Origin: an uncultured Lachnospiraceae bacterium
GTDB taxonomy: Bacteria > Bacillota > Clostridia > Lachnospirales > Lachnospiraceae
Assembly: GCA_947626435.1 (NCBI GenBank)
Contig: CANQSB010000001.1
Span: forward strand, 124,001-188,000
Direction: 5' to 3'
Length of the DNA stretch: 64,000 nt
Part shown: positions 1-64,000 of the stretch, piece after piece
How the letters are laid out: the number at the start of each line of letters is the position of its first letter
How positions within the stretch are numbered: position 1 is the stretch's first letter
Position numbers and translations under genes: made by a program
The notes under the pieces: generated by a model
Seen by the model: only the letters and a program-made list of their open reading frames with translations
Databases searched by the model: none
What the model was told of the DNA's origin: nothing

Positions 1-402
1 GGCATACTCGGAAAGCACAAGAAAACCATGCGCGAAATTCTTCGGCACAAAAAACTGCTTTTTGTTTTCCTCTGAAAGATGCACGCCATACCACTTTCCA
101 AGGGTCTTTGAGCCCTTGCGCAAATCAACTACTACGTCATACACCTCGCCCTTTATGACGCGCACAAGCTTGTCCTGCGGATAATGCTTCTGAAAATGCA
201 GACCGCGCAGCACGCCCCTCTTTGACGCTGACTGATTATCCTGCACAAAAACCTGGTCAATGCCCGTCGCCTTAAAATCATTGTAATTATAGGTTTCCAT
301 GAAATAGCCCCTATTATCCCCAAACACCTGCGGAGTTATAACTTTCAAGCCTTCTATCACAAGCCCGTCCGCAACACATTCCTCTACCGTAATTTTTCCC
401 AT
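1..402 (-). CDS. rfbC: dTDP-4-dehydrorhamnose 3,5-epimerase RfbC/RmlC (partial, C-terminus off the left edge)
   Basis: This cupin-fold enzyme epimerises C3 and C5 of dTDP-4-keto-6-deoxy-D-glucose, the third step to dTDP-L-rhamnose, in the cytoplasm. The 134 visible residues carry family hallmarks: DNRGYFMETY near residue 29, DNQSAS near 55, RGLHFQ with the catalytic-type His at about 69, and VYDVVVDLRKGS. The reading frame is open at the window's left edge, so roughly the last 50 residues are missing. The ATG at 402 is preceded by an AGGAGG site. It follows the GH25 gene by 40 bases and appears to belong to the rfbB-rfbA-GH25-rfbC operon. rfbD is not in the window and probably lies beyond the left edge (inference). 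Confidence 0.95.
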   Translation of the reverse strand, partial: MGKITVEECVADGLVIEGLKVITPQVFGDNRGYFMETYNYNDFKATGIDQVFVQDNQSASKRGVLRGLHFQKHYPQDKLVRVIKGEVYDVVVDLRKGSKTLGKWYGVHLSEENKKQFFVPKNFAHGFLVLSEYA

Positions 403-442
403 CTTAATCCTCCTATACCGCTTCAACGCCTCCGCGTTTTTC

Positions 443-1741
443 CTAAATATTCAGATAGCTCACATTCAGGTCAACCCTGCCCTCAATGCCGCCCACCGCG
501 CCGCTTGACGTGTACTGCCACATATCATATCTTCCCTCGTAGAGCGGCGTCTGCCTGTACTCTGCAAGCCATATTTTTATATCATAAAATTCGTCCGTAT
601 TCAAATTATTGTAATACCAGTTGCGGCTTGAATATACGCCCGCTTCCATCTGCGAATTCTGTATCGTCTGGCAGAAAGCGTTCACTATTGCCGTACGCAT
701 ATCCGCGTCAAGACCGTCCGCCCTGCCGTTGCCGCCCATGCCCTCAATGTCTATAAATATCGGGAAGTCAAGCTCAGTGCCATTTAGCAGCGCGATAACC
801 ATGCTCGCCTCCTCGACCGCCTCCACCAAGTCAACCGCCTGTGAGAAAAAGTACACGCCTACCTTTATGCCCGCCTTTTTTGCGCCCTCTATATTTTTGT
901 AAAAGTACGGGTCTTCGACGAGAAGTCCTGACGAAGAACCACGGTAGCCGCAGCGTATTATCGCAAAGTCCACGCCCTCAGCCTTTACTACCTCCCAGTC
1001 TATCTCCTTATTCCACTTGGAAACGTCTATGCCCAATGATACGGCATTGTCATGTTCATCCTTGTCAAGCAGTGCGGTATACTGTGTATCGTCCTCATCA
1101 TCCTCGTCTACGGCCTCATTCTTGTATTCCAAATCATCATTTAAGACATCTATCTCATCCTCTGAATGGACAAAAAAGCTTATATCGTCAATCGGCGTAT
1201 ACGACACAATTGACTTCACGCGCACATTGGCAGGGTCACTCGGCACCTCGAAGCCCTCGACGCTGCCAAGCGAAACCTTGTAATCACCGGGCTTTACATT
1301 CATTATATGGACAACGCCGTCCCTATCCTCATCAAAATATGTGCCCTCGCCCTCGACTTCAACCATAAAATCATGTCCCGGCACCACATCGCCCTTATCG
1401 TCAACTATCTTTACCCTGATATCGCGCTGCACAGAGCTTGCAAGCAGCGTAAGCGATGCCGTTTCTTCATTTGACGCATGGCTTAAATTAGAACCGTTAG
1501 ACACTTCTTTATCAAAAAAATCCTCATCATATAAAAACGCCGACAAGTCCGCGCCCTTTACGCGCCCATCCTCCGCTATGCCGCCGCCGTCATCAACAGC
1601 AGCCTGTTCTTTGTCGTCTTTTGACGGGGACGAGGCGCCATGAACAAACCGCCTGTAATTTATAAACGCAACTGCCGCCATTACCGCAAGCGCCACACAC
1701 AGCGCAAGCAGTATGCCGACCCTTTTTGCCTTAGAGTCCAT
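443..1741 (-). CDS. Membrane-anchored GH25 lysozyme-like protein (432 aa)
   Basis: A probable peptidoglycan muramidase held outside the cell by an N-terminal anchor. It has a short basic start, one membrane segment at about residues 8-29, an acidic linker and a small beta domain ([17 protein letters not shown]). A C-terminal GH25 domain starts at LGIDVSKWN and contains FPIFIDIEG with the DxE catalytic pair, then MWQYTSSG. The ATG at 1741 is chosen over an in-frame TTG at 1753 because GAGG lies 6 bases upstream. This start overlaps the end of rfbA by 11 bases, so translation is probably coupled. The GH25 domain and beta domain are paralogous to those of the protein at 3848-7219. A muramidase inside a rhamnose-nucleotide operon suggests a link between glycan attachment and wall remodelling (inference). 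Confidence 0.88.
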
Positions 1742-2600
1742 TCGCAACCTCAACCAAATACTTTCCGTAATCCGTCTTCATAAGCGGCTCCGCAAGCTTC
1801 AAAAGCTGCTCCCTGGTGATAAAGCCTCTCTTGTACGCAATCTCCTCTATGCACGAGATATACAGACCCTGCCTTTTCTGGAAAGCGCACACAAAGTCCG
1901 CCGCGTCAAGCAGCGAGTCATGATTGCCCGTATCAAGCCACGCAAAACCGCGCCCCATTGTCTCTACCGTAAGCGTGCCACGCCGCAGATATTCATTGTT
2001 TATGCTTGTAATCTCTATCTCGCCGCGTGCGGACGGCTTTACGTTTTTGGCAATCTCCACTACATCATTATCATAAAAATAAAGTCCCGGCACAGCGTAA
2101 TTGCTCTTTGGCTTTTCGGGCTTTTCCTCTATGGAAATAGCCTTGCCGTTTTCGTCAAATTCTACTACTCCGTATTCCCTCGGGTCTCTGACATAATAGC
2201 CGAAAATAGTCGCGCCGCTCTCCTTTGCCGCCACTCTCTGCAAAAGCTTTGAAAAGCTTTGTCCGTAAAAGATATTGTCGCCCAGCACAAGCGCCACGCA
2301 ATCACTGCCGATAAAGTCCGCTCCTATGATGAAGGCGTCGGCAAGTCCGCGCGGCTGCTCCTGCACAGCATATTCCATATGAAGCCCAAGCTGTTCGCCG
2401 GTACCGAAAAGCTCCTTAAACACCGGCAAATCTCTCGGCGTCGAAATAATCAAAATATCCCTTATCCCCGCAAGCATCAGCGTGGAAAGCGGATAATAAA
2501 TCATCGGCTTGTCGTACACAGGCATAATCTGCTTTGAAATCGCCTTTGTAAGCGGATACAGCCTCGTGCCCGAGCCGCCTGCTAAAATAATGCCTTTCAT
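1731..2600 (-). CDS. rfbA: Glucose-1-phosphate thymidylyltransferase RfbA/RmlA
   Basis: Makes dTDP-glucose from glucose-1-phosphate and dTTP, the first step to dTDP-rhamnose and other dTDP-6-deoxy sugars. The 289-residue length is normal for the family. The nucleotide-binding signature [13 protein letters not shown] is at residues 6-18, followed by [17 protein letters not shown] and VLGDNIFYG. The ATG at 2600 is chosen because the family begins MKGIILAGG. In-frame codons further upstream would add an unconserved tail. It lies 25 bases after rfbB and overlaps the next gene. Its product feeds RfbB and, through RfbB, probably also the 3-amino-sugar cassette at 50.6-52.8 kb (inference). Confidence 0.97.
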
Positions 2601-2625
2601 AGTAATCCCCATTTCTTTTCGTTTT

Positions 2626-3702
2626 TTATTTATACATCTCTGCATAATATTTCTGATAATCGCCGCTTGTCACGTTTTTAAGCCAATCCTCGTGCGCGAA
2701 ATACCATTTGATAGTTTCCCTTATGCCGTCCTTAAACATGGTCTCCGGCTCCCAGCCAATCTCCGCCTTGATTTTGTCAGGCGCGATAGCATACCTCCTG
2801 TCATGCCCCTTACGGTCCTCGACATATGTAATCAAATCCTTTGAAACGAGCTTCTTTCTCGGATCGTTGTCAGGAAGCAGCTCCTGTAGGGTTTCTATGA
2901 TTATCTCAATAATCTCTATATTCTGCTTTTCATTGTGCCCGCCTATATTGTAAGTTTCAAAAAGCCTGCCTTTTTCCTGCACCATATCTATCGCCTTGGC
3001 ATGATCCTCGACATAGAGCCAGTCGCGCACATTTTTGCCGTCACCGTATACGGGAAGCTTCTTGCCCTGAAGCGCATTGTTTATTATGAGCGGTATCAGC
3101 TTTTCAGGGAACTGGTACGGTCCATAGTTATTTGAACAGTTTGTAATATTCGCCGGGAATTTGTATGTGTCCATGTACGCCTTTACAAGCATGTCAGATG
3201 ATGCCTTGCTTGCCGAATATGGGCTGTGCGGCGCATACGACGTCGTCTCGTAAAAATATTCGCCGTCATTTTCAAGTGAGCCATACACCTCGTCCGTAGA
3301 AACATGAAGAAACTTCTTGTCCGCCTTAAATGTGCCGTCCTCAAGCTCCCATGCCGCCTTGGCACAATTTAGCATAACCGCCGTACCGAGCACATTTGTC
3401 TGGACGAAAACCTCGGGATTTTTGATACTCCTGTCCACATGGCTTTCCGCCGCGAAATGAACTACCCTGTCGATATCATTCTCCTCAAATACTTTGGCGA
3501 TTGCCGCCTTGTCTGTGATGTCCGCCTTGATAAAGGTGTAGTTTTGCCTGTCTTCTATATCCTTTAAGTTCTCAAGATTGCCTGCGTAGGTAAGGGCGTC
3601 TACATTGATTATCCTGATTGCGTCGTCATATTTTCTGAACATATAGTGAATATAATTAGAGCCGATAAAGCCCGCTCCTCCAGTAACTAAATAAGTCCTC
3701 AT
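2626..3702 (-). CDS. rfbB: dTDP-glucose 4,6-dehydratase RfbB/RmlB
   Basis: An extended SDR enzyme of 358 residues that converts dTDP-glucose to dTDP-4-keto-6-deoxyglucose with bound NAD. The glycine-rich [10 protein letters not shown] is at 7-16. STDEVYG, including the Thr-Asp-Glu catalytic triplet, is at 135-141. YSASK with the catalytic Tyr and Lys is at 162-166. [14 protein letters not shown] follows. The ATG at 3702 has GGAGGAAG about 9 bases upstream, and longer in-frame starts would add a tail unrelated to the family. It is the first gene of a short operon with a promoter at 3751-3779. Its keto-sugar product is the branch point between rhamnose (RfbC) and the dTDP-3-amino-6-deoxy sugar enzymes elsewhere in this window (inference). 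Confidence 0.97.
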
Positions 3703-3750
3703 AGAAAAATTCTTCCTCCATAAAAAATATTGAAAAATATAGATATTACA

Positions 3751-3779
3751 AGTATACAGGCAAATGTTAATTTTTTCAA
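3751..3779 (-). promoter_or_regulatory. Sigma-A type promoter for the rfbB operon
   Basis: On the minus strand there is a -35 TTGAAA at 3774-3779, a 17-base spacer and a -10 TATACT at 3751-3756. The -10 lies about 50 bases before the rfbB start codon. Each hexamer differs from consensus at one position. The assignment is by sequence only. Confidence 0.65.
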
Positions 3780-3804
3780 GTAATATAGACAATATAATAA
3801 GTCC

Positions 3805-3845
3805 AAAACGTTCTAAGGCGCCCAATAAGCGCCCCAGAACGTTTT
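3805..3845 (-). terminator. Hairpin just after the giant GH25 gene, probable terminator
   Basis: A 17-base inverted repeat (3805-3821 and 3829-3845, two internal mismatches, 7-base loop) with GGCGC/GCGCC at the loop end and AAAA/TTTT outside. It starts 3 bases after the stop codon of the gene at 3848-7219 and precedes the rfbB promoter. It probably ends the upstream transcript. The symmetry would allow bidirectional action. The T tract is only four long, so efficiency is uncertain. Confidence 0.6.
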
Positions 3846-3847
3846 AA

Positions 3848-6800
3848 TTAGTATCCCATATAACTCCAATTCAGGTCCACATTGCCCTTTATACCACTGA
3901 TTGTGCCCTTGCTTGAATACTGCCACATGTCGTACTTGCTCTTGTATGTAGGCTGTGCGGCGTACTGCGCAAGCCATATCCTGTAGCTGCCGATGGCTCC
4001 CATATTCAGCTTGTCCTCAAACCATGTCTTTGAAGCGTATATGCCTGCCTGATAGCCTGCGCTCGCTACTGTCTGGCAGAATGCGTTGACTACTGCCGTC
4101 CTCGTCGCCTTGTCTATCTTGTCAGCCCTGCCGCCGCTTGATTCCGTATCTATAAATATAGGGTAGGTAAGCTTATAGCCTTTTACAAGGCTTACAGCAA
4201 GGGATGCTTCCTTTACGGCCTCAACCTCATCTATAGCCTGTGAGAATACATACACGCCGACCTTTAAGCCCGCCGCCGTCGCGCCGCTGATATTTTTCTT
4301 GAAGCTCTCGTCCTCAATCAGTACACCCGTAGCAGAGCCGCGATAACCGCAGCGCAGGATTACATAGTCCACGCCTGACGCCTTGACCGCATTCCAATCT
4401 ATGCTTCCGTTGTGGCGCGATATGTCGATGCCAAAGGTAGAACCGTTTACCGTAGTCGCAATCGCCCCGTCGGAGCCAAAATTATATGTAACGCCTTGGA
4501 TTATCTGCGTGCCTGTGACCGGATTGCCGTTTTTGTCATAGTAATAGGTCTTGCCGTTTATCGTCTGCCAGCCTGTGTATGCAAACCGTCCCTCCGTCCG
4601 CAGGTAAAATTCTTTAGCTGTGAAGTAATCCGCATACACCGCTTCCTTATAATTGCCGTCGCTGTCCTTTATATAAATCTGATTGCCGTTCTTATCCTTC
4701 AGCTTAGTCGTGGTGTCATTCGTCGCGTTAGAGTTTATCGTGACCTTGCAGGTGGCTGTGAGCTGTTTACCGTCACTGTTCTTCTCTTTGGTAGTCGCTG
4801 TGATGGTAACACTGCCTGCCGCTACTCCCGTAACCTTACCATTTTCATCTACCGTCGCAATCTTCTTGTCCGAGGTAGTCCATGTGACGCCCGAATCAGA
4901 CTTGGCGTTTGAAACCGTCGCCACAAGCGTAGTCTCGCCGCCGACTGCCAGATATACTTCATCGGTTCTGTCAAGCACAAGTGACAGTGCCGGCGCTTCA
5001 GTGATTGTCACATTTGTTGCTGCCTCTATATTGATATCATTGCCCGCGGAATTTTTTACGGTTACTATGCCCTTAATCGTAGTCGAGCCGGTCTTTACGC
5101 CTGTGACTACTCCCTTATCGTCTATCGTCGCCACTGTCTTGTCCGCGCTTGACCACGCGACAGACGGAAAGCCCTCCGTAAGCGTCTGTGTGCTGCCGTC
5201 ATCCTTAGTGTATACAAGCTTTGACGGGCTCACAGTAAGAGTCGCTCCCACCGCGCAGCTATCGGCGCTCTTTTTCAATTCAAGCGTGCCTGATTTGATA
5301 CCATTTTCGCTGACCGTCACCTCGCAGGAAGCGCTGCCTGTTTCTGTTGTAGGAGAGCCGTATTCCTTTGTCTTTTCGGTCGATTCCTCTGAAATTTTAT
5401 AATATTTCGCCTCATCACCGTCTCCCTCTTTAACAATTTCTTTGCCTTCCTCCTTGCCCTCCTCATCTTTAAGCCTATTGTATTCGTCCTCGCTAATCTC
5501 CTCTTTTTTTTCTGTCGGCTCGCCGCCTTTATACGTAATAGGCGTAACGGTCTTAGTGACAGTATAAGTAATCTTTGCTGTTCCTTTCGCCTTTGCAGTA
5601 ACATTGCCGCTGCCGTCTACCGAAGCAATATCGCCGCCTGACGACTCCCATTGATAGGAATATTCTACCTTTTCGGTTTCAGTTTCAGAGTTTTCAAAGC
5701 TTGAGCCTTTAAGCTGCGCCGTACCATTCACAAAAAGCGAAAGAGTTGACGGTTCAACAGTCACGTTAATCCCATCAAAAAACATTCTTTTCCCAAGCAG
5801 CGCCGATTGTGACGGGTCTGCTATCGTGTCCTTGTCCACGAGGATGTAGCTTTCTGAGCCGCCTATAGGCGTGCTCGTGGACTCAACCCACTCGACGGTG
5901 TCAGTAAGCTTTACTTCCTCCTTTACCGCGTCCTGCTTCTGCGTATCCTCCGCAGCCACATTAATCTGCGACTCCTTTTTTACTTCATCCTGGATATTTA
6001 TTACAAGATATTCGACCTTGTCCTTGACTGTGACCTTCTGCGCCGTAGACGGGAACTTGTATTTATCCGTCGACGTAATGACAGCCTCGTATACCCCTGC
6101 TGTGACGCTTGTCGCATAAATAATGCCATCCATATCGTCATCGGTAAGCACAAGCTGTTTGCCTTTTGAGTTTGTAAGCACTACCTCAAATGCCGTACCT
6201 GTGATGAGCTCGCCCGTCTCCGAATCGGTAAAGCGTACCTTTAAGTCCTTTTCTATTGATACAAAATTGACGCTCACCTTGCCTGACGCAGCCGGTTCAG
6301 GCGCCTGCTCTTCCACAGAGCTTTCCTCCGTAATGGTCTCGCCAGATATAAACTGCCCCGAAAGCGCCGCCCCTGTCATCGCTATGAGCCCGTCATCGCC
6401 CACTATTCCCGTATTTATAAGCTCGTTGCCCAGTGGCGATATCGCCGCTATCTGCTCCTCAACCTTTTTCCCCGCATTGAAAATGCTGAATGTGATAATA
6501 CCCGCGACCAGAACGACTATACCGGTAGCTGCCACTATAATATCGAACGCCGTAATATTAGCCGCAGCATCTTTTATCCTGCCTATAAGCAATGTGAAGA
6601 AGTTCGCACCGTATTCTTCGCCCTCATATTCATCATTATAATCGATATAATCATCGGTATCATATTCGTCAGCATACTCCTCCGTTTCATACTCAATGCC
6701 TTCATCAGCGTATTCCCCTGTTTCGTACTCTCCGCTTTCGTCAGCATATTCCTCTGACTCGTACTCCCTGCTTTCGCCGGAATATTCATCATCTTCATAC

Positions 6801-7219
6801 TCATTGATTTCGCCGACATATTCATCTGTCGCATACTCCCCGCTCTCGTCAGCGTATTCCTCTGACTTATACTCCTCCATGCCGCCGTCATATTCATCCG
6901 GCTCATAATATTCAGTATCACCGACATATTCATCACCCTCATAGTATTCGCTGCCATCACCGTACTCCTCTGATTCGTAATACTCTCCATCGTCGGCATA
7001 TTCTTCCGTACCCTCATAATAGCTGCCGGTATCCTCAGCATAATCCTCCGTTTCATAGCCGCCGTGATAATCCACTATATATTCGTCGTCATCATCTGCG
7101 TCGTCACTCTGAGCTTCATAATCCTCGTAATCCTCATAATCAATCTCATATCCGTTATTTCTTTTTGGCCGTCTTCTCTTATTCGTGCCATACAATCCAA
7201 AGCTTTTCTTTTTTTTCAT
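3848..7219 (-). CDS. Giant type II membrane GH25 protein with Tyr/Glu-rich cytoplasmic repeats and Big_2 domains (1123 aa)
   Basis: Layout: basic start (1-20, KKKKS and KRRRPKR); acidic Tyr/Glu/Asp repeats about 24-203 with units such as EYADESGEYE; one membrane segment about 225-247; a small beta domain about 314-410 like that of the 443-1741 protein. Three Big_2-type Ig-like domains follow (about 485-557, 658-740, 745-828). Next comes a choline-binding-type repeat about 878-920 (GWQTINGKTYYYD). The C-terminal GH25 domain spans about 926-1123, with GIDISRHNG and FIDTES, giving catalytic Asp1024 and Glu1026. The basic residues before the membrane segment suggest the repeats stay in the cytoplasm and the muramidase is outside. 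The ATG at 7219 follows AAGGAT. Family knowledge supports wall hydrolysis. The role of the intracellular Tyr-rich domain is unknown; regulation through tyrosine phosphorylation or protein contacts is a guess. Confidence 0.9.
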   Translation of the reverse strand: MKKKKSFGLYGTNKRRRPKRNNGYEIDYEDYEDYEAQSDDADDDDEYIVDYHGGYETEDYAEDTGSYYEGTEEYADDGEYYESEEYGDGSEYYEGDEYVGDTEYYEPDEYDGGMEEYKSEEYADESGEYATDEYVGEINEYEDDEYSGESREYESEEYADESGEYETGEYADEGIEYETEEYADEYDTDDYIDYNDEYEGEEYGANFFTLLIGRIKDAAANITAFDIIVAATGIVVLVAGIITFSIFNAGKKVEEQIAAISPLGNELINTGIVGDDGLIAMTGAALSGQFISGETITEESSVEEQAPEPAASGKVSVNFVSIEKDLKVRFTDSETGELITGTAFEVVLTNSKGKQLVLTDDDMDGIIYATSVTAGVYEAVITSTDKYKFPSTAQKVTVKDKVEYLVINIQDEVKKESQINVAAEDTQKQDAVKEEVKLTDTVEWVESTSTPIGGSESYILVDKDTIADPSQSALLGKRMFFDGINVTVEPSTLSLFVNGTAQLKGSSFENSETETEKVEYSYQWESSGGDIASVDGSGNVTAKAKGTAKITYTVTKTVTPITYKGGEPTEKKEEISEDEYNRLKDEEGKEEGKEIVKEGDGDEAKYYKISEESTEKTKEYGSPTTETGSASCEVTVSENGIKSGTLELKKSADSCAVGATLTVSPSKLVYTKDDGSTQTLTEGFPSVAWSSADKTVATIDDKGVVTGVKTGSTTIKGIVTVKNSAGNDINIEAATNVTITEAPALSLVLDRTDEVYLAVGGETTLVATVSNAKSDSGVTWTTSDKKIATVDENGKVTGVAAGSVTITATTKEKNSDGKQLTATCKVTINSNATNDTTTKLKDKNGNQIYIKDSDGNYKEAVYADYFTAKEFYLRTEGRFAYTGWQTINGKTYYYDKNGNPVTGTQIIQGVTYNFGSDGAIATTVNGSTFGIDISRHNGSIDWNAVKASGVDYVILRCGYRGSATGVLIEDESFKKNISGATAAGLKVGVYVFSQAIDEVEAVKEASLAVSLVKGYKLTYPIFIDTESSGGRADKIDKATRTAVVNAFCQTVASAGYQAGIYASKTWFEDKLNMGAIGSYRIWLAQYAAQPTYKSKYDMWQYSSKGTISGIKGNVDLNWSYMGY
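6611..7150 (-). repeat. DNA encoding degenerate Glu/Tyr/Asp tandem repeats
   Basis: About 540 bases encode residues 24-203 of the giant GH25 protein. Short units built around E-Y-A-D-E-S, G-E-Y-E and D-E-Y recur at roughly 10-11 codon spacing. The copies are imperfect, so this is an old and diverged array. Copy number could vary between strains (inference). Confidence 0.75.
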
Positions 7220-7272
7220 ATATCCTTACCCTTTCGGTTATTATCCCTCATGCTATAAGCCAAGCTTCCGCG

Positions 7273-7611
7273 CTATAAATAAAATACCGCAATTCCAAGC
7301 ATAATACAAGCAATTCCTACAACTTTTCTGCGGCTTATGCGTTCCTTGAAAAACAGACGGCTCAAAATCAGCACATAAACATTCCCCAGCGATTCTATAA
7401 CCGGTCCGTTTTTGTAGTCAACACCGCTGTAAGCATACACCGTCATAAGCATTGAAACAAGCAGCAGACAATATCCTCCTACCACATATGGATTGACATA
7501 TTCCCTTATGACAGAGCTATATTTGCAGAATGTGCTCTTTTTCAGAAGTATCTGCGACAAAGATGCGACAGCCACAGACACAAGCATGCACGCTATATAA
7601 CGGTTGACCAT
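7273..7611 (-). CDS. Half-size EamA/SMR-like membrane protein, subunit 2 of a pair (112 aa)
   Basis: Four predicted hydrophobic segments in 112 residues, with the EamA/SMR-type ending RLFFKERISRRKVVGIACIM. It follows a second 112-residue protein of the same type by 17 bases. Paired half-size proteins of this superfamily include ArnE/ArnF, which flip an undecaprenyl-phosphate sugar, and heteromeric SMR exporters. Given the glycan context and several GtrB-like GT2 enzymes nearby, a lipid-linked-sugar flippase is the most attractive role (inference). A drug/metabolite exporter remains possible. The ATG at 7611 is used. Confidence 0.75.
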   Translation of the reverse strand: MVNRYIACMLVSVAVASLSQILLKKSTFCKYSSVIREYVNPYVVGGYCLLLVSMLMTVYAYSGVDYKNGPVIESLGNVYVLILSRLFFKERISRRKVVGIACIMLGIAVFYL

Positions 7612-7628
7612 TCACCTAACCTCCAACT

Positions 7629-7967
7629 TTAAGCCGTATTTATAATAAGCGTCCCCGCCGCAACCAGAAGAACGCCTATTATGTTTTTGACGGTTATATC
7701 ATCATGAAAAAAGACTGCCGCCCAAATCATAGACCAAAGTATCGCCATCGCGCGGTTTGCATAAGCGACTGAAAGCTCGAAACGCTTTATCATCTGCTGC
7801 CACAAAATCGCGTATATGCCAAGAAACATCAAATCAAGCCCCAAAAATATGCAAAATCTCACTAAACTATCTCCGCTCGCCGAAGCCTTCTTTGACATAA
7901 TGCCCGATATCGTATATATAATTACTACACCCTGAAGCAGAGCGATATCTTTTATATTCTTAATCAT
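7629..7967 (-). CDS. Half-size EamA/SMR-like membrane protein, subunit 1 of a pair (112 aa)
   Basis: Four hydrophobic segments. The motif AYANRAMAILWSMIWAAVFF followed by DDITVKNIIGVLLVAAGT is typical of the second half of an EamA/DMT repeat. It is the same length as its downstream neighbour, so the two probably form a heterodimer equivalent to one full-length transporter. It sits 33 bases downstream of a gene for a membrane protein of unknown function. The start ATG at 7967 has only a weak ribosome site. Flipping of a polyprenyl-phosphate sugar is inferred from context; the family alone does not fix the substrate. Confidence 0.75.
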   Translation of the reverse strand: MIKNIKDIALLQGVVIIYTISGIMSKKASASGDSLVRFCIFLGLDLMFLGIYAILWQQMIKRFELSVAYANRAMAILWSMIWAAVFFHDDITVKNIIGVLLVAAGTLIINTA

Positions 7968-8000
7968 ATTTTCACCATCTTTACGCCGCCCTGTACGCCG

Positions 8001-8849
8001 TCAGCTTCGCGCCGACTGCGCCAATGCCGCCTCGCCACGCTCTATTACATCCGCGTCGAGCAGATTCTGCTCCTTGTATATTTCATAATAGTTATAGTCC
8101 ATGTATATAAAATACCCCTGCACGAAATTAAGCAGAAAGTAATCCTGCTCCTCCATACTGCCCTTTATCTGCTTTGCGCTCGAAAGCACCACATATGCAC
8201 AGTGTTCATTTCTTGCGCAGCGAGCCACCTCCGATGCGTCATATTCCTGTGGATTGCCTTCCATAGCGTCATAGAGCTCGCTCTTAAAATCCCACTGTGG
8301 CTCAATCATATTTCTGCCATACGGCGTAAATATGTCCGCCGAATACTGCCTAAAAAACGGCAAAAGCTCCGCGGGCAGTACCGCTATCGGTCTGTAATTG
8401 TCAAGCTTGAGTGCATTGGCAAGTTCAATGACCTGTGTGGGAATATGGCATGCGTTTGACGATCTGAAATGAAGCGAGTTCGTATATACGAGCCTGCCAT
8501 TCACCCCAATCAAAAGCGCAGCCATCACAAACACGACCGCCTTTTCCCTGACCGTATCGAAATGCGATATAATTAAAACAAGCACATAGCACACAATCAC
8601 TCCGACGGGCAGCGCCCAAAATACTCTGTAATATATCGCCTCGTCTATCTTCATGCCAATCCGCGCATACAGCGGACAAATAAATATCGCAAGCGCAGCT
8701 ACTGACAGATACACAAGCACTGTCCTTATGCTCTTATTCTTTTCAAAAAACCACAAAAATATAAGCGCAGCTAAAAAGAGCAGCAGCGTTATACTTTTCC
8801 CATTATATAAAATAACGTCCTCAAGGACCTTTTCAATCGTTTTTAACAC
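8001..8849 (-). CDS. Membrane protein of unknown function, possibly the C-terminal part of a DUF6077-like protein (282 aa)
   Basis: Hydrophobic segments fill roughly the first 120 residues. A soluble C-terminal part follows with SSNACHIPTQVIELANALK and HCAYVVLSSAKQIKGS, typical of the extracellular end of polytopic GT-C-like proteins. The GTG at 8849 has GAGGTG upstream. The preceding gene ends 35 bases before it and encodes only membrane segments. Together they total about 630 residues, which is the size of many such single proteins, so they may be the halves of a split gene. However, the codon just before the GTG is an in-frame TGA, so one frameshift alone would not rejoin them. The exact family is uncertain. 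Confidence 0.7.
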   Translation of the reverse strand: MLKTIEKVLEDVILYNGKSITLLLFLAALIFLWFFEKNKSIRTVLVYLSVAALAIFICPLYARIGMKIDEAIYYRVFWALPVGVIVCYVLVLIISHFDTVREKAVVFVMAALLIGVNGRLVYTNSLHFRSSNACHIPTQVIELANALKLDNYRPIAVLPAELLPFFRQYSADIFTPYGRNMIEPQWDFKSELYDAMEGNPQEYDASEVARCARNEHCAYVVLSSAKQIKGSMEEQDYFLLNFVQGYFIYMDYNYYEIYKEQNLLDADVIERGEAALAQSARS

Positions 8850-8884
8850 TCAAACACCTCATTTTCGGCAGACTGTTAAATTCA

Positions 8885-9931
8885 TCAGCGCATTGCAATG
8901 TAAATTCCCCCAAGCAGAATACAGGGAATACATGCCGTAAGCATCAGGAGCGGCGTCTTGAACTCCCTCTTTTTTATACCTATAAGCACAGCCGCAAGCC
9001 CGACTACAGTAGGTACAAGCATAAAAGCTATGCTTGTCGCAAAAACCGCGGACAAAATGACACACACAAGAAGCATAAACATGCCCTTGTTGCTCTTTGC
9101 CTCCGCAAGGTTCAGGAAACACAAAAACAATGCGGGCAGCACCATTCCCGCCATAAGTCCCTTTCCCTGCCACGTCCTTGTCATCGCAAAGGTCTCGGCG
9201 GTATACAGGGATATATTCCCAAAGGCAAGCCACAAGGCAATCAAAATCATAAACACCGGTCTGTATTTTCTTTTTTCATTGTCCAGAAGCCTTGCACAAA
9301 TCTGTGATAGGACACAGTACATAAGCAAAAGCCATACCACCGCAAGCATTGTATGTGCTACCGCTGCAGGCGCAACACCACTGAGCCTCGAAAGCCATGC
9401 CTGATAAACAGGTGTAGGCGACAGTGCATGGCGCGCGTCAAGCGGGCGCAGATACCCTGAATAAGCGTCACGCAGATACATCGTGTCAAAGGTGTTCGTC
9501 AGCACAGCCATAGCTATATAGTACGCATCATCGCCGTCATAGTATTCAAACATCACTGCATACGCCATCTGCGCGGCTATGATGAGAAAAGCAGCCGCCC
9601 ATCCGGCCTTTATATGTACCGCCTCGGAGCGAAATGCCTTTATCTGCTCCACGTACGCCGCGAGTGCCCCTTTTGTGCAGGATAACGCATATATAAGCAA
9701 CACAGCGATAACCACTGTATATGTTATAACCAACGCCGTAAAGCTTTTTTCCAACAAAATAAAAGGAACTGCCGTCACCTCAAACACAGCAAAGCTCAAA
9801 AAACAACCGCACAAATATGTCATAGCCGGTGTTTTTTGAGCCTTATCCATATATTTTACCGGTATCATTCCAAGGATAAAGGGCACCGGCAGTACAAGTA
9901 TTGCCAGTATGCCCCATTTTAAGATTCTCAA
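8885..9931 (-). CDS. Polytopic membrane protein, DUF6077-like (348 aa)
   Basis: About ten hydrophobic segments. The acidic motif FEYYDGDDAYYIAMAVLTNT is at about residue 127, followed by PLDARHALSPTPVYQAWLS. An Asp-rich first outside loop followed by a proline/histidine-containing loop resembles GT-C fold glycosyltransferases that use lipid-phosphate sugars, although no catalytic assignment can be made. The start is a TTG at 9931 with AGGAG 8 bases upstream; no nearby ATG fits the frame. It lies 35 bases after the SGNH gene and 35 bases before the membrane protein at 8001-8849, with which it may form one functional unit. Confidence 0.7.
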   Translation of the reverse strand: MRILKWGILAILVLPVPFILGMIPVKYMDKAQKTPAMTYLCGCFLSFAVFEVTAVPFILLEKSFTALVITYTVVIAVLLIYALSCTKGALAAYVEQIKAFRSEAVHIKAGWAAAFLIIAAQMAYAVMFEYYDGDDAYYIAMAVLTNTFDTMYLRDAYSGYLRPLDARHALSPTPVYQAWLSRLSGVAPAAVAHTMLAVVWLLLMYCVLSQICARLLDNEKRKYRPVFMILIALWLAFGNISLYTAETFAMTRTWQGKGLMAGMVLPALFLCFLNLAEAKSNKGMFMLLVCVILSAVFATSIAFMLVPTVVGLAAVLIGIKKREFKTPLLMLTACIPCILLGGIYIAMR

Positions 9932-9966
9932 TAATACATCTCCTGTCTTTTGATAATTTTAGAAAA

Positions 9967-11172
9967 TCACTGTTCGTTTTGGCTAAAGTACAGTGACAGC
10001 TCCGCCGCTATATGCGTCCCGAGGGCAATGTTGCCGTTATCCTTGGGATGAAGGCTGTCACGCAGGTAATAATTGGAAGATTCCTTATCGCTGCAGTCCA
10101 TAAAACCGGTATCATATAAATCTATAATATGAAAACCATACTCCTCCACAAGCTGACGTTCAGCCTCCATATAATCGCCTAAATCAGGCTGCCCGTTGAA
10201 GTCAGAATAGCTGCATTTTGACGTCCTTGACACGTCATACATAGTTACAAAAAATATATCCTTGTCGGAATAATATCTTTCCATCTCGTTCAGAAGATAT
10301 CTCAGTGAACCACAAAAGCCTGCCGTGCTAGTCTTATTGTCAACATCTCCAAAACGTTTTTCGGGAACCTCCGTCAGATAATCGTTTATACCCGCCAAAA
10401 CTACTACTATATCGGAATCATTATTCATTATATTGCTAAAATTCATTGCTATTGAAAGCTCATCTCCGCCATATGTAGAAAACATACGTCCGCCCGCGCC
10501 ATGGTTCAACACACGCTGAAAGTGTAAGTATGAATTAGCATACGTGACATAGCTTACCATGTTTCCGTTTTGATCAATCGCGCTTGTTATGCCTTCCGTG
10601 ATACTGTCGCCGATAAACACAATATTCTTTTTTGAAAAATCATATGAATTGTTATTCAATATCTGCTTATCCATCTGCACTATCTTTTCCGTCTTATCTT
10701 TAGAATTTGCAAGCTTATATAACCCTTGCCTCGCCTCATCAAAATTCAACTGCTGCTCTCGTCTCGCTGCCTTTTCGCCCTCTGTAAGCTTCTGTATTTC
10801 ATTTAATTCTGCTGTCTGAGGCTCGCTTGCCGTTTCACTTTCTTCAGTACTGCTCTCGGTTTCCTCTTTCTCTTCTTCCTCTGATGCAGTTTCCTCCTGT
10901 GTGCCCTCTATCTGCGAGGTTTCCTCCTGTGATTCTTCCTCTGAAAGCAGGCTAGACAATTCCTCGCTGCTCTCATCGCTAAAATCCTCTCTCACAATGA
11001 CATCCGGATTACCAGCGCCACCATCACAGCACGGGCAATCAGTACAGCTACAGCCTTCCACGCAGTTAAGCCTCGCCTGAGTATTATCATCCAACGAATC
11101 GTTCTGACAAGCCGACAATGACATCGCGACAGTCAGCGCAGTTATTGTTGACAGTAGTTTTCTCTTTTTCAT
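9967..11172 (-). CDS. SGNH/GDSL-family esterase lipoprotein with Cys cluster (401 aa)
   Basis: A secreted lipoprotein. The signal ends in LSAC with the lipidated Cys at 22. Next come a Cys-rich stretch (Cys 37, 41, 43, 46, 48, 49), a long Ser/Glu linker to about residue 125 and the catalytic domain. SGNH blocks are visible: FIGDSITEG with nucleophile Ser190, GAGGRM near 225, GIND at 261-264 and DSLHP near 377 for Asp and His. This family removes or moves O-acetyl groups on polysaccharides or peptidoglycan. In this locus it may edit acyl groups on the surface glycan (inference). The start at 11172 has GAGGAG 8 bases upstream. The Cys cluster beside the lipid anchor is unusual and could bind metal or form disulfides. 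Confidence 0.88.
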   Translation of the reverse strand: MKKRKLLSTITALTVAMSLSACQNDSLDDNTQARLNCVEGCSCTDCPCCDGGAGNPDVIVREDFSDESSEELSSLLSEEESQEETSQIEGTQEETASEEEEKEETESSTEESETASEPQTAELNEIQKLTEGEKAARREQQLNFDEARQGLYKLANSKDKTEKIVQMDKQILNNNSYDFSKKNIVFIGDSITEGITSAIDQNGNMVSYVTYANSYLHFQRVLNHGAGGRMFSTYGGDELSIAMNFSNIMNNDSDIVVVLAGINDYLTEVPEKRFGDVDNKTSTAGFCGSLRYLLNEMERYYSDKDIFFVTMYDVSRTSKCSYSDFNGQPDLGDYMEAERQLVEEYGFHIIDLYDTGFMDCSDKESSNYYLRDSLHPKDNGNIALGTHIAAELSLYFSQNEQ

Positions 11173-11208
11173 AATTTTTTCTCCTCAAAAACATATTTAA
11201 AAACATAT

Positions 11209-12132
11209 TTATATATGTCCACTATGTCCTAAAAGCCGCAGACAATCCGCCTCAAAAAAACGATTATCAGACATATAAAAATTTGCAAGCTCCCTATTTC
11301 TCGCATCCAAAAGCTCATATTCAGCCGTAAGCCCACCAGGATGGAACATAAGCTCCAAATCAGCTCCTTTCCTTGCCGCCCATGCCTTATAGTATGGCAA
11401 AAGTCTGTCTACCACATCCCATTTCATCTCACAGGTGTAAAATATGCCAAAAAATACAGGCACCTTTATCCCCCTCGCCTCTAAACGCTTCCTGTTCCTC
11501 CGCGCATACAAATTCAATATGCACCACTTTAACAGATTTACAGGCTTAATCCTCATTTCCTTATCACACATGAACAGCGCCGGATGCAGCGGGTCAACCG
11601 GTATTCTGATGTAACGTATGCCAAGCGCCTTAAACTCCTCCTCGGAAAGTACCTCCAGCAGGCTGTCAAACACTATCGGTATCATGTGATAATGTTGATG
11701 TGAATCCACCGCAGTTATCCTATAGTCACAGACCTGCGTAACGGCTCTAAGCTGTGCCCTAAGTTCATCTTTAATTTGTTTTTTTAGCTTTACTCTATTT
11801 TTTCCATGTACGGTAAAATTCCATATAAAGAAGTCAATAAAAGATTTAGAAAAATAACCAGCCTTATCTGTCAGAAACGGCACACAATCCGCCCCCGCAA
11901 CCGGCGTTCCCTCCACAAAGTTTATGTGAAGCACCCTGCGTATGGCAGCTTCCGCATCAACTTCATCAAGCAGTCTACGGCTTTCCTCAAGCTCCTTTGA
12001 ATTAGGTATGACGCTTATGCTGTTAAGCGCGCCATCCTTATAGCACTCAAGTATTTTCTGCGACTGTACTGACGTCACACCATAATCATCAGCATGAAAC
12101 CATATTCTGCACGCTTCTCCATCATTATCCAC
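11209..12132 (-). CDS. YdjC/ChbG-family carbohydrate deacetylase-like protein (307 aa)
   Basis: The fold is a polysaccharide-deacetylase-like barrel. The metal-binding HADDYG is at residues 13-18 and the HxH-type DSHQHYHMIPI sits mid-protein. These are the hallmarks of YdjC (ChbG, HpnK) proteins, which remove acetyl groups from N-acetylated sugars. About 300 residues is normal. The start is a GTG at 12132, with AGGAG about 12 bases upstream, a slightly long spacing. It follows the TagA-like GT by 3 bases, so it is co-translated with chain assembly. It could de-N-acetylate a lipid-linked amino sugar to create a free amine on the glycan (inference). Confidence 0.87.
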   Translation of the reverse strand: MDNDGEACRIWFHADDYGVTSVQSQKILECYKDGALNSISVIPNSKELEESRRLLDEVDAEAAIRRVLHINFVEGTPVAGADCVPFLTDKAGYFSKSFIDFFIWNFTVHGKNRVKLKKQIKDELRAQLRAVTQVCDYRITAVDSHQHYHMIPIVFDSLLEVLSEEEFKALGIRYIRIPVDPLHPALFMCDKEMRIKPVNLLKWCILNLYARRNRKRLEARGIKVPVFFGIFYTCEMKWDVVDRLLPYYKAWAARKGADLELMFHPGGLTAEYELLDARNRELANFYMSDNRFFEADCLRLLGHSGHI

Positions 12133-12135
12133 GTC

Positions 12136-12882
12136 TTATTTTTTCTCCTGACCGATATATTTAATAAATTTAAAATTCGTAACCACATACCTGCGCCACA
12201 GCCGCTTAGGGTCCTGCATAAAACGGTAAAGCCACTCAAGCGACAGCCTCTGCATAAGCTTCGGCGCGCGCTTTATATTGCCGGCAAGATAGTCAAAGCC
12301 TGCACCGACGCCTATCATCACGCCATCGAGCTTCCCTCTATGGCGATACATAAACTCCTCCTGCTTCGGCGCCCCCAGTCCTACCCATATGATATCAGGC
12401 GCTGAAGCATTAATCAGCCCCGTTAGCTCAGCATCCTCACTCTCTGAAAGCTCACGAAAGGGCGGGGAATACATTCCCGCAATCACGGCATTCGGATATT
12501 CATTCTCTATTTTTGTGCGCATAGCGTCAAGCGTCTGCTGAGTAGAGCCATAAAAAAAATGTCTTAACGGTCTGCCGCCCACCCCTGCCTTCAAAAGCTC
12601 TGTCATAAGGTCAGGTCCCGTCACTCTCTCTGCCTCTTCAAACCCGCACTTTCTGCTGTATATGGAAAGCGGCGCACCGTCGGGAAGCGCCATCGCCGCG
12701 CTGTTTTGTATATTTCTGTACGCATCGCTTTCATACGCCATCACAGTCGTATGGACATTTGAAACACAGATGTACCTACCGCGCAATTCATCCATATGAG
12801 TGACAATATAGTTGACAGTATCTCCCATATTCGTGACATTTATTCTCGTCTTTAATATTTCACAATATTTTAAGCCATCCAT
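12136..12882 (-). CDS. WecG/TagA/CpsF-family glycosyltransferase (GT26)
   Basis: 248 residues with the GT26 features SNVHTTVMAYES, MALPDGAPLSIYSR, GPDLMTELL and VGLGAPKQEEF. TagA-type enzymes add N-acetylmannosamine to lipid-linked GlcNAc. WecG adds ManNAcA. The family is cytoplasmic and membrane-peripheral. The ATG at 12882 directly follows the TAA of the polyprenyl sugar transferase gene with no intervening base, so the second sugar is probably added by this protein immediately after the initiating one (inference). The UDP-GlcNAc 2-epimerase-like gene at 34745 could supply the ManNAc donor. Confidence 0.93.
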   Translation of the reverse strand: MDGLKYCEILKTRINVTNMGDTVNYIVTHMDELRGRYICVSNVHTTVMAYESDAYRNIQNSAAMALPDGAPLSIYSRKCGFEEAERVTGPDLMTELLKAGVGGRPLRHFFYGSTQQTLDAMRTKIENEYPNAVIAGMYSPPFRELSESEDAELTGLINASAPDIIWVGLGAPKQEEFMYRHRGKLDGVMIGVGAGFDYLAGNIKRAPKLMQRLSLEWLYRFMQDPKRLWRRYVVTNFKFIKYIGQEKK

Positions 12883-14307
12883 TTATTTTGAACCTTTCGC
12901 TCCAAGCACGGCAAATATCGTCATAAACAAAATCTTCACGTCAAGCCCCAGCGACCAGTTATCTATATATTCGAGGTCAAGCCTCACTATCTCGTCAAAA
13001 TCCTGAATGTCGCTCCTGCCGCTCACCTGCCACATGCCGGTAAGCCCGGGAGTAATGCTCAATCTGCGGCGGTAATAGCCGCTGTATTTTTCAAACTCGT
13101 CCTCCGTCGGCGGACGCGTCCCCACAAGGCTCATATCGCCCTTTAATATATTAAAAAACTGCGGCATTTCATCAATGCTTGTCCTTCTCAGAAACCTTCC
13201 GACTTTAGTGATTCGTGGGTCGTCTTCCATCTTGAACATAAGCCCGCTCATCTCATTTTTTGACTCAAGCTCCTTTTTGCGCTCCTCCGCATCAATATAC
13301 ATAGAGCGGAATTTCCACAATTTAAAGCGCCTGCCGTTTTTACCTATCCTAGTCTGCGAGAAAAATACAGGTCCTTGAGAATCGAGCTTAATCGCCACAG
13401 CAACGAATGGCGTAATCACAGCCGTAATGACAAGTCCCACAAGCGCGCCCGCAATATCAATGACACGCTTAATAAACAGCCGCCTCGAATCCATCGTCTT
13501 CACTGCAAAAGAAATAACACTGTACCCCGCCATACTCTGCGCATAAGTATTGGGGCTGGGTCTGCTGAACAGGTCCACATTATAGTGGCATACAAGCCCC
13601 ATCTCCTCAAAGCGCTCAATTATGCCGCGTATCTCCGCCGCCGCGACATCGGGCAGCGATATAAAGACCTCATCCACCATCATCTGCACGACTACATCAT
13701 ACAGGTCATCTATCGATGCTACTACCGGAATGCCGCTTATCATCCGCCCACGCCTGTCCTCGTCATACACTGCCACAGACGTAATCTGATAATACCAGTC
13801 ATTATCCTTTACAAGCCGCTCAACCACTTCTTCAGCATTACACGCCTTTGCCAGCACCAGTAATTTCGTGCTGCTCACACTTCGCTTGTAATACCCCCAC
13901 ATAAGCTTTTTGAAAGCAAGATGCGCACAGTATGTAATAAGCGTATTGAGCACAGCGAATATAACATAAATCAGTCGTGAAAAGCCGTATGACTGCTGCG
14001 TTATATAAAGCACCATTACGAGCCCCACTATGATTATCAACGTATACCGCGCCGTATAATAAAACTCCTGATAATAGCCACGGTAGAAAAAATTTCTGTT
14101 TGCATCAAGAAACAGCGCATATATGAGGCACAACACCACAATATATGCGCCCACAGTCATATGGAACTGTCTGGGATAAATCTCATAATGTATGATATGA
14201 AATCTTATAAACAGTGACAAAACATAAGAAAGAACGGCACAGACAATGTCTATGCCCGAAACACAGTAGGTTTCTATCATATTGTTCTTTCTTCTGACAT
14301 TTTCCAT
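12883..14307 (-). CDS. Initiating polyprenyl-phosphate sugar-1-phosphate transferase (exopolysaccharide type, 474 aa)
   Basis: Starts repeat-unit synthesis by moving a sugar-1-phosphate onto undecaprenyl phosphate. The N-terminal half has about four to five membrane segments and a Rossmann-like cytosolic domain. The C-terminal catalytic domain carries KRVIDIAGALVGL, KLWKFRSMYIDAEERK, RRTSIDEMPQFFNILKGDMS, VGTRPPTEDE and PGLTGMWQVSGRS, the full signature of the bacterial sugar transferase family. The start ATG at 14307 has AAGGAA upstream. A promoter is visible at 14386-14415, so this gene probably opens an operon running through the GT26, deacetylase and esterase. The donor sugar cannot be read from the sequence. 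Confidence 0.95.
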   Translation of the reverse strand: MENVRRKNNMIETYCVSGIDIVCAVLSYVLSLFIRFHIIHYEIYPRQFHMTVGAYIVVLCLIYALFLDANRNFFYRGYYQEFYYTARYTLIIIVGLVMVLYITQQSYGFSRLIYVIFAVLNTLITYCAHLAFKKLMWGYYKRSVSSTKLLVLAKACNAEEVVERLVKDNDWYYQITSVAVYDEDRRGRMISGIPVVASIDDLYDVVVQMMVDEVFISLPDVAAAEIRGIIERFEEMGLVCHYNVDLFSRPSPNTYAQSMAGYSVISFAVKTMDSRRLFIKRVIDIAGALVGLVITAVITPFVAVAIKLDSQGPVFFSQTRIGKNGRRFKLWKFRSMYIDAEERKKELESKNEMSGLMFKMEDDPRITKVGRFLRRTSIDEMPQFFNILKGDMSLVGTRPPTEDEFEKYSGYYRRRLSITPGLTGMWQVSGRSDIQDFDEIVRLDLEYIDNWSLGLDVKILFMTIFAVLGAKGSK

Positions 14308-14385
14308 TTTTTATTTCCTTATTTTATATTATAGTCAGTCGATAATCTGAATGTAAAACACAGCGTCCAAAACACAAAATATCAA

Positions 14386-14415
14386 ATTATAATCGCATTT
14401 GATATAGTATAACAA
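14386..14415 (-). promoter_or_regulatory. Promoter for the sugar-transferase operon
   Basis: Minus-strand -35 TTGTTA at 14410-14415, an 18-base spacer and a perfect -10 TATAAT at 14386-14391, about 80 bases before the ATG at 14307. The surrounding 160-base intergenic stretch is AT-rich and holds nothing else that I can recognise. Confidence 0.55.
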
Positions 14416-14470
14416 ATTTTAAAATATCATACTATGGCAATATTCACAATATTTGTCTACATTTCTGTCG

Positions 14471-15268
14471 TTATTTTGGCTTATATGCACCAAACGTATT
14501 TTTTATCAGAATTTTCATAAGCTCACTGTTGCCCTTTAGAAAACTGATTTTCGTAGGTGTCTTTCCCTTTTTGGGATATGCCCGCGTGACAGGTATCTCA
14601 CAGGCTTTAAGCCCTATCTGCGTAGCTCTCACGGAAAGATACGCCAGCAGCTCATATGTCATAAAGATATCCCTGAGCGGCTGCACTCTCTCATCCGTCA
14701 AGTACCTTGCCGAATACGCTCTGTATGCGTTTGTAGTATCAGTAAAACGCTGCCCCGCCGTCAGCGAAATAATCGGAGCATGTATAAGCCTTACCGAAAT
14801 ATTTCTGATAAACGGCGTATTTATCGCTCTACCACCCTTAATAAAGCGCGAACCCTGCACGAAATCATAGCCCTCGTTCAGCTTTTGGATAAATCGTGGA
14901 ACATCCTCTATGCTGTCCTTATTGTTGCCGTCTATCGTTATTATTCCCTTATATCCTCTTTGCAGCGCCCACCAAATGCCCATTCTTAGCTGAGCTCCCT
15001 GCCTGCCTTCGCCTTTTTTGACAAGCAGCGTGTTTACTTTCAGCTTTTTCATCTTTTTGGCGTCCACAGAGCCGTCAGTCGAGCCCCCATCACATATGAC
15101 GATATCCGCACAGTCATAAATATTATGCTTGTATGCGCGGTAAAGCTCCTTCAAAATCCGCTCACCCTCATTTATTACAGGAATAAGCACAGCAAAATCA
15201 CTTGTTTTTTCATTGTATTCAGTGCACTCAAAACAAGGTACACCTGCCGGATTATATTCAGTAATCAT
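14471..15268 (-). CDS. GT2 family glycosyltransferase, polyprenyl-P-sugar synthase type (265 aa)
   Basis: GT-A fold enzyme. FAVLIPVINEGERI starts the domain, VICDGGSTDGS is the nucleotide-binding loop, and GIITIDGNNKDSIEDVPRFI marks the DxD-like region (here Asp-Gly-Asn), followed by FVQGSRFIKGGRAI. The last pattern (QGSRF..GG) is typical of dolichol/polyprenyl-phosphate mannose synthase relatives. No C-terminal membrane segments are obvious, unlike the GtrB-like proteins nearby. The DxD motif lacks its second Asp, as in several members of this subfamily. The start is ATG at 15268. A transferase that makes a lipid-phosphate sugar for outside decoration is likely (inference). Confidence 0.88.
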   Translation of the reverse strand: MITEYNPAGVPCFECTEYNEKTSDFAVLIPVINEGERILKELYRAYKHNIYDCADIVICDGGSTDGSVDAKKMKKLKVNTLLVKKGEGRQGAQLRMGIWWALQRGYKGIITIDGNNKDSIEDVPRFIQKLNEGYDFVQGSRFIKGGRAINTPFIRNISVRLIHAPIISLTAGQRFTDTTNAYRAYSARYLTDERVQPLRDIFMTYELLAYLSVRATQIGLKACEIPVTRAYPKKGKTPTKISFLKGNSELMKILIKNTFGAYKPK

Positions 15269-15312
15269 ATATACGCGCCTTTCAAAATATATGATATTCG
15301 CCCCAACTGCAA

Positions 15313-16125
15313 TTAAGCCAAGGCAAGTTCCTTTACATATGCCAGTGTCTCGGAAATAAGCGCCACATCGTCAGTCCTGCCCATCTCTATTGAAACATAT
15401 CCGTCATAATCGTTTTCTTTCAAAAAGCAGATTAGCTCACCATGCAGCCGCCTCCTGCCCGCGTCGTTTTTTATCGGCGCAAGATGCGGCTCACTTATAT
15501 GGACATGACTTATATACCCTGCCTTGCCTTCGAGCGTCTCTATTCTTTCATTGTTTTGTATCATAGTGCCGACATCGAGGTTGAGCCCGAAACCGTCCAA
15601 GCCCACCTCATCGATAAGCGCAAGCGCCTCGGCTGTCGTATTTATATAGTTTGTATTGTAAATGACGGGATTGGCCTCCATTCCGATTATCGCGCCCTTT
15701 TTCGAGGCATATCCGCCGACACGCCTGAAAAACTCAACGCCGCGCCGCCTCTGAATGTCTTCTTCACCCTCCGGAAGAGCCCTGTTTTTAGGACTGCCAA
15801 ACACCAAGTTCCTACAGCCTATGGCAGCGGCGAAATCCACAGCCGCCTCCGTATACGACGCAAGCGTTTCCCACTCCCGGCTGCTGCCAAAAAGCTTTTC
15901 ACTCCTGCCAAACCATATCGACTGCATAGACGGTATCTCGAAACCATATAGTGCTTTCACGTCTTCTGCCCAAGCCCTCGCGCGTTCGAGCTGCCCATAC
16001 GGATTATCAGGAATTATGCGCGTAGGCGCTATTTCAAGTCCGCCATAACCGTATTTTTTCATCAAAGCATAGACCGCATCATCATCCGCCGCCTGCCATG
16101 CTATGTTTGATATCGCAAGCTTCAT
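15313..16125 (-). CDS. TIM-barrel sugar phosphate isomerase/epimerase family protein (270 aa)
   Basis: An AP-endonuclease-2-like (xylose isomerase-type) barrel. LAISNIAWQAADDDAVY starts the barrel, IGMEANPVIYNTNYINT has a metal-type Glu, GLNLDVGTM and ISHVHISEPHL carry Asp and His ligands, and VSIEMGRTDD ends it. The family isomerises or epimerises sugars and sugar phosphates using a divalent metal. The ATG at 16125 overlaps the stop of the SDR gene by one base (TAATG), so the two are co-translated. With the SDR and the FAD oxidoreductase upstream, it may be part of a small pathway that builds an unusual sugar (inference); the substrate is unknown. Confidence 0.85.
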   Translation of the reverse strand: MKLAISNIAWQAADDDAVYALMKKYGYGGLEIAPTRIIPDNPYGQLERARAWAEDVKALYGFEIPSMQSIWFGRSEKLFGSSREWETLASYTEAAVDFAAAIGCRNLVFGSPKNRALPEGEEDIQRRRGVEFFRRVGGYASKKGAIIGMEANPVIYNTNYINTTAEALALIDEVGLDGFGLNLDVGTMIQNNERIETLEGKAGYISHVHISEPHLAPIKNDAGRRRLHGELICFLKENDYDGYVSIEMGRTDDVALISETLAYVKELALA

Positions 16126-17075
16126 TATTTTAAAAACTCCTCCCGCACGCCGCTCATATCCACAAATTTTTTAATATCATCAAGGATATCCGCCTTGTCA
16201 TACATATACCCGTTCTTTCCGCCAAATTTATCTGCATACAAAGTCTTAAAGTCATATTGGGCAGGCTGCGCCGCAAGCTCGTTTTTGAATACATTGCCTG
16301 TTATATACTTGAAAAGCTCCGCCGCCGAAACAGGCTCCGTCGCCGCATTCAGCAATGTGATATCCGCATCGAGCGCCAACTGTATATCGCCCCACAAGCG
16401 CCGCAGCGGATAAAACTGGTATACACTTCTGCTGTCTGTAAAATTAAGCGCCGTAAAGCCAATATTCTTGAACATCTGCCTAAGATGACTTTTGTCCTCC
16501 TTTGCCAAAACCCTGCACTTATAATAACCATTGTCCTGCAGCTCATAATAACCGCTAAGCTTGGGCTCTTTAACACACAGCTCCTCATACTTTGATTTTT
16601 TCAGCATAGAGGGAATTACATTGATAAAATCATATATGAAATTTTTCTTTATATTAACGCCGTAAAGCGCAGGCAGTCTGATTATAAGCGCATCAGGATA
16701 GTTCTTCCTAACCCATGCCTCAAGATAATAGCGATTTAACCCATAAGGCTGTATCCCGCCTCCGCCAAGCACAGGACTTTCCTCGTTCACACCTGACGGA
16801 TTAGAATATACATCAATCGTCGAAATAAGTATAAGCTTCTTGGGATTTATCTGCCTGATATTCTCCTCAGCCTGCAAAATAAGCTCCAAATCGCGCTCAG
16901 GCGCACTGTACGCCAGAAACTTCTCGGCTCTAAGCCCCGCATAAATCAACAGCTCCGGCTCAAGCCCGTATGCTTTCTCTATATTGTGCGAATTGAACAC
17001 GCCGTCAATCCTGTTGCGCGCCCTCGCGTAAATGTTACTCCCCACAAAACCCGTATAACCAACCAGAATATTCAT
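16125..17075 (-). CDS. NAD(P)-dependent SDR sugar epimerase/reductase-like protein (316 aa)
   Basis: An extended short-chain dehydrogenase of the nucleotide-sugar type. The dinucleotide-binding GYTGFVGSNI is at residues 6-15, LILISTIDVYSNP carries the catalytic Ser/Thr region and PYGLNRYYLEAW is the active-site segment. The usual Tyr-x-x-x-Lys appears as Tyr-Gly-Leu-Asn-Arg, so Lys is replaced by Arg, which is noteworthy for catalysis. The start is ATG at 17075. It overlaps the downstream isomerase gene by one base. The family acts on nucleotide sugars in the cytoplasm; the exact reaction is not assignable. Confidence 0.82.
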   Translation of the reverse strand: MNILVGYTGFVGSNIYARARNRIDGVFNSHNIEKAYGLEPELLIYAGLRAEKFLAYSAPERDLELILQAEENIRQINPKKLILISTIDVYSNPSGVNEESPVLGGGGIQPYGLNRYYLEAWVRKNYPDALIIRLPALYGVNIKKNFIYDFINVIPSMLKKSKYEELCVKEPKLSGYYELQDNGYYKCRVLAKEDKSHLRQMFKNIGFTALNFTDSRSVYQFYPLRRLWGDIQLALDADITLLNAATEPVSAAELFKYITGNVFKNELAAQPAQYDFKTLYADKFGGKNGYMYDKADILDDIKKFVDMSGVREEFLK

Positions 17076-17149
17076 ATTAACCTCCTTACTGCTTTAACTA
17101 TATACTCAGGCATTTTGCAAAACTAAAAACTATATTCGCCAACAACATA

Positions 17150-17232
17150 GAATTTAGTCAAAATATATAAAATAAGCGGCGTCTTGCAGCTTGCTGCACC
17201 TAGCCGCGTTTTTATATATTTTGACTAAATTC
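17150..17232. repeat. 83-base long hairpin with perfect 23-base arms
   Basis: Positions 17150-17172 and 17210-17232 are perfect inverted repeats. Inside them lie a second pair (GCGGC at 17176-17180 with GCCGC at 17203-17207) and a third (GCAGC at 17186-17190 with GCTGC at 17193-17197, two-base loop). The whole forms one long stem with small internal loops. It lies between the GT2 gene ending at 17274 and the SDR starting at 17075. It could act as a transcription terminator (GC stem plus flanking A/T) or be a miniature repeat element. No clear target-site duplication is visible. Confidence 0.85.
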
Positions 17233-17273
17233 GGCCAGTTGAGAACACATTCCACAATTACCCATTAACATAA

Positions 17274-18224
17274 CTATATTTTTTCAATACTCTCAAAGCT
17301 ATACTTTTTTCTCTTATACACCAAATCCACCAAAATCTGTAGATACTTTATTATAATCGTCAAAATTCCAAACAAACCAAAAAACGCAAAAGCCATAAAA
17401 AATATTGTCGTAGTCCAGCCCGCCACAGGCGTACTAACAAAATAAACCACTGCCGAATAGACAGCCACGGCTACCGCTATCAGCATCATTACAAACGTCA
17501 TAGTTATGGAAAAACGATATCCAAGCTCCGTAAACAGTATCATACTGTCCACGGCAAGCCGCCTTCTATATTTTCTTTCCCGTCTGTCCTCATCAATCTT
17601 AAGCAGCCGCACAGGCACATACTTTATATTTGCCGTCTTAAGTCCACAGTTGGCGTAAGCCGCTTTCCTATAAGGCACCGTCCTGCTCATGGCGCTGACA
17701 CGGTTTATTACCCTGCGGCTCAGCACCCGAAAACGCTCACTGTATATTTTGTAAGAAAAATCCGTATATCTGTTAAACACAGCATAAAAAAGTCCCGAAG
17801 ACGTCCGCTGCTTTTTATCAGGGGACGCGCTCACTATGTCATAGCCTTCCAACGCTTTTTTATATACGACCATTATCTCCTGCGCCTCAAAGTCAAGTGA
17901 TGTCGAATCAAATTCCAGCACGAAATCGCCAATCGCCAAATCCACCCCCGCGTTCATCGCGGCTTCCACGCCATGAAAATAACTCATATTCAGCACAGTC
18001 ACAGAAATGCCTCCCATTTCCCCGGCAACACGCTTTACGATATCCGTACTATCGTCATCGGAAAAATCGTTGACACAGATAACCTCGGAATGTTCAAAAT
18101 TGGCTTTTAATACGCCAATCACCGCCCTCAGAAACTCATCTATCCGTTCCTGCGAGTTGTGCATATATATTACTGCCGACATGAAATTTTTTTCTTTATT
18201 AATATTATCTATGCTGTTATTCAT
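17274..18224 (-). CDS. GT2 family glycosyltransferase with C-terminal membrane segments (316 aa)
   Basis: An N-terminal GT-A domain (VIYMHNSQERIDEFLRAVIG, CVNDFSDDDSTDIVKRV, DFVLEFDSTSLDFEAQE with an Asp-x-Thr instead of DxD) is followed by two membrane segments near residues 230-255 and 265-290. This is the GtrB/DPM1-like layout of polyprenyl-phosphate sugar synthases, although the catalytic loop is divergent. The ATG at 18224 has GGAG 8 bases upstream. The FAD oxidoreductase gene lies 69 bases upstream, and the long hairpin at 17150-17232 lies downstream. The donor is unknown. Confidence 0.85.
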   Translation of the reverse strand: MNNSIDNINKEKNFMSAVIYMHNSQERIDEFLRAVIGVLKANFEHSEVICVNDFSDDDSTDIVKRVAGEMGGISVTVLNMSYFHGVEAAMNAGVDLAIGDFVLEFDSTSLDFEAQEIMVVYKKALEGYDIVSASPDKKQRTSSGLFYAVFNRYTDFSYKIYSERFRVLSRRVINRVSAMSRTVPYRKAAYANCGLKTANIKYVPVRLLKIDEDRRERKYRRRLAVDSMILFTELGYRFSITMTFVMMLIAVAVAVYSAVVYFVSTPVAGWTTTIFFMAFAFFGLFGILTIIIKYLQILVDLVYKRKKYSFESIEKI

Positions 18225-18293
18225 CAATTATCTCCATTCCACCCCTAAAAGCAATGAGGCAAACGCTTCTCTTGCGCCAAAACAGCGCCTCCG

Positions 18294-19442
18294 TCAAATC
18301 ATAAGCACTTCATCCAGGTCATATACCGTATTTATCTTACCTGAAAGCACTCCCACAAACACAGGATTTGTCGAGTAAACTCTAACCACTGTGGGCCTTG
18401 AATCGTCAAGCTCCGAACTCATCAATATAGGCTTCATTGAAAATAGCGAGGACTTATACGCAAATTTATATTTATCTTTCAGATATTTGTGCGCCAAGTT
18501 AGCCATATACGGAAAAGCTGTATCGGGCTTTGCTACGCAGTCGCTGCAGTTGCCCAAGTGCCCTGGACTGCAATATCCGCCGCTTCTTTCCTGGCACTCA
18601 AATGTCGGCAGCGGCGTATAGCTCGTAGTGTGCGGCGTAAAGGTCACGGATGTAAGTGAATGTGTATTTGTCTTTCCAAACGGCATTATTGAGAAAAAAG
18701 GACCGTCCATCACTGTAAATCCATATTCTCTTAACTCGTCATTTACATCACAGAGTATAATCTCGCACAGTTCATACTTAATCTTGAATTTTTCAAAGCC
18801 GAGCATGTCCAATATCTGATTGGTTGAGGCATATGTGGCATTTAATACATATCCGCTGCTAAACTTTTGACCCCCCTCGCCTTCCTCCGACTTTATATAC
18901 ACATCATACTTACCATCCGACTTTTCAATACGCTCTATCCCAACACCGTACAAAATCCTGACATTTTCCGCCAGCTCATTAAGCTTTTCCAGAAAATAAT
19001 CACGCAAAATCATAGCGTCGTATGTGTACTCACGCGTAAGAAACGCCCCGTCGCACATGCCTTCTCTAAAAAACCTGCCGGGCTGCAGCTCCTCGCAGGG
19101 GATGCTCGCCGCCTCGCAGAATTTCTTGAACTGAGCGCCGTCCGACCATGAATATTCGCTTGACGTCGCGTATACCTGTTTAAATTCCCGATTTATACAA
19201 AAGCCATAATCCCTGTTAAATTTTTCAAAATATCCTGCCGACTTCATCGCCGTTGACAAAGAACGCGGATAGTGATAACCCTGATGGACACGCGCCTGAT
19301 TTATATACGTCGCGCGCTTAAACGGCGCCGGGTCGCACTCAAGCACCAGTATGCGCTGCCCGCGAAGGGCGCAGAAATATGCGGAATACAAACCGTAAAG
19401 TCCCGCACCTATTATTATTTTGTCGTATTTGGATTCGTTCAT
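18294..19442 (-). CDS. FAD-dependent oxidoreductase of a glycan-cluster subfamily (382 aa)
   Basis: The FAD-binding GAGLYGLYSAY is at residues 12-22, LVLECD follows at the end of the second beta strand, and RVHQGYHYPRS near 50 matches a motif I associate with FAD enzymes found in LPS and capsule clusters. A C-terminal Cys-containing loop, CSPGHLGNCSDC, is near residue 296; three Cys in 12 residues could bind metal or act in redox. The family reaction is unknown. UDP-galactopyranose mutase is a remote structural relative, but its signatures are not seen. It sits between GT2 genes and upstream of the SDR and TIM-barrel isomerase, so oxidation of a sugar intermediate is a reasonable inference. 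Confidence 0.82.
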   Translation of the reverse strand: MNESKYDKIIIGAGLYGLYSAYFCALRGQRILVLECDPAPFKRATYINQARVHQGYHYPRSLSTAMKSAGYFEKFNRDYGFCINREFKQVYATSSEYSWSDGAQFKKFCEAASIPCEELQPGRFFREGMCDGAFLTREYTYDAMILRDYFLEKLNELAENVRILYGVGIERIEKSDGKYDVYIKSEEGEGGQKFSSGYVLNATYASTNQILDMLGFEKFKIKYELCEIILCDVNDELREYGFTVMDGPFFSIMPFGKTNTHSLTSVTFTPHTTSYTPLPTFECQERSGGYCSPGHLGNCSDCVAKPDTAFPYMANLAHKYLKDKYKFAYKSSLFSMKPILMSSELDDSRPTVVRVYSTNPVFVGVLSGKINTVYDLDEVLMI

Positions 19443-19475
19443 ACTTTTATCCTTTTATATATTGCCTAACCGCAC

Positions 19476-20462
19476 TCAGCCTTGCGCGCCGTCACCGCCA
19501 TCATGTGACAATGTCTCCCAAAAATAATACCGCGGACGATGTTTCGTCTCCATATAATTACGCCCAACATACTCGCCTATTATGCCAAGGGAAATCAGAA
19601 TCGCACCTCCCAAAAGCCAAATGGACATAAGTATTGACGACCAACCGTTTACAGTATATCCAAAATAATGCTCATATAAAATATGAATAACCATGAAAAA
19701 TCCTATCACCAAAGAAATTATTCCCATTGTAAACACCAGCCTTATCGGCTTAATGCTAAAGGAGGTAATACCATCGACTGCGAGAGTAATCATCTTTGAC
19801 AACGAATATTTTGACGTCCCTTGCTCACGCGGAAACACGTCAAAATGAACTACGGATGTCTTCAACCCTATGTCCGGGATAATCCCACGCAAAAACAAAT
19901 TTACTTCCCCATATTCTGAAAGTGCATCAAGTGCTTTTGCACTCATGAGCCGATAATCAGCCGAATTTTCGTATATGTTACATCCTAAAAAACGCATCGT
20001 TTTATAAAATATTGTCGCCGAAGCCTTTTTAAAAAAGCCATCGGTATCCCGTGAATTACGAACGCCGAAAACTATCTCACTGCCCAGCACATACTCATTT
20101 ATAAACGATTCCATGGCGTTTATGTCTTGCTGCAAATCAGCATCTATCGTAATGACGAAATCACAATAATCCTTAGCGTACATCATGCCCGCAAGAATGG
20201 CGTTCTGATGTCCCCTGTTGTGCGCAAACCTCAAGCCTATAATCTCATCACTACTCTCGTACAACTCTTTTATAAGCTCCCAAGTCCTGTCCTTTGAGCC
20301 ATCGTCTACAAATACTATGCGACTTTTCTCTGATATGAGTTTATCTGATTTTAGTTGCGATAGCTTTTCCCACAGCTTTTTTGCCGATACTTTTATGGCT
20401 TCTTCTTCATTATAGCAGGGAACTACTATATAAAGAATACCCTGCTGTCTATTTCCTACCAA
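19476..20462 (-). CDS. GtrB-like polyprenyl-phosphate glycosyltransferase (328 aa)
   Basis: A GT2 domain with IVVPCYNEEEAIK, FVDDGSKDRTWELI, HNRGHQNAILAGM and ITIDADLQQD (DxD). FRGIIPDIG and FPREQGTSKYSLSKM follow, then two membrane segments and a short RNYMETKHRPRYYF tail. This is the bactoprenol glucosyl/galactosyl transferase (GtrB, YfdH) layout. It makes an undecaprenyl-phosphate sugar on the inner face of the membrane for use outside. The start is a TTG at 20462, since no ATG is close; a GGGTGGGAT stretch lies upstream. It is packed with the DUF6020-like and GtrII-like genes, which probably use its lipid product (inference). Confidence 0.92.
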   Translation of the reverse strand: MVGNRQQGILYIVVPCYNEEEAIKVSAKKLWEKLSQLKSDKLISEKSRIVFVDDGSKDRTWELIKELYESSDEIIGLRFAHNRGHQNAILAGMMYAKDYCDFVITIDADLQQDINAMESFINEYVLGSEIVFGVRNSRDTDGFFKKASATIFYKTMRFLGCNIYENSADYRLMSAKALDALSEYGEVNLFLRGIIPDIGLKTSVVHFDVFPREQGTSKYSLSKMITLAVDGITSFSIKPIRLVFTMGIISLVIGFFMVIHILYEHYFGYTVNGWSSILMSIWLLGGAILISLGIIGEYVGRNYMETKHRPRYYFWETLSHDGGDGAQG

Positions 20463-20465
20463 TTT

Positions 20466-22364
20466 CTATCCCACCCTTTTTTCTTCCACTCGACTAAATA
20501 TTTCATTGCTGCACACAATAGCAAACAGTACAGGCACAAAACACATTGTCGGCATCGCATATCTTATGCAGGTATTTACAGGCGATATAAGACACACCAT
20601 AATGTTTACTATGGCAGGCACAGCCACTACAAGTTCCTTATACCGCCGCTTTATGACAAGACAAACAACGGCAAAAGCTACGCACCATGTATAAAAACCA
20701 CACCTGTACAGCAGTCCGATACCAGGTAAATATTCAAGCTTGCTTATCTGCTCCAACACAAACCTTGCAGGCGCAAGCTGCTCAAGCTGGCTCGAACTGT
20801 GCATGGATGAAGTAAATGTATACCTTTCTTCCTCATAAAATCCATTTCCCTCTTTATAGGGCCTCGCCTCAGGATAATAATAGCCGTATGAACATTCAAA
20901 AAAAGTGTCTATATATGACAACGGGTGCCTCAAAAACTGCGCAAACCACACCTTAATGTACTCATTTCTGATTGCCGCAAATTCGCTGTTCGTATGGTCT
21001 ACAGATGTCGCTTCGCATATTTTCAGGCAATTCTTCACCCAGTCAGCAAGCTGTGGATTGTATACGTCCACAAGCTCGTCATAATCAAACATAGTATTCA
21101 AAAACTGCCGTTCCTCATCAGTGACATCGCCAGGATAATCCTTGCCATATTTTGCCGTCTGCTGGAACATTATGCAGTATGTGTCCTCCTTGACCTTAAT
21201 TTTAGTTACTCCCAACGCAGGATACAGCAGATTGTTGACAGCAAATACGGCAATAAGCATTATAGCGGAAACAAACGCAAAGACCGCCTTTTTCTTCCTA
21301 TTGATTATGATAAACGCAACAGGCAATGTAAATATCAACACAAAAATGCCATTATTCCTTATCTGCGTGACAAGTATGCCATATATGACAAGCTTTACAA
21401 GCTCAGACGCGGACGTCCTGCCGCTGATTGGCATAACCGCATACACTATCTGCAGCGCAAACAACGTGACAAGCGGATAATACAAGGTGTCCTTAATTAC
21501 CGTGACGTCAAAAATACACCACACAGTAAATGCTGCGTAATAAATAAGGCTTGTCCACCTAACCCAGTATGGTACTTTTATATATTTAAAAAATTCACAG
21601 ACCTTTGCCACCGCAAATGCCGAAAGCAGGGTGTTTGCAATCGGTATGACAAACATTCCTATATTGGGAATTCCCCATCTCTGCGAGTACAGCGCTATGG
21701 CTCCGTAGACAAAACTAAGCAGCGGCGGATGATGATCCGTAAATGGCTCAATGCCGTAAAAGCTGCTAATCTGCGCACCTCCGTCCCACGTCATCGAGCA
21801 TGGGTAAAAGGCAATAAGGTATGGCAGTCTGCACAAAAAGACCGCTACCATGCCTCCAAGCATGACATGCTCCTCAAACAGCCATTTTGTAAGCCTTGAG
21901 CATGGTCTTTCATTATCACGCTGTCTTACACGGTCAAGCGCCATTCCAATAAATGAAAGCATAGTAAAGAAAAACGGCACATATCCGATAAGCATCACAA
22001 CTGCAATGTACCCATATTTCAAATCCTCATTCGCTGACTGCTCCCGCCCTATAAGCATAAACACGGCAAACAGAAACGCCAGCAGGGCATAGCCTATGGA
22101 ATCCCGTTTTTTGAGCCCGTTAAGGCACTCCTTCTTTACTATAATCCTTCTATATAATATCTCCAAAAGCACAAGAGCTATAAGCTGCACTATGCCATCC
22201 CCGTTTAACGCCATAGATAAATTGCCTGTCGATTCTACGTCGGCAAACAGCGCGACGGCAGAACAGACTGCAAAAAATACAGCCGCCAGCTCCTCTAATA
22301 TATTTCTCACGCTAACCTCCATAATTCTGCCCTGCGGAACATTAAAGCTTAAACATATTTTCAT
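20466..22364 (-). CDS. DUF6020-like polytopic membrane protein, candidate GT-C glycosyltransferase (632 aa)
   Basis: About twelve to fourteen membrane segments. A loop reading YPCSMTWDGGAQ then EPFTDHHPPLLSF near residues 185-215 resembles the catalytic Asp and His-containing outside loops of GT39/GT83-type transferases. A large outside loop near 400-540 contains FFECSYGYYYPEARPY. No enzymatic role has been proven for the family, as far as I know. It ends 4 bases before the GtrB-like gene, so use of that enzyme's lipid-phosphate sugar is a natural inference. The ATG at 22364 is used. The ATG at 22322 (MEVSV) is an alternative with a slightly better ribosome site. Confidence 0.8.
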   Translation of the reverse strand: MKICLSFNVPQGRIMEVSVRNILEELAAVFFAVCSAVALFADVESTGNLSMALNGDGIVQLIALVLLEILYRRIIVKKECLNGLKKRDSIGYALLAFLFAVFMLIGREQSANEDLKYGYIAVVMLIGYVPFFFTMLSFIGMALDRVRQRDNERPCSRLTKWLFEEHVMLGGMVAVFLCRLPYLIAFYPCSMTWDGGAQISSFYGIEPFTDHHPPLLSFVYGAIALYSQRWGIPNIGMFVIPIANTLLSAFAVAKVCEFFKYIKVPYWVRWTSLIYYAAFTVWCIFDVTVIKDTLYYPLVTLFALQIVYAVMPISGRTSASELVKLVIYGILVTQIRNNGIFVLIFTLPVAFIIINRKKKAVFAFVSAIMLIAVFAVNNLLYPALGVTKIKVKEDTYCIMFQQTAKYGKDYPGDVTDEERQFLNTMFDYDELVDVYNPQLADWVKNCLKICEATSVDHTNSEFAAIRNEYIKVWFAQFLRHPLSYIDTFFECSYGYYYPEARPYKEGNGFYEEERYTFTSSMHSSSQLEQLAPARFVLEQISKLEYLPGIGLLYRCGFYTWCVAFAVVCLVIKRRYKELVVAVPAIVNIMVCLISPVNTCIRYAMPTMCFVPVLFAIVCSNEIFSRVEEKRVG

Positions 22365-22399
22365 CTGCCTGCTTTAAGCGGGATATGCTTTTCCTTCGG

Positions 22400-23971
22400 C
22401 TACTCGCACAATTTTACCACCCATATGCCGTTTATCTTCTGCGCACAGCCTTCCTGTGGATATACAGGCATAGCCTTGTACTGCGTCGTATTCATTATAG
22501 CCTGCTTTTCGTCCCCGCCAAGATCAGCCGTCTCATAGCCGTTAAATATCTTTATAAAATTATCCCTTACGCCTGACGTGATAAGGCCATTTTCAAGCGC
22601 CACGCCCGAAAGCTCCCGCAAATCTTCGGAGTCCAACCAGTCTATTTCCACGCTGCTTGGATTATCCTTATAGTAAAATTCCCCAAGAATTGTCAGTTTA
22701 TCCCCTGGCATAAATCCTTCTGTCGATTCAGCCATAGAAATTATCCTGTTGAAGTAGGCTTGTACGCGCTCTGTCGCAATATGCGTGCGCAGATAAGCCC
22801 TGTTCGTCAGCAGATAGTCTGCATAACAGTTCACAAAAATAACTGCCACTGTAATAAATACTATACCATGACGAGCCACATTTTTCCATTGTAAATTTTG
22901 CATATTGTTTTCCCAATCGCATATGCAGTAATCAAGCATTGACATAACCAAAACATATATAAGGGCATAAGCATACAGCATAAGCATTGAATAATCTACT
23001 TCCGGCGCCATAAAATAAATAAAGGCGGCAGCAAACGGCATCAATGCGCAAACCATAATAAGAAGCGCAAAAGTATACACATCTTTATATATCCTCTTTT
23101 GTACAGATAATACCGCAAATAAAATTAGCGCAATAACACCTGTCAATATATTTGCGCATTGAGCCATCTTTGTCACAAACGCAAAAGGCTTCCACAAAAA
23201 ATATTCAAGGAAACGCTTATAGCATCTTCCTATAAGCCTCGGCATTTCCGATACTGCTATATGCCCCATATTGCCTACTCCGCCGTATGTCTCATTGTCG
23301 ATATTGGGGTAAATAATATGCGACAACCACATATATATGAGTACGCAGACAATTAAAACAGCCGCGCACAAAATGCCTGTTTTTAATTCCTCCTTGAATT
23401 TCTTCCCATGAAATATATCGCAAAGCATTCCCATAAGCATAAGGGTTATCGCAAAGCTTATATAGCTCTGATATGTGCCAAGCACGCATACAAGCAACGC
23501 GCAGCAGGGCAGGAAACCGTATTTAAAACGGCGCAGTAGCCATACAGCAGCGCACGTCATTAATATCGCGATTCCCGATGTATGCGCCATAAACATAAAT
23601 GTCATCGTGCTAACAACGCTTGGAAACGTCAAAAGAACTGCGGGAATAAGAACAGCCGCAGTCTTACTTTTGATTTGCATTATGTCAGCTATTATGCAAG
23701 CGGATAGAGAAAGACATACTATAAAAAGGAAGCCATGCACTGCCGGTATGCTATATATGCTTCCTAATGGGTGTATATATTTCAAAAACCATCTTCCGAG
23801 ATAATCCCCGCTGCCGTATGCGGAAATATTATTTGCATCATCCCAGTTTAAAAGCTTATGGGAAAGCATGTAGAAATGCGTGAGCCACCCTGTTATCATG
23901 CCCGACATGAAACATAGCTTTAGCTGAAATGGTATTTTTTTGTATACTTGTCCAAATATGTCAAATTTCAT
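22400..23971 (-). CDS. GtrII-like glucosyltransferase-domain membrane protein (523 aa)
   Basis: A polytopic protein with about ten to eleven membrane segments. The first outside loop has LLNWDDANNISAYGSGDYLG, a pattern typical of the Glucos_trans_II (GtrII) family that adds glucosyl or similar branches to surface polymers from undecaprenyl-phosphate sugars. The C-terminus is a soluble outside domain with MPGDKLTILGEFYY and CAQKINGIWVVKLCE. The ATG at 23971 has AAGGAGT upstream. It is the first gene behind the consensus promoter at 24025-24053 and lies 35 bases before the DUF6020-like gene. With the GtrB-like protein it probably forms a decoration module (inference). Confidence 0.87.
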   Translation of the reverse strand: MKFDIFGQVYKKIPFQLKLCFMSGMITGWLTHFYMLSHKLLNWDDANNISAYGSGDYLGRWFLKYIHPLGSIYSIPAVHGFLFIVCLSLSACIIADIMQIKSKTAAVLIPAVLLTFPSVVSTMTFMFMAHTSGIAILMTCAAVWLLRRFKYGFLPCCALLVCVLGTYQSYISFAITLMLMGMLCDIFHGKKFKEELKTGILCAAVLIVCVLIYMWLSHIIYPNIDNETYGGVGNMGHIAVSEMPRLIGRCYKRFLEYFLWKPFAFVTKMAQCANILTGVIALILFAVLSVQKRIYKDVYTFALLIMVCALMPFAAAFIYFMAPEVDYSMLMLYAYALIYVLVMSMLDYCICDWENNMQNLQWKNVARHGIVFITVAVIFVNCYADYLLTNRAYLRTHIATERVQAYFNRIISMAESTEGFMPGDKLTILGEFYYKDNPSSVEIDWLDSEDLRELSGVALENGLITSGVRDNFIKIFNGYETADLGGDEKQAIMNTTQYKAMPVYPQEGCAQKINGIWVVKLCE

Positions 23972-24024
23972 TTAGATGGTACTCCTTGATGGTATTATAT
24001 ACTTCTTAATTTTTACATATGATT

Positions 24025-24053
24025 ATTATAACCTTGTATAGAAGAAGTGTCAA
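24025..24053 (-). promoter_or_regulatory. Consensus sigma-A promoter for the GtrII/DUF6020/GtrB operon
   Basis: Minus strand: TTGACA at 24048-24053, a 17-base spacer and TATAAT at 24025-24030. Both hexamers and the spacing are perfect. It lies about 55 bases before the ATG at 23971. It should be a strong constitutive start for the leftward operon. Confidence 0.85.
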
Positions 24054-24139
24054 ATGCTGAGTAATTCAAAAAATCCCCTGATATCCAATCAGCACATTGT
24101 TCCCGCCCTTACGGCTGAAGGAATTTCATCAAGTGCTCG

Positions 24140-24234
24140 ATTATTGTATTTAAAATCTGCCAGAAGTTTCTGCAACTGCGCTCTGTCTTCCACCTCCGTA
24201 TAGTGAAACGCCTCGCACAGTTTCCTCGCTGACT
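24140..24234 (-). pseudogene. Remnant of the AAA-ATPase type found intact at 39386-41026
   Basis: These 95 bases closely match 40623-40716, an internal part of the intact ATPase gene (coding for the region around LCEAFSYTEAEDKGQLQK), with scattered substitutions. Neither end of the gene is present, and no open frame of useful length remains. It lies just downstream of the AAA gene at 24256-25980, the same order as the other remnant at 37179-37412. The rest of the 23972-24255 gap holds the promoter and otherwise nothing recognisable. Confidence 0.8.
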
Positions 24235-24255
24235 CTTTTTATTTTCCATAAACGC

Positions 24256-25980
24256 TTACCCTATCAGGCACTCTTTGCCCTCAAACGCAAACCCATACTT
24301 GCGTATCCGCTCCGGAACAATTCCCTTTGCCTCAAGCGCTGCGCTATAACGTCTTTCATCAATCTGAGCAAGCGCGCTCTGCACCGTGTCGCTAAGCGTC
24401 TTTTCGTCATCGGGGTCATGTACCTTAAATTCTATGATCACAGCATTATCCCCCTCCTTTAGCGGTTCAAGCATCACATCGTAACGCCCAAACCCGCTTT
24501 CGCGGTTGGATGTAATAGAATATCGCCCCGAAAGCTCTACCATAAGCCCTAAGACAAAACCATGATAGAAGCGTTCCGGCTCCGTATATTCAGATGGTTT
24601 GCTGCCAACATCAAAGCTGCTGAATGTGTTAAGCGCTACATGGTTCATATACCGGTTCATCGCTTTTTTATCATCCGCAAGCAATGCCTTGATAAAAGCA
24701 TTATAGTATTTTTCCGTATTTCCGCCAAACCACCCTGCTATCATTTTACGGAACATTTTTTTCACTTCAAAATTTGTCAAGGTAAGAGTGTACCATACAT
24801 CCCCCTCTTCATCATCCGCATCGTCGGAAATGGTTTCGGTTTTCAGCACTTTCAGATATCCTGTAGCAAGCAGCAAACTCCATACTGCATTTGTGTTGCC
24901 CTCTAACTGGCTAAACACTATCTGCTCGTCTATCTTTGCCTCAAAGCTCCTGCCCGCCATAAGCTCCTCCATCGTCTGCTTGATATCGGCATCACCTTTT
25001 TGTATCAGTGAATTGACGAGGTCATTTCCGCTCGTGTTTATCCAGTACGCCTCATATTTCGCATTGTTTCCGATAAATGATATGATTGACCATGGATTGT
25101 ATATATCACTATGGCTGCCGAAAGTAAAGCCATCATACCACTTCTTTACCTTCTGCTTCTCGCCTCCAAGCCCTGCCTCATCTAATGCAGAGAACACTTC
25201 GCTCTCCGAAAAGCCAAAACATTCGGCATACGCGTCTGAAGTCGTAGTCACCACTCTTAAATTGTTTAATCCAGAAAAAATGCTCTCCTTTGAAATCCTT
25301 GTGATTCCCGTTATGATGCTCCTGTAGACATGCTCATTTGTTTTAAATGTAGCCTCAAAAAAGCTTTTGAAAAAGCTGACAACTTCGCTCCATGTCCCCT
25401 CAAGCCATGACTCTTGCATAGGTGTATCATATTCGTCAAGTAGGATTATTGCTTTTTTTCCGTAACATTTCTCCATGTACTCGCTTAGACGGTTAAGCGC
25501 CCTTATCGCCATTTCATCAGACATCGCATCTTTTATGCTGTGATAATATTCCCTGTCATTGTCGTTAAATACCCCGCTTGACATCATCGATTCATGTCTA
25601 CGATACAATTCGGCAATAGACTGCTTTACAGCAGTCTTTATCCCTTCTATATTTCCTGTCTTAACCGAAGCAAAGCTCAGAAATATCACTGGGAATTTAC
25701 CTTGCAGCTCCCTGTATTTGTATTCTCCATCCGCATCCTTTGCTTCCCATACACTCTTTCCCTCAAACAAGTCTCCTCTGCCTGCGTACCTGTTTGAGAA
25801 AAAACATTCTACCGTACTCATATTGAGCGTCTTTCCGAATCTGCGCGGTCTGGTGATAAGCGTAACTTTATCCTTATGCTCCCACCACTCACTGATGAAG
25901 TTTGTCTTGTCTATATAGAGTATATCTTCAGTGATAATCTCCTCATAATTCTGGTAACCCAGTGCCGCTGTACCTGCCAT
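24256..25980 (-). CDS. AAA-ATPase_like / PD-(D/E)XK nuclease-like protein, copy 1 (574 aa)
   Basis: N-terminal AAA-ATPase_like domain. RPRRFGKTLNMS is its Walker A, and KKAIILLDEYDTP its Walker B. A C-terminal PDDEXK-type domain has GFGRYDVMLEPL and NAVIIEFKVHD, giving the D...ExK pattern. This PF09820/PF08011-type family is very common in gut Clostridia and Bacteroidetes, and its role is not established; defence or mobile-element functions have been suggested. The ATG at 25980 has GGGGAGGATT upstream and a promoter at 26013-26041. A closely similar copy lies at 37482-39224 in the same direction, so the two form long direct repeats. Confidence 0.9.
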   Translation of the reverse strand: MAGTAALGYQNYEEIITEDILYIDKTNFISEWWEHKDKVTLITRPRRFGKTLNMSTVECFFSNRYAGRGDLFEGKSVWEAKDADGEYKYRELQGKFPVIFLSFASVKTGNIEGIKTAVKQSIAELYRRHESMMSSGVFNDNDREYYHSIKDAMSDEMAIRALNRLSEYMEKCYGKKAIILLDEYDTPMQESWLEGTWSEVVSFFKSFFEATFKTNEHVYRSIITGITRISKESIFSGLNNLRVVTTTSDAYAECFGFSESEVFSALDEAGLGGEKQKVKKWYDGFTFGSHSDIYNPWSIISFIGNNAKYEAYWINTSGNDLVNSLIQKGDADIKQTMEELMAGRSFEAKIDEQIVFSQLEGNTNAVWSLLLATGYLKVLKTETISDDADDEEGDVWYTLTLTNFEVKKMFRKMIAGWFGGNTEKYYNAFIKALLADDKKAMNRYMNHVALNTFSSFDVGSKPSEYTEPERFYHGFVLGLMVELSGRYSITSNRESGFGRYDVMLEPLKEGDNAVIIEFKVHDPDDEKTLSDTVQSALAQIDERRYSAALEAKGIVPERIRKYGFAFEGKECLIG

Positions 25981-26012
25981 AGCCAATCCTCCCCGTCACT
26001 CTTAATGATTTT

Positions 26013-26041
26013 ATTATATGGCATGTTGGGAATTTTTACAA
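26013..26041 (-). promoter_or_regulatory. Promoter for AAA-ATPase copy 1
   Basis: Minus strand: -35 TTGTAA at 26036-26041, a 17-base spacer and a perfect TATAAT at 26013-26018, 33 bases before the ATG at 25980. The leader is therefore short. Confidence 0.65.
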
Positions 26042-26151
26042 CGATTTTACGGTTACCAAAAAACTATTAGTTCTATGAATTTTTAATGGCAGAAAAACTA
26101 ACTGAGGTAAGGGCGGGCTATTTTACACTTATGGCGGTAAAAAACCCATAC

Positions 26152-26186
26152 AATAAAATAGCTGCATTGCTTTGACAATACAGCTA
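26152..26186 (-). terminator. Rho-independent terminator after the 60-aa gene
   Basis: Minus strand: an 11-base-pair stem (26176-26186 with 26159-26169, one G-U pair), a six-base loop, then TTTTATT. It begins 11 bases after the stop of the 60-residue gene. It separates the papain-like/small-protein unit from the AAA gene, which has its own promoter. Confidence 0.8.
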
Positions 26187-26197
26187 CCATCAACTTT

Positions 26198-26380
26198 CTA
26201 ATTATTAAGATATGAACCCGCTTTATTATATGCAGTCGCATAACGAATTCTATTTCTCTCAATTTGTTCATTTGCCTCTTTAACTAACGTCTTATGTGCA
26301 GAGGTCCTACGAATTTCTTTGACAACTACATCCTCAATGCCTTTATAGCAAGATTCCTTTAACTTTAATTTAGCCATCAT
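26198..26380 (-). CDS. Small basic protein of unknown function (60 aa)
   Basis: 60 residues with alternating Lys/Arg and Glu. It starts with two Met codons at 26380 and 26377, preceded by GGAGGGAG. It is highly charged, with no signal or membrane segment, and is probably helical. It lies 10 bases after the frameshifted papain-like gene and ends at a clear terminator, so it is a real gene in that unit. I do not recognise the family. A peptide substrate, an immunity protein or an antitoxin-like partner are possibilities, and none is supported by a motif. Confidence 0.65.
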   Translation of the reverse strand: MMAKLKLKESCYKGIEDVVVKEIRRTSAHKTLVKEANEQIERNRIRYATAYNKAGSYLNN

Positions 26381-26390
26381 TCTCCCTCCA

Positions 26391-27574
26391 TTATTTTAAT
26401 ATTTTAGCATAAATGCATATTTCTGTAAAGAAAATTTTATTTTTCAATCTTTTCGTATCTACGGACTTTAATGCTTCACTTTTTAGCGAATTCGCAGAAG
26501 TAATATAAATTCTAGAAACACAGGGTGTTTCCCAATCCATTACTCTCTCTTTCATCCATGTCTTAAATCTTGCATAAACCTCATTATAAACTAACTGCAT
26601 CCTTGTATACAGAGGAACTACACAATATTTTAATTCAGCTGCCCCATATTCTACATCACTTTGATTATCCGCCCAACCGAGTTTCATCTTTTTATATGGA
26701 AAAAGATTGTCATCCATTACATATAAGTCCCTCACCAGTTTTACATGAGGAACAACATCAATTTCAGAATCCATAATACTTTTAACTAATATTTTGTCAT
26801 CTAAAATATTTAAATCCATCAATCCATGACCTATGATTGAAACTGCATGTCTTCTAGGATATAAAAATCCTACCATTGGTAGTCCCGATTCGATATATGC
26901 CATTACCTCTTCAATAAATTTATCATCCAAATCCTTTTCACACTGAAGAATAAGTGGACTAAGTCCATATTTTTTTAATATATCTGAAACCTGAATAGGA
27001 TTTAATCCAATCGAAGGTGTTTTTCTTCCCCAATCATTATTAGATGCGCTAACGATTTGTCCAATAGTAGTATCGGCATAATTTTTAAATTTATTACCAA
27101 AATAACGCAGTATCGTCCATGTTGCAGTATGTGCGCATACAGAAATATCAGTTTCTTGTGACTTCCATGGATAGCTACTAATTGACATTGTGTTCCCAGC
27201 TATATGTGCTTTAAAATCACATAATGCAATATATGCTTTTTCAGCAATCAGAATTTTAGGATCAATTAATGTTCTTCCAAATTTTGTCCCATCCACTGTA
27301 GGTCGCAACACTATATACCCATAATATTCTTCATCTTTTAAAATGTGCAAGCGACAACATGTCTTTTCATATTTTCTTAATTTTTGAGCATAATGAATAT
27401 AAAATGTACTCAAATAATCCGTATCATAATATGGATATTCTACTATGATTTCATTGCTAAATTATTCTTCAATACATCAATTACATTATCATCCACAAGA
27501 GATTCCGGAATATACTCAAATAAATTGTCATATGAGTCCAAATTTATAATCTGAATTGAGCTGAAAGAAATCAT
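26391..27574 (-). pseudogene. Papain/C39-like cysteine peptidase-fold gene, split by a one-base frameshift
   Basis: The main frame (about 350 residues) has a Cys-bearing helix SVCAHTATWTILRYFG and a His-bearing strand RRHAVSIIGHGLMDL, the Cys/His arrangement of papain-like and C39-like enzymes. It has no good start. The best initiation is an ATG at 27574 in a different frame, giving a 43-residue piece (MISFSSIQII...LAMKS) that stops at 27443. Adding one base to the A-run at 27459-27461 joins them smoothly (...VLKNN-FSNEIIVEYPYY...). So this is either a real frameshift mutation or a homopolymer base-call error. Targets are unknown; it pairs with the 60-residue gene downstream. No signal peptide is seen. 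Confidence 0.7.
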
Positions 27575-27667
27575 CGTTTATATTCTTTCCCTTTCACATT
27601 GTATCATTTAATCATTAAATTGTATACCAATTATAAATTACCGTCGATTTTTCACTTCTGTTTGTGT

Positions 27668-28456
27668 CTATTTATAATCAGCCGTTACATCAATAATATT
27701 CCCATTTTTTACTTCATATACCTTATTGCAGTTTTTAATCGTTGATAGCCTATGCGCTATAATAATCAGTGTTTTTCTTCCCTTAAAAGACTCAATCGCC
27801 TCCATTACAGCAGCTTCCGTATCATTATCAAGTGCAGCTGTAGCCTCATCAAGCAGCAGAACATCCGGCTGGGAATACAAAGCTCGTGCAATGGCAATAC
27901 GCTGCCGCTGTCCTCCTGAAAACCTTACTCCGGCTTCGCCTACTACAGTATCCAAGCCCTCGGGAAGACCTTTCACAAATTCCTTTAGTTGAGCCTGCTC
28001 CAAGACACTCCATATTCTATCTTCATCTACCTCTCTATATCCAAATACGACATTGTCTCTTACCGTACCGTCTAACAGATATACTGTCTGTGAAACATAA
28101 GAAACAATCTCCGACCACTGCTTAGGAGAAGAAGATACATCATGCCCGTCAACAGTAATCTTTCCCTTCATCGGTTTATATAACCCCAGCAACATATCTC
28201 CCAATGTCGTCTTGCCTGCCCCCGACTCACCTATAATTGCTACAGAATCTCCCTTTTTTATCTCCAAGGAAATATCGTCCAGTATTTTCTTCTCTGAATC
28301 GTCATATTGCCATACAACATTCTGTACATTAATGCTGTTATCAAGAAATTCTTCATAGCATTTCGCAAATACTTCCATTTCTTCCCAGACATCCGCATTT
28401 GCCAGTTTTGCAAACAACACAATTAGCACGGTGCTTTGTCTTTGTTCATAATTTAT
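27668..28456 (-). pseudogene. Orphan ABC ATPase domain, 5'-truncated relic of a glycan ABC transporter
   Basis: A complete nucleotide-binding domain: GESGAGKTTLGDMLLG (Walker A), FSGGQRQRIAIARAL (signature), DVLLLDEATAALDN (Walker B) and IIIAHRLSTIKNC (H-loop). It resembles the C-terminal half of the full transporter at 46019-47752. The membrane half is missing. The frame opens after a TGA at 28457 with EQRQS, reminiscent of EVQRQQS in the full protein, which suggests an internal deletion. The nearest start is a GTG at 28429 with no good ribosome site. Function without the membrane domain is unlikely, although a stand-alone ATPase cannot be ruled out. Confidence 0.75.
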
Positions 28457-28523
28457 TCATGCATTTGTCCTGCTAAAATTTCTTATAACTTTTTAAGTAA
28501 AATAGGGACATCAACTACTTGTC

Positions 28524-29510
28524 CTATGTTTCTCTTTCTTTTTCTGCTGTTTCAGTTTCTTTCATATAAGATTCCCTTTCAATATAAATCGGTCTGCCTT
28601 TAACCTCCATATAAATCCTTGCAAGATACTCGCCTATCATTCCCAATATGGTAATAATGACGCCTCCTAAAAACAACATCACAATCATTATGCCGGAATA
28701 CCCTGTCCTGACTACCTGTGGATTATGAATCGCACTAATATATAGCCTTATGGCGAAAACAAATGACAAAAAGACTACTAACATTCCTAAATAAACTACT
28801 CCCCTTAACGGGGTTGTAGCAAACGCTATAAAACCGCTATACGCATATTTGAGCAGTCCAAAAAAATTCCATTTTGTCTTACCCGCCGCTCTTTCTACAT
28901 TCTGGTATTCTATCCATTTATTTTTGTAGCCAATCCATGAATAAATCCCCTTAGTAAAGCGTTCCCTTTCTGTCATAGACACAATTGCCTCGGCAACATT
29001 CCTTTTCATCAGCCTGTAATCTGTGCTTCCCGAAACCAAATCTATTGAAGTAATATGATTCATTATATGATAAAAAGCCTTTGAAAAAGTGCTGCGTATA
29101 AACGGTTCACCCTTCCTCGAAACTCTACGTGCCGAAGCGCAGTCATACCCCTCAACTTCAATAGCATAAAGCATGTCATTTAAAAGCTCAGGCGGATGCT
29201 GTAAATCTGCGTCCATAAGCGCTACATAATCGCCACTGCATCTGGACAGTCCTGCATAAATCGCAGCCTCCTTGCCAAAATTCCTCGAAAACGAAATATA
29301 CTGTATCCCCCCCCCCCGAGTATTATCTGCGGAGGCTGATACAACCTTTTTTATCTCATAAAGCGTATTATCCTTGCTGCCATCATCTATATATGTTATC
29401 AGGAATTTATAGTCCTGTAATTTGTCAAATACCTCTAATATATGTTCATAAAACAGACGAACACATTTTTCTTCATTATAGCAGGGCACTATCAGCTCTA
29501 TTGTTTTCAT
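28524..29510 (-). CDS. GtrB-like polyprenyl-phosphate glycosyltransferase with an 11-G tract (328 aa)
   Basis: A GT2 domain with LIVPCYNEEKCVRLF, YIDDGSKDNTLYEI, SFSRNFGKEAAIYAG and VALMDADLQHPPELL (DxD), then two membrane segments and ARIYMEVKGRPIYI. It is the same layout as the gene at 19476-20462 and probably makes an undecaprenyl-phosphate sugar. Residues near 68-71 (RGGG) are coded by an uninterrupted run of 11 G at 29307-29317, just before the conserved SFSRNFGKE. With 11 G the frame is intact; gain or loss of one would truncate the protein before the DxD motif. Phase-variable expression is therefore likely (inference). The ATG at 29510 is used. Confidence 0.92.
   Translation of the reverse strand: MKTIELIVPCYNEEKCVRLFYEHILEVFDKLQDYKFLITYIDDGSKDNTLYEIKKVVSASADNTRGGGIQYISFSRNFGKEAAIYAGLSRCSGDYVALMDADLQHPPELLNDMLYAIEVEGYDCASARRVSRKGEPFIRSTFSKAFYHIMNHITSIDLVSGSTDYRLMKRNVAEAIVSMTERERFTKGIYSWIGYKNKWIEYQNVERAAGKTKWNFFGLLKYAYSGFIAFATTPLRGVVYLGMLVVFLSFVFAIRLYISAIHNPQVVRTGYSGIMIVMLFLGGVIITILGMIGEYLARIYMEVKGRPIYIERESYMKETETAEKERET
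29307..29317 (-). repeat. Homopolymer tract, 11 G on the coding strand
   Basis: An uninterrupted run of 11 C on the plus strand inside the GtrB-like gene. It codes for the end of an Arg codon plus three GGG Gly codons, in a linker between conserved strands. The gene is in frame at this length. Confidence 0.95.
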
Positions 29511-30017
29511 ATTGTTTCTTAGTTCCTTTCAACACTTTAGAATCTTTTACAATGCCACATATCCTCATTGCATCACATACAACAGTCTCCAAAATCTTCT
29601 GGGTATGCTGGTGCATATAGAACTTATATCCCAAATTCCAGCCATTAATCAATTCAATTTTTTCAGTCTGTCAAGCACATTCAATTTAATCATTATCGTA
29701 CGAATACACCTAAGCAAAACTCTATCCTTTAATGTTATGTTCGCATACACATCACGAACCGCTTTATAGCCTTTATTATGATATGTCGACCGGAATCTTC
29801 TTTTCTCATCTTCGTTTAGCTCAATGTTTCTTTTGCCCATTTTATGATGAGCACTTTCTACAAAGTCCACATACCCAGCAATTTTATCAATCTGGCTTAA
29901 CCCTTTTTCAGTATGATTAACCACATACGATATCCCATTTAGCTTTCCCGTTTTTTCACACAGCTTTTTCTCGCATTCCCACAAGAATGCACTTACTTTC
30001 CCGCACAGCCTGTAAAA
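29476..30017 (-). pseudogene. Decayed gene of unknown family with a frameshift at an A-run
   Basis: One frame (29649-30017) is open for about 120 codons without a proper start, and its visible part includes GYVDFVESAHHKMGKRN. It ends just after VLDRLKKLN. Inserting one base in the six-base T-run at 29658-29663 carries the reading into another open frame (IELINGWNLGYKFYMHQH...) that continues to a stop at 29476, overlapping the start of the GT2 gene in normal operon fashion. Further coding-like sequence lies upstream to about 30130 in other frames. I read this as the remains of a longer gene, probably of the glycan cluster; the family is not recognised. Confidence 0.5.
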
Positions 30018-30137
30018 TCAACATAACATATATCTATGACTAATGCCCTTATATGCAATAAAATCTGTTCAGTGTTTCTTTCGCAGAGGCTTTTGTTGCA
30101 TTTTGTCACCGCTCAAGCGAATTTCTGATAAAATCTT

Positions 30138-31061
30138 TTATTGTATAGGATGGCTCATCATTTTTTTTAATAACTCTTTTATTCCTATAAAAATTTTAAT
30201 ACAAACTAAATTCTGAAATATCTTATAACCTAAAAACTTCTGCATTATCTTGTGTGACTTATGCGATTCAAATGATATAGCATCATATTTTTTACTTAGA
30301 TAATCTAACATGTTATATTGAATTCCATTTCTGAAAAAAATAGTTCCTTCCCTCAAAGACTCCCAATTCCTTATACCATACTCATTTTTGTGAAAATATT
30401 CTACATATGTACCATATGTTTCAAATTCGCTAAAACCAGACTCGGCTATATCTTCTACCGAAATTGCCGAAATTATTTTTTCCCAAAAACAATCTCCTTG
30501 AAGCGTATCATTTTCTTCTATCTTTTTTATCAGCTCTCTCATTATCTCTTTATCAAATAGCATATGCTCTGATATAAAAGAATAATTATTTGACTTCTCC
30601 AGAAACGGAAACAGTCTTTGTATTGTATCAAAATATGGCTTATGGTATTCTGTCTTCACGTCAAAAATCTTTAACCCATTTTCATACATATCTACCTTAT
30701 GTGTGGGAATTGTGTCTGAATCCCATACTAAGTATGACGAATCTTCACATATTAAAGCGTATGCCATCTTCAAAAACTGCTGAAAGTACCAACCTGCTCT
30801 ACATTCACTTGCGTCATCCGACCTTTCCTTCAACGCCCTTTTTATGCCATTATACCCCCCCCCTGTATTCAAAATAGTGTCTTCATCTAAAAAAATAATT
30901 TTCTTACTAATTCCCTCAATCTCTAACCTCAATTCTTTTTTCCCTATAATAATCAAGTTCTTTTTCAAAATATTTTTTTCAAAAAAATTATAATATTGGG
31001 GGATATTTTTAATTGTTTTATCAGTACATAGCATTACAACATCATATAACTCATTCACCAT
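30138..31061 (-). CDS. DUF6492-like putative glycosyltransferase with a 9-G tract (307 aa)
   Basis: A GT-A-like protein. VVMLCTDKTIKNIPQYY starts it, YLVWDSDTIPTHKVD carries a DxD motif, and MLFDKEIMRELIKKIE and YGTYVEYF follow. It resembles the DUF6492 family found in capsule clusters; no reaction has been established to my knowledge. The ATG at 31061 has AAGGAG 6 bases upstream and is preferred over a longer frame start at 31106. Residues coding NTGGGYNG contain nine consecutive G (30855-30863). One G fewer gives a stop within about five codons and one more within two to three, so the tract is a clean on/off switch (inference). It is on at this length. Confidence 0.82.
   Translation of the reverse strand: MVNELYDVVMLCTDKTIKNIPQYYNFFEKNILKKNLIIIGKKELRLEIEGISKKIIFLDEDTILNTGGGYNGIKRALKERSDDASECRAGWYFQQFLKMAYALICEDSSYLVWDSDTIPTHKVDMYENGLKIFDVKTEYHKPYFDTIQRLFPFLEKSNNYSFISEHMLFDKEIMRELIKKIEENDTLQGDCFWEKIISAISVEDIAESGFSEFETYGTYVEYFHKNEYGIRNWESLREGTIFFRNGIQYNMLDYLSKKYDAISFESHKSHKIMQKFLGYKIFQNLVCIKIFIGIKELLKKMMSHPIQ
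30855..30863 (-). repeat. Homopolymer tract, 9 G on the coding strand
   Basis: Nine C in a row on the plus strand, coding for three GGG Gly codons of the DUF6492-like protein upstream of its DxD motif. The frame is intact at nine. Confidence 0.93.
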
Positions 31062-31111
31062 AATTCGCTCCTTTTTCTGCCTAAGTCTATAATACAATAA
31101 CCTCAAAACAA

Positions 31112-32125
31112 CTAGCCATAAACTTTATTTTTCCTGTCATATCCCATCACTTTTAAACACAAATAAAATACTGCCATTATGCATACATAATACACATATA
31201 CAAAATGAAAGAGAAAAGTTAGATTTTTATGATAAATTGCAAGCCTAATGCTGTCTATTATTGGAATCGGAACAATCAGAGCATACAACACAAATTTCCT
31301 CTTTCTTACTGTCAATGCTTTATTTATATCGGCTTTTGTCGAAAAACCACCTTCGCTTTTGTAAAAGACATTATTTATCACCCTAAACTTAAGTTTTTCT
31401 AAGTATGTTTTAAATGAAGAACGACAATTGTGATGAATGTCATCTCCCTTAATGCATCCACACAATCCGGTATCACTTATTATTCTATCAAATGTATTGC
31501 ACGCAAATTCTATTGTATTAAATTCTTTCGGATATTTTTCTCTTACATAATCAACCGAAAAGCAAAATGTTCCGCTATCAGTTAAAGGATAAATGTCTGT
31601 ATTTTTGAATTTCATTACAGCACGATTTTTATTCTCCTCTATAATGTACTTTTTATAAGTTTCATATTTATCGTGTTTGGTATTATATATGAAGTAATTA
31701 AACGGATCGCCAAGCACATTTAAATAGGTGGCAGATATGCCGCACAATTTCTTGCGCCCTGCTATATATCTATTAGGAATAAGCACTTTTATATCAGGAT
31801 GCGACTTCAAAAAATGCATCTTATCATTTAATTGATCTACATACGAAAATTCTTCATCTGAATCCATTCTAAGCGCAAAATATCCTGAAGCATTCTCTAA
31901 CCCAATCGCTTTAGCATATTCCGGCAGTCGCTTGGGGTTATTTATTACGATTGCTCCAGCTCTTCTTGCCATTTGTATCGTTTTGTCTGACGAACCCCCA
32001 TCAACTACTATAACCTCAATATCATCCTTGCTGATACTTTGTTTTTTTATAGAAGCTAAGGTATATCCAAGTGTTGTCTCTGAATTATATGTTGGTATTA
32101 TAATAGAAAAAAAAGGTCTTTTCAT
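31112..32125 (-). CDS. GT2 family glycosyltransferase (337 aa)
   Basis: GT-A fold: FFSIIIPTYNSETTLGYTL, EVIVVDGGSSDKTIQMARR, RLPEYAKAIGLENASG and ALRMDSDEEFSY (DxD as Asp-Ser-Asp). A Cys-containing mid part (CGCIKGDDIHHNCRSS) and one or two hydrophobic C-terminal segments follow, suggesting membrane attachment. The ATG is at 32125. It lies between the flippase gene and the DUF6492-like gene, each within about 50 bases, so the three are one transcript. It probably adds one sugar to the lipid-linked repeat unit; donor and linkage are unknown. AT-rich codon use marks it as part of the mosaic segment. Confidence 0.9.
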   Translation of the reverse strand: MKRPFFSIIIPTYNSETTLGYTLASIKKQSISKDDIEVIVVDGGSSDKTIQMARRAGAIVINNPKRLPEYAKAIGLENASGYFALRMDSDEEFSYVDQLNDKMHFLKSHPDIKVLIPNRYIAGRKKLCGISATYLNVLGDPFNYFIYNTKHDKYETYKKYIIEENKNRAVMKFKNTDIYPLTDSGTFCFSVDYVREKYPKEFNTIEFACNTFDRIISDTGLCGCIKGDDIHHNCRSSFKTYLEKLKFRVINNVFYKSEGGFSTKADINKALTVRKRKFVLYALIVPIPIIDSIRLAIYHKNLTFLFHFVYVYYVCIMAVFYLCLKVMGYDRKNKVYG

Positions 32126-32172
32126 ATATAAATCGCCTCACATTATTTTATTATTTCAATATTCACAGTCAG

Positions 32173-33705
32173 TTACATAGGTTTACGCTTTATCATTTCT
32201 AACAATATATTTTTTATCTCTGCCAGTTCTTCCGACTTATAGTAAAACACTAATAATATGATGGAAGAAATCACTAATCCCAATATCATATCCACTATCA
32301 CTCCAAATTGCAGTCTGCCTGTCACCACCCAAACTATACATATTGACAAAGCATTAACAAAGCCGCCTTTTATGTATTCCATAAGGGCAAATTTCATAGG
32401 TAATTGAAAATAATATTTGTAAATATAATAGGTTTCAAGCGGGATATTTATTAATGCTAATGAAACTATTGTTGCTACCACGACACCTTCTATTCCCCAT
32501 ATATTTATAAATATAAGATTAAGCACAATATTTACTCCGGTTTCGAATAATGCTACCCACTTGCCCTCCCACCAAATGCCACTGCTGCTTCGCACCATAT
32601 CGCTGATAGATGATATGCACTTCAAATAAAAATATATTACGAATAAAATAGCTGTTCCATCAGTGAGCAAACCATCTTCCCCAGCATACATGAGCATAAA
32701 AGGCTGATATCCGCATACCATCAGCGCACTTGCAATAACAGATGCACACTCAACTACAAAAACTGACATCTTTGTTATTCCCAAATTATTTTCCCTTGAC
32801 TCTACGGCTACGGCGTTCCCCAGGCTAGGCAACACCGCTGTCGTAATACTGCTAATAAGCATACATCCTACCGTCATCACCATAATATAATTCTGATACT
32901 TAGCGGCATCTGCAAGCCCCAAAAATGCTGATACAATTATAACATCCACAGAAGCTCTGCATGCAGTGCGCAGCTTCGAAAACGAGAGACCGACAACTCT
33001 ATGTTTAAACTCATACCAAAATTTCCTGTCAAAATAATCCCTTTTAAATTTTGCCGGCACATATTGGGGAAATTGTTTTCTTTGCCGTCTGCCCGTCAGG
33101 AAGTATGCTAAAAATGTCCCTATTGGCAATAATGCCGCATATATATAAAAATTATGGCATACAGCCAACGCAATTATTTGAACACTATATGTTATTAGCC
33201 ACACAATCGAGCCATATTTGTGAGTAACCGATATATCCTGATTTGCCTGATAAACTGCCGAACTATAAGGATAAACCCAATAACTGACGGTAGCATAAGC
33301 AATATAAGGAATATATACAACATATATGTTTAATTCCTTTGGAGCGTTGCCTTGTATCAAACGCGGCAAAAATGGCATTAATACCAATGACGCCATTAAT
33401 ATCATCAAACCCAAAAATCTGTAAAATTTTTGATAAAGTGACAGTAACTGATTAGCTTGTACAAAATCACCTTTCGCCACAGGCTTATACATATTATAGA
33501 CAAGAGCTGTTCCTATTCCTAATTCGCTTATATTCAAAACATTTAGGATTGACGAGTACAACGATGTCAATCCTAAATACTCCATGTCCCAATAATGTAT
33601 TATAAACCGCCTAATCAAAAATGGCATAAATGATGTTACAAATATGCTGACATAACTCCAGATTAAGTTTTTAACTGTATGTTTTACTCTTACTTCTGTT
33701 GCCAT
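32173..33705 (-). CDS. Wzx-type oligosaccharide flippase (510 aa)
   Basis: About twelve to fourteen membrane segments typical of the MOP/PST flippase family. The start KHTVKNLIWSYVSIFVTSFM, then MEYLGLTSLYSSILNVLN and ELGIGTALVYNMYKP are close to the Wzx proteins of Gram-positive capsule clusters. It should move the undecaprenyl-diphosphate repeat unit across the membrane. The ATG is at 33705. The PglK-like ABC transporter at 46019 is a second candidate flippase in this window, so two export routes or two glycans may coexist (inference). Confidence 0.93.
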   Translation of the reverse strand: MATEVRVKHTVKNLIWSYVSIFVTSFMPFLIRRFIIHYWDMEYLGLTSLYSSILNVLNISELGIGTALVYNMYKPVAKGDFVQANQLLSLYQKFYRFLGLMILMASLVLMPFLPRLIQGNAPKELNIYVVYIPYIAYATVSYWVYPYSSAVYQANQDISVTHKYGSIVWLITYSVQIIALAVCHNFYIYAALLPIGTFLAYFLTGRRQRKQFPQYVPAKFKRDYFDRKFWYEFKHRVVGLSFSKLRTACRASVDVIIVSAFLGLADAAKYQNYIMVMTVGCMLISSITTAVLPSLGNAVAVESRENNLGITKMSVFVVECASVIASALMVCGYQPFMLMYAGEDGLLTDGTAILFVIYFYLKCISSISDMVRSSSGIWWEGKWVALFETGVNIVLNLIFINIWGIEGVVVATIVSLALINIPLETYYIYKYYFQLPMKFALMEYIKGGFVNALSICIVWVVTGRLQFGVIVDMILGLVISSIILLVFYYKSEELAEIKNILLEMIKRKPM

Positions 33706-33825
33706 TTATATTACCTGCTCTTTTGTAAAATTTTACCCAATATGTTCATGTCAGTCCTTATAACCTTCTTGAATATCATCAAAATTTTTCTCCCTACTTT
33801 TCGCAAACTGATATCCGAAAAATCA

Positions 33826-34623
33826 CTATTTATTTTGTTTAAAGCGATTAACAATATTTTGAATTTTTAAAATTAATTCAGGATTTATATCTAATATAGC
33901 TCCTTTTAAATATATTATAGCCATTTCCCAGTTTGTCATTATTGGTCTCTTGTGTCCATCAAGCTTAATCCCATTTCTATCGCAAAGCCTTGCACCTTCC
34001 TGCATCCATTTTCCTTTTCTTACGCCTTCAACATACGGAAATGAATAATCAAGCGCAACCAATATAGGATATTGTGTATTTGTCTTTCTCATTGAACCTA
34101 TCCTTTCAAAGTCCCAAGCACTCCAACCATCTTCTATTATTTCCGCTAAAAGCTTTGCATTCCAAATTCCCGGTTGAAGCGAAAGTGAATACCCCCCCCC
34201 GCCTATATAATACCCGATACTGCCGTCATCATAAATTCCGCCATATCCCCATGGGGAATACATAAGCCTTAAGTTAAGTGCATTATACTTTTCAATCCTA
34301 TCTATTTGTTTTTGAATGTCACCATTAGAAACATAATCGCATAAAAGATAATCATCCATCCAAAGCATAACATATTTTGTTGCCGTTTTATTAATAGCTG
34401 TCTTTATCATCTTATCCCAAGTATCATCCAACACTATAATATCATCAAATACATGGTTTTTTCCCTCATCATGATATTCATCCGTAATCAATACTACTTT
34501 ATATACGCAATCCGCCCAGTACTTGCGAAACAAAACAGAAAAAACATCCCACATATCCCTATTTTTCCAACAGGAATAAATCAAAATTGCCAATTCATTA
34601 CTTAATACCTTATTATAGTTCAT
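33826..34623 (-). CDS. Putative glycosyltransferase-like protein with a 9-G tract (265 aa)
   Basis: A soluble protein with a GT-A-like feel. ELAILIYSCWKNRDMWD starts it and KYVMLWMDDYLLCDYV contains a DD motif in the position of DxD. The segment GYYIGGGGYSLSLQPGIWN follows, then WSAWDFERIG. I do not recognise a named family with certainty. Glycosyltransferase is inferred from the pattern and the neighbours. The ATG at 34623 has GAGGT upstream. The Gly stretch is coded by GGC plus nine G (34192-34200). One G fewer leads to a stop about 18 codons later, before the WSAWDFE region, so the gene is probably phase-variable and currently in frame. Confidence 0.7.
   Translation of the reverse strand: MNYNKVLSNELAILIYSCWKNRDMWDVFSVLFRKYWADCVYKVVLITDEYHDEGKNHVFDDIIVLDDTWDKMIKTAINKTATKYVMLWMDDYLLCDYVSNGDIQKQIDRIEKYNALNLRLMYSPWGYGGIYDDGSIGYYIGGGGYSLSLQPGIWNAKLLAEIIEDGWSAWDFERIGSMRKTNTQYPILVALDYSFPYVEGVRKGKWMQEGARLCDRNGIKLDGHKRPIMTNWEMAIIYLKGAILDINPELILKIQNIVNRFKQNK
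34192..34200 (-). repeat. Homopolymer tract, 9 G on the coding strand
   Basis: Nine C in a row on the plus strand, coding for three of the four Gly in IGGGGYS of the gene at 33826-34623. The frame is intact at nine. Confidence 0.93.
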
Positions 34624-34744
34624 TCTTTGCGACCTCGTCTATATACAATTATTTTCATAACTTACTTCATAATCAATAAAATAACTTTTAACAAAACCGT
34701 TACCTTTGGTGATTTTATGTCGCGCCATGAGAGAGCCAATATCG

Positions 34745-35863
34745 TTATGGACTTATAATATGGTGTTGTCCTACCAGTATATTTGATATAAGCCGGGAAG
34801 GTCTTTCGTTTGCAGTACCCCCCCTCCCTATTTTGCCACTTTTATATTCATTTACAAATTTTCTAATATCACTTGCATCTCCATTAAAAAGCCGTGCATT
34901 TTTTCCAAGTCCTTCCTTGCGTTCAGTAGTCTTACGCATAATTAGACATGGCTTATTCATATAAAATAATTCCTCCTGATTACTGCCTCCGTCAGTAATT
35001 ACAAATCGAGCATTTCGCAACAGTTTCATAAAATCAAAGTAATCCACCCTTGGCTGCAAGATAATATTGTCTTCTTTATCCAACATATCCATTATGCCAA
35101 ATTTTTGTAACGCATTTTTTGTAATTTCATGAAGAATAAACACACATTTATACTGCTTAGATGTATTTATTATTTCAGCGACCACATCACACACAAATCT
35201 CTTATTTGCCAAATTTTCCTGCCTATGCATTACAAATACAAAATAATCATCATTAAAAATTTCCGCAATATCGCCGTCAACAGGGATATTTTCTGAAAAT
35301 CTAAGGCTATCTATCAATGTGTTTTGTTTTGTGTCTATAACTTGTCCCTTGACATTTTTTAAGTTCCGTGCAGGTTCATCACCTGGTGCAAAATGAATTT
35401 CTGACATTCTGCTGGAAATTAGCCTGTCTATTTCCTCCGGAAACGGATTAAATAGATTATGGGATCTGAGTCCCGCTTCTACATGACATACCCTCATCCC
35501 GAGCTTTTTGCCAACCATTGCCCCCATCATTGTTGATACAGTATCTCCATGAATAACCATATACGCGCCTTGAAGCTCTTTTCGCCCAAACTCGTCCCCT
35601 ATTACTTTTGCGGCCAGTTTCTTTGTTTTTATAAACCACTTCATAAGACCAATCGCGTTTTTGGTTATGCTTTCTTCTTTTGACAGCTCTACAAATTTAC
35701 CATTTAACTTTATAAATTTCATAATGCGGCTTTTTGTAATATCATTTTGCCCTGATGCTATTATGTTACACACTGCGCCATTATTCTGGCATTCTATTAT
35801 CACTGGAAATACTTTTATAAACTCCGCTTCAGTGCCAATAAAAAAATATATGCTCTTTCCCAT
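34745..35863 (-). CDS. UDP-N-acetylglucosamine 2-epimerase family protein (372 aa)
   Basis: A WecB-fold enzyme (GT-B-like) that makes UDP-ManNAc from UDP-GlcNAc in family members. Visible motifs: MVIHGDTVSTMMGAM, CHVEAGLRSHN, FPEEIDRLISS, FVMHRQEN and VITDGGSNQEEL (usually DSGGIQEE, so slightly divergent). The ATG at 35863 with AAGG upstream is preferred over a frame extension to 35899. The C-terminus departs from the family just after a seven-G run (34818-34824): GRGG-TANERPSRL and then a stop. One extra G would give a tail about 40 residues longer that ends at 34662. It may supply ManNAc for the GT26 at 12136 (inference). Confidence 0.88.
   Translation of the reverse strand: MGKSIYFFIGTEAEFIKVFPVIIECQNNGAVCNIIASGQNDITKSRIMKFIKLNGKFVELSKEESITKNAIGLMKWFIKTKKLAAKVIGDEFGRKELQGAYMVIHGDTVSTMMGAMVGKKLGMRVCHVEAGLRSHNLFNPFPEEIDRLISSRMSEIHFAPGDEPARNLKNVKGQVIDTKQNTLIDSLRFSENIPVDGDIAEIFNDDYFVFVMHRQENLANKRFVCDVVAEIINTSKQYKCVFILHEITKNALQKFGIMDMLDKEDNIILQPRVDYFDFMKLLRNARFVITDGGSNQEELFYMNKPCLIMRKTTERKEGLGKNARLFNGDASDIRKFVNEYKSGKIGRGGTANERPSRLISNILVGQHHIISP
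34818..34824 (-). repeat. Homopolymer tract, 7 G, near the 3' end of the epimerase gene
   Basis: Seven C on the plus strand. The three possible frames after it give different C-termini: the present one ends at 34745, one G fewer ends sooner, and one G more extends to 34662. Shorter than the other tracts, so the slippage rate would be lower. Confidence 0.8.
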
Positions 35864-36027
35864 AGCTCGCCCTTCTTTAATTCCAAAGTAACTCCCCACC
35901 AGTCAATATATTGGGGAAACATTCCATTAAGCATCTTAAATACTACTGCCAGCATAGGCATGGAATCTGTAAAAACCACTGAGTGTTTCAAGAGAATACC
36001 ATTCTACAATTCCACCACGAAAATGCA
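35864..36027 (-). other. Intergenic stretch with possible decayed coding sequence
   Basis: Directly after the acyltransferase stop there is a short frame, ATG-initiated in a TAATG arrangement, reading MHFRGGIVEWYSLETLSG. A second frame then reads VVFTDSMPMLAVVF and later DWWGVTLELKKGE into the epimerase start. Joined by a frame change they look like the end of a lost gene. The family is not recognised, and this could be chance. Confidence 0.3.
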
Positions 36028-37113
36028 TTAATAATTTTTCTTGTAAAAGTAAAAATTCTCTATTGATTCACACAAAATCTTGTATGCCTTGGTCTTATAC
36101 ACAAATTTATTAAAAACATACCGCCTGACATTCTCAATTATTATAGAGAAAAGAAATATCATAAAAATTACATACGCAATATATACAATCCCCCATAAAC
36201 CAAAAATATTGTCATTCACCGAAAATATGCCATTCCACAGTGTCGGATAAAAACAAGACACTTGATGCAATACATACACGGCAAATGTGCTCTCACCGAT
36301 AACATTAACAGCCTTTATCCGCCCAATGTCCATATTTTTAAAGGCATAAAACAAAAAGGCAGATATCATGAACGAGAAAAAATTCTCATAATGATTAAGA
36401 TAATATATAGCCACTCCGTCCATTCCGCAATTATTCAAAAGTATATATAAAGCTACACATATGTTATATGCTGCAATCATTCCAATAATACACACTCGTT
36501 TATTCCCCATCCATATACATGGGTGTCTTTTAAAATATGCCACAAACAAATACAGCCAAAGAAACCACACCAGTTCACTAAATGCCGGTGTTGTATGTTC
36601 TATCGGAAATAATGTGGCACAGCCTATAATCAATATACCAAAAATAACTAAAAGCTTTCTGCATACAGCTTCCTCTTTTACAAGAAGCATATTTAAAAAC
36701 GGTGTAAGCATAAGCATACACATATACTCCGCCGCAAACCATACAGGCCTTCCCATAATTGGTAAAAATGCCTGAACAAGAGTAACAATAGTTGCCTCAT
36801 GCACTCCAAAAATAAAACATATGCAGGTAATGCCTGCAGCATACAGAAAAACCTGCAACCATAGGTTAACTATTCTCTCCGCCTTAAAATTTGTATCACA
36901 CAGAAACCATGCACCAATCATAACAAAACAATTACATACAAGCCTTCCTCCATATCCCAGAAAAACAAACAAAAAATACAGTGCGCCATTCTCTGGTCTA
37001 AGCTCTCGCGCATCAGTCTGTGTATATATGTGGAATATTACTATCGAAAGCATGCATATAATTCTTAACAGTTCAAAATTTGACTGCCGAACTGTTTTTT
37101 CATTTTCTTTCAT
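36028..37113 (-). CDS. Acyltransferase family 3 membrane protein (O-acetyltransferase type, 361 aa)
   Basis: About ten membrane segments. QSNFELLRIICMLSIVIFH at the N-terminus, including the catalytic-type His, is the hallmark of acyltransferase_3 (OafA/WecH/NodX-like) proteins that put acetyl or succinyl groups on surface glycans. The ATG at 37113 fits the family, where NFELLRI lies 10-15 residues from the start. Its ribosome site position is occupied by a run of 14 G (37120-37133), 6 bases away. An in-frame ATG at 37149 upstream of the run would read through the tract as Trp-Gly-Gly-Gly-Gly, but it lacks a ribosome site. Either way, tract length should control expression (inference). Confidence 0.9.
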   Translation of the reverse strand: MKENEKTVRQSNFELLRIICMLSIVIFHIYTQTDARELRPENGALYFLFVFLGYGGRLVCNCFVMIGAWFLCDTNFKAERIVNLWLQVFLYAAGITCICFIFGVHEATIVTLVQAFLPIMGRPVWFAAEYMCMLMLTPFLNMLLVKEEAVCRKLLVIFGILIIGCATLFPIEHTTPAFSELVWFLWLYLFVAYFKRHPCIWMGNKRVCIIGMIAAYNICVALYILLNNCGMDGVAIYYLNHYENFFSFMISAFLFYAFKNMDIGRIKAVNVIGESTFAVYVLHQVSCFYPTLWNGIFSVNDNIFGLWGIVYIAYVIFMIFLFSIIIENVRRYVFNKFVYKTKAYKILCESIENFYFYKKNY

Positions 37114-37119
37114 CAATTG

Positions 37120-37133
37120 CCCCCCCCCCCCCC
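37120..37133 (-). repeat. Homopolymer tract, 14 G, at the acyltransferase ribosome-binding position
   Basis: The longest tract in the window: 14 C on the plus strand. On the mRNA the G-run ends 6 bases before the ATG at 37113 and can pair with the CCUCC of 16S rRNA through G-C and G-U pairs. It would also be read in frame from an upstream ATG at 37149. Confidence 0.95.
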
Positions 37134-37178
37134 AATAAAACTTTTTCATAAAATAACATTAATCTTGAGCTAAAACAA

Positions 37179-37412
37179 CGCCCCTACACAACCGCTTCCA
37201 CAATCAACTTTCCGTCAGCCAGTATTTCTTTCATGCCAACCTCTTTTTTCTTGTTAATAATGTTCTTAGTCTGCGGTCTTCTGACAGCACTTATGACACC
37301 TGCCTTTGACCAGATTTTGTCCTGACCGTCAAATTCTTCATCTACAGGCAGGTCTTCCCCCCGCCAAAATCACGGAATGAAATTATGACACAATCCCTCA
37401 GTATTAAAATAC
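37179..37412 (-). pseudogene. Internally deleted remnant of the 39386-41026 ATPase type
   Basis: Four blocks match the intact gene in order. 37179-37255 matches its C-terminus (near 39386-39465). About 37305-37356 matches near 40125-40175. 37358-37382 matches near 40424-40450. 37391-37410 matches near 40950-40975. Everything between has been lost. It lies just downstream of AAA copy 2, mirroring the remnant at 24140-24234. The remaining parts of the 37134-37481 gap hold no other recognisable feature. Confidence 0.82.
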
Positions 37413-37481
37413 TTTTTACCTGCATAAAAATCCATAAATATTACAATCCCAAGCCTAAGAGAATACTGTGTTGTTATGCAC

Positions 37482-39224
37482 TTATCCTATCAGGCACTCC
37501 TTCCCCTTAAACGCAAAGCCATACTTATATATCCGTCCGGAGGTTATTCCCTTCGCCTCAAGGGCTGCGCCGTAGCGCTTTTCCTCTATCTGCGCAAGCG
37601 CACTCTGCACTGTGTCGGCAAGCGTCTTTTCATCGTCCGGATCGTATACTTTAAATTCTATGATTACCGCATTATCCTTTTCCTTTAGCGGTTCAAGCAT
37701 CACGTCATAGCGCCCGAATCCGCTTTCACGATTGGAGGTAATGGCATAGCGTCCGGAAAGGTCTACTATAAGCCCCAGCACAAAGCCATGATAGAAGCGT
37801 TCAGGCTCAGAGTATTCGGACGGCTTGCTGCCACTGTCAAAGCTGCTGAATGTATTTAGCGCCACCTGATTCATATAACGGTTCATTGCCTTTTTGTCAT
37901 CCGCAAGCAGCGCCTTGATAAATGCGTTATAGTATTTTTCCGCGTTGCCGCCAAACCATCCTGCTATCATCCTGCGGAACATTTTTTTCACTTCAAAATT
38001 GGTGAGCGCAAGCGTGTACCAGACATCGCCATCCTCGTCCGACTCTTCATCGTCGCAGGCTTCATCCGTGTATATGTTCCTTGTCCCCAGCACCTTCAAA
38101 TATCCTGTCGCCAGCAGCAGGCTCCACACCGCATCGGCATTTCCCTCCAGTTGGCTGAAAATAATCTGCTCGTCTATCTTGGCTTCAAAGCTTCTGCCTG
38201 CAAGAAGTTCCTCCGTCGTCTGCTTAATGTCCACATCGCCCCTCTGTATCAGGGAGTTTACAAGATCATTCCCGCTCGTGTTTGTCCAGTAGGCTTCATA
38301 TTTTGCGTTGTTCCCTATAAATGATATGATTGACCAGGGATTATAAATATCACTGTGGCTGCCAAAGGTAAAGCCGTCATACCACCGCTTGACTTTTTGC
38401 TTCTCATCCCCCAAACCAGCTTCATCAAGAGCATCAAAGACTTCCCTCTCCGAAAATCCAAAACATTCCGCATATTTATCCGAAGTCGTAGTTACTACCT
38501 TTAGATTGTTTAAGCCTGAAAAAATGCTCTCCTTTGAAATCCTCGTAATCCCAGTTACAATGCTCCTGTAGACATGCTCGTTTGTCTTGAATGTCGCTTC
38601 AAAAAGGTTTCTAAAAAAGCTGACAGCCTCGCTCCAGGTTCCTTCAAGCCACGACTCTTGCATTGGTGTGTCATATTCATCAAGCAGGATTATTGCTTTT
38701 TTCCCGTAGTATTTTTCCATGTATTCGCTCAGGCGGTTGAGTGCCATAATTGCTGTGTCGTCAGACATCGTATCCTTCACCGAATTATAGTACTCACGCT
38801 CATTTTCATTAAATACGCTATCCTGCATCATATCCCTGTGCTTGTTGTACACATTACAAATTGCCTGCTTTACAGCCGTCTTCATCGCATCTATATTCCC
38901 TGTCTTGACTGTGGCAAAGCTAAGGAATACCACCGGAAATGTTCCCTGCAGCTTCCTGTATTTGTACTCGCCATCCGCAGCCTTTGCCTCCCACACACTC
39001 TTGCCTTCAAACAGTTCTCCCCTGCCTGCGTATCTGATTGAAAAGAAACATTCAACCGTGCTCATGTTGAGGGTCTTGCCGAACCTGCGCGGTCTGGTGA
39101 TAAGAGTAACCTTGTCCTTGCACTCCCACCATTCACTGATGAAGTTTGTCTTGTCGATATAGAGAATACCTTCAGTGATAATCTCCTCATAATTCTGATA
39201 GCCTAATGCTGCTATACCTGCCAT
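37482..39224 (-). CDS. AAA-ATPase_like / PD-(D/E)XK nuclease-like protein, copy 2 (580 aa)
   Basis: Nearly colinear with copy 1 at 24256-25980. It has the same GYQNYEEIITE start, RPRRFGKTLNMS Walker A, KKAIILLDEYDTP Walker B, and GFGRYDVMLEPL with NAVIIEFKVYD at the nuclease-like end. By eye, most residues are identical. Copy 2 carries a short acidic insertion (ACDDEESDEDGD) where copy 1 has DDADDEEGD. The ATG at 39224 has GGGAGGATT upstream, the same leader as copy 1; an open frame to 39317 is not used. It is one end of a pair of direct repeats that encloses the AT-rich glycan segment. Function unknown; defence or element-maintenance is a guess. Confidence 0.9.
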   Translation of the reverse strand: MAGIAALGYQNYEEIITEGILYIDKTNFISEWWECKDKVTLITRPRRFGKTLNMSTVECFFSIRYAGRGELFEGKSVWEAKAADGEYKYRKLQGTFPVVFLSFATVKTGNIDAMKTAVKQAICNVYNKHRDMMQDSVFNENEREYYNSVKDTMSDDTAIMALNRLSEYMEKYYGKKAIILLDEYDTPMQESWLEGTWSEAVSFFRNLFEATFKTNEHVYRSIVTGITRISKESIFSGLNNLKVVTTTSDKYAECFGFSEREVFDALDEAGLGDEKQKVKRWYDGFTFGSHSDIYNPWSIISFIGNNAKYEAYWTNTSGNDLVNSLIQRGDVDIKQTTEELLAGRSFEAKIDEQIIFSQLEGNADAVWSLLLATGYLKVLGTRNIYTDEACDDEESDEDGDVWYTLALTNFEVKKMFRRMIAGWFGGNAEKYYNAFIKALLADDKKAMNRYMNQVALNTFSSFDSGSKPSEYSEPERFYHGFVLGLIVDLSGRYAITSNRESGFGRYDVMLEPLKEKDNAVIIEFKVYDPDDEKTLADTVQSALAQIEEKRYGAALEAKGITSGRIYKYGFAFKGKECLIG

Positions 39225-39385
39225 AGTCAATCCTCCCTGCTTTGCGTATAAAATACCTTCCCTGTTTGCATGGTATGTACTACTTTCGCAAGAACATATG
39301 ATTTTTATTCCTGCCATATATAATAACTGTTTTATCAGAAAGCAGTCCTTCTTTCCTTTGCAGTGACAATCAGAGAACTGCCCCC

Positions 39386-41026
39386 CTACACAACCGCTTC
39401 CACAATCAACCTTCCGTCAGCCTGTATTTCCTTCACGCCAACCTCTTTTTTCTTGTTGAAATTAAAACTGAGCAAATATCCTTTATCCTGATGATAATAG
39501 TCAAGATATTCTGAAAGCTGTTTTTCGCCTCTTTCATTATATTCATTGCCATGCCATATCTTGAGCTCTATGATAAACTGTTCACCGTGATAATCAACGA
39601 CAATATCCGTGCGCTTATCATCCCTTGTCCGTGCCTCAATATAGTAATTGCCTGCTCCGTTGATAATGGGGCGCAGATACATCAAAAACAGCTTTCGTCC
39701 ATTATCCTCAATAAAACTGTCAGTATTTTTGCCGTAGATATCACCAAAGGCTGTCACAAATTTGCGCATCACAGCATCCATGTCAAGCCTGCCGTCATTA
39801 ATAAAGCTGCTCTTATTGCGCTTTGCCTCCTGGATTATTGCATTAGAAAGTTCCTCCTCCGAATAAAAATAATCGTATAAACATGTCTCAAAAATGCGGT
39901 TTGCAACCCTCACTTTGCCATCTATTTCAACAGCATAACCAAACATACATGCCAAATCAATTTCCCTTGTATTAGGGTTATATGAAAATTCGCTCCCCTT
40001 AAATAATATTGCATGGAACATTTTCTTCATCTCTGGGAACGAATCAAGATGCCGAACCATACTCTCAAACAGCATAATATTTTTAGTTAGAAGCCTTTTG
40101 ACAGTCCATTCGACTCCCTCTGCCGACCAGATTTTGTCCTGACCGTCAAATTCTTCATCTGCAGACAGGTCTTCGTCGATATATTTGCATATTGCCGACA
40201 CCAGCACCGGATAGCCTGATGTGTATGCATATATCTCCTCCGCCACAGTCTGTATATCCATTCCTGTGTGATAGTCAGCTTCATATTCTTTCAACATTCC
40301 TGCAATCTGGCTTACAGAAAAGCTCATGCTTATCTTAAAATCAGCCGCTATATTCCATGGACTGTTATACTGGTGTTCCGATTCGGGGCGCAGCTTTAAT
40401 TTCAGGTTTTTGATATTATATACCCCCGCTAAAATCACGGAATGAAAAATCGGCGCCTTATCGCGCTTCAAATAACGGGCCCGAAGCTGTGCCAGAAAAT
40501 CAACAAAAACCTGATTATTTGAAGCGCTGTCAACTTCATCAATCATCAAAACTATCGGATGCAGGCTGCGGCCGCATATAGTGCTGATACATTCAAACAG
40601 CTCCTCCAGCCCGCCATCAGGATTATTGTCTTTAAAATCCGCCAGAGGCTTCTGCAACTGCCCTTTGTCTTCCGCCTCTGTATAGCTAAACGCCTCGCAC
40701 AGTTTCCTTGCCAGCGCACGCGAAAACACTGTGCTGTTTGCAAATTTTTCTGTTTCCAGCTCCTGAAAATCCAGTGACAGCACTGTATAATCGTCCTTCA
40801 AATACTGCTCCAATGCCCTCAGCGTAGTCGTCTTTCCATACTGACGGCCTCTGTTTATGACAAAATACTTTTTCCTGTCCACAAGTGTCTTTTTGATCTG
40901 CTCCAGCCTGTCATCGAGCCGTACCATATAATGCTCTTCCGGCCTGCACAAGCCCTCAGTATTAAAATAACGAGTCACTGCAACCACCGCCTTAAACATA
41001 ATTTTTTGACTCTCTATTAATCCCAT
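39386..41026 (-). CDS. AAA-like ATPase with C-terminal PD-(D/E)XK-type domain (546 aa)
   Basis: A second ATPase type, distinct from the two copies nearby. NRGRQYGKTTTLRALEQ is Walker A near residue 60, and PIVLMIDEVDSASNN is Walker B near 155. A winged-helix-like middle follows, then a C-terminal nuclease-like domain with RTDIVVDYHGEQFIIELKIW (D...ExK) near 490-510. The family (AAA-like, PF14516/PF13191-type) is common in gut Clostridia; its role is not established. The ATG at 41026 has AAGGAG very close by. The ATG at 40999 (MFKAVVAV) is an alternative. Two decayed relatives lie at 24140 and 37179, so this module has been copied and lost repeatedly. Confidence 0.87.
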   Translation of the reverse strand: MGLIESQKIMFKAVVAVTRYFNTEGLCRPEEHYMVRLDDRLEQIKKTLVDRKKYFVINRGRQYGKTTTLRALEQYLKDDYTVLSLDFQELETEKFANSTVFSRALARKLCEAFSYTEAEDKGQLQKPLADFKDNNPDGGLEELFECISTICGRSLHPIVLMIDEVDSASNNQVFVDFLAQLRARYLKRDKAPIFHSVILAGVYNIKNLKLKLRPESEHQYNSPWNIAADFKISMSFSVSQIAGMLKEYEADYHTGMDIQTVAEEIYAYTSGYPVLVSAICKYIDEDLSADEEFDGQDKIWSAEGVEWTVKRLLTKNIMLFESMVRHLDSFPEMKKMFHAILFKGSEFSYNPNTREIDLACMFGYAVEIDGKVRVANRIFETCLYDYFYSEEELSNAIIQEAKRNKSSFINDGRLDMDAVMRKFVTAFGDIYGKNTDSFIEDNGRKLFLMYLRPIINGAGNYYIEARTRDDKRTDIVVDYHGEQFIIELKIWHGNEYNERGEKQLSEYLDYYHQDKGYLLSFNFNKKKEVGVKEIQADGRLIVEAVV

Positions 41027-41050
41027 AACTCCTTCATATTCAGTTCCTTT

Positions 41051-43192
41051 TCATTGCTCATCCCCAAATAAAACTGCATCCTCATAATACACCTTGTCAA
41101 CAGATGCATTTTTTCCCATTATGTTATATTTTATCGTCTGTGCTGTATTAATGTCAATCTGATACTTATTCTTTATCCTGCCGTCCGTAAGACGATTCAC
41201 AGAAATATTATCGCCTTCAAATGCTGCCTGAGCATCATGCAGACCATTTCCAGCAAAGGTCACAACATAACTGCCCGGTTTTAAAAATATCTCATTAGAA
41301 TCCAGCTCAATCGCAGCCCGAACACGCCTTAACACAATCTTATGAATCGTTGTCAGTTCGTCCGCTTTCCTCGCAACATTAAATGCAACTGTCGTATTCT
41401 GCGTACATACCAAATCCACACATATCTTACTATCACTTATCTTTTGCACTGACACACTGCCAACATCTTCATTATCCTCGATTGATAGTTCAAAGTTTTC
41501 ACTATTCATAACATCCATTACAATGCGGTTCGTGCCAACAGGAAATTCAAATTGATACTGTATGGCATCCGTCAGCTCATAGTCAGTGCCTGCAGCTTCC
41601 ATAATCAATCTGTCATCCCAGCGTATGTCATAATCATATAGATAATATATCGCATCCCCTATCACTATTTTATCAATATAACCGCCTCTCAGCAATTCAA
41701 TATTTTCCTCCTCCATTGTCATTGAATTATCAGAAATTATTATATTAAAATAATTGCTTCCATCTTCATATTCGCACATTCCAGACGTTGCCCTTAAATA
41801 CAAGTCATCATTAACCTCATCTACCCATCCGCCGCATACGGTATATTCACCATTTGACATTGCCGTAATTGGACTTGACTTCCAGAAGCTTGCCAAACCA
41901 TATCTGTACTCATCACCATGACTTTTAAGGAAATCCAACTGTGGCTGGCAAGCTTCTGATACAAGTGCTTCTCTTCCCTTATAAATTGGCTGAGAATACC
42001 CCACCACCAACAATATCAATATCATTCCTATTGCAAAACCAGATGTTATGTTTGAATTTTTAATTGTCATATAAAATGAACTATACCTCTCGTCTACCCA
42101 TCTGATAAATATTATAATCAGCAAATACCATGCAAGCCCAGCATATCTATTAATTGGTTGCTCATACACAGAATAAGCTTTTGCAATTCCATTTAGTATG
42201 TTAACTCCGACCAGCGATATCACTGCAAATACAGAAAGAGCATCAACTATATGCAAGTTTTCTATCCCCTTTTTCAAAATATCTCTGCAACGGGATACAA
42301 ACGCCGCAAGCATAATGCCTACAATGACCAGCCGGATTATCCAATAAAACGACAAAAACTGTACTAACCCTCCTTCGGCGCATATATTATACTGATTCAT
42401 CAACGCAGCAAAAAAAGACGGAATATTTTTTTCAAATAAAGTCTGTATATCCGTCCAAAACATATAGCCCTCTCCGCCATATCCCCCCCACGAGCCAACT
42501 ATATCAAATGAAAATGCATCAGACATAATCCTAATGCAAGCCACCAAAAATGCGATTACACCTACACTAGATAACAAATACTTATGCCTTTCTTTTTTCT
42601 GCAGACACCATATTACCGCATACAATCCAATGGGAGCTGCAATCTCCATAATCAGCAGGGCTTTATCGGCCGCAAACATAAAAGTATACAATACATATAT
42701 AACTGCAGCAACAAGAGCCCCTTTGTTCCGCATTGAAAAAAACTCATCAGCAGCCCACAGTAATAATAAGGCTGCAAATATTGTCGGCAAATGATACCTA
42801 TTCACACCAGCTGACGGTATCATAATAAATGCAGCCAAAAAAATAAGCCATCTATTTTTACCATGTCCATATAGGCATCCTTTTAAGGATATCTTTAAAG
42901 TTAGGAAGGAACACAAAAAAATCCATATACTGTAACACCATGCAATCATGGAAGCTCCAGTATTCCCAATACCAAGTCTATATAATATAACTGCAATTAA
43001 AAACCATGGATTTAGATACTCTTTTAATGAATGATGTACACCTCCCAAGTCAAACTGTTCCCTTAGCCATACATATGTTCCCGTGTCATCTGTATTGACT
43101 CCGCAAACCACATAAAAATTAGCAGCCAAAAACAATGACACTGCCAACAATATTACATTAAAGCCTATTACATTCCTCTCTTCTTTTTTCAA
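41051..43192 (-). CDS. Large polytopic membrane protein with C-terminal outside domain, GT-C-like (713 aa)
   Basis: About ten to eleven membrane segments fill the first 420 residues, followed by about 280 residues of mainly beta character, probably outside the cell. The first outside loop (GVNTDDTGTYVWLREQF, then HSLKEYLNPW) has an Asp-Asp pair in the place of the catalytic Asp of GT-C enzymes. No defined family could be named. The start is a TTG at 43192 with AAGGAG 9 bases away. A run of seven G (42483-42489) codes SWGGYGG in the membrane part. It may add sugars or other groups to the glycan outside the cell (inference). Confidence 0.75.
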   Translation of the reverse strand: MKKEERNVIGFNVILLAVSLFLAANFYVVCGVNTDDTGTYVWLREQFDLGGVHHSLKEYLNPWFLIAVILYRLGIGNTGASMIAWCYSIWIFLCSFLTLKISLKGCLYGHGKNRWLIFLAAFIMIPSAGVNRYHLPTIFAALLLLWAADEFFSMRNKGALVAAVIYVLYTFMFAADKALLIMEIAAPIGLYAVIWCLQKKERHKYLLSSVGVIAFLVACIRIMSDAFSFDIVGSWGGYGGEGYMFWTDIQTLFEKNIPSFFAALMNQYNICAEGGLVQFLSFYWIIRLVIVGIMLAAFVSRCRDILKKGIENLHIVDALSVFAVISLVGVNILNGIAKAYSVYEQPINRYAGLAWYLLIIIFIRWVDERYSSFYMTIKNSNITSGFAIGMILILLVVGYSQPIYKGREALVSEACQPQLDFLKSHGDEYRYGLASFWKSSPITAMSNGEYTVCGGWVDEVNDDLYLRATSGMCEYEDGSNYFNIIISDNSMTMEEENIELLRGGYIDKIVIGDAIYYLYDYDIRWDDRLIMEAAGTDYELTDAIQYQFEFPVGTNRIVMDVMNSENFELSIEDNEDVGSVSVQKISDSKICVDLVCTQNTTVAFNVARKADELTTIHKIVLRRVRAAIELDSNEIFLKPGSYVVTFAGNGLHDAQAAFEGDNISVNRLTDGRIKNKYQIDINTAQTIKYNIMGKNASVDKVYYEDAVLFGDEQ
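42483..42489 (-). repeat. Homopolymer tract, 7 G on the coding strand
   Basis: Seven C on the plus strand, coding Trp-Gly-Gly in the large membrane protein at 41051-43192. The frame is intact. At this length it may only be weakly mutable. Confidence 0.7.
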
Positions 43193-43330
43193 AATATTTT
43201 TCTCCTTATACCCTAATCACAGTCCTACATTTCGGATTATTTGTTATACGCTATATTGACAATTTCTTTCACTTACTCACTCTTTTGTCTGCTTCAAGAA
43301 CAATGTCAATAATTTGATTTCAATATGATA

Positions 43331-44308
43331 TCAGACATGCTGTATCAAGCACGGTATCCTGCAATAAACCAAGTATCTGTACTTAACCCACATATACAGT
43401 CCTAAGCTTTTCGTAAGTTTCAAATATCTTACATTTCTGCGCATATACCCCCAGTATGGTTTAAGCACTGACAAATCCATAGAATAATCCCGCATATGAT
43501 TATAGCACCAAAAAAACATTTCTGTGTATTCAGCATATACAATCTCAATGTAACGCTGTTTATGGGCTGATTTAAAATATTCAAGCTGTTCTTTATATGC
43601 ATCTATGCCAGATAAGTGGGATATATCAAATACCCGTCCAAACGAATTGGGATTATTACGCCAAAAATATAAAATCTCATCAACAAATCCAACCTTATCG
43701 GCCTTTTCATACACTTTCCATGTAGTCCAAGTATCGTCATGCTTACTTTTGGCTGGAAACTGAACCCCCTCAAATAATTTCTTCCTGTATATTTTTCCCC
43801 AAGGAACAGTCAATATCATTGAATATTTTTTTATAAAATCATCATTATTTAAATGAACTTCTGTCAAAATCTGCAAGTTGGATGTCTGTAAACTATCAAC
43901 AGCAGATTCTTGCGGGAATTCACCGTCTTCAATAGCTTTGTACCATCCAACTACTATGTCTAGATTTTTAGCTTGAGCTATTGACAACAGGATTTCTACC
44001 TGTCTGCTATGAACCACATCATCATTGTCAGCCCATACAATAAACTTCCCCTTTACATGCTTCAGTCCCGCGTTTCTTGCATCGCCATTACCGCCATTCG
44101 CTTTGTGTATTACATTCACTCTGCTGTCCTTTTCAGCATATTCATCGCATATTTTGCCGCTGCTATCTGTCGAGCCGTCATCAACTAAAATAATGTCCAG
44201 ATTTTTATATGATTGATTAATTATGCTGTCGATGCACGCCCTGAGATATTTTTCAGAATTATATACAGGAACAATAACACTCACTATGTCCATTTCGCCT
44301 AAACCCAT
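43331..44308 (-). CDS. GT2 family glycosyltransferase (325 aa)
   Basis: A classic capsule-type GT2: VSVIVPVYNSEKYLRACIDS, DIILVDDGSTDSSGKICDEY, HKANGGNGDARNAGLKH and FIVWADNDDVVHS (the DD in the DxD position). A C-terminal helical part follows (YFKSAHKQRYIEIVYAEYTE). The ATG at 44308 has AAGGAG 9 bases upstream and is preferred over a TTG at 44314. A promoter lies about 100 bases upstream. It acts in the cytoplasm on the lipid-linked acceptor; linkage and donor are not readable. Confidence 0.93.
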   Translation of the reverse strand: MGLGEMDIVSVIVPVYNSEKYLRACIDSIINQSYKNLDIILVDDGSTDSSGKICDEYAEKDSRVNVIHKANGGNGDARNAGLKHVKGKFIVWADNDDVVHSRQVEILLSIAQAKNLDIVVGWYKAIEDGEFPQESAVDSLQTSNLQILTEVHLNNDDFIKKYSMILTVPWGKIYRKKLFEGVQFPAKSKHDDTWTTWKVYEKADKVGFVDEILYFWRNNPNSFGRVFDISHLSGIDAYKEQLEYFKSAHKQRYIEIVYAEYTEMFFWCYNHMRDYSMDLSVLKPYWGYMRRNVRYLKLTKSLGLYMWVKYRYLVYCRIPCLIQHV

Positions 44309-44405
44309 AGACAAACTCCTTCTGTTATCAGATTAACCATTAACTGCTCATAATGTCCACAATCACTGCTATTTCACAAACAATAGAACTTGCGCCTTCT
44401 ACACT

Positions 44406-44434
44406 ATTGTATTATATCCATAAAATTTTTACAA
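44406..44434 (-). promoter_or_regulatory. Candidate promoter for the GT2 gene at 43331-44308
   Basis: Minus strand: -35 TTGTAA at 44429-44434, a 17-base spacer and a -10 TACAAT at 44406-44411. The -10 lies about 100 bases before the start codon. The rest of the 44309-44585 gap is AT-rich, and I see nothing else firm in it. Confidence 0.45.
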
Positions 44435-44585
44435 CAGCCTAACATGTTTATAATAGACGATTCAAAAATATGGCTTATATGATACAAGACATATAGGAGG
44501 AATGTTTGAAATTTGACTTATAACATCAACTTTATTAGGGAATATGATATTTTTTCATGAAAAATTAGGTCTTTCATTTATAAGC

Positions 44586-45980
44586 CTATACCAACCAATA
44601 CCGCTCCCATATTACACTACATGTATATATACACGCAAAAATACTCATTCCGACCGCCATTACATTATAATCTCTTTCTTTAACTTTCAATATTTTAGGA
44701 AGTGGTAATAAAAACAACAAAAGCATCGGTATATAATACCTGCCTTGAAGTCCATCAATGGCTATTATTTCATACAATGATTCATTCCAATCATAACTAT
44801 TATATCCAGCCGAAAAACCAGCATCATTTCCAACCGAAAAACCAACATCATATCCGACTGAAAAACTAATCATTGATATTGTAACAAGGTAAAAGCATCC
44901 ACCCAAAGTAATATACATAATAATTCTATCTTTTATTGACAAACTCTCTTCAGATTCTTTTTTTCCCTTAATATCCGCCATAGCTGTAATCAACACAAAT
45001 GCCGTTACAATTGAAATAAACCATGTAGCTGTACGAGCATCAAAATATCCAAATTTTCCTATCATCGACTCAAATATGTGTTCACCCCATACTTTGCCTG
45101 TCCTTCCAATTAGCCATATAGTCCTAGGCAAGTTAGTCAGTGTTGCCATCACCAGCCTAACCCATTGATTATCACGCCCCAAATATACACAGACTATGAC
45201 CGCCACTGCAACCACTGCACAAATTACCCATTTCAATTTCATCATAGACTCGCCTGTAATTACATATTTCCCAACTTTAATATGGATTTTTTGCATAGGA
45301 ATTGTAAGAAAAGCACCCGCTAATGCAATATATGGAGGTTTAATCACTCCAATACAAAATATAATTCCTATAATTACCAACAAATTATGCAATCCAATGT
45401 TTAACGTTGAAAATTTCAAGTACAGCAAATATGCAACCAACAAAAAGCACAATGGCATCAATACAGCATCATAACTAAGTGACGCCGCTTCTTGAATACA
45501 AATAGGCAAAAGCATTATAGCTTCAAAAAGTTCTTTATTTAACGGCATCAGCCACAGTGAGACAGCACATACAGCTATATAAAACGCTAACGAAAAAAAC
45601 CTTCCCATCATCAACACCCAATAAGCTGGCATCCCAAACATAACGCCTAAAGAAATTCCTATTGTAGCAGGAAAATGTCTTACTATTCTTATCGAAATTC
45701 CCCTAGGAAGGCAGTCAGCCTTTTGATATTCTGCTTTTTTCATCATTGCATCTTTCAATAGCCTGACATCAATTCTCTCTTCCAAATTCCAACGCACCCT
45801 ATGCTCCTCAAGCGGTGCTTCTTCCAACATTGTTTCGGCAAGATTACTGCTTTTTATCTCTTGCTCTATCATTTTTATATGCTTAATTTCATCTGGCACT
45901 TGCCATAGAGGAATTAAAAATGCATATAACATTCCCCATATTAAAGCCACAATACAAAAAAATCTTATCTTTAATTTCAT
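44586..45980 (-). CDS. DUF2142-like polytopic membrane protein (464 aa)
   Basis: About ten to twelve membrane segments. The first outside loop has LIPLWQVPDEIKHIKMIEQE, the VPDE..H pattern typical of DUF2142 proteins, which resemble GT-C enzymes and occur in surface-polysaccharide clusters; no reaction has been proven. FPATIGISLGVMFGMPAYW and EAASLSYDAVLMPLCFLLVA follow. A loop near residues 370-400 holds three 8-residue tandem repeats (SVGYDVGF, SVGNDAGF, SAGYNSYD). The ATG at 45980 is used, as it is followed by a normal membrane start; a longer frame reaches 46022. It follows the ABC gene by 38 bases. Confidence 0.83.
   Translation of the reverse strand: MKLKIRFFCIVALIWGMLYAFLIPLWQVPDEIKHIKMIEQEIKSSNLAETMLEEAPLEEHRVRWNLEERIDVRLLKDAMMKKAEYQKADCLPRGISIRIVRHFPATIGISLGVMFGMPAYWVLMMGRFFSLAFYIAVCAVSLWLMPLNKELFEAIMLLPICIQEAASLSYDAVLMPLCFLLVAYLLYLKFSTLNIGLHNLLVIIGIIFCIGVIKPPYIALAGAFLTIPMQKIHIKVGKYVITGESMMKLKWVICAVVAVAVIVCVYLGRDNQWVRLVMATLTNLPRTIWLIGRTGKVWGEHIFESMIGKFGYFDARTATWFISIVTAFVLITAMADIKGKKESEESLSIKDRIIMYITLGGCFYLVTISMISFSVGYDVGFSVGNDAGFSAGYNSYDWNESLYEIIAIDGLQGRYYIPMLLLFLLPLPKILKVKERDYNVMAVGMSIFACIYTCSVIWERYWLV
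44804..44875 (-). repeat. Three tandem 24-base repeats
   Basis: Units at 44804-44827, 44828-44851 and 44852-44875, each 24 bases with a few substitutions. They code three 8-residue repeats in a loop of the DUF2142-like protein. The unit length keeps the frame, so copy number can change without loss of function. Confidence 0.88.
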
Positions 45981-46018
45981 AAATATATCCACTCCCTCGC
46001 TCAAGAACAATTTCTTTC

Positions 46019-47752
46019 TCAAATACTCGAATGCACAACCTTCCCATCCCCCACCTCATACACCACATCACAATTCTTAATCGTACTGAGCCTATGCGCG
46101 ATAATAATCAGTGTCCTAGTGCCATGAAGCCCTTCTATCGCCGCCATGACTTCCTTCTCCGTATCATTGTCAAGCGCCGAGGTTGCCTCGTCAAGCACAA
46201 GCACCTTAGGATTACGGTAGAGCGCCCTTGCTATGCCTATGCGCTGCCGCTGCCCGCCAGACAGCTTCACGCCCCTGTCGCCCACTATGGTATCGAGTCC
46301 GTCCTTTAGCGAAGCTACAAACTCATCAAGCTGCGCCTCCTTCAAAACCTTCCGGATAGCCCCTTCATCAATCTGCTCCTCATCAATTCCAAATGTAATA
46401 TTTGCCCGAATAGTATCATCCATCAGATAAATAGTCTGCGGAATGTAACCTATGCTTTCATGCCATGAATGCATATGCTCCCTGATGTCTCTGCCGTCTA
46501 CCGTAATCGTGCCCTCCTGCTGCTCCAACAGACCAAGGATTAAATCGGCAAGCGTCGTTTTACCCGCTCCTGACGCGCCTATAAATGCCACTGAGCTGTT
46601 CTTCTTTATTTCCAAACTGGCATTTTTCAATATCCATCTATCGGTTTCAGGGTATTTGAATGACACATTATCCAGCCTTATCTCATTCTCCAGCTCCAGA
46701 GCTTCTTCTTCACTTTTCGAATACTCCGCATTTTTATTCAGCCCTTCAATTTCGACCAAATCTTTATACACCGCATCTATGGCCGGCTTATTAAACATCA
46801 TACCGCCCAGATAACCTGTTATCCTGTTGAATGAGGGCAGCATACGGAAAGCCGCCACGGCAAACACAGATATTGTCGAAATAAACGAGGTCATATCCGC
46901 ATTATCCATTTGAAGCTTTACAATAAGCACCAGCATAAGGCTTGATATGCACACTGTTTCCATAATCGGCCTTGGCAATGCGGTAAGTATCGACTGCTGC
47001 CGCTGAACCTCTGCGGACTTCTTATACTGTCTGTCATAGCGTTCAATGAAAAATGGCTCCTTATTTGTCACTTTAATTTCCTTAATCCCTGAAAACGCCT
47101 GGAACAGCCATTTTGTAACCTGTACATTTACCTGTCTGCTTTCTTCTCCCTTGCGAACTAGCACTACCCTGAAAAACCTCGTAAAAATAAGCAGAAACAC
47201 AAAAAGAAACGAGGCTGCGGCAATTGTAGCCGCCCAGTCCTGTATCAGCAAAAAAGTAACAAGAACAATACACACGCTCATTTCCGCCAGAAATTGGAGT
47301 ACATTTAACGCCACCGTAAAAAATCCATTCACATCATTAGTTATGTTGCGCTGAAACTCCGCAACATTCTTTGATATATGGAAAAGGTAGTTCTGTTTCA
47401 TATAGCATTTCATCATCTTTACGGACAAATACCGCTGATTGTTATAAATAAAACGATATTGAAAGCTGTACATCATCATCACATATATATTTTTAATTAT
47501 ATATATAAGTATAAGCACTGCCGCCAAAAATTGAAGTATCTGGCTTGGCTGTGTGAAGCCCATTATCCTCTTTATCTCGGCAAGATACCATGTCTCGTCT
47601 ATCGTTTCAGGCGCCAATGCGACATTGATGACAGGCAGCACAGCCGACACCCCCAAAAGCTCGACAAACGCCCCCACAAATATGACCGCCAAAAGCAGAA
47701 CCAACTGTATTTTTTGTTTTCTGTTCAATACATAATTTATTTTCTTTAACAT
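46019..47752 (-). CDS. PglK-like ABC transporter, fused membrane and ATPase domains (577 aa)
   Basis: Half-size exporter. Six membrane segments lie in about residues 15-310 (VLLLAVIFVGAFVELLGVSA starts the first). The ATPase has GASGAGKTTLADLILG, LSGGQRQRIGIARAL, KVLVLDEATSALDND and IIIAHRLSTIKNC. It resembles flippases such as PglK and Wzk that move lipid-linked oligosaccharides, and also MsbA-like exporters. The ATG is at 47752. It lies amid GT genes, so export of the glycan's lipid-linked repeat unit is likely (inference). The orphan ATPase domain at 27668 is a truncated relative. A general exporter is an alternative. Confidence 0.9.
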   Translation of the reverse strand: MLKKINYVLNRKQKIQLVLLLAVIFVGAFVELLGVSAVLPVINVALAPETIDETWYLAEIKRIMGFTQPSQILQFLAAVLILIYIIKNIYVMMMYSFQYRFIYNNQRYLSVKMMKCYMKQNYLFHISKNVAEFQRNITNDVNGFFTVALNVLQFLAEMSVCIVLVTFLLIQDWAATIAAASFLFVFLLIFTRFFRVVLVRKGEESRQVNVQVTKWLFQAFSGIKEIKVTNKEPFFIERYDRQYKKSAEVQRQQSILTALPRPIMETVCISSLMLVLIVKLQMDNADMTSFISTISVFAVAAFRMLPSFNRITGYLGGMMFNKPAIDAVYKDLVEIEGLNKNAEYSKSEEEALELENEIRLDNVSFKYPETDRWILKNASLEIKKNSSVAFIGASGAGKTTLADLILGLLEQQEGTITVDGRDIREHMHSWHESIGYIPQTIYLMDDTIRANITFGIDEEQIDEGAIRKVLKEAQLDEFVASLKDGLDTIVGDRGVKLSGGQRQRIGIARALYRNPKVLVLDEATSALDNDTEKEVMAAIEGLHGTRTLIIIAHRLSTIKNCDVVYEVGDGKVVHSSI

Positions 47753-47841
47753 TACTGCCCCTTTTATATTTATTAAAGTTTATCACAACAGCCGTATTTT
47801 TTCAATCAATCCATCTCCCATATCCGACCAGTTTCCGTTTC

Positions 47842-48930
47842 TTATCCAAACAGCGCTTTTCTATATTGCTTTCCTGTTATCTCCCAGCTGAATCTTTTGA
47901 CATTCTCTATGCCTTTCCTGCGCATATTCTCCGCCAAGGACTGATTACTGAGCAGCTGCGCAAGGCGCTCCGCCGTCTGCGAATAATCCGTCGGCGGTAC
48001 ATACAATGCCGCGTCTGCCGCTACCTCGGGCAGCGAGCTCGTATCTGAACATATCACAGGCGTGCCGAGCTGCATTGCCTCTATCGGCGGAAATCCAAAG
48101 CCTTCTATAAGAGATAAAAACATGAATGCCCTTGCTCCATATATAAGCCTGTAAAGCTCATCATTATTTTCAATGTAGCCTATGCAGGTAATATTTGAGG
48201 CAGCCTTTTCCGCGATTTTAAATTTTGATACGTCATCTATGCCTATTACTGTCATCGGCAATGGGGAAGCTTCCTTCTCACAGTATTTTTCATAGCTACG
48301 CAGTATTCCCTCCGCATTTTTGTGCGGCAGCGCAGAAGTCATCGCAATAATATAATCATCCTTCGGTTTTTCGCCGAAAACCTTCCCAATCGCATTATAG
48401 CCGTTATAAATAACAGTTATCTTCGCCTCGTCTGCGTTTGAATATTTCATTATGTCTCTTTTGGAAGCTTCAGATATGGTGATTACCTTGTCCGCTTTCC
48501 GCGCAGAGGCTTTCAATCTCCACATTATATAAAAATTTTCAAGCCTGTTAAAGTAACCAGGGTAATTTTCATGATAATAAAACGGTATCATATCATGTAT
48601 AATAACATATTCCTTTGTCAAATGGAGCATCGATGCATATCCGCGCGGAAACAGAACTTTGTCCGCTTTTAATTTTCTGGCAATTACTGACACCTCAAAA
48701 AGCTCCCAGAAAATACATGACAGCTTATTTAACGGATTTTTTCGCTGCTCACAAAATGTTACTCCGTTTATGCCAAAATCCGCCTTATTGTATGAATTGC
48801 CCAGTATGATAATCTCGTTCCCCTGACTGTCCCTTGCCAATTCACGCACAAGATTCAGCGCGAGATTATATATTCCTATGCTTTTGCCAGCTCCTTTTAC
48901 AAGCTTAAAGCAGTCTATTACTATTTTCAC
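47842..48930 (-). CDS. GT4 family glycosyltransferase (362 aa)
   Basis: GT-B fold. KIVIDCFKLVKGAGKSIGIYN starts the N-terminal domain, and VIHDMIPFYYHENYP and ITISEASKRDIMKY follow. The C-terminal donor-binding domain has AMTSALPHKNAEGILRSY, FLSLIEGFGFPPIEAMQLG (the E-x7-E motif) and ICSDTSSLPEVAADAAL. The GTG at 48930 with AGGAG 7 bases upstream is preferred; the frame extends to a TTG at 48954. The start falls 21 bases after the end of the preceding gene. Retaining, nucleotide-sugar dependent, acting on the lipid-linked acceptor in the cytoplasm. Donor unknown. Confidence 0.92.
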   Translation of the reverse strand: MKIVIDCFKLVKGAGKSIGIYNLALNLVRELARDSQGNEIIILGNSYNKADFGINGVTFCEQRKNPLNKLSCIFWELFEVSVIARKLKADKVLFPRGYASMLHLTKEYVIIHDMIPFYYHENYPGYFNRLENFYIMWRLKASARKADKVITISEASKRDIMKYSNADEAKITVIYNGYNAIGKVFGEKPKDDYIIAMTSALPHKNAEGILRSYEKYCEKEASPLPMTVIGIDDVSKFKIAEKAASNITCIGYIENNDELYRLIYGARAFMFLSLIEGFGFPPIEAMQLGTPVICSDTSSLPEVAADAALYVPPTDYSQTAERLAQLLSNQSLAENMRRKGIENVKRFSWEITGKQYRKALFG

Positions 48931-48950
48931 GTGTATTCTCCTGTAATATG

Positions 48951-50627
48951 TCAATCCGGCTTATAAAACTGCGCTATCTCCGCCTCTGTCCTAGGCCTTT
49001 TTCTGATATAGGAATCATAATCCTTAAAATAATGCCCCATATCCCACGCCTGATAGCCGTTTTGGTGCAAGTCGTACACTAAGACCTTTGCTGTCGGTCC
49101 GAGCACTATGCACACGAGCCTGTTCTTGTCTGTTTTCAGCGCCGCCGCCAGAATTTCATCATACCTTGAAAATGCATTCATGCTCGGCGCATATATATAT
49201 TCTACGCTCCTGCACACCGACAAGGCGTTATTTTCAAGCCTGTCCAATACGCCCTCGCCGCAGATTACCGTTACATCCCTGTTACCTAACAGCTTCTGCA
49301 TGCGGGCATAATAAGCCTCAAAGTCATAATCTTTGTAAGTCTGGTAAACCTGAGTGATGCAGGTGTCTATATATGACATATCATCCCTGCATTCCTTGAG
49401 CAGGAAACGCCTTTGCGATGACAGGGATTTGGCAAAGCCCTCCACAAATGGATTAAGGTTTTTCAGCGGACACATATAGTAGTACGGTATTCCTACGCGT
49501 ATTCTGTAATCGCTGAGTTTTAGCAGCTCCTTGAGCCTCTGGGCAAGCCTTGCGTCATATTCCTGAAAAGGTATGGAGCTGCCTCTCATCAGGGCAATCT
49601 CACCGTCGCCGTAACGCAGAAAGCTTATCCTGCGCCCCTCCAGAACCTCCAATGTCTTCTCTGTGGTGAGTATTACCAGTTTTTTCGCGTATTTTCCGTT
49701 TTCATAGCTTTTGCGCTCAAAATGGCGGTATACGCGCCTTGGAAATCTCGCAAGCCTGTCCTCAAGACTTTTCAGTTTCTTTTTTATCAGCCGAGCCTGA
49801 GAGTAACCCTTGGCAGGCTTTTTTAATATAAAGTATTCAGCTCCGACATGAATCACACTGTTGGGCATTGATGATATCTTTTCTATGTCAAGGCGGTTAT
49901 CCTCGTCATTGTAAAGCCTGTCCAATGAATATATGTCCGTAATCAGGCTGTCATCAAAGCCGTTCTGATGGGTGTCCTGAACGCGGTTTACAGTGATGAC
50001 TATGGCGCACCCCTTGCTTTTATTGCATGCCATATTTTTTCTTGCAATGCGCGCGCTTCTGTTGTCCGGTGTAATCATCGCTTCAAAATAGTTGGGATTT
50101 TTTATTGCGCCTGTTTCTTCATGCGTCATGCGCCGCACATCCTCTTTGCGGTACAGCGTACAGTCGAGCTCCCACGGATAATTGTAATGAGGCTTATCGC
50201 AACTCTCCCAGTTCCATTCAAGAACATCCTTATCCTTTGAAAGATTATCAGGGCACGGCTTAATATTTTCCCCGAGACGAAAGCTGTAACCGAACACCTG
50301 CGGATTGTTTTTTAGATAACCGGAAGCTCCTGCAAGGCTGAAAGCGCTTGTAAACACGACATCATCGCAGCCGAACATTATATATTCGCCTGCATTTTCT
50401 ATTGACTGCTTTAAATCCGTTTCAAACTTAGTTTCCTTTATCCACTTTATGTCAGGGAAACTGCTTATCAGCTTTTCGTATCTTATGCCCTCTGTCTCAC
50501 AGTACAGCACCAATACCATATCCTGCGCCGCATCTGAAAATTTGAACAGGCTTTCCAGGTAGGCGTGGAGCTGCAGCGGCCTTCCCTTTGAAAATACTAT
50601 TATTGAGGTGTTTTTACTGTTGCTCAT
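48951..50627 (-). CDS. Bifunctional glycosyltransferase: N-terminal GT-A-like domain fused to a GT-D (DUF1792) domain (558 aa)
   Basis: Two transferase modules in one chain. Residues about 1-260 form a GT-A-like domain: SIIVFSKGRPLQLHAYLESL, then YIMFGCDDVVFT with a CDD motif. Residues about 310-558 form a GT-D domain of the DUF1792 type: RRISFLRYGDGEIALMRG with the DGE motif, FQEYDARLAQRLKELL, and LVCIVLGPTAKVLVYDLHQNG plus WDMGHYFKDYDSY. DUF1792 proteins add glucose to glycoprotein glycans in oral streptococci. Fusion suggests two successive sugar additions. The ATG at 50627 has AAGGAA upstream. A basic linker (KKKLKSLEDRLARFPRR) joins the domains. Confidence 0.85.
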   Translation of the reverse strand: MSNSKNTSIIVFSKGRPLQLHAYLESLFKFSDAAQDMVLVLYCETEGIRYEKLISSFPDIKWIKETKFETDLKQSIENAGEYIMFGCDDVVFTSAFSLAGASGYLKNNPQVFGYSFRLGENIKPCPDNLSKDKDVLEWNWESCDKPHYNYPWELDCTLYRKEDVRRMTHEETGAIKNPNYFEAMITPDNRSARIARKNMACNKSKGCAIVITVNRVQDTHQNGFDDSLITDIYSLDRLYNDEDNRLDIEKISSMPNSVIHVGAEYFILKKPAKGYSQARLIKKKLKSLEDRLARFPRRVYRHFERKSYENGKYAKKLVILTTEKTLEVLEGRRISFLRYGDGEIALMRGSSIPFQEYDARLAQRLKELLKLSDYRIRVGIPYYYMCPLKNLNPFVEGFAKSLSSQRRFLLKECRDDMSYIDTCITQVYQTYKDYDFEAYYARMQKLLGNRDVTVICGEGVLDRLENNALSVCRSVEYIYAPSMNAFSRYDEILAAALKTDKNRLVCIVLGPTAKVLVYDLHQNGYQAWDMGHYFKDYDSYIRKRPRTEAEIAQFYKPD

Positions 50628-50633
50628 CTTTAT

Positions 50634-51131
50634 TCATTCCTTCACTGCGCCTTGGATTAAGCCATACCAGATATGTGTCTGATACTCGCCGTCTATCAGC
50701 ACCGCGTCTATATCCGTGCCCTCATATTTAAAACCGCATTTTTCGTAAAAGCTTCTTGCGCGGTAATTCTTTTCGAGCACGCTCAAATAAACCTTATGCA
50801 GCTTCAATTCATCAAACGCATAACTCAAAAGCTCCTCTGTTGCCTTTCTTGCGGCTCCTGTTCCCTGTGCTTTTTTCCGCGCTACGATTGCGTATTCCGC
50901 TCTCATATTTTTATATGATATGTTTTTCAGGCTTATAGTGCCTAAATACTCATCATTTTCATCCGTAAAGGCAAAATGCTGATTTTCGCCGCTAAAGCTG
51001 TTTTCTATAAAGGACTTTGCCTCTATTTCCGTATATTCATCAAACGGAGTCTGGAAACCGCTTATTATTTCCTTGTCATGCATCCATTCGAGCATGTATG
51101 GAATGTCTTTTTCTTCAAGCCTTCTTAACAT
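50634..51131 (-). CDS. GNAT-family N-acetyltransferase (165 aa)
   Basis: A GNAT fold of the RimJ/RimL type. LRRLEEKDIPYMLEWMHD starts it, the acetyl-CoA loop RKKAQGTGAARKATEELL is near residue 90, and LSVLEKNYRARSFYEKCGF follows. The ATG at 51131 has GGAG 8 bases away and is preferred over an upstream TTG at 51149. It lies directly after the ketoisomerase and aminotransferase genes. In dTDP-amino-sugar pathways the last step is N-acetylation, so this protein probably acetylates the 3-amino group (inference). The characterised FdtC-type enzyme is a hexapeptide-repeat protein, so this would be a different fold for the same step. Confidence 0.86.
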   Translation of the reverse strand: MLRRLEEKDIPYMLEWMHDKEIISGFQTPFDEYTEIEAKSFIENSFSGENQHFAFTDENDEYLGTISLKNISYKNMRAEYAIVARKKAQGTGAARKATEELLSYAFDELKLHKVYLSVLEKNYRARSFYEKCGFKYEGTDIDAVLIDGEYQTHIWYGLIQGAVKE

Positions 51132-51170
51132 TGCAACATCTCCGTCCAAACCGCATTAAACAATCGGCTG

Positions 51171-51584
51171 TTATTTTTTGATTTTTTTTACCACTTCAAT
51201 ATACTTGTCATAATCCCTGATGTACTCCTCCGCGTCATAATGCTCACTGGAAAGGCATAAAAGTACCGAATCCTCCGAAAAATCATACATATCCTTCCAC
51301 ACAAGCTTAGGCAGGTATATGCCTATATGCGGTCTGTCAAGATTAAATACCCTTTTGTTCGTTCCGTCGTCGACCTTCACTTTAGACGTGCCCGCCACAT
51401 TTATGAGGACAAATTCCGAATTATAATTGGCGTGCCTGCCGCGCACTACATCCCTGTCCGAGCCGTATATATAAAACACTCTTTTTATGTCAAACGGTAT
51501 ATCCTGGTTTCCCTCCACAATGACAAGATGCCCTCGCTCGTCACCGCGCTGCGGAAATTCTATCAATTTACATTTTTCTATCAT
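51171..51584 (-). CDS. WxcM/FdtA-like cupin, probable dTDP-keto-sugar 3,4-ketoisomerase (137 aa)
   Basis: A single-domain cupin of the FdtA/QdtA/WxcM family that shifts the keto group of dTDP-4-keto-6-deoxyglucose from C4 to C3. Motifs: LIEFPQRGDERGHLVIVEG, KRVFYIYGS, DVVRGRHANYNSEFVLINV and PHIGIYLPKLVWKDMYDFSE. In well-studied FdtA the loop is RGxHAHK with two His; here the second His is Asn (RGRHAN), an odd change at an active-site position. The ATG at 51584 with a GGGGGA site is used. It stands between the aminotransferase and the acetyltransferase, which strongly supports the 3-amino-sugar pathway fed by RfbA/RfbB (inference). Confidence 0.88.
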   Translation of the reverse strand: MIEKCKLIEFPQRGDERGHLVIVEGNQDIPFDIKRVFYIYGSDRDVVRGRHANYNSEFVLINVAGTSKVKVDDGTNKRVFNLDRPHIGIYLPKLVWKDMYDFSEDSVLLCLSSEHYDAEEYIRDYDKYIEVVKKIKK

Positions 51585-51658
51585 TTTAATTCCCCCTGCC
51601 GCCTGCCAGTTCAAAAACAGCGCTTTGCAAAACGCCTATCCTCCTGCGCCGATACGCA

Positions 51659-52750
51659 TTAAAACATATTGATTTTATCTATCACATAATCCTGTTCAGC
51701 CTCTGTCATTCCCGTGTAAATCGGAAGACTTACCACTCTGTCCGCGTATGCTTCGGTTATCGGGAAATCGCCCTTTTTATGTCCCAAATGCTTATAACAT
51801 TCAGCTAAATGCGGCGGAACGGGATAATGTATCTGCGTCTGTATGCCATGCTTTTCCAAAAACGCCTGAAACTCCTCCCTGTTTTCACAGAGAGTGACAT
51901 ACTGGTGAAAAACACTGTCTGCGCCCTCCCTTATCTGCGGGAGCTTTAGCTTACTGTTCTTAATGCCTGCATTATAATTTTGCGCAAGCCGTTTCCTTTC
52001 ATCATTGAGCTCATCTATATGCGAAAGCTTTACTCTCAGAAGCGCCGCCTGCAGCTCGTCCAGCCTTGAATTTACGCCCTCTATTTCATTGTAATAGCGT
52101 ACTTTGCTGCCGTAGTTGCGCATCATGCGTATTTTGTCCGCAAATTCTTCATCGTCCGTTACAATCGCCCCCGCGTCGCCGAAAGCGCCAAGATTTTTTG
52201 TGGGGTAAAAGCTAAAGCAGCCCGATATGCCGAATGCGCCCGTCATTTTTCCGTTAAAGCAGGCTCCGTGGGACTGCGCGCAGTCTTCTATTATGGGGAG
52301 GTTGTATTTCTGCGCCGTTTCAACCACTTTTTCCATATTGCCTGCCTGCCCGTACAGATGGACTATCATAATGGCTTTGGTGCGGTTTGTTATGGCGGCC
52401 TCTATTTTGTCCGCATCAATGTTAAAATATTCATCGGGCTCGACAAATACGGGCGTCGCGCCATTTTCAGTGATTCCTAACACTGTCGCTATATATGTGT
52501 TAGCCTGTACAATCACCTCGTCTCCCCTGCCTATGCCGAGAGCGCGGACTGACATTGTCAGCGCGTCAAGCCCTGAATTTAAGCCTACACAGTATTTCCT
52601 GCCTGTGTATGAGGCAAATTCCTCTTCAAACTGTTTTACCTCATTTCCAAGCACATACCAGCCTGAGCGCAGGACTCTGAGCGCCGCGTCTTCGTATTCG
52701 CTCTGGTACATATAAAACTGCCTGTCAAGTACATTGCTTTTTATCTGCAT
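51659..52750 (-). CDS. DegT/DnrJ/EryC1-family sugar aminotransferase (FdtB-like, 363 aa)
   Basis: A PLP enzyme that puts an amino group on the 3-keto position of a nucleotide sugar. CVGLNSGLDALTMSVRALG forms the phosphate-binding part, and PIIEDCAQSHGACFNG has the Asp that pairs with the PLP ring. GCFSFYPTKNLGAFGDAG contains Lys185, which binds the cofactor, and NSRLDELQAALLRVKL follows. The length is normal for the family. The ATG is at 52750. With the ketoisomerase and GNAT downstream it completes the path dTDP-4-keto-6-deoxyglucose to 3-keto to 3-amino to 3-acetamido sugar. The final stereochemistry (Fuc3NAc or Qui3NAc) depends on the isomerase and cannot be read here. Confidence 0.93.
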   Translation of the reverse strand: MQIKSNVLDRQFYMYQSEYEDAALRVLRSGWYVLGNEVKQFEEEFASYTGRKYCVGLNSGLDALTMSVRALGIGRGDEVIVQANTYIATVLGITENGATPVFVEPDEYFNIDADKIEAAITNRTKAIMIVHLYGQAGNMEKVVETAQKYNLPIIEDCAQSHGACFNGKMTGAFGISGCFSFYPTKNLGAFGDAGAIVTDDEEFADKIRMMRNYGSKVRYYNEIEGVNSRLDELQAALLRVKLSHIDELNDERKRLAQNYNAGIKNSKLKLPQIREGADSVFHQYVTLCENREEFQAFLEKHGIQTQIHYPVPPHLAECYKHLGHKKGDFPITEAYADRVVSLPIYTGMTEAEQDYVIDKINMF

Positions 52751-52811
52751 ATTTAACCATCCTCTGCTTTCTGCTGAGCCTTTATATGTTTACGCTTTTT
52801 ATCAGCTGCGT

Positions 52812-53933
52812 TTAAGCCTGCCGCAGCAATTCATTTATGATTTTCAGCATATCCTCCGCCGACTTCTCCCACACAAATTTTTTTAAAACGCGCTCCTGCG
52901 CCTTTATGCCGATTTTACTCCTGTCCGCCTTCAATATTCTTTCAATAAGAATGTCCTCCGTATCACAAATATATCCGGACACTTCATCTTCAATAATCAG
53001 TGACGGACCAGGCGCTTTTAGCGCGATGACTGCTCCCTCGTAATACATTGCCTCAAGGATTGCCATGCCGAATATCTCGTGAGTATTCAGGTTTACATAA
53101 CATTCCGAAAGCCTGTAGAGCTCCCACATTTTTTCGTTTGGAACTTTTTTATATATTACGGCTGCGCCGCTTAAGCCTTTATGGTCTATGCTTTCAGCCG
53201 CCATATCATACAGCTCGCCCTGCCCTACCATAAGCAGCCTGTAATGCTTGTCCTGCTGATATAATTTTTCAAAAATTTCTATCATTTTAAGGGGCTGCTT
53301 TTCTGCCGTCATGCGCCCTACAAACAGTATAATCTTGTCTGTATCGCTGTAGCCCCACTGCCGTTTTAATTCCGATATGCTATAGTCTGCATAGTTACTG
53401 TTCAGCAGCTCTGTATCAAGTCCTACGGGAACGGTGTAAATGTTATTCCCCGCGCCCTTGCCTTTTAAGTATTCCGCAAGTGCTGGCGTCTTTACTACTG
53501 TCGGCGCATTTTTATAATATTTTATGTTGTCGCACAATATATCTACTATCATCTTTTTGAGTGCGGACGAATTATTACTCCGCACAACTCCAATATACGG
53601 CAGGCATAAAATATTATTTTTCCCGCACCACTTATAAAAGCCGTGAAAGGCAATGTAATTGTCTGAAGCCGTGATGTAACATTCCCTTGAGCTGTCAAGA
53701 AATCTGTAGTCTGGCAGGGCGTGTTTCCCTATGTGTCTGCATTTCCGGTACTCTACAGTTATTCCGCTTCTTTCCAGTGTCTCCGATTCCGTCTCCAAAT
53801 CAGGGACAAGATGATATACCAGCACATCATTGCCTTTTTGCGCCAGCGCCTTTGCAAGTCCCTCCGCCTGCGAGTTATAATATTGGTTTAAATTTTTTGC
53901 TTCTATATTAAGTGATATAATTCCTATTTTCAA
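52812..53933 (-). CDS. GT4 family glycosyltransferase (373 aa)
   Basis: GT-B fold. [21 protein letters not shown] is the N-terminal loop, and [19 protein letters not shown] begins the C-terminal domain. [21 protein letters not shown] carries the E-x7-E-type donor motif. The TTG at 53933 is chosen because GGAGG lies exactly 7 bases upstream; upstream in-frame Met codons (to 53987) lack such a site and would overlap the previous gene. The preceding gene ends 28 bases before it. A retaining transferase in assembly of the repeat unit; donor unknown. A dTDP-3-amino-sugar or rhamnose transferase is possible given the neighbours (inference). Confidence 0.9.
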
Positions 53934-53961
53934 GCTGCGACCTCCGCTGAATGGCATTTGG

Positions 53962-54696
53962 CTAATGTAACTTTTGCAGCCATTCATAAATATGGCTTTT
54001 TACAATCGTAAAATAATACCTTTTTCGCGACATATAGCCATGCTCATATCGAATTTTAGCGGTTTCACGTACACCCTTCTGGCTACTTGACATGCCGCCA
54101 AGCTGAAAATTCGACATTACCCGCATAACAGGAGTGAATGCCACCTCTTTTGCATCGCGTAATCTCAGCATCAGCTCCAAATCGGCAGATGAACGGTATT
54201 TTAAGTTAAAAACGCCAAAGTCGTCATATGTTGCCTTAGTCACAAAACAGGTGGAATGGGTTATCATCAGTTCTGGCAAAAATTCGTGGCTGTTGATGAA
54301 TACCGATCTTTCCTTTCCATTTAAGAAATTTCGCTGCATGCCATAAATTACCTGATATTTTTTATTATTGCGATGCGTTACCGCCTGCTCGACAGTATCA
54401 TACTCATACCAGTCATCACTGTTCACTATGCCAATAAGCTCTCCCTTGGCAAGCCGTATGCCCTTGTTCATCGCATCATAGATGCCGTTGTCATTCTCCG
54501 ATATGACGGTAAGCTTTTCTGGAAGGCGGCTTCTATGACGGTCAATTATCTCCAGAGTGCCGTCCGTCGAACCACCGTCTATTATTATATATTCAATATT
54601 TGTATAAGTCTGTTTTTCGATACATTCCAATGTCTTTTCTATTGTTTTTGCGCTGTTATAACAAGGTGTCAATATTGAAACTAAAATTCCGCACAT
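53962..54696 (-). CDS. GT2 family glycosyltransferase, WcaA-like (244 aa)
   Basis: A compact GT2: [59 protein letters not shown] and [14 protein letters not shown] (DxD as Asp-Asp). The pattern [14 protein letters not shown] is typical of capsule and colanic-acid GT2 enzymes. Met codons occur at 54699 and 54696; the second has the better distance to GGAG. It is cytoplasmic and adds one sugar to the growing unit. It is packed tightly with GT4 genes on both sides. Confidence 0.93.
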
Positions 54697-54769
54697 CATC
54701 TGCTCCGTTTATTCACAAATCAATTTATATTCCTTCTCCTGCCCGTAAAAACGCGCCTTACAGCCCCGC

Positions 54770-55978
54770 TTAACAGCTTCCTTCACGGCAGTTTCCAACT
54801 AAGCCCGAATACAATTCTTCAAGCTTCTGCGCTATCGCCTCGCTGGAAAAATTTTCCCTGACAAACGCTGAGATTTTTTCAGGCTGATATGTTTTATCGG
54901 ACTTCTCCCAAATATTTATCATTTTCCCTATTGCATCGGCAAGCCCGTCCTTGTCCTCCGGATTTACGAGAATGCCGTTAAAATCTTTGACAAAGTCATC
55001 AGGTCCGCCGTTTTTTGCCGCTATTACAGGCTTGCCGCATGCCATGGCTTCAATATAAACCACTCCAAAGGTTTCATATCTGCTTGGCAGCACAAAACAG
55101 TCGCACTGCTGCATCCGCGCCGCCACCTCATTACGGTCCAATGCGCCGATAAGCTCCGTACTATTGGAAATATTATACTTATTTATCCATTCTACTACTT
55201 TTTTAGCGGCTTTGCCACCGCCACCGATAATCAATTTTACATTTTGATGTTTAACCGCTATATCCGCCCAAGCTTCCAGCAATATATCCAGCCCTTTTTT
55301 ATAGAGCTGCTCTTCCTCACCCATGTAACACACTGTCAAAAAAGTGCATACGCTGTTTTTCCGTGCGTTTTCATGCTCCTGCAGTGGGTGAAATCTTCCG
55401 CAGTCCACGACGTTGCCTATAATCCCGATATTTTTTGTATATTCCCCAATCAGCCTTCCAAAAGCCCTGCTTACGCATATAACTTTCGCCGCCTTTCCAA
55501 ACGCCGCAGCTATGCATTCCTTATTTTTATTTTTTATTTTATCCTTGTGAAGCCGGAACAGGGTCGCATGTTCAGTAATAACATATGGTATTTTTGTTTT
55601 TTCCGACAGCCGCATCGCCGCATATCCTGCCCATACACAGCAATGCGCATGTATAACATCTGTTTTTTTATTGTCCGCGATATATTCGTCATACAGCTCC
55701 AAAACAGCCTTCGCAAAAGCCCCCTTGTGCCCTTCGATGCCATGCTTGAGCGGGCAGAAAACCCGTTTCCTGTATATGCTTATTCCCTGTATATTCTCTG
55801 CGTTCTTCTCGCTGTATTGAACATATTCCCCTATACATTTCACAGAATAAGTATCACAGTATAAAATTGTTACATTATGTCCGGCTGCTTTTAAGGCAAG
55901 AGCCTGCTCCCAAAAAAAGCTTCCAAGCGTAGGACGCCGCTTTGTCTGAAAAAACGCGGGTATTATAAGAATATTCAT
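54770..55978 (-). CDS. GT4 family glycosyltransferase (402 aa)
   Basis: GT-B fold. ILIIPAFFQTKRRPTLGSFF starts it, VIHAHCCVWAGYAAMRLSEK and ITEHATLF lie in the acceptor domain, and LIIGGGGKAAKKVVEWI follows. CFVLPSRYETFGVVYIEAMA carries the donor E-x7-E motif, then IAAKNGGPDDFV. The ATG at 55978 overlaps the stop of the upstream GT2 by one base (TAATG), so translation is coupled. Retaining transferase in the repeat-unit pathway. The donor is not readable. Confidence 0.93.
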   Translation of the reverse strand: MNILIIPAFFQTKRRPTLGSFFWEQALALKAAGHNVTILYCDTYSVKCIGEYVQYSEKNAENIQGISIYRKRVFCPLKHGIEGHKGAFAKAVLELYDEYIADNKKTDVIHAHCCVWAGYAAMRLSEKTKIPYVITEHATLFRLHKDKIKNKNKECIAAAFGKAAKVICVSRAFGRLIGEYTKNIGIIGNVVDCGRFHPLQEHENARKNSVCTFLTVCYMGEEEQLYKKGLDILLEAWADIAVKHQNVKLIIGGGGKAAKKVVEWINKYNISNSTELIGALDRNEVAARMQQCDCFVLPSRYETFGVVYIEAMACGKPVIAAKNGGPDDFVKDFNGILVNPEDKDGLADAIGKMINIWEKSDKTYQPEKISAFVRENFSSEAIAQKLEELYSGLVGNCREGSC

Positions 55979-56799
55979 TAATACCGATTCCTTTTTAACA
56001 AAATTTTAATCCATGCCCTCGACTGCTTCACCGCCTCCCATCCCATGCCGTTTTGAACCATATACCATAGCTTAAGCCTGAAAAACAGCTTCGATTCCGT
56101 TTTTTTCAACCTGTACATGCTTGACGCGGTTATTGACTTGTCCGATATTCTATAGCATACCAGTTCTTTGTCAATAAGTCCGCAACGGTATCCAAGATGC
56201 ATTACTTTCAAATTCATAGGATAGTCCTCAAACCAACGGTAATTTTCATCATATCCGCCAACTGCCCTTACCGCCTCCATAGGATAAAACGAGCCTGACG
56301 GCGCCACAATACGGTTTTGCTTCAAAAGCATGCCGTACTGTTCCCTGTAATCCTTTTGTGCGAATTCATAACAACCGTTACAGTATCTTTGAACCGACGC
56401 AAAATCTGCATTTTCACTGCCAAACAGCTTTGCCCTGGCAATAGGAATTGCTCCGGGATTTTTTTCACAAAAGCTTACATACTCCTCTATTGCTTCAGGA
56501 ACCATATAATCATCAGCGGCTATAATTTTTAAATACTCCCCTGTCGCTGACTTCAACGCCCTGTTTATATTGGACGGTATTCCACCATTCTGCGGAGCCG
56601 TGACAAGCTTAACTGCGTAAAGCCGTTCCTTATTCCGCGCAATCCAATCCCGCACTGTCTGCACTGAATTATCCTTTGAACAGTCGTCTGCTATAATCAG
56701 CTCTATGTTTTTATATGTCTGGGCTTTTATGCTGTCAAGGGTTTCTGTGATTGTATCTGATGAACAGTATGAAATCACTATAACTGTAACAAGCTTCAT
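55978..56799 (-). CDS. GT2 family glycosyltransferase (273 aa)
   Basis: TVIVISYCSSDTITETLDSIK, ELIIADDCSKDNSVQTVRDW, GGIPSNINRALKSATGEYLK and KIIAADDYMVPEAIEEYV (the DD in the DxD position), then YDENYRWFEDYPMNLKVMH with the acidic ED(Y/F) pair seen in many capsule GT2s. The ATG at 56799. It follows the Wzy-like gene by 6 bases and overlaps the downstream GT4 by one base. Cytoplasmic repeat-unit assembly. Confidence 0.93.
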   Translation of the reverse strand: MKLVTVIVISYCSSDTITETLDSIKAQTYKNIELIIADDCSKDNSVQTVRDWIARNKERLYAVKLVTAPQNGGIPSNINRALKSATGEYLKIIAADDYMVPEAIEEYVSFCEKNPGAIPIARAKLFGSENADFASVQRYCNGCYEFAQKDYREQYGMLLKQNRIVAPSGSFYPMEAVRAVGGYDENYRWFEDYPMNLKVMHLGYRCGLIDKELVCYRISDKSITASSMYRLKKTESKLFFRLKLWYMVQNGMGWEAVKQSRAWIKILLKRNRY

Positions 56800-56805
56800 C
56801 GAAAA

Positions 56806-57963
56806 TCAACTCCCTTTTGCAAGCTTAAACGGCAGCCTCCATAAATATTCTTCTTCCGCCGTCCGGGACATAAGCGGCCAGTACCGGCAGCAGCCAAGCC
56901 ATATAAGCAGATAATTTCTCAGCAGATATACGGAAATCAAATGCGCCTCCATCAATGAAAACACGGAATACGCCACAACTATTACCGTCAGGCAGTAATC
57001 CCTTTTCTTATACGAGTACCATATCAAATACAAATTGGCGCATATATATAATGCTCCTATTACAATGCCGTACCAATAAAACAGCCTTATAAATCCCTGG
57101 TCAAAATACTCCTGATTTTCCGGCATTGCAAAAAGCTTCCAGTTCACAAGCCTGGCATTTTCATGTATATATGAATACTGAAACCTCCCGTTAAGGAGCT
57201 TATCCAGCCTGTACATAAAATCCGTACCGGTGCCCACGGCAGCGCCATATATTGAAAATACCGCCATTATCAGTACGACTGCCGCCGCGCCGATGTATGC
57301 AAGCCTGCTTTCACGAAGCCATGTGCAGTATTTCAGTAGCGCCGTGCCTGCCAAAAGGGCATTTAAAACAATAAACGCCGTATTGGAGTCCGTAAAACAG
57401 TATACTGCCAGATTAACGGCAAACAGCGCCGCAAAATGTATCAGCTTCATCTTCTGCGCATACAAATAAATAACAAGTGAAATTATCATAAATACCATGC
57501 AGTGAAACGCATTAGGATGTCCCATCCCAAAGCAATACCTGGTCTCAATGCATTCCCTCCCAAAATCCGCCGTAACCGATACCGCCCCATACAGTCCCGT
57601 CAGCGATAAAATAACAATCGCAATCGTACCGCTCAATGTTACCGCAAGTATCAGCTTTAAAATTTTTTTCAAATCCACATCCTTGCATGCCACAACCAAG
57701 GCAAACGCGCGGACAGCTTCATCGCGCGTATTTATCAGATATGACAATACTGCGACCGTCCCAATTGCCAGCATGCAGACGCACTCGGCGCGCGAATATT
57801 TTGTCGTGACGATTTTTATGCAAAACAACAAAAACGCCGCCCTGAAAATAAAGCTCTCATACGGGTTTATATACGCACTTTTATCAATAATCACAGCAAA
57901 CAGTTCAAAAACAACCGCCGTCCAAAAACAAGCGTTTCCTAATGTCCTTATTTTCGTTTCCAT
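56806..57963 (-). CDS. Wzy-like polysaccharide polymerase (385 aa)
   Basis: About ten to eleven membrane segments with one larger outside loop near residues 240-300 (DKLLNGRFQYSYIHENARLVNWKL). Phe-Gly-Met-Gly-His-Pro-Asn-Ala (FGMGHPNAFH) near residue 145 and a late outside segment are the layout seen in Gram-positive Wzy/EpsG-type polymerases, where such proteins join repeat units outside the membrane. Sequence in this family is poorly conserved, so the call rests on topology, motif and context. The ATG at 57963 has GGAG 8 bases away and is preferred over a frame start at 58008. Confidence 0.75.
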   Translation of the reverse strand: METKIRTLGNACFWTAVVFELFAVIIDKSAYINPYESFIFRAAFLLFCIKIVTTKYSRAECVCMLAIGTVAVLSYLINTRDEAVRAFALVVACKDVDLKKILKLILAVTLSGTIAIVILSLTGLYGAVSVTADFGRECIETRYCFGMGHPNAFHCMVFMIISLVIYLYAQKMKLIHFAALFAVNLAVYCFTDSNTAFIVLNALLAGTALLKYCTWLRESRLAYIGAAAVVLIMAVFSIYGAAVGTGTDFMYRLDKLLNGRFQYSYIHENARLVNWKLFAMPENQEYFDQGFIRLFYWYGIVIGALYICANLYLIWYSYKKRDYCLTVIVVAYSVFSLMEAHLISVYLLRNYLLIWLGCCRYWPLMSRTAEEEYLWRLPFKLAKGS

Positions 57964-58007
57964 TACATACTCCAACAATTTACCGCAGGTCCCCCGGCAC
58001 TGAAGCA

Positions 58008-58982
58008 TTATTCCCCTTTACCCGCCAAAAGCCTGTGTTTTATAAAGCATCTCACGCTTTCCGCAAATTCGGCTGTTCGTTTTTTTAAATAAACGCCCGT
58101 TTCTATATCAAGCGCCCTCGCCTCCCTTAAGCCTTTATTATATTTAACGATAAATTTCCCCGCAAAATATTCCCTGCACTCGCGCGATTTGCTCAATCCG
58201 TATTTTGTGTACATATATTTATAGTCGTTATAAATCCGCTCATCTTTTTCCGAAAAGCTCTCAGTATATTGATTTTCATGTACGCCTATCGCAACCAACG
58301 GCTCCTGCGTGTATGCAAAATTGCTGTTTTTCTCAAGCAAATCAAAATACAAAAACATATCCGATGCCCAATTGCTCCGCTCGTCAAAAAGCGCTAATGC
58401 CCCGCCCCGGCGATATACGGTCGCGCTCGGCGCTCCTATCTGATTGCTCAGAAAGAGCCTCCTGTAATCCTGTCTTAAACCTGCTATATAATCCGCGGGA
58501 GCATATCTGTCATATGAAGAAATCTTGTGCCCACTTGTAATGTGCCGCACATTTCCCGTCGTCTGTCCATCTAACATCACCTGCCTGCTTCCTGAAAAGG
58601 CAAGCAATGCTGCGGGAGAAGCATCAAGCATAGACACAAACTTGCCAAGACTCCGCCCATCAACAAACCAGTCATCACTGAACATTATTTTAATGTATTC
58701 GCCCTTCGCCATTTTAATGGCGGCATTCCAGTTAAAAATGTGCCCGAGCGGCTTCGGGTTGTGGATGTAGTTTAAGTTCAATGCTGAATATTTACTGATA
58801 AGCCTTTCAATCTCATTATTCGTGGAATCATCGGATATATTTACCTCATAGTCTTCATATTCCTGTATCACTATCGACTCCAAAAGTCGTCCAACTTCAT
58901 CAGCATTGTTATATGACGGCACGCAAATTGATACTTTGACCGGTTTTTTTGCTTCCATATGGTTTTGCATTGCCTTTCTCAT
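58008..58982 (-). CDS. GT2 family glycosyltransferase (324 aa)
   Basis: VSICVPSYNNADEVGRLLES, VNISDDSTNNEIERLISKY, NAAIKMAKGEYIKIMFSDDW (DD in the DxD position) and LLEKNSNFAYTQEPLVAIG. The catalytic region is standard, and the last 50 residues are basic (KKRTAEFAESVRCFIKHR), perhaps for membrane contact. The ATG at 58982 overlaps the stop of the GT17 gene (ATGA), so the two are co-translated. The donor is unknown. Confidence 0.92.
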   Translation of the reverse strand: MRKAMQNHMEAKKPVKVSICVPSYNNADEVGRLLESIVIQEYEDYEVNISDDSTNNEIERLISKYSALNLNYIHNPKPLGHIFNWNAAIKMAKGEYIKIMFSDDWFVDGRSLGKFVSMLDASPAALLAFSGSRQVMLDGQTTGNVRHITSGHKISSYDRYAPADYIAGLRQDYRRLFLSNQIGAPSATVYRRGGALALFDERSNWASDMFLYFDLLEKNSNFAYTQEPLVAIGVHENQYTESFSEKDERIYNDYKYMYTKYGLSKSRECREYFAGKFIVKYNKGLREARALDIETGVYLKKRTAEFAESVRCFIKHRLLAGKGE

Positions 58983-59929
58983 TTTTTTAGCAGCTTTAAA
59001 ATCACGCGCTTAACCGTGGCAGCCATTTTGTAACACATGTTCTTTATTGTGGCTTTTGCCTGCCGCAACCCTTTTACTGCCGCGCTCTCCTCATGCATTA
59101 TAAGGAAATCCAGCTCCTTTTGGTGTTCCCTTATATACCGTGGGAATGTCCCATCTATTTCGCATCTCACAAACTTGGCATTTCTCCCGAATATGTCCTT
59201 GCCATCCTTTATCCGGTCAGTAACCTGCGACAACACATAACGTGAGTTGTACTCCTGATGTGCCGCTGATACCACTTTTTCCTGCACGCGCTTACGGATA
59301 TCCTTCTCGCCATGACCGCCCATATAGCCAAAGTGCCAGCCTCCATCGTCAACACGTATGCCTATCTCCTTACGCTCTGGGAAACGCAACTCACCCAAAA
59401 GCAGATTTTGCTCCCTCAAAAGCTTATAACTCAACATCTTGGTCCCTATCCATTTTTTATGCTCCACGCCGTCAAACTCGCCCGCATATGACAGCAGATT
59501 GCCGGAAACCTCCTCCATATTCAGATAACAGTAAAAAAGTCGCTGCGCAAAATGATAAATCTTATCGTCCTGAAAATCCGCCAGAATCTCGCGTATCTTG
59601 TCAGGATTAGGTATCTCGTCCAAATCGCTGAAGATTATCACGTCATCATCTGTACAGCCCGCAAGGCCTCTTGTCACGGCATTTTTCTGAAAAGTATCGC
59701 GCTCGTGGGTGCCGCCCTCAGGCGTGTCTTCCACAACCACATGTATAATCTTGTCCGCAAATTCAGCAAACATTTCCTTATTTTCTTCATAATAAAGCGG
59801 TTTCTTAATACCTGAAAAAGTCTCCGTCGCCTCGCTTATCACAAATCTGTCGACTACATCATTTAATACATTTAACCTTATCTTCAGCATATCCAGCTCA
59901 TTAAAAAATTGAAAGCAATCGTATACCAT
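58979..59929 (-). CDS. GT17 family glycosyltransferase (316 aa)
   Basis: Matches the N-acetylglucosaminyltransferase-III-like family (GT17). MVYDCFQFFNELDMLKIRLN starts it; DRFVISEATETFSGIKKPLY, RDTFQKNAVTRGL, DDVIIFSDLDEIPNPDKI with the D-x-D-E-x-P motif, and GGWHFGYMGG follow. Eukaryotic members add bisecting GlcNAc; bacterial ones occur in surface-glycan clusters. The length is typical of the bacterial form. The ATG at 59929 follows a 98-base gap after the DUF5672 gene, with no clear promoter. Likely adds a hexosamine to the repeat unit (inference). Confidence 0.88.
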   Translation of the reverse strand: MVYDCFQFFNELDMLKIRLNVLNDVVDRFVISEATETFSGIKKPLYYEENKEMFAEFADKIIHVVVEDTPEGGTHERDTFQKNAVTRGLAGCTDDDVIIFSDLDEIPNPDKIREILADFQDDKIYHFAQRLFYCYLNMEEVSGNLLSYAGEFDGVEHKKWIGTKMLSYKLLREQNLLLGELRFPERKEIGIRVDDGGWHFGYMGGHGEKDIRKRVQEKVVSAAHQEYNSRYVLSQVTDRIKDGKDIFGRNAKFVRCEIDGTFPRYIREHQKELDFLIMHEESAAVKGLRQAKATIKNMCYKMAATVKRVILKLLKK

Positions 59930-60027
59930 TATATTATTTCCATTTCCGCGTTACTGCCCATACGGCATAAATTATATTTCAGTGCAAAACGCTAAGCTTT
60001 ACTGCAGCTTATCTTTACCCATACACG

Positions 60028-60801
60028 CTAAATTATTTTTCTAACAGCCCCCTTAATCCGGCGAGCCACAGACGGCTTAAAGAAATTGGGGTACTGCGCA
60101 TTAGTGCCCTCCCATTTGTGAAAAGCAAACGGCGTTATCCCTTCTATCTCAGGTATCATTTTCTCATGACTATAATATTTCGCCACATCAAGCGGCGCTA
60201 TCTTCATGCCTTGCGCCTCCAGCAGGTGGCGTATTTTACAGCAGATAAAGCCGTCCTCATAATACCACATTTTACCATACGCGTATTCTCCTGTCCATGG
60301 TATATTGGCTTTTTTGGGGTAATCCATGAGGCGCTTGCTCCTTATGCCCGCACTGTTGCCCACGCGGCAGATATTTCCATTGATGTCGCGGTAGGTAGTC
60401 GTGTCACCCTCGGGCGGAAGCGGCCACGGCGCGCCGATATAATCATATTCCAGAAACTCATCACGCCACATGCCGGGATTTACCACAAAGCCGTCAGCAT
60501 GAACAATAAGCGCAAATTCCGTATTTATGTGCGAACCGAGCTCATACACCATCTTGTAGTTAAAATCGTCAATATTTTTCAGCTTGTCCGTGTGGGAATA
60601 ACGTATGCTTTTTGGAAGTCCTAACGGCTTTCTGTGCGTTATAAGCACGGCATCGCCAAACTCAATGCCGCGCATGCTGTATTCCATAGCTTTTATGGTT
60701 TCCATCATATTCACGCTTGACATTGCCGCAAGCGTGACCTGCGGAAGCTTTAGCTTTGAGCCGTTACTTTCCAAATTTCCCTCACCCCCGATTATTGCCA
60801 T
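60028..60801 (-). CDS. DUF5672-like putative glycosyltransferase (257 aa)
   Basis: VTLAAMSSVNMMETIKAMEY, FALIVHADGFVVNPGMWRDE, LEYDYIGAPWPLP, RVGNSAGIRSKRLMD and YEDGFICCKIRHLLEAQGMK are the recognisable blocks of the DUF5672 family, which is predicted to be a GT-A transferase. HADGF stands in the DxD position. The C-terminus is basic (SVARRIKGAVRKII). The ATG at 60801 overlaps the end of the GT11 gene by 10 bases, implying coupled translation. Function inferred from fold and neighbours. Confidence 0.82.
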   Translation of the reverse strand: MAIIGGEGNLESNGSKLKLPQVTLAAMSSVNMMETIKAMEYSMRGIEFGDAVLITHRKPLGLPKSIRYSHTDKLKNIDDFNYKMVYELGSHINTEFALIVHADGFVVNPGMWRDEFLEYDYIGAPWPLPPEGDTTTYRDINGNICRVGNSAGIRSKRLMDYPKKANIPWTGEYAYGKMWYYEDGFICCKIRHLLEAQGMKIAPLDVAKYYSHEKMIPEIEGITPFAFHKWEGTNAQYPNFFKPSVARRIKGAVRKII

Positions 60802-61850
60802 TTCTTTTTTGCAAGCCTCAACCTTATCTTTCGCTTTACCGCATTCCAGTAACGCACAGCCATATATCTTTTATAAATATAGGCTGCTTTTTTATATGCC
60901 CTGCTTTTTTCACTTTCTGCCATAGGAATATTCAGCCGACTGTACAATTTGGACTCTTTCTTATATTTTTCCAGTTCTGCCCTGCATTCTTCCGCGTCAA
61001 AAAGTCTTCCCTGCCTGTCCTGATACATCCATCCCTGATATATGTTTTGCTCCGATGCCCAGTACCCATCAGAAACATTATGCCTTGCCCAATATTTCGG
61101 CGCAATTACTTTTTTTACCGTATTGCTTGTAAATACCGGAAAATAAGTAAACGATGAGTTTGACAGCAGCAAATATTTAGCGTTTTTTATTATGGAATAA
61201 TCCTTCGCTAAATCAAAATTATACGCCTTGACGTTTGGAATAAGCTTCTGCGCCTCTTTCACGTCATTTGTAATAATCATAAACTGCATTTTAGGATTAA
61301 TTTTACGCATATTTTTCATGCCGTTGAGCCAATATTTCTTGTTCAGGAACAGTTCTGGTGAATCCATATAGTCGGTACACCTCAGATGAATAATGCACAA
61401 ATCATCCCGGCTGTAATCATAACAGTCATATTCCGGCTTAACCTTAAGCCATCTGCATATTTCTTCCCTATAAGGCAGGAAATAATCTTCTGCCTGCATA
61501 TTTCCGTATACAAGCACGGTATCCTTCATGTTTAAAAGGACTTCATCCGTACCTGCCACATATGCGCCGTGCTCTATGTCATGCCTTGAGTTTGATGTAA
61601 AAAGCCTGTCCTCTTTCTCATTGTAAATCTTATCAAAGTCCTCTTTCCGCGTCGGCACTCCAAGCTCAAGATTCATAAAATAAAGCCCGCATTGACTGTG
61701 AATATTATTTGCAAGCGTTTCGCCGCCAAGAATACTGTAGTCGCAACCGTTACGCATAGCTATGCACCTTGTCGTTACATAGCAAAAAAGCTGATTGCCA
61801 AGTCCCTGCCCTTTAAGTAGTTCAGTCGCAATAATTGGTTTATCTGACAT
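60792..61850 (-). CDS. GT11 alpha-1,2-fucosyltransferase-like protein (352 aa)
   Basis: LLKGQGLGNQLFCYVTTRCIA at the N-terminus is the GT11 motif G.GLGNQ(L/M)F. CIIHLRCTDYMDS is the HxR-type donor-binding motif (often HxRRGDY; here HLRCTDY). LLSNSSFTYFPVF is the family SNSSFSWW-like stretch. GT11 enzymes transfer L-fucose, and some bacterial ones transfer other 6-deoxy sugars. No GDP-fucose genes are in the window, so the donor may be made elsewhere or be another sugar (inference). The ATG at 61850 is used. Confidence 0.87.
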   Translation of the reverse strand: MSDKPIIATELLKGQGLGNQLFCYVTTRCIAMRNGCDYSILGGETLANNIHSQCGLYFMNLELGVPTRKEDFDKIYNEKEDRLFTSNSRHDIEHGAYVAGTDEVLLNMKDTVLVYGNMQAEDYFLPYREEICRWLKVKPEYDCYDYSRDDLCIIHLRCTDYMDSPELFLNKKYWLNGMKNMRKINPKMQFMIITNDVKEAQKLIPNVKAYNFDLAKDYSIIKNAKYLLLSNSSFTYFPVFTSNTVKKVIAPKYWARHNVSDGYWASEQNIYQGWMYQDRQGRLFDAEECRAELEKYKKESKLYSRLNIPMAESEKSRAYKKAAYIYKRYMAVRYWNAVKRKIRLRLAKKKWQ

Positions 61851-61864
61851 CTAATTCCCCCGTT

Positions 61865-64000
61865 TTAATAAAATTCTCCAAATTCACGATATTCGCCTGT
61901 ATCCTCCCAATTGGTAAAATCTCTTGAATTTCCTATAATTTTGTACACTTTTGCCTTCGTCTGGATGCCGTTTTCAACAACAGAATAGTAGTGGTAACGC
62001 GCACGCTTCTTATCCTGTCCTTTTGCATCAAGCAGATTAATTCCCCACTGCTTATCATATTCAAGTCCCATTGCCGCCGCAAGTGTCGGTAACAAATCAT
62101 TTTGTGAAGCTCTTATGTCTGACACGTTCCCGGCAATGCCGTTAAAATACCCCCCCCCCGGTTTGATGAGCAAAATCGGATTCGTGGCTTGTTCAAGCTC
62201 TTTCAATACAAAATTTTCGCCATGGTCAGCGGTAATAATAATCGTAGCTTTGTCATACACGCCAAGTCTTTTAAGCTCCGTAACATAATCGCATACAAAT
62301 CGCATACAGCCAATATACTGCTCTACAGGGTCACATTCCCCTTCTGAAATCCTTTCGCCTTCCGCATTCATAGTATAAGGCGCGTGAGCCCCTCTGGTAT
62401 GAATAAAGCGAAACGCTTTATCATCATTGCCAAGCGTCAAACCATTTTCTTTCAATTGCCGATATAGCTCGGAATCCTCGCCTTCATAACTTGGCACATC
62501 AAGTATTTTTCTTTCAACAATCATGTCATTGATATCATCGGCAGTATAGGTGTAATATTCCTTATAAGCATATGGTAAAAGTCTGTAAGCCCCAATTTTT
62601 GCCATAGCCTGTATACAGCCACTAAATGAAATGTTTTCATCAACAACGCAGCCTTCACGCACAAAATTTTTCGCCCCTTCACTCACTGCGCTCCCTATAA
62701 TGTTCTCATCTTCCTCATATATATAATACGAATAATCACTCTCCCGAAGATTTCCCCAAAATTCACACTTTTCAAACGCCTTATCCACATAATCGCCCAG
62801 CGACTCCTCATAAAAGTGCATTTCTTCTGTGAGCATATACGGAATCGAAGGAAATGTCCTTGAAAACTGCGACACATTATCCGGAAAATATATAAAGTCC
62901 TGCAACGGCTTAAGGATATTAGGATCTTTTTCCAACGCCTGCTCCAAAAAGTCAACATCATAAGTATCCAGCACAAAAACTATGACATTCTTGTCCCTAG
63001 CCGCCTCGTTGATTCCCCGCTCAGAAAAATAATTGCGATATGTCTCCTCGTAGGATTTTCCCTCATCCAAATACGACGGAATAAGCGACACGCAGCCAAC
63101 TGTCTGCATTGCGCAGAGCGCTAACGAAACACCCGTAATTATTTTCTCTATACTTTTTTTCATGCACAGACAAAATCCGAAAAGTGCAGCCGCCAAAATG
63201 CACCATATTAATAAATTTATTATTTTAAGGCTATCCGACCATTCTGACTTTTTCCCTTCCATCAAGAACAATTCGCCATTAAGCAGCATCCCTTGCAAAT
63301 AAGCGCACAGCGAAAATCCCCATACAATGCAGCAAAATATCTTACGTTTTTTCTCAGGAAAAATCAGCATTGCCGCCAATAGGGAAACTGTCAGCAATAC
63401 ACCAAAACCAACAAAACGCCACCAGACCTGTCCAAAAGTAAATTCAAACTCATCTGCATTCGCAAGGAGCGTTTCAAAGGTCGGAAACAGGAAAAAATTC
63501 GCTGAAACAAGCACTGCTGCCGCGACTTCACTCAATTTAAGCCTGCAGCCTTTTACGCCATTCTCCCAAACTTGTATCCCAAAGTAATAAATCAACACTA
63601 TAATGCCAACTAACAAAATATTTTTAGGCATTAAAGTCATGTAAACCGCGGTATTAAAATTCTTATATTGTATGGCAAACCTTGTAAACTGTACCGCTAT
63701 TACAACCAAAAGCACAGCACAGGCAAATGTACCTTTTTTTGAAGCTCCATGTGTATAATAGCAGAATGCCGATACGCCGCATACTACGGTGACATCCATT
63801 ACAAACAGGTACCAGTCATTATCATATGCATATATTTCCCCGCCTGCCAGCAACAGACATCTGGAAACATTTATTCCCCAGAAGTTAAAATACATGCATA
63901 ATACAAGCGGATAAATCATGCCCGCATCCCTTGTCTGCCTTTTATGTGAAATCAACGCCGCGACTACGCTGGCGCCTCCCGCTGCTGATAAAAGCACTTG
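61865..64000 (-). CDS. Sulfatase-fold membrane transferase with a 10-G tract (N-terminus probably off the right edge)
   Basis: Membrane segments fill roughly the first 300 visible residues, followed by a large outside alkaline-phosphatase-superfamily domain: KNVIVFVLDTYDVDFLEQAL (metal Asp), SRTFPSIPYMLT (nucleophile-type Thr), FIHTRGAHAPY and IIITADHGENFVL. This is the layout of phosphoethanolamine/phosphoglycerol transferases and LTA-synthase relatives that decorate surface glycans. The frame is still open at the window edge with a GTG at 63997, so a little of the start may be missing. Near the C-terminus LLIKPGGGYF is coded by ten G in a row (62150-62159). One G fewer or more gives an early stop, removing the last 80 or so residues, so activity is probably phase-variable. 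Confidence 0.87.
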   Translation of the reverse strand, partial: QVLLSAAGGASVVAALISHKRQTRDAGMIYPLVLCMYFNFWGINVSRCLLLAGGEIYAYDNDWYLFVMDVTVVCGVSAFCYYTHGASKKGTFACAVLLVVIAVQFTRFAIQYKNFNTAVYMTLMPKNILLVGIIVLIYYFGIQVWENGVKGCRLKLSEVAAAVLVSANFFLFPTFETLLANADEFEFTFGQVWWRFVGFGVLLTVSLLAAMLIFPEKKRKIFCCIVWGFSLCAYLQGMLLNGELFLMEGKKSEWSDSLKIINLLIWCILAAALFGFCLCMKKSIEKIITGVSLALCAMQTVGCVSLIPSYLDEGKSYEETYRNYFSERGINEAARDKNVIVFVLDTYDVDFLEQALEKDPNILKPLQDFIYFPDNVSQFSRTFPSIPYMLTEEMHFYEESLGDYVDKAFEKCEFWGNLRESDYSYYIYEEDENIIGSAVSEGAKNFVREGCVVDENISFSGCIQAMAKIGAYRLLPYAYKEYYTYTADDINDMIVERKILDVPSYEGEDSELYRQLKENGLTLGNDDKAFRFIHTRGAHAPYTMNAEGERISEGECDPVEQYIGCMRFVCDYVTELKRLGVYDKATIIITADHGENFVLKELEQATNPILLIKPGGGYFNGIAGNVSDIRASQNDLLPTLAAAMGLEYDKQWGINLLDAKGQDKKRARYHYYSVVENGIQTKAKVYKIIGNSRDFTNWEDTGEYREFGEFY
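62150..62159 (-). repeat. Homopolymer tract, 10 G on the coding strand
   Basis: Ten C in a row on the plus strand: the last base of a Pro codon plus three GGG Gly codons in the sulfatase-fold gene. In frame at ten. With eleven, a stop follows within three codons of the tract; with nine, a stop follows within about fifteen. Confidence 0.95.

Follow-up and report, generated by a model that had tools for sequence, protein, structure and literature searches.

Long runs of G in the 64-kb stretch of DNA analysed here (the window), and throughout the genome that carries it, are very probably slipped-strand contingency loci controlling the surface glycan and surface proteins of their host, which appears to be a gut Gram-positive and probably a relative of Clostridium. 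The original prediction had proposed slipped-strand switching for the window, and this reading is the best supported of those considered: the tracts are more frequent than chance allows, gather in surface-glycan loci, break reading frames in several genes examined and occupy the promoter spacers of surface-protein genes. The prediction also treated the tracts as the property of a single glycan cluster, and while a tract-rich glycan locus is indeed present, that scope proved too narrow, since tracts of this kind are found across the genome and the genus, and in promoters too.

The five principal tracts of the window, with coding-strand lengths of 11, 9, 9, 14 and 10, lie where they were predicted and read as C on the + strand, and the four internal ones are in frame and encode Gly-Gly-Gly (Table 1). 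The G14 tract is judged to lie outside the enzyme proper, since the Pfam match of its acyltransferase starts past the likely ATG at 37113; a further in-frame ATG (37149) stands ahead of the tract. Some genes of the surrounding surface-glycan locus are common to the tract-rich loci of the genomes G033, G034 and G035. Two supporting claims did not survive: the two 7-mers that had been included in the set are ordinary, 4.2 runs of 7 or more being expected in the window, and GGG is not a little-used codon, with 1102 occurrences among the 6707 Gly codons of background ORFs and 221 among 1122 in the window.

Table 1. G tracts of the window with the genes that carry them, and family matches of genes split at tracts (first piece / second piece).
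Feature	Position	Strand	Description
Surface-glycan locus	26391..63997	-	Glycosyltransferases, ABC exporters, epimerase, aminotransferase, acyltransferase, sulfatase-fold gene (Pfam)
GT2 glycosyltransferase gene	28524..29510	-	Carries G11 tract; Pfam Glycos_transf_2 5.5e-30; presumably GtrB/DPM1-like
G11 tract	29307..29317	-	In frame in GT2 gene; codes Arg-Gly-Gly-Gly (TRGGGI) in a loop of variable length
DUF6492 gene	30138..31106	-	Carries G9 tract; Pfam DUF6492 1.8e-7; presumably glycosyltransferase-like
G9 tract	30855..30863	-	In frame in DUF6492 gene; NTGGGYNG
Gene with no Pfam family	33826..34623	-	Carries G9 tract; homologue in G033 locus (61%)
G9 tract	34192..34200	-	In frame; YYIGGGGYSL
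G7 run	34818..34824	-	In UDP-GlcNAc 2-epimerase gene; judged ordinary
Acyltransferase-3 gene	36028..37113	-	Behind G14 tract; Pfam Acyl_transf_3 6.1e-16
G14 tract	37120..37133	-	5' leader of acyltransferase gene, 6 nt before likely ATG (37113)
G7 run	42483..42489	-	Judged ordinary; G033 homologue has identical TGG GGG GGA codons
Membrane sulfatase-fold gene	61865..63997	-	Carries G10 tract; Pfam Sulfatase 1.5e-8
G10 tract	62150..62159	-	In frame in sulfatase-fold gene; IKPGGGYF
DUF6020 split (host)	181-277 / 324-587		First piece weak
GT4 split (host)	N domain / C domain
WcbI split	3-86 / 133-204
YfhO split	281-522 / 633-832
Methyltransf_23 split	10-59 / 77-163		First piece weak

Four features that mark contingency loci were observed, namely an excess over chance, placement where one base would alter translation or transcription, a bias towards surface functions, and the existence of both on and off versions. 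For C runs of at least 9 on the + strand of the window, a first-order Markov model gives an expectation of 0.29, against five seen (Poisson P 1.3e-5). Across the host genome (3.70 Mb) there are 30 G runs of 9 or more and 16 of 7-8, the opposite of a geometric tail, and 400 kb of other host DNA, in arbitrary stretches picked once the genome-wide tract list was known, holds no G/C run of 9 or more and a single A/T run of that length. About two thirds of the 30 tracts lie inside or ahead of glycan-type genes, with six concentrated within 43 kb here (C1:153-196 kb) and eight at C17:36-66 kb. The genes concerned include GT2, Acyl_transf_3, MBOAT, YfhO, epimerase, FkbM methyltransferase, formyltransferase and sulfatase-fold members; the glycan bias is measured for Acyl_transf_3, where four of the 11 genes in the genome have a tract (three internal, and one in the leader of 36028..37113), and is otherwise read from this list. 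Searching related genomes, as had been suggested, revealed tracts in eight genomes of the same genus, and loci holding orthologues of the GT2 gene are tract-rich in three other genomes, with 10 tracts in G034 (where three neighbouring genes share 89-96% identity with genes of the window), seven in G033 and six in G035.

It could be argued that such runs are ordinary glycine-rich loops, neutral strings of Gly-Gly-Gly codons maintained by the needs of the protein and by G-rich coding strands. Background coding strands do carry 139 G runs of 5 or more against 17 C runs, so that strand bias alone is weak evidence for switching, even though all 75 tracts that lie in or break open frames have G on the coding strand, compared with 89% in the background (P 3e-4). 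Some tracts also stand in place of existing Gly motifs, such as an RGGGG that a neighbouring paralogue encodes with mixed codons. The glycine-loop explanation is nevertheless highly improbable, as it does not account for the surplus of runs of 9 or more over those of 7-8, for tracts in promoters and 5' leaders, or for frames broken at tracts; the promoter tracts and split genes already disfavour it. Furthermore, the tract at 34192 replaces mostly non-Gly residues, the G033 homologue having RLGEP there with no gap and the same Tyr, and the 3' flank described below is kept in all three codon phases.

In the host and the eight same-genus genomes together, 24 of 100 tracts split a frame, compared with eight of 223 control G5-6 runs (Fisher 8e-8). 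A further 51 are in frame, so that 75 either lie within an open reading frame or break one; as a point against switching, this in-frame share (51 against 24 split) is above the third expected under free drift. Each of nine splits examined is a single gene in two pieces, and the host genome accounts for three of these. When the pieces of 15 splits were searched separately, five gave complementary parts of one family (Table 1), eight had a match for a single piece and none for the other, and two (L260 and L034) comprised pieces of different families and are not one cut gene. Three further sulfatase-family copies, genus homologues of the window gene, shift frame at their own G11, G9 and G10 tracts. 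One methyltransferase gene has G9 at an identical site in G035 and the host; it reads in frame in the former and is broken in the latter, and the one-base difference between them adjoins the run. Judged from sequence, on and off versions of such genes are thus both present, across species and paralogues rather than within one clone.

Some of the splits could be faked by homopolymer errors in assembly. That the tracts as a whole are artefacts of assembly or sequencing, such as the poly-G produced by Illumina machines, is scarcely credible. Junk-like G-rich contigs do occur elsewhere (G219 and G272, and contig C49 of G016 with G20, G33 and N), and some contigs terminate at tracts; against this, all host tracts but one lie within contigs, the majority between coherent genes, one tract site recurs in another species, and neither the placement in promoters nor the choice of genes downstream is anything like random.

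In the host genome three tracts lie between a TTGACA and a TATAAT, with spacers of 16, 19 and 20, and two of the three precede LRR_5/BspA-type surface proteins. Among 391 genomes of the class, tracts occupy the -35/-10 spacer at 11 sites, including these three, with no occurrence of the reversed pattern. Public genomes contain the promoter form in 119 stretches or more, many from uncultured gut bacteria, and the downstream ORFs are signal-like in 85 of 113 cases, compared with 73 of 333 controls. The spacers avoid 17 bases, the spacing preferred by plain promoters. Poly-G or poly-C between the -35 and -10 elements is known to tune transcription in Neisseria, in systems of the porA/opc type; the arrangement described here differs in occurring in many other genomes, before exported proteins, and in its avoidance of the 17-base spacer. 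Where one genome holds similar copies of such a promoter, the number of G is unequal in three of seven pairs (G8/G12 in L123, G9/G10 in L093 and G10/G11 in L075) and equal in four. A phage origin for the promoter design was considered and rejected, only two stretches lying in viral contigs, a collection from which records near the host genome may be missing. The idea that intragenic tracts act as hidden promoters was likewise not supported, the sixth base of the -10 element not being conserved.

At the DNA level, TA or TAT directly follows the tracts on the 3' side in all three codon phases, and also at gene edges and in promoters; this rule holds strongly in the genus and less so across the order. 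The flanks were considered as the target-site duplication of an inserted element, which was not supported, since tract-free homologues align without gaps at L255+7271 and at window position 34192. The G11 tract of the GT2 gene is absent from all 15 genus orthologues fetched, which have shorter, mixed-codon loops that the tract lengthens in the host, and the G10 tract of the sulfatase-fold gene is absent from all nine homologues compared, which have KP-x-G with mixed codons. The original prediction had named mixed Gly codons in close relatives as evidence against switching, and this is half borne out: the two sites are tract-free in homologues, but at 36-74% identity these are not close relatives. 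Moreover, one sulfatase homologue (L314, in G033) has its own tract at a different site, where its frame is broken, and the combination of mixed codons at one site with a tract elsewhere looks like a turnover of tract sites.

A different role for the tracts would be as recombination seams, in which glycan cassettes are exchanged by way of the common G run and the AT-rich sequence flanking it, and phase switching is secondary. One locus (L039) fits this, being 95% identical to G034 from the tract downstream (2.6 kb compared), with differing upstream genes that each end just past the tract. Of the 103 tract contexts compared, however, it alone gives a clear seam, and with the promoter tracts left unexplained, exchange as the main function is very unlikely.

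Direct comparisons of length at shared sites gave equal values and count against switching. In the closest genome pair compared (G007 and G036), three of three shared tracts are equal in length, although their flanks are themselves 99.9-100% identical, and at the single tract site common to the host and G035 the run is G9 in both. When L042 was searched at the DNA level against the genus for length variants at the same locus, G035 alone matched across a tract. The host genome encodes MutS1 (C74:98-2710) and MutL (C74:2843-4711), both above cut-off, so slippage should be lower than in Campylobacter. These observations bear on a further explanation, that slippage takes place at the RNA level, with RNA polymerase or the ribosome slipping on the G run and a fixed DNA length yielding a mix of full and cut proteins. 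A G run of at least 9 has the length needed for transcriptional slippage, and the presence of mismatch repair, the equal lengths in G007 and G036 and the 51 tracts kept in frame would all suit it. Slippage in RNA is still very unlikely, as it leaves unexplained both the tracts in -35/-10 spacers and the differing counts of G between similar promoters within a genome.

Gram-negative pathogens provide the best-studied examples of poly-G phase variation, and only scattered cases come from commensals. Of the other genera in which comparable tracts are found, Gardnerella is a vaginal genus outside the Clostridia, and Akkermansia muciniphila belongs to a phylum unrelated to that of the host. One Campylobacter jejuni study describes long G runs in the capsule, LOS and O-glycan clusters, with 23 variable genes and nine further candidates in one strain (PMC9561416), and another describes frameshift on/off switching of cgtB (PMC6437147). 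The host resembles a phasome of the Campylobacter/Helicobacter type in its many G tracts in surface-glycan clusters, but differs in having kept MutS1 and MutL, with no reduction in mismatch repair; unlike C. jejuni, it also has tracts within consensus promoters and is probably Gram-positive. Closer in habitat is the sortase-pilus switch of Bifidobacterium breve, a gut Gram-positive, for which intragenic G10/G11 tracts, measured slippage and length change in vivo are reported (PMC9187656); it concerns two pilus clusters there, compared with about 30 tracts in the host, many in glycan genes, together with promoter tracts. Gardnerella has a median of 20 G/C tracts of 8 or more per genome, some 70% upstream of ORFs and with targets that include surface proteins, and, unlike the host, shows no focus on glycan loci in the text available (PMC11287997). 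In the gut commensal A. muciniphila, the change from G9 to G10 truncates the exopolysaccharide gene Amuc_1413 and reads are mixed, in one gene according to the available text (PMC13055324) rather than in a set of tracts as in the host. Among the matches listed from an open-access collection of papers, none dealt with poly-G phase variation in Clostridia, Lachnospiraceae included. The mechanism is of a known kind, while the scale, the promoter tuning and the flank rule look new.

According to the switching model, a run of 9-15 G would gain or lose a base during DNA copying far more often than ordinary sequence. A slip inside a glycan gene would shift the reading frame and turn the enzyme off, or on again, and one between the -35 and -10 elements would alter their spacing and with it the strength of the promoter. 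With about 30 sites, many in genes for glycan synthesis or decoration and a few before BspA-type proteins, one clone could display many surface combinations; tract length would change within one population, switching would be reversible and the surface would alter. More tentatively, and with considerable doubt, the tracts may constitute a specialised hypermutable element, as suggested by the TA/TAT rule in all codon phases and by promoters whose standing length falls next to the 17-base optimum, usually a base or two off. If so, a feature of the whole lineage would create or preserve tracts at these sites even though mismatch repair is intact, and in gut bacteria the resident state of many surface proteins would be one or two slips from fully on. 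If the tracts switch, consensus assemblies would miss surface variation at the level of strains and may call such genes broken, and the tract system would provide a handle on how bacteria proficient in mismatch repair keep hypermutable sites.

All five G runs of nine or more that the original prediction assigned to the window were confirmed exactly on the coding strand (Table), where first-order Markov modelling predicts 0.29, and four of them lie within genes and in frame, as had been claimed, encoding three or four Gly. Two 7-mers also put forward as tracts proved ordinary, 4.2 being expected in the window, and the statement that GGG is little used was too strong, since this codon accounts for 16% of the Gly codons of background ORFs (1102/6707) and 20% in the window (221/1122).

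Tracts and associated features (L, sequence stretches; G with three digits, other genomes; C, contigs; own, the genome holding the window)
Feature	Location	Run	Observation
Tract, GT2 gene	window:29307	G11	
Tract, DUF6492 gene	window:30855	G9	
Tract	window:34192	G9	
Tract, 5′ leader of acyltransferase gene	window:37120-37133	G14	likely ATG at 37113, 6 nt downstream
Tract, sulfatase-fold gene	window:62150	G10	
7-mer	window:42483	G7	identical codon string in G033 homologue
AAA-ATPase/PDDEXK gene	window:24256		95–96% identical in G034
AAA-ATPase/PDDEXK gene	window:37482		
Sequence upstream of G14	window:37150-39400		like end of AAA-ATPase gene (39386-41026)
Tract, GT4 gene	L042:539-547		ATG 10 nt downstream
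Tract	L039:6906-6915		
Tract	L250:15780-15788		
Runs in L267	G016:C49:17917-17961	G20, C, G33	followed by N
Several tracts, order level	G260:C31:15117-19734		common TATTTTGA 3′ of run
Split, DUF6020	L032 (own)		first piece weak, E 0.0017
Split, GT4	L046 (own)		N and C domains on separate pieces
Split, WcbI	L261		complementary pieces
Split, YfhO	L269		complementary pieces
Split, Methyltransf_23	L264		first piece weak, E 0.008
Promoter pair	L123	G8, G12	likeness upstream only
Promoter pair	L093	G10, G9	likeness both sides
Promoter pair	L075	G10, G11	

The window is C1:124001-188000 of a 3.70-Mb genome (98 contigs, 95.8% complete) that holds 30 G runs of 9–15 as against 16 of 7–8; 45 runs of seven or more were enumerated, 29 of them of nine or more, the thirtieth being a 15-mer at a contig end taken from a separate count. 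Control DNA from the same genome (400 kb of arbitrary stretches, picked after the genome-wide tract positions had been seen) contained no G/C run of nine or more, one of eight, and one A/T run of nine or more. The tracts cluster at C1:153-196 kb, the window locus (6/30), and C17:36-66 kb (8/30). Across the genus, runs of nine or more occur in 32 of 38 genomes, unevenly spread (0 to 174 overlapping matches). Several contigs end at G tracts (G006, C24 start and C35 end; G033, C63 and C120 start; G000, C17 end), which may reflect length heterogeneity or sequencing drop-out. The two L267 runs are probably an assembly artefact and were excluded from every count.

A surface-glycan cluster occupies the window locus, with genes for GT2, GT4-type, GT17 and GT-D glycosyltransferases, a UDP-GlcNAc 2-epimerase, a DegT aminotransferase, ABC exporters, an acyltransferase and a sulfatase-fold protein. 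Tract genes elsewhere in the genome are of the same kind: Acyl_transf_3 (a tract with 4 of 11 genes, one a leader tract), MBOAT, YfhO, DUF6044, PMT_2, epimerase, ATP-grasp, FkbM and other methyltransferases, formyltransferase, hexapeptide transferase and GT4. As a raw count, 18 of 30 tracts lie within or before families whose usual role is to make or decorate glycans, rising to 22 with DUF6020, DUF6044, DUF6492 and ATP-grasp; the remainder comprises three promoter tracts and five in or near genes without a family or not identified. Gene content, including a GH25/choline-binding protein gene, together with the first reading of the sequence, suggests a Gram-positive, Clostridia-like gut organism. 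Two tracts, those before the L042 GT4 gene and the window acyltransferase gene, occupy the position expected for a ribosome-binding site, each with ATTGAT within two bases after it. The AAA-ATPase/PDDEXK genes look like repeated insertions.

Reading frames are broken at the tracts. Among 100 tracts in selected tract-bearing stretches of this genome and eight others of the genus (60 nt on both sides, length up to 16), 51 were in frame, 24 split the frame, 14 lay at a 5′ edge, six at a 3′ edge and five were of other kinds, the in-frame class including L045, in fact a promoter tract upstream of the actual start codon. Splits number 23/97 without three G036 near-copies of G007 tracts. Control G5-6 runs on either strand gave 8/223 under the identical rule. 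Both pieces were searched separately against Pfam in 15 of the 24 split cases: five gave complementary parts of one family (Table); in two the families differed, L260 being interpreted as a pair of genes and L034 (C2185-like N domain and methyltransferase) perhaps as two genes, perhaps as a single fused one; and eight gave a match for a single piece. One of these eight is the L042 methyltransferase of the genome holding the window, whose frame breaks at the tract; in its G035 homologue (75–77% identical) the frame is continuous at that site. The run is G9 in each, and the two differ by one base adjacent to it. Outside the 100, frame changes occur at the run in three sulfatase-family copies, L314 (G11) and L317 (G9) of G033 and L318 (G10) of G019. 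In all, nine cases are of one gene cut at a tract, and in two of these one piece matched weakly.

A second design places the run between TTGACA and TATAAT. It occurs three times in the genome holding the window (spacers 16, 19 and 20), in L036 and L045 before LRR_5/BspA-type exported proteins and in L048, where an ORF without a Pfam family follows 219 nt further on. A scan of 84,980 species, each represented by a single genome, gave at least 119 stretches, against about four expected in uniform random sequence (a rough estimate); two viral-contig stretches also carry it. Among 80 matches listed with titles, 44 are named as unclassified Clostridia or Bacilli bacteria, many from guts of rabbit, deer and other animals, and the others include Saccharibacteria, spirochaetes, Streptobacillus and a Helicobacter. 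In 391 class genomes the pattern was found 11 times in seven genomes, three of the 11 in our own, and its reversed control not once. A downstream ORF was identified for 113 of 126 promoters from the species-wide scan, and by a simple hydropathy rule 85 of the 113 combine a signal-like N-terminus with no more than two other hydrophobic segments, versus 73/333 other ORFs of those stretches (P 7e-24), these controls having been selected under stricter requirements (150 aa, ribosome-binding site).

Plain TTGACA/TATAAT pairs in the same stretches peak at a spacer of 17 (14/29), whereas tract promoters have 7/126 at 17, 33 at 15–16 and 68 at 18–19 (Fisher 1.5e-7 at 17; 7/119 with one promoter per locus), and shuffling G numbers among promoters predicts 17.5 at 17 (P 0.0008), related genomes being non-independent samples. 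The 11 class sites have spacers of 14 (one), 16 (three), 18 (two), 19 (two) and 20 (three), with none at 17. The length in the assemblies is thus mostly one or two bases off the usual optimum. G-rich spacers might alternatively have an optimum other than 17, but this leaves two peaks unexplained. Similar promoter copies within one genome have unequal G numbers in three of seven pairs (Table), being equal in L097, L106, L125 and L161. Against length change, three tracts common to G007 and G036 are equal in length, with flanks 99.9–100% identical.

The tracts also share a 3′ flank. TA follows the run in 18/29 tracts of the genome and 61/71 of the genus versus 23/255 control G5-6 runs, and TAT in 14/29 and 42/66 versus 13/254, in a slightly different set. 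In-frame tracts have TA in every codon phase (15, 14 and 10; together 39 of 51), so the rule is one of DNA and not of a tyrosine codon; as its cause, easy melting at TA steps is our guess. At order level TA follows 80 of 150 tracts listed, a list covering part of 295 genomes and including junk-like contigs. Several order-level tracts within a single stretch have a common 3′ sequence (Table) and other tracts lie between AAATTTA and TAAAATT; the type of flank may vary from family to family.

The original prediction had set replacement by mixed Gly codons in close relatives against switching. Mixed codons instead of a tract were found at the GT2 and sulfatase sites, in homologues too divergent to count as close relatives; the region as a whole stays rich in tracts. 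The GT2 G11 is missing in 15 of 15 orthologues compared (56–74% identity; one further match of 70% left out), whose loops are shorter and mixed-codon; KPGGGY is KP-x-G in mixed codons in nine sulfatase homologues (36–50%), of which L314 has G11 at another site; and the G9 at 34192 takes the place of RLGEP without a gap, the adjoining Tyr already being there. Loci located through the GT2 orthologue nevertheless hold ten tracts in G034, seven in G033 and six in G035, three G034 genes beyond the tracts matching window genes at 89–96%. Individual sites thus appear to turn over, but tracts persist at the locus. The L039 and L250 tracts are followed by 95% identity between the two genomes over the 2.6 kb compared and preceded by differing genes, the tract being the seam between similar and dissimilar parts; the operon 3′ of it resembles neuDBC.

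A MutS2-like match of ~800 aa occurs in most genomes of the genus, including the tract-rich G034 and G035, and is missing from our own genome, from G033 and from G009, which is less complete. Tracts are described in poly-G glycan genes of C. jejuni (PMC9561416), including cgtB (PMC6437147), in pili of Bifidobacterium breve (PMC9187656), in Gardnerella (PMC11287997) and in Akkermansia Amuc_1413 (PMC13055324); the portions of PMC12413058 and PMC6437147 available hold nothing on Clostridia tracts, and among the open-access literature matches listed none deals with phase variation by poly-G tracts in Clostridia, Lachnospiraceae included. Slipped-strand mispairing is the simplest account of the tracts. 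Because MutS1 and MutL were found and mismatch repair is intact in this genome, slippage is expected to be less frequent than in Campylobacter.
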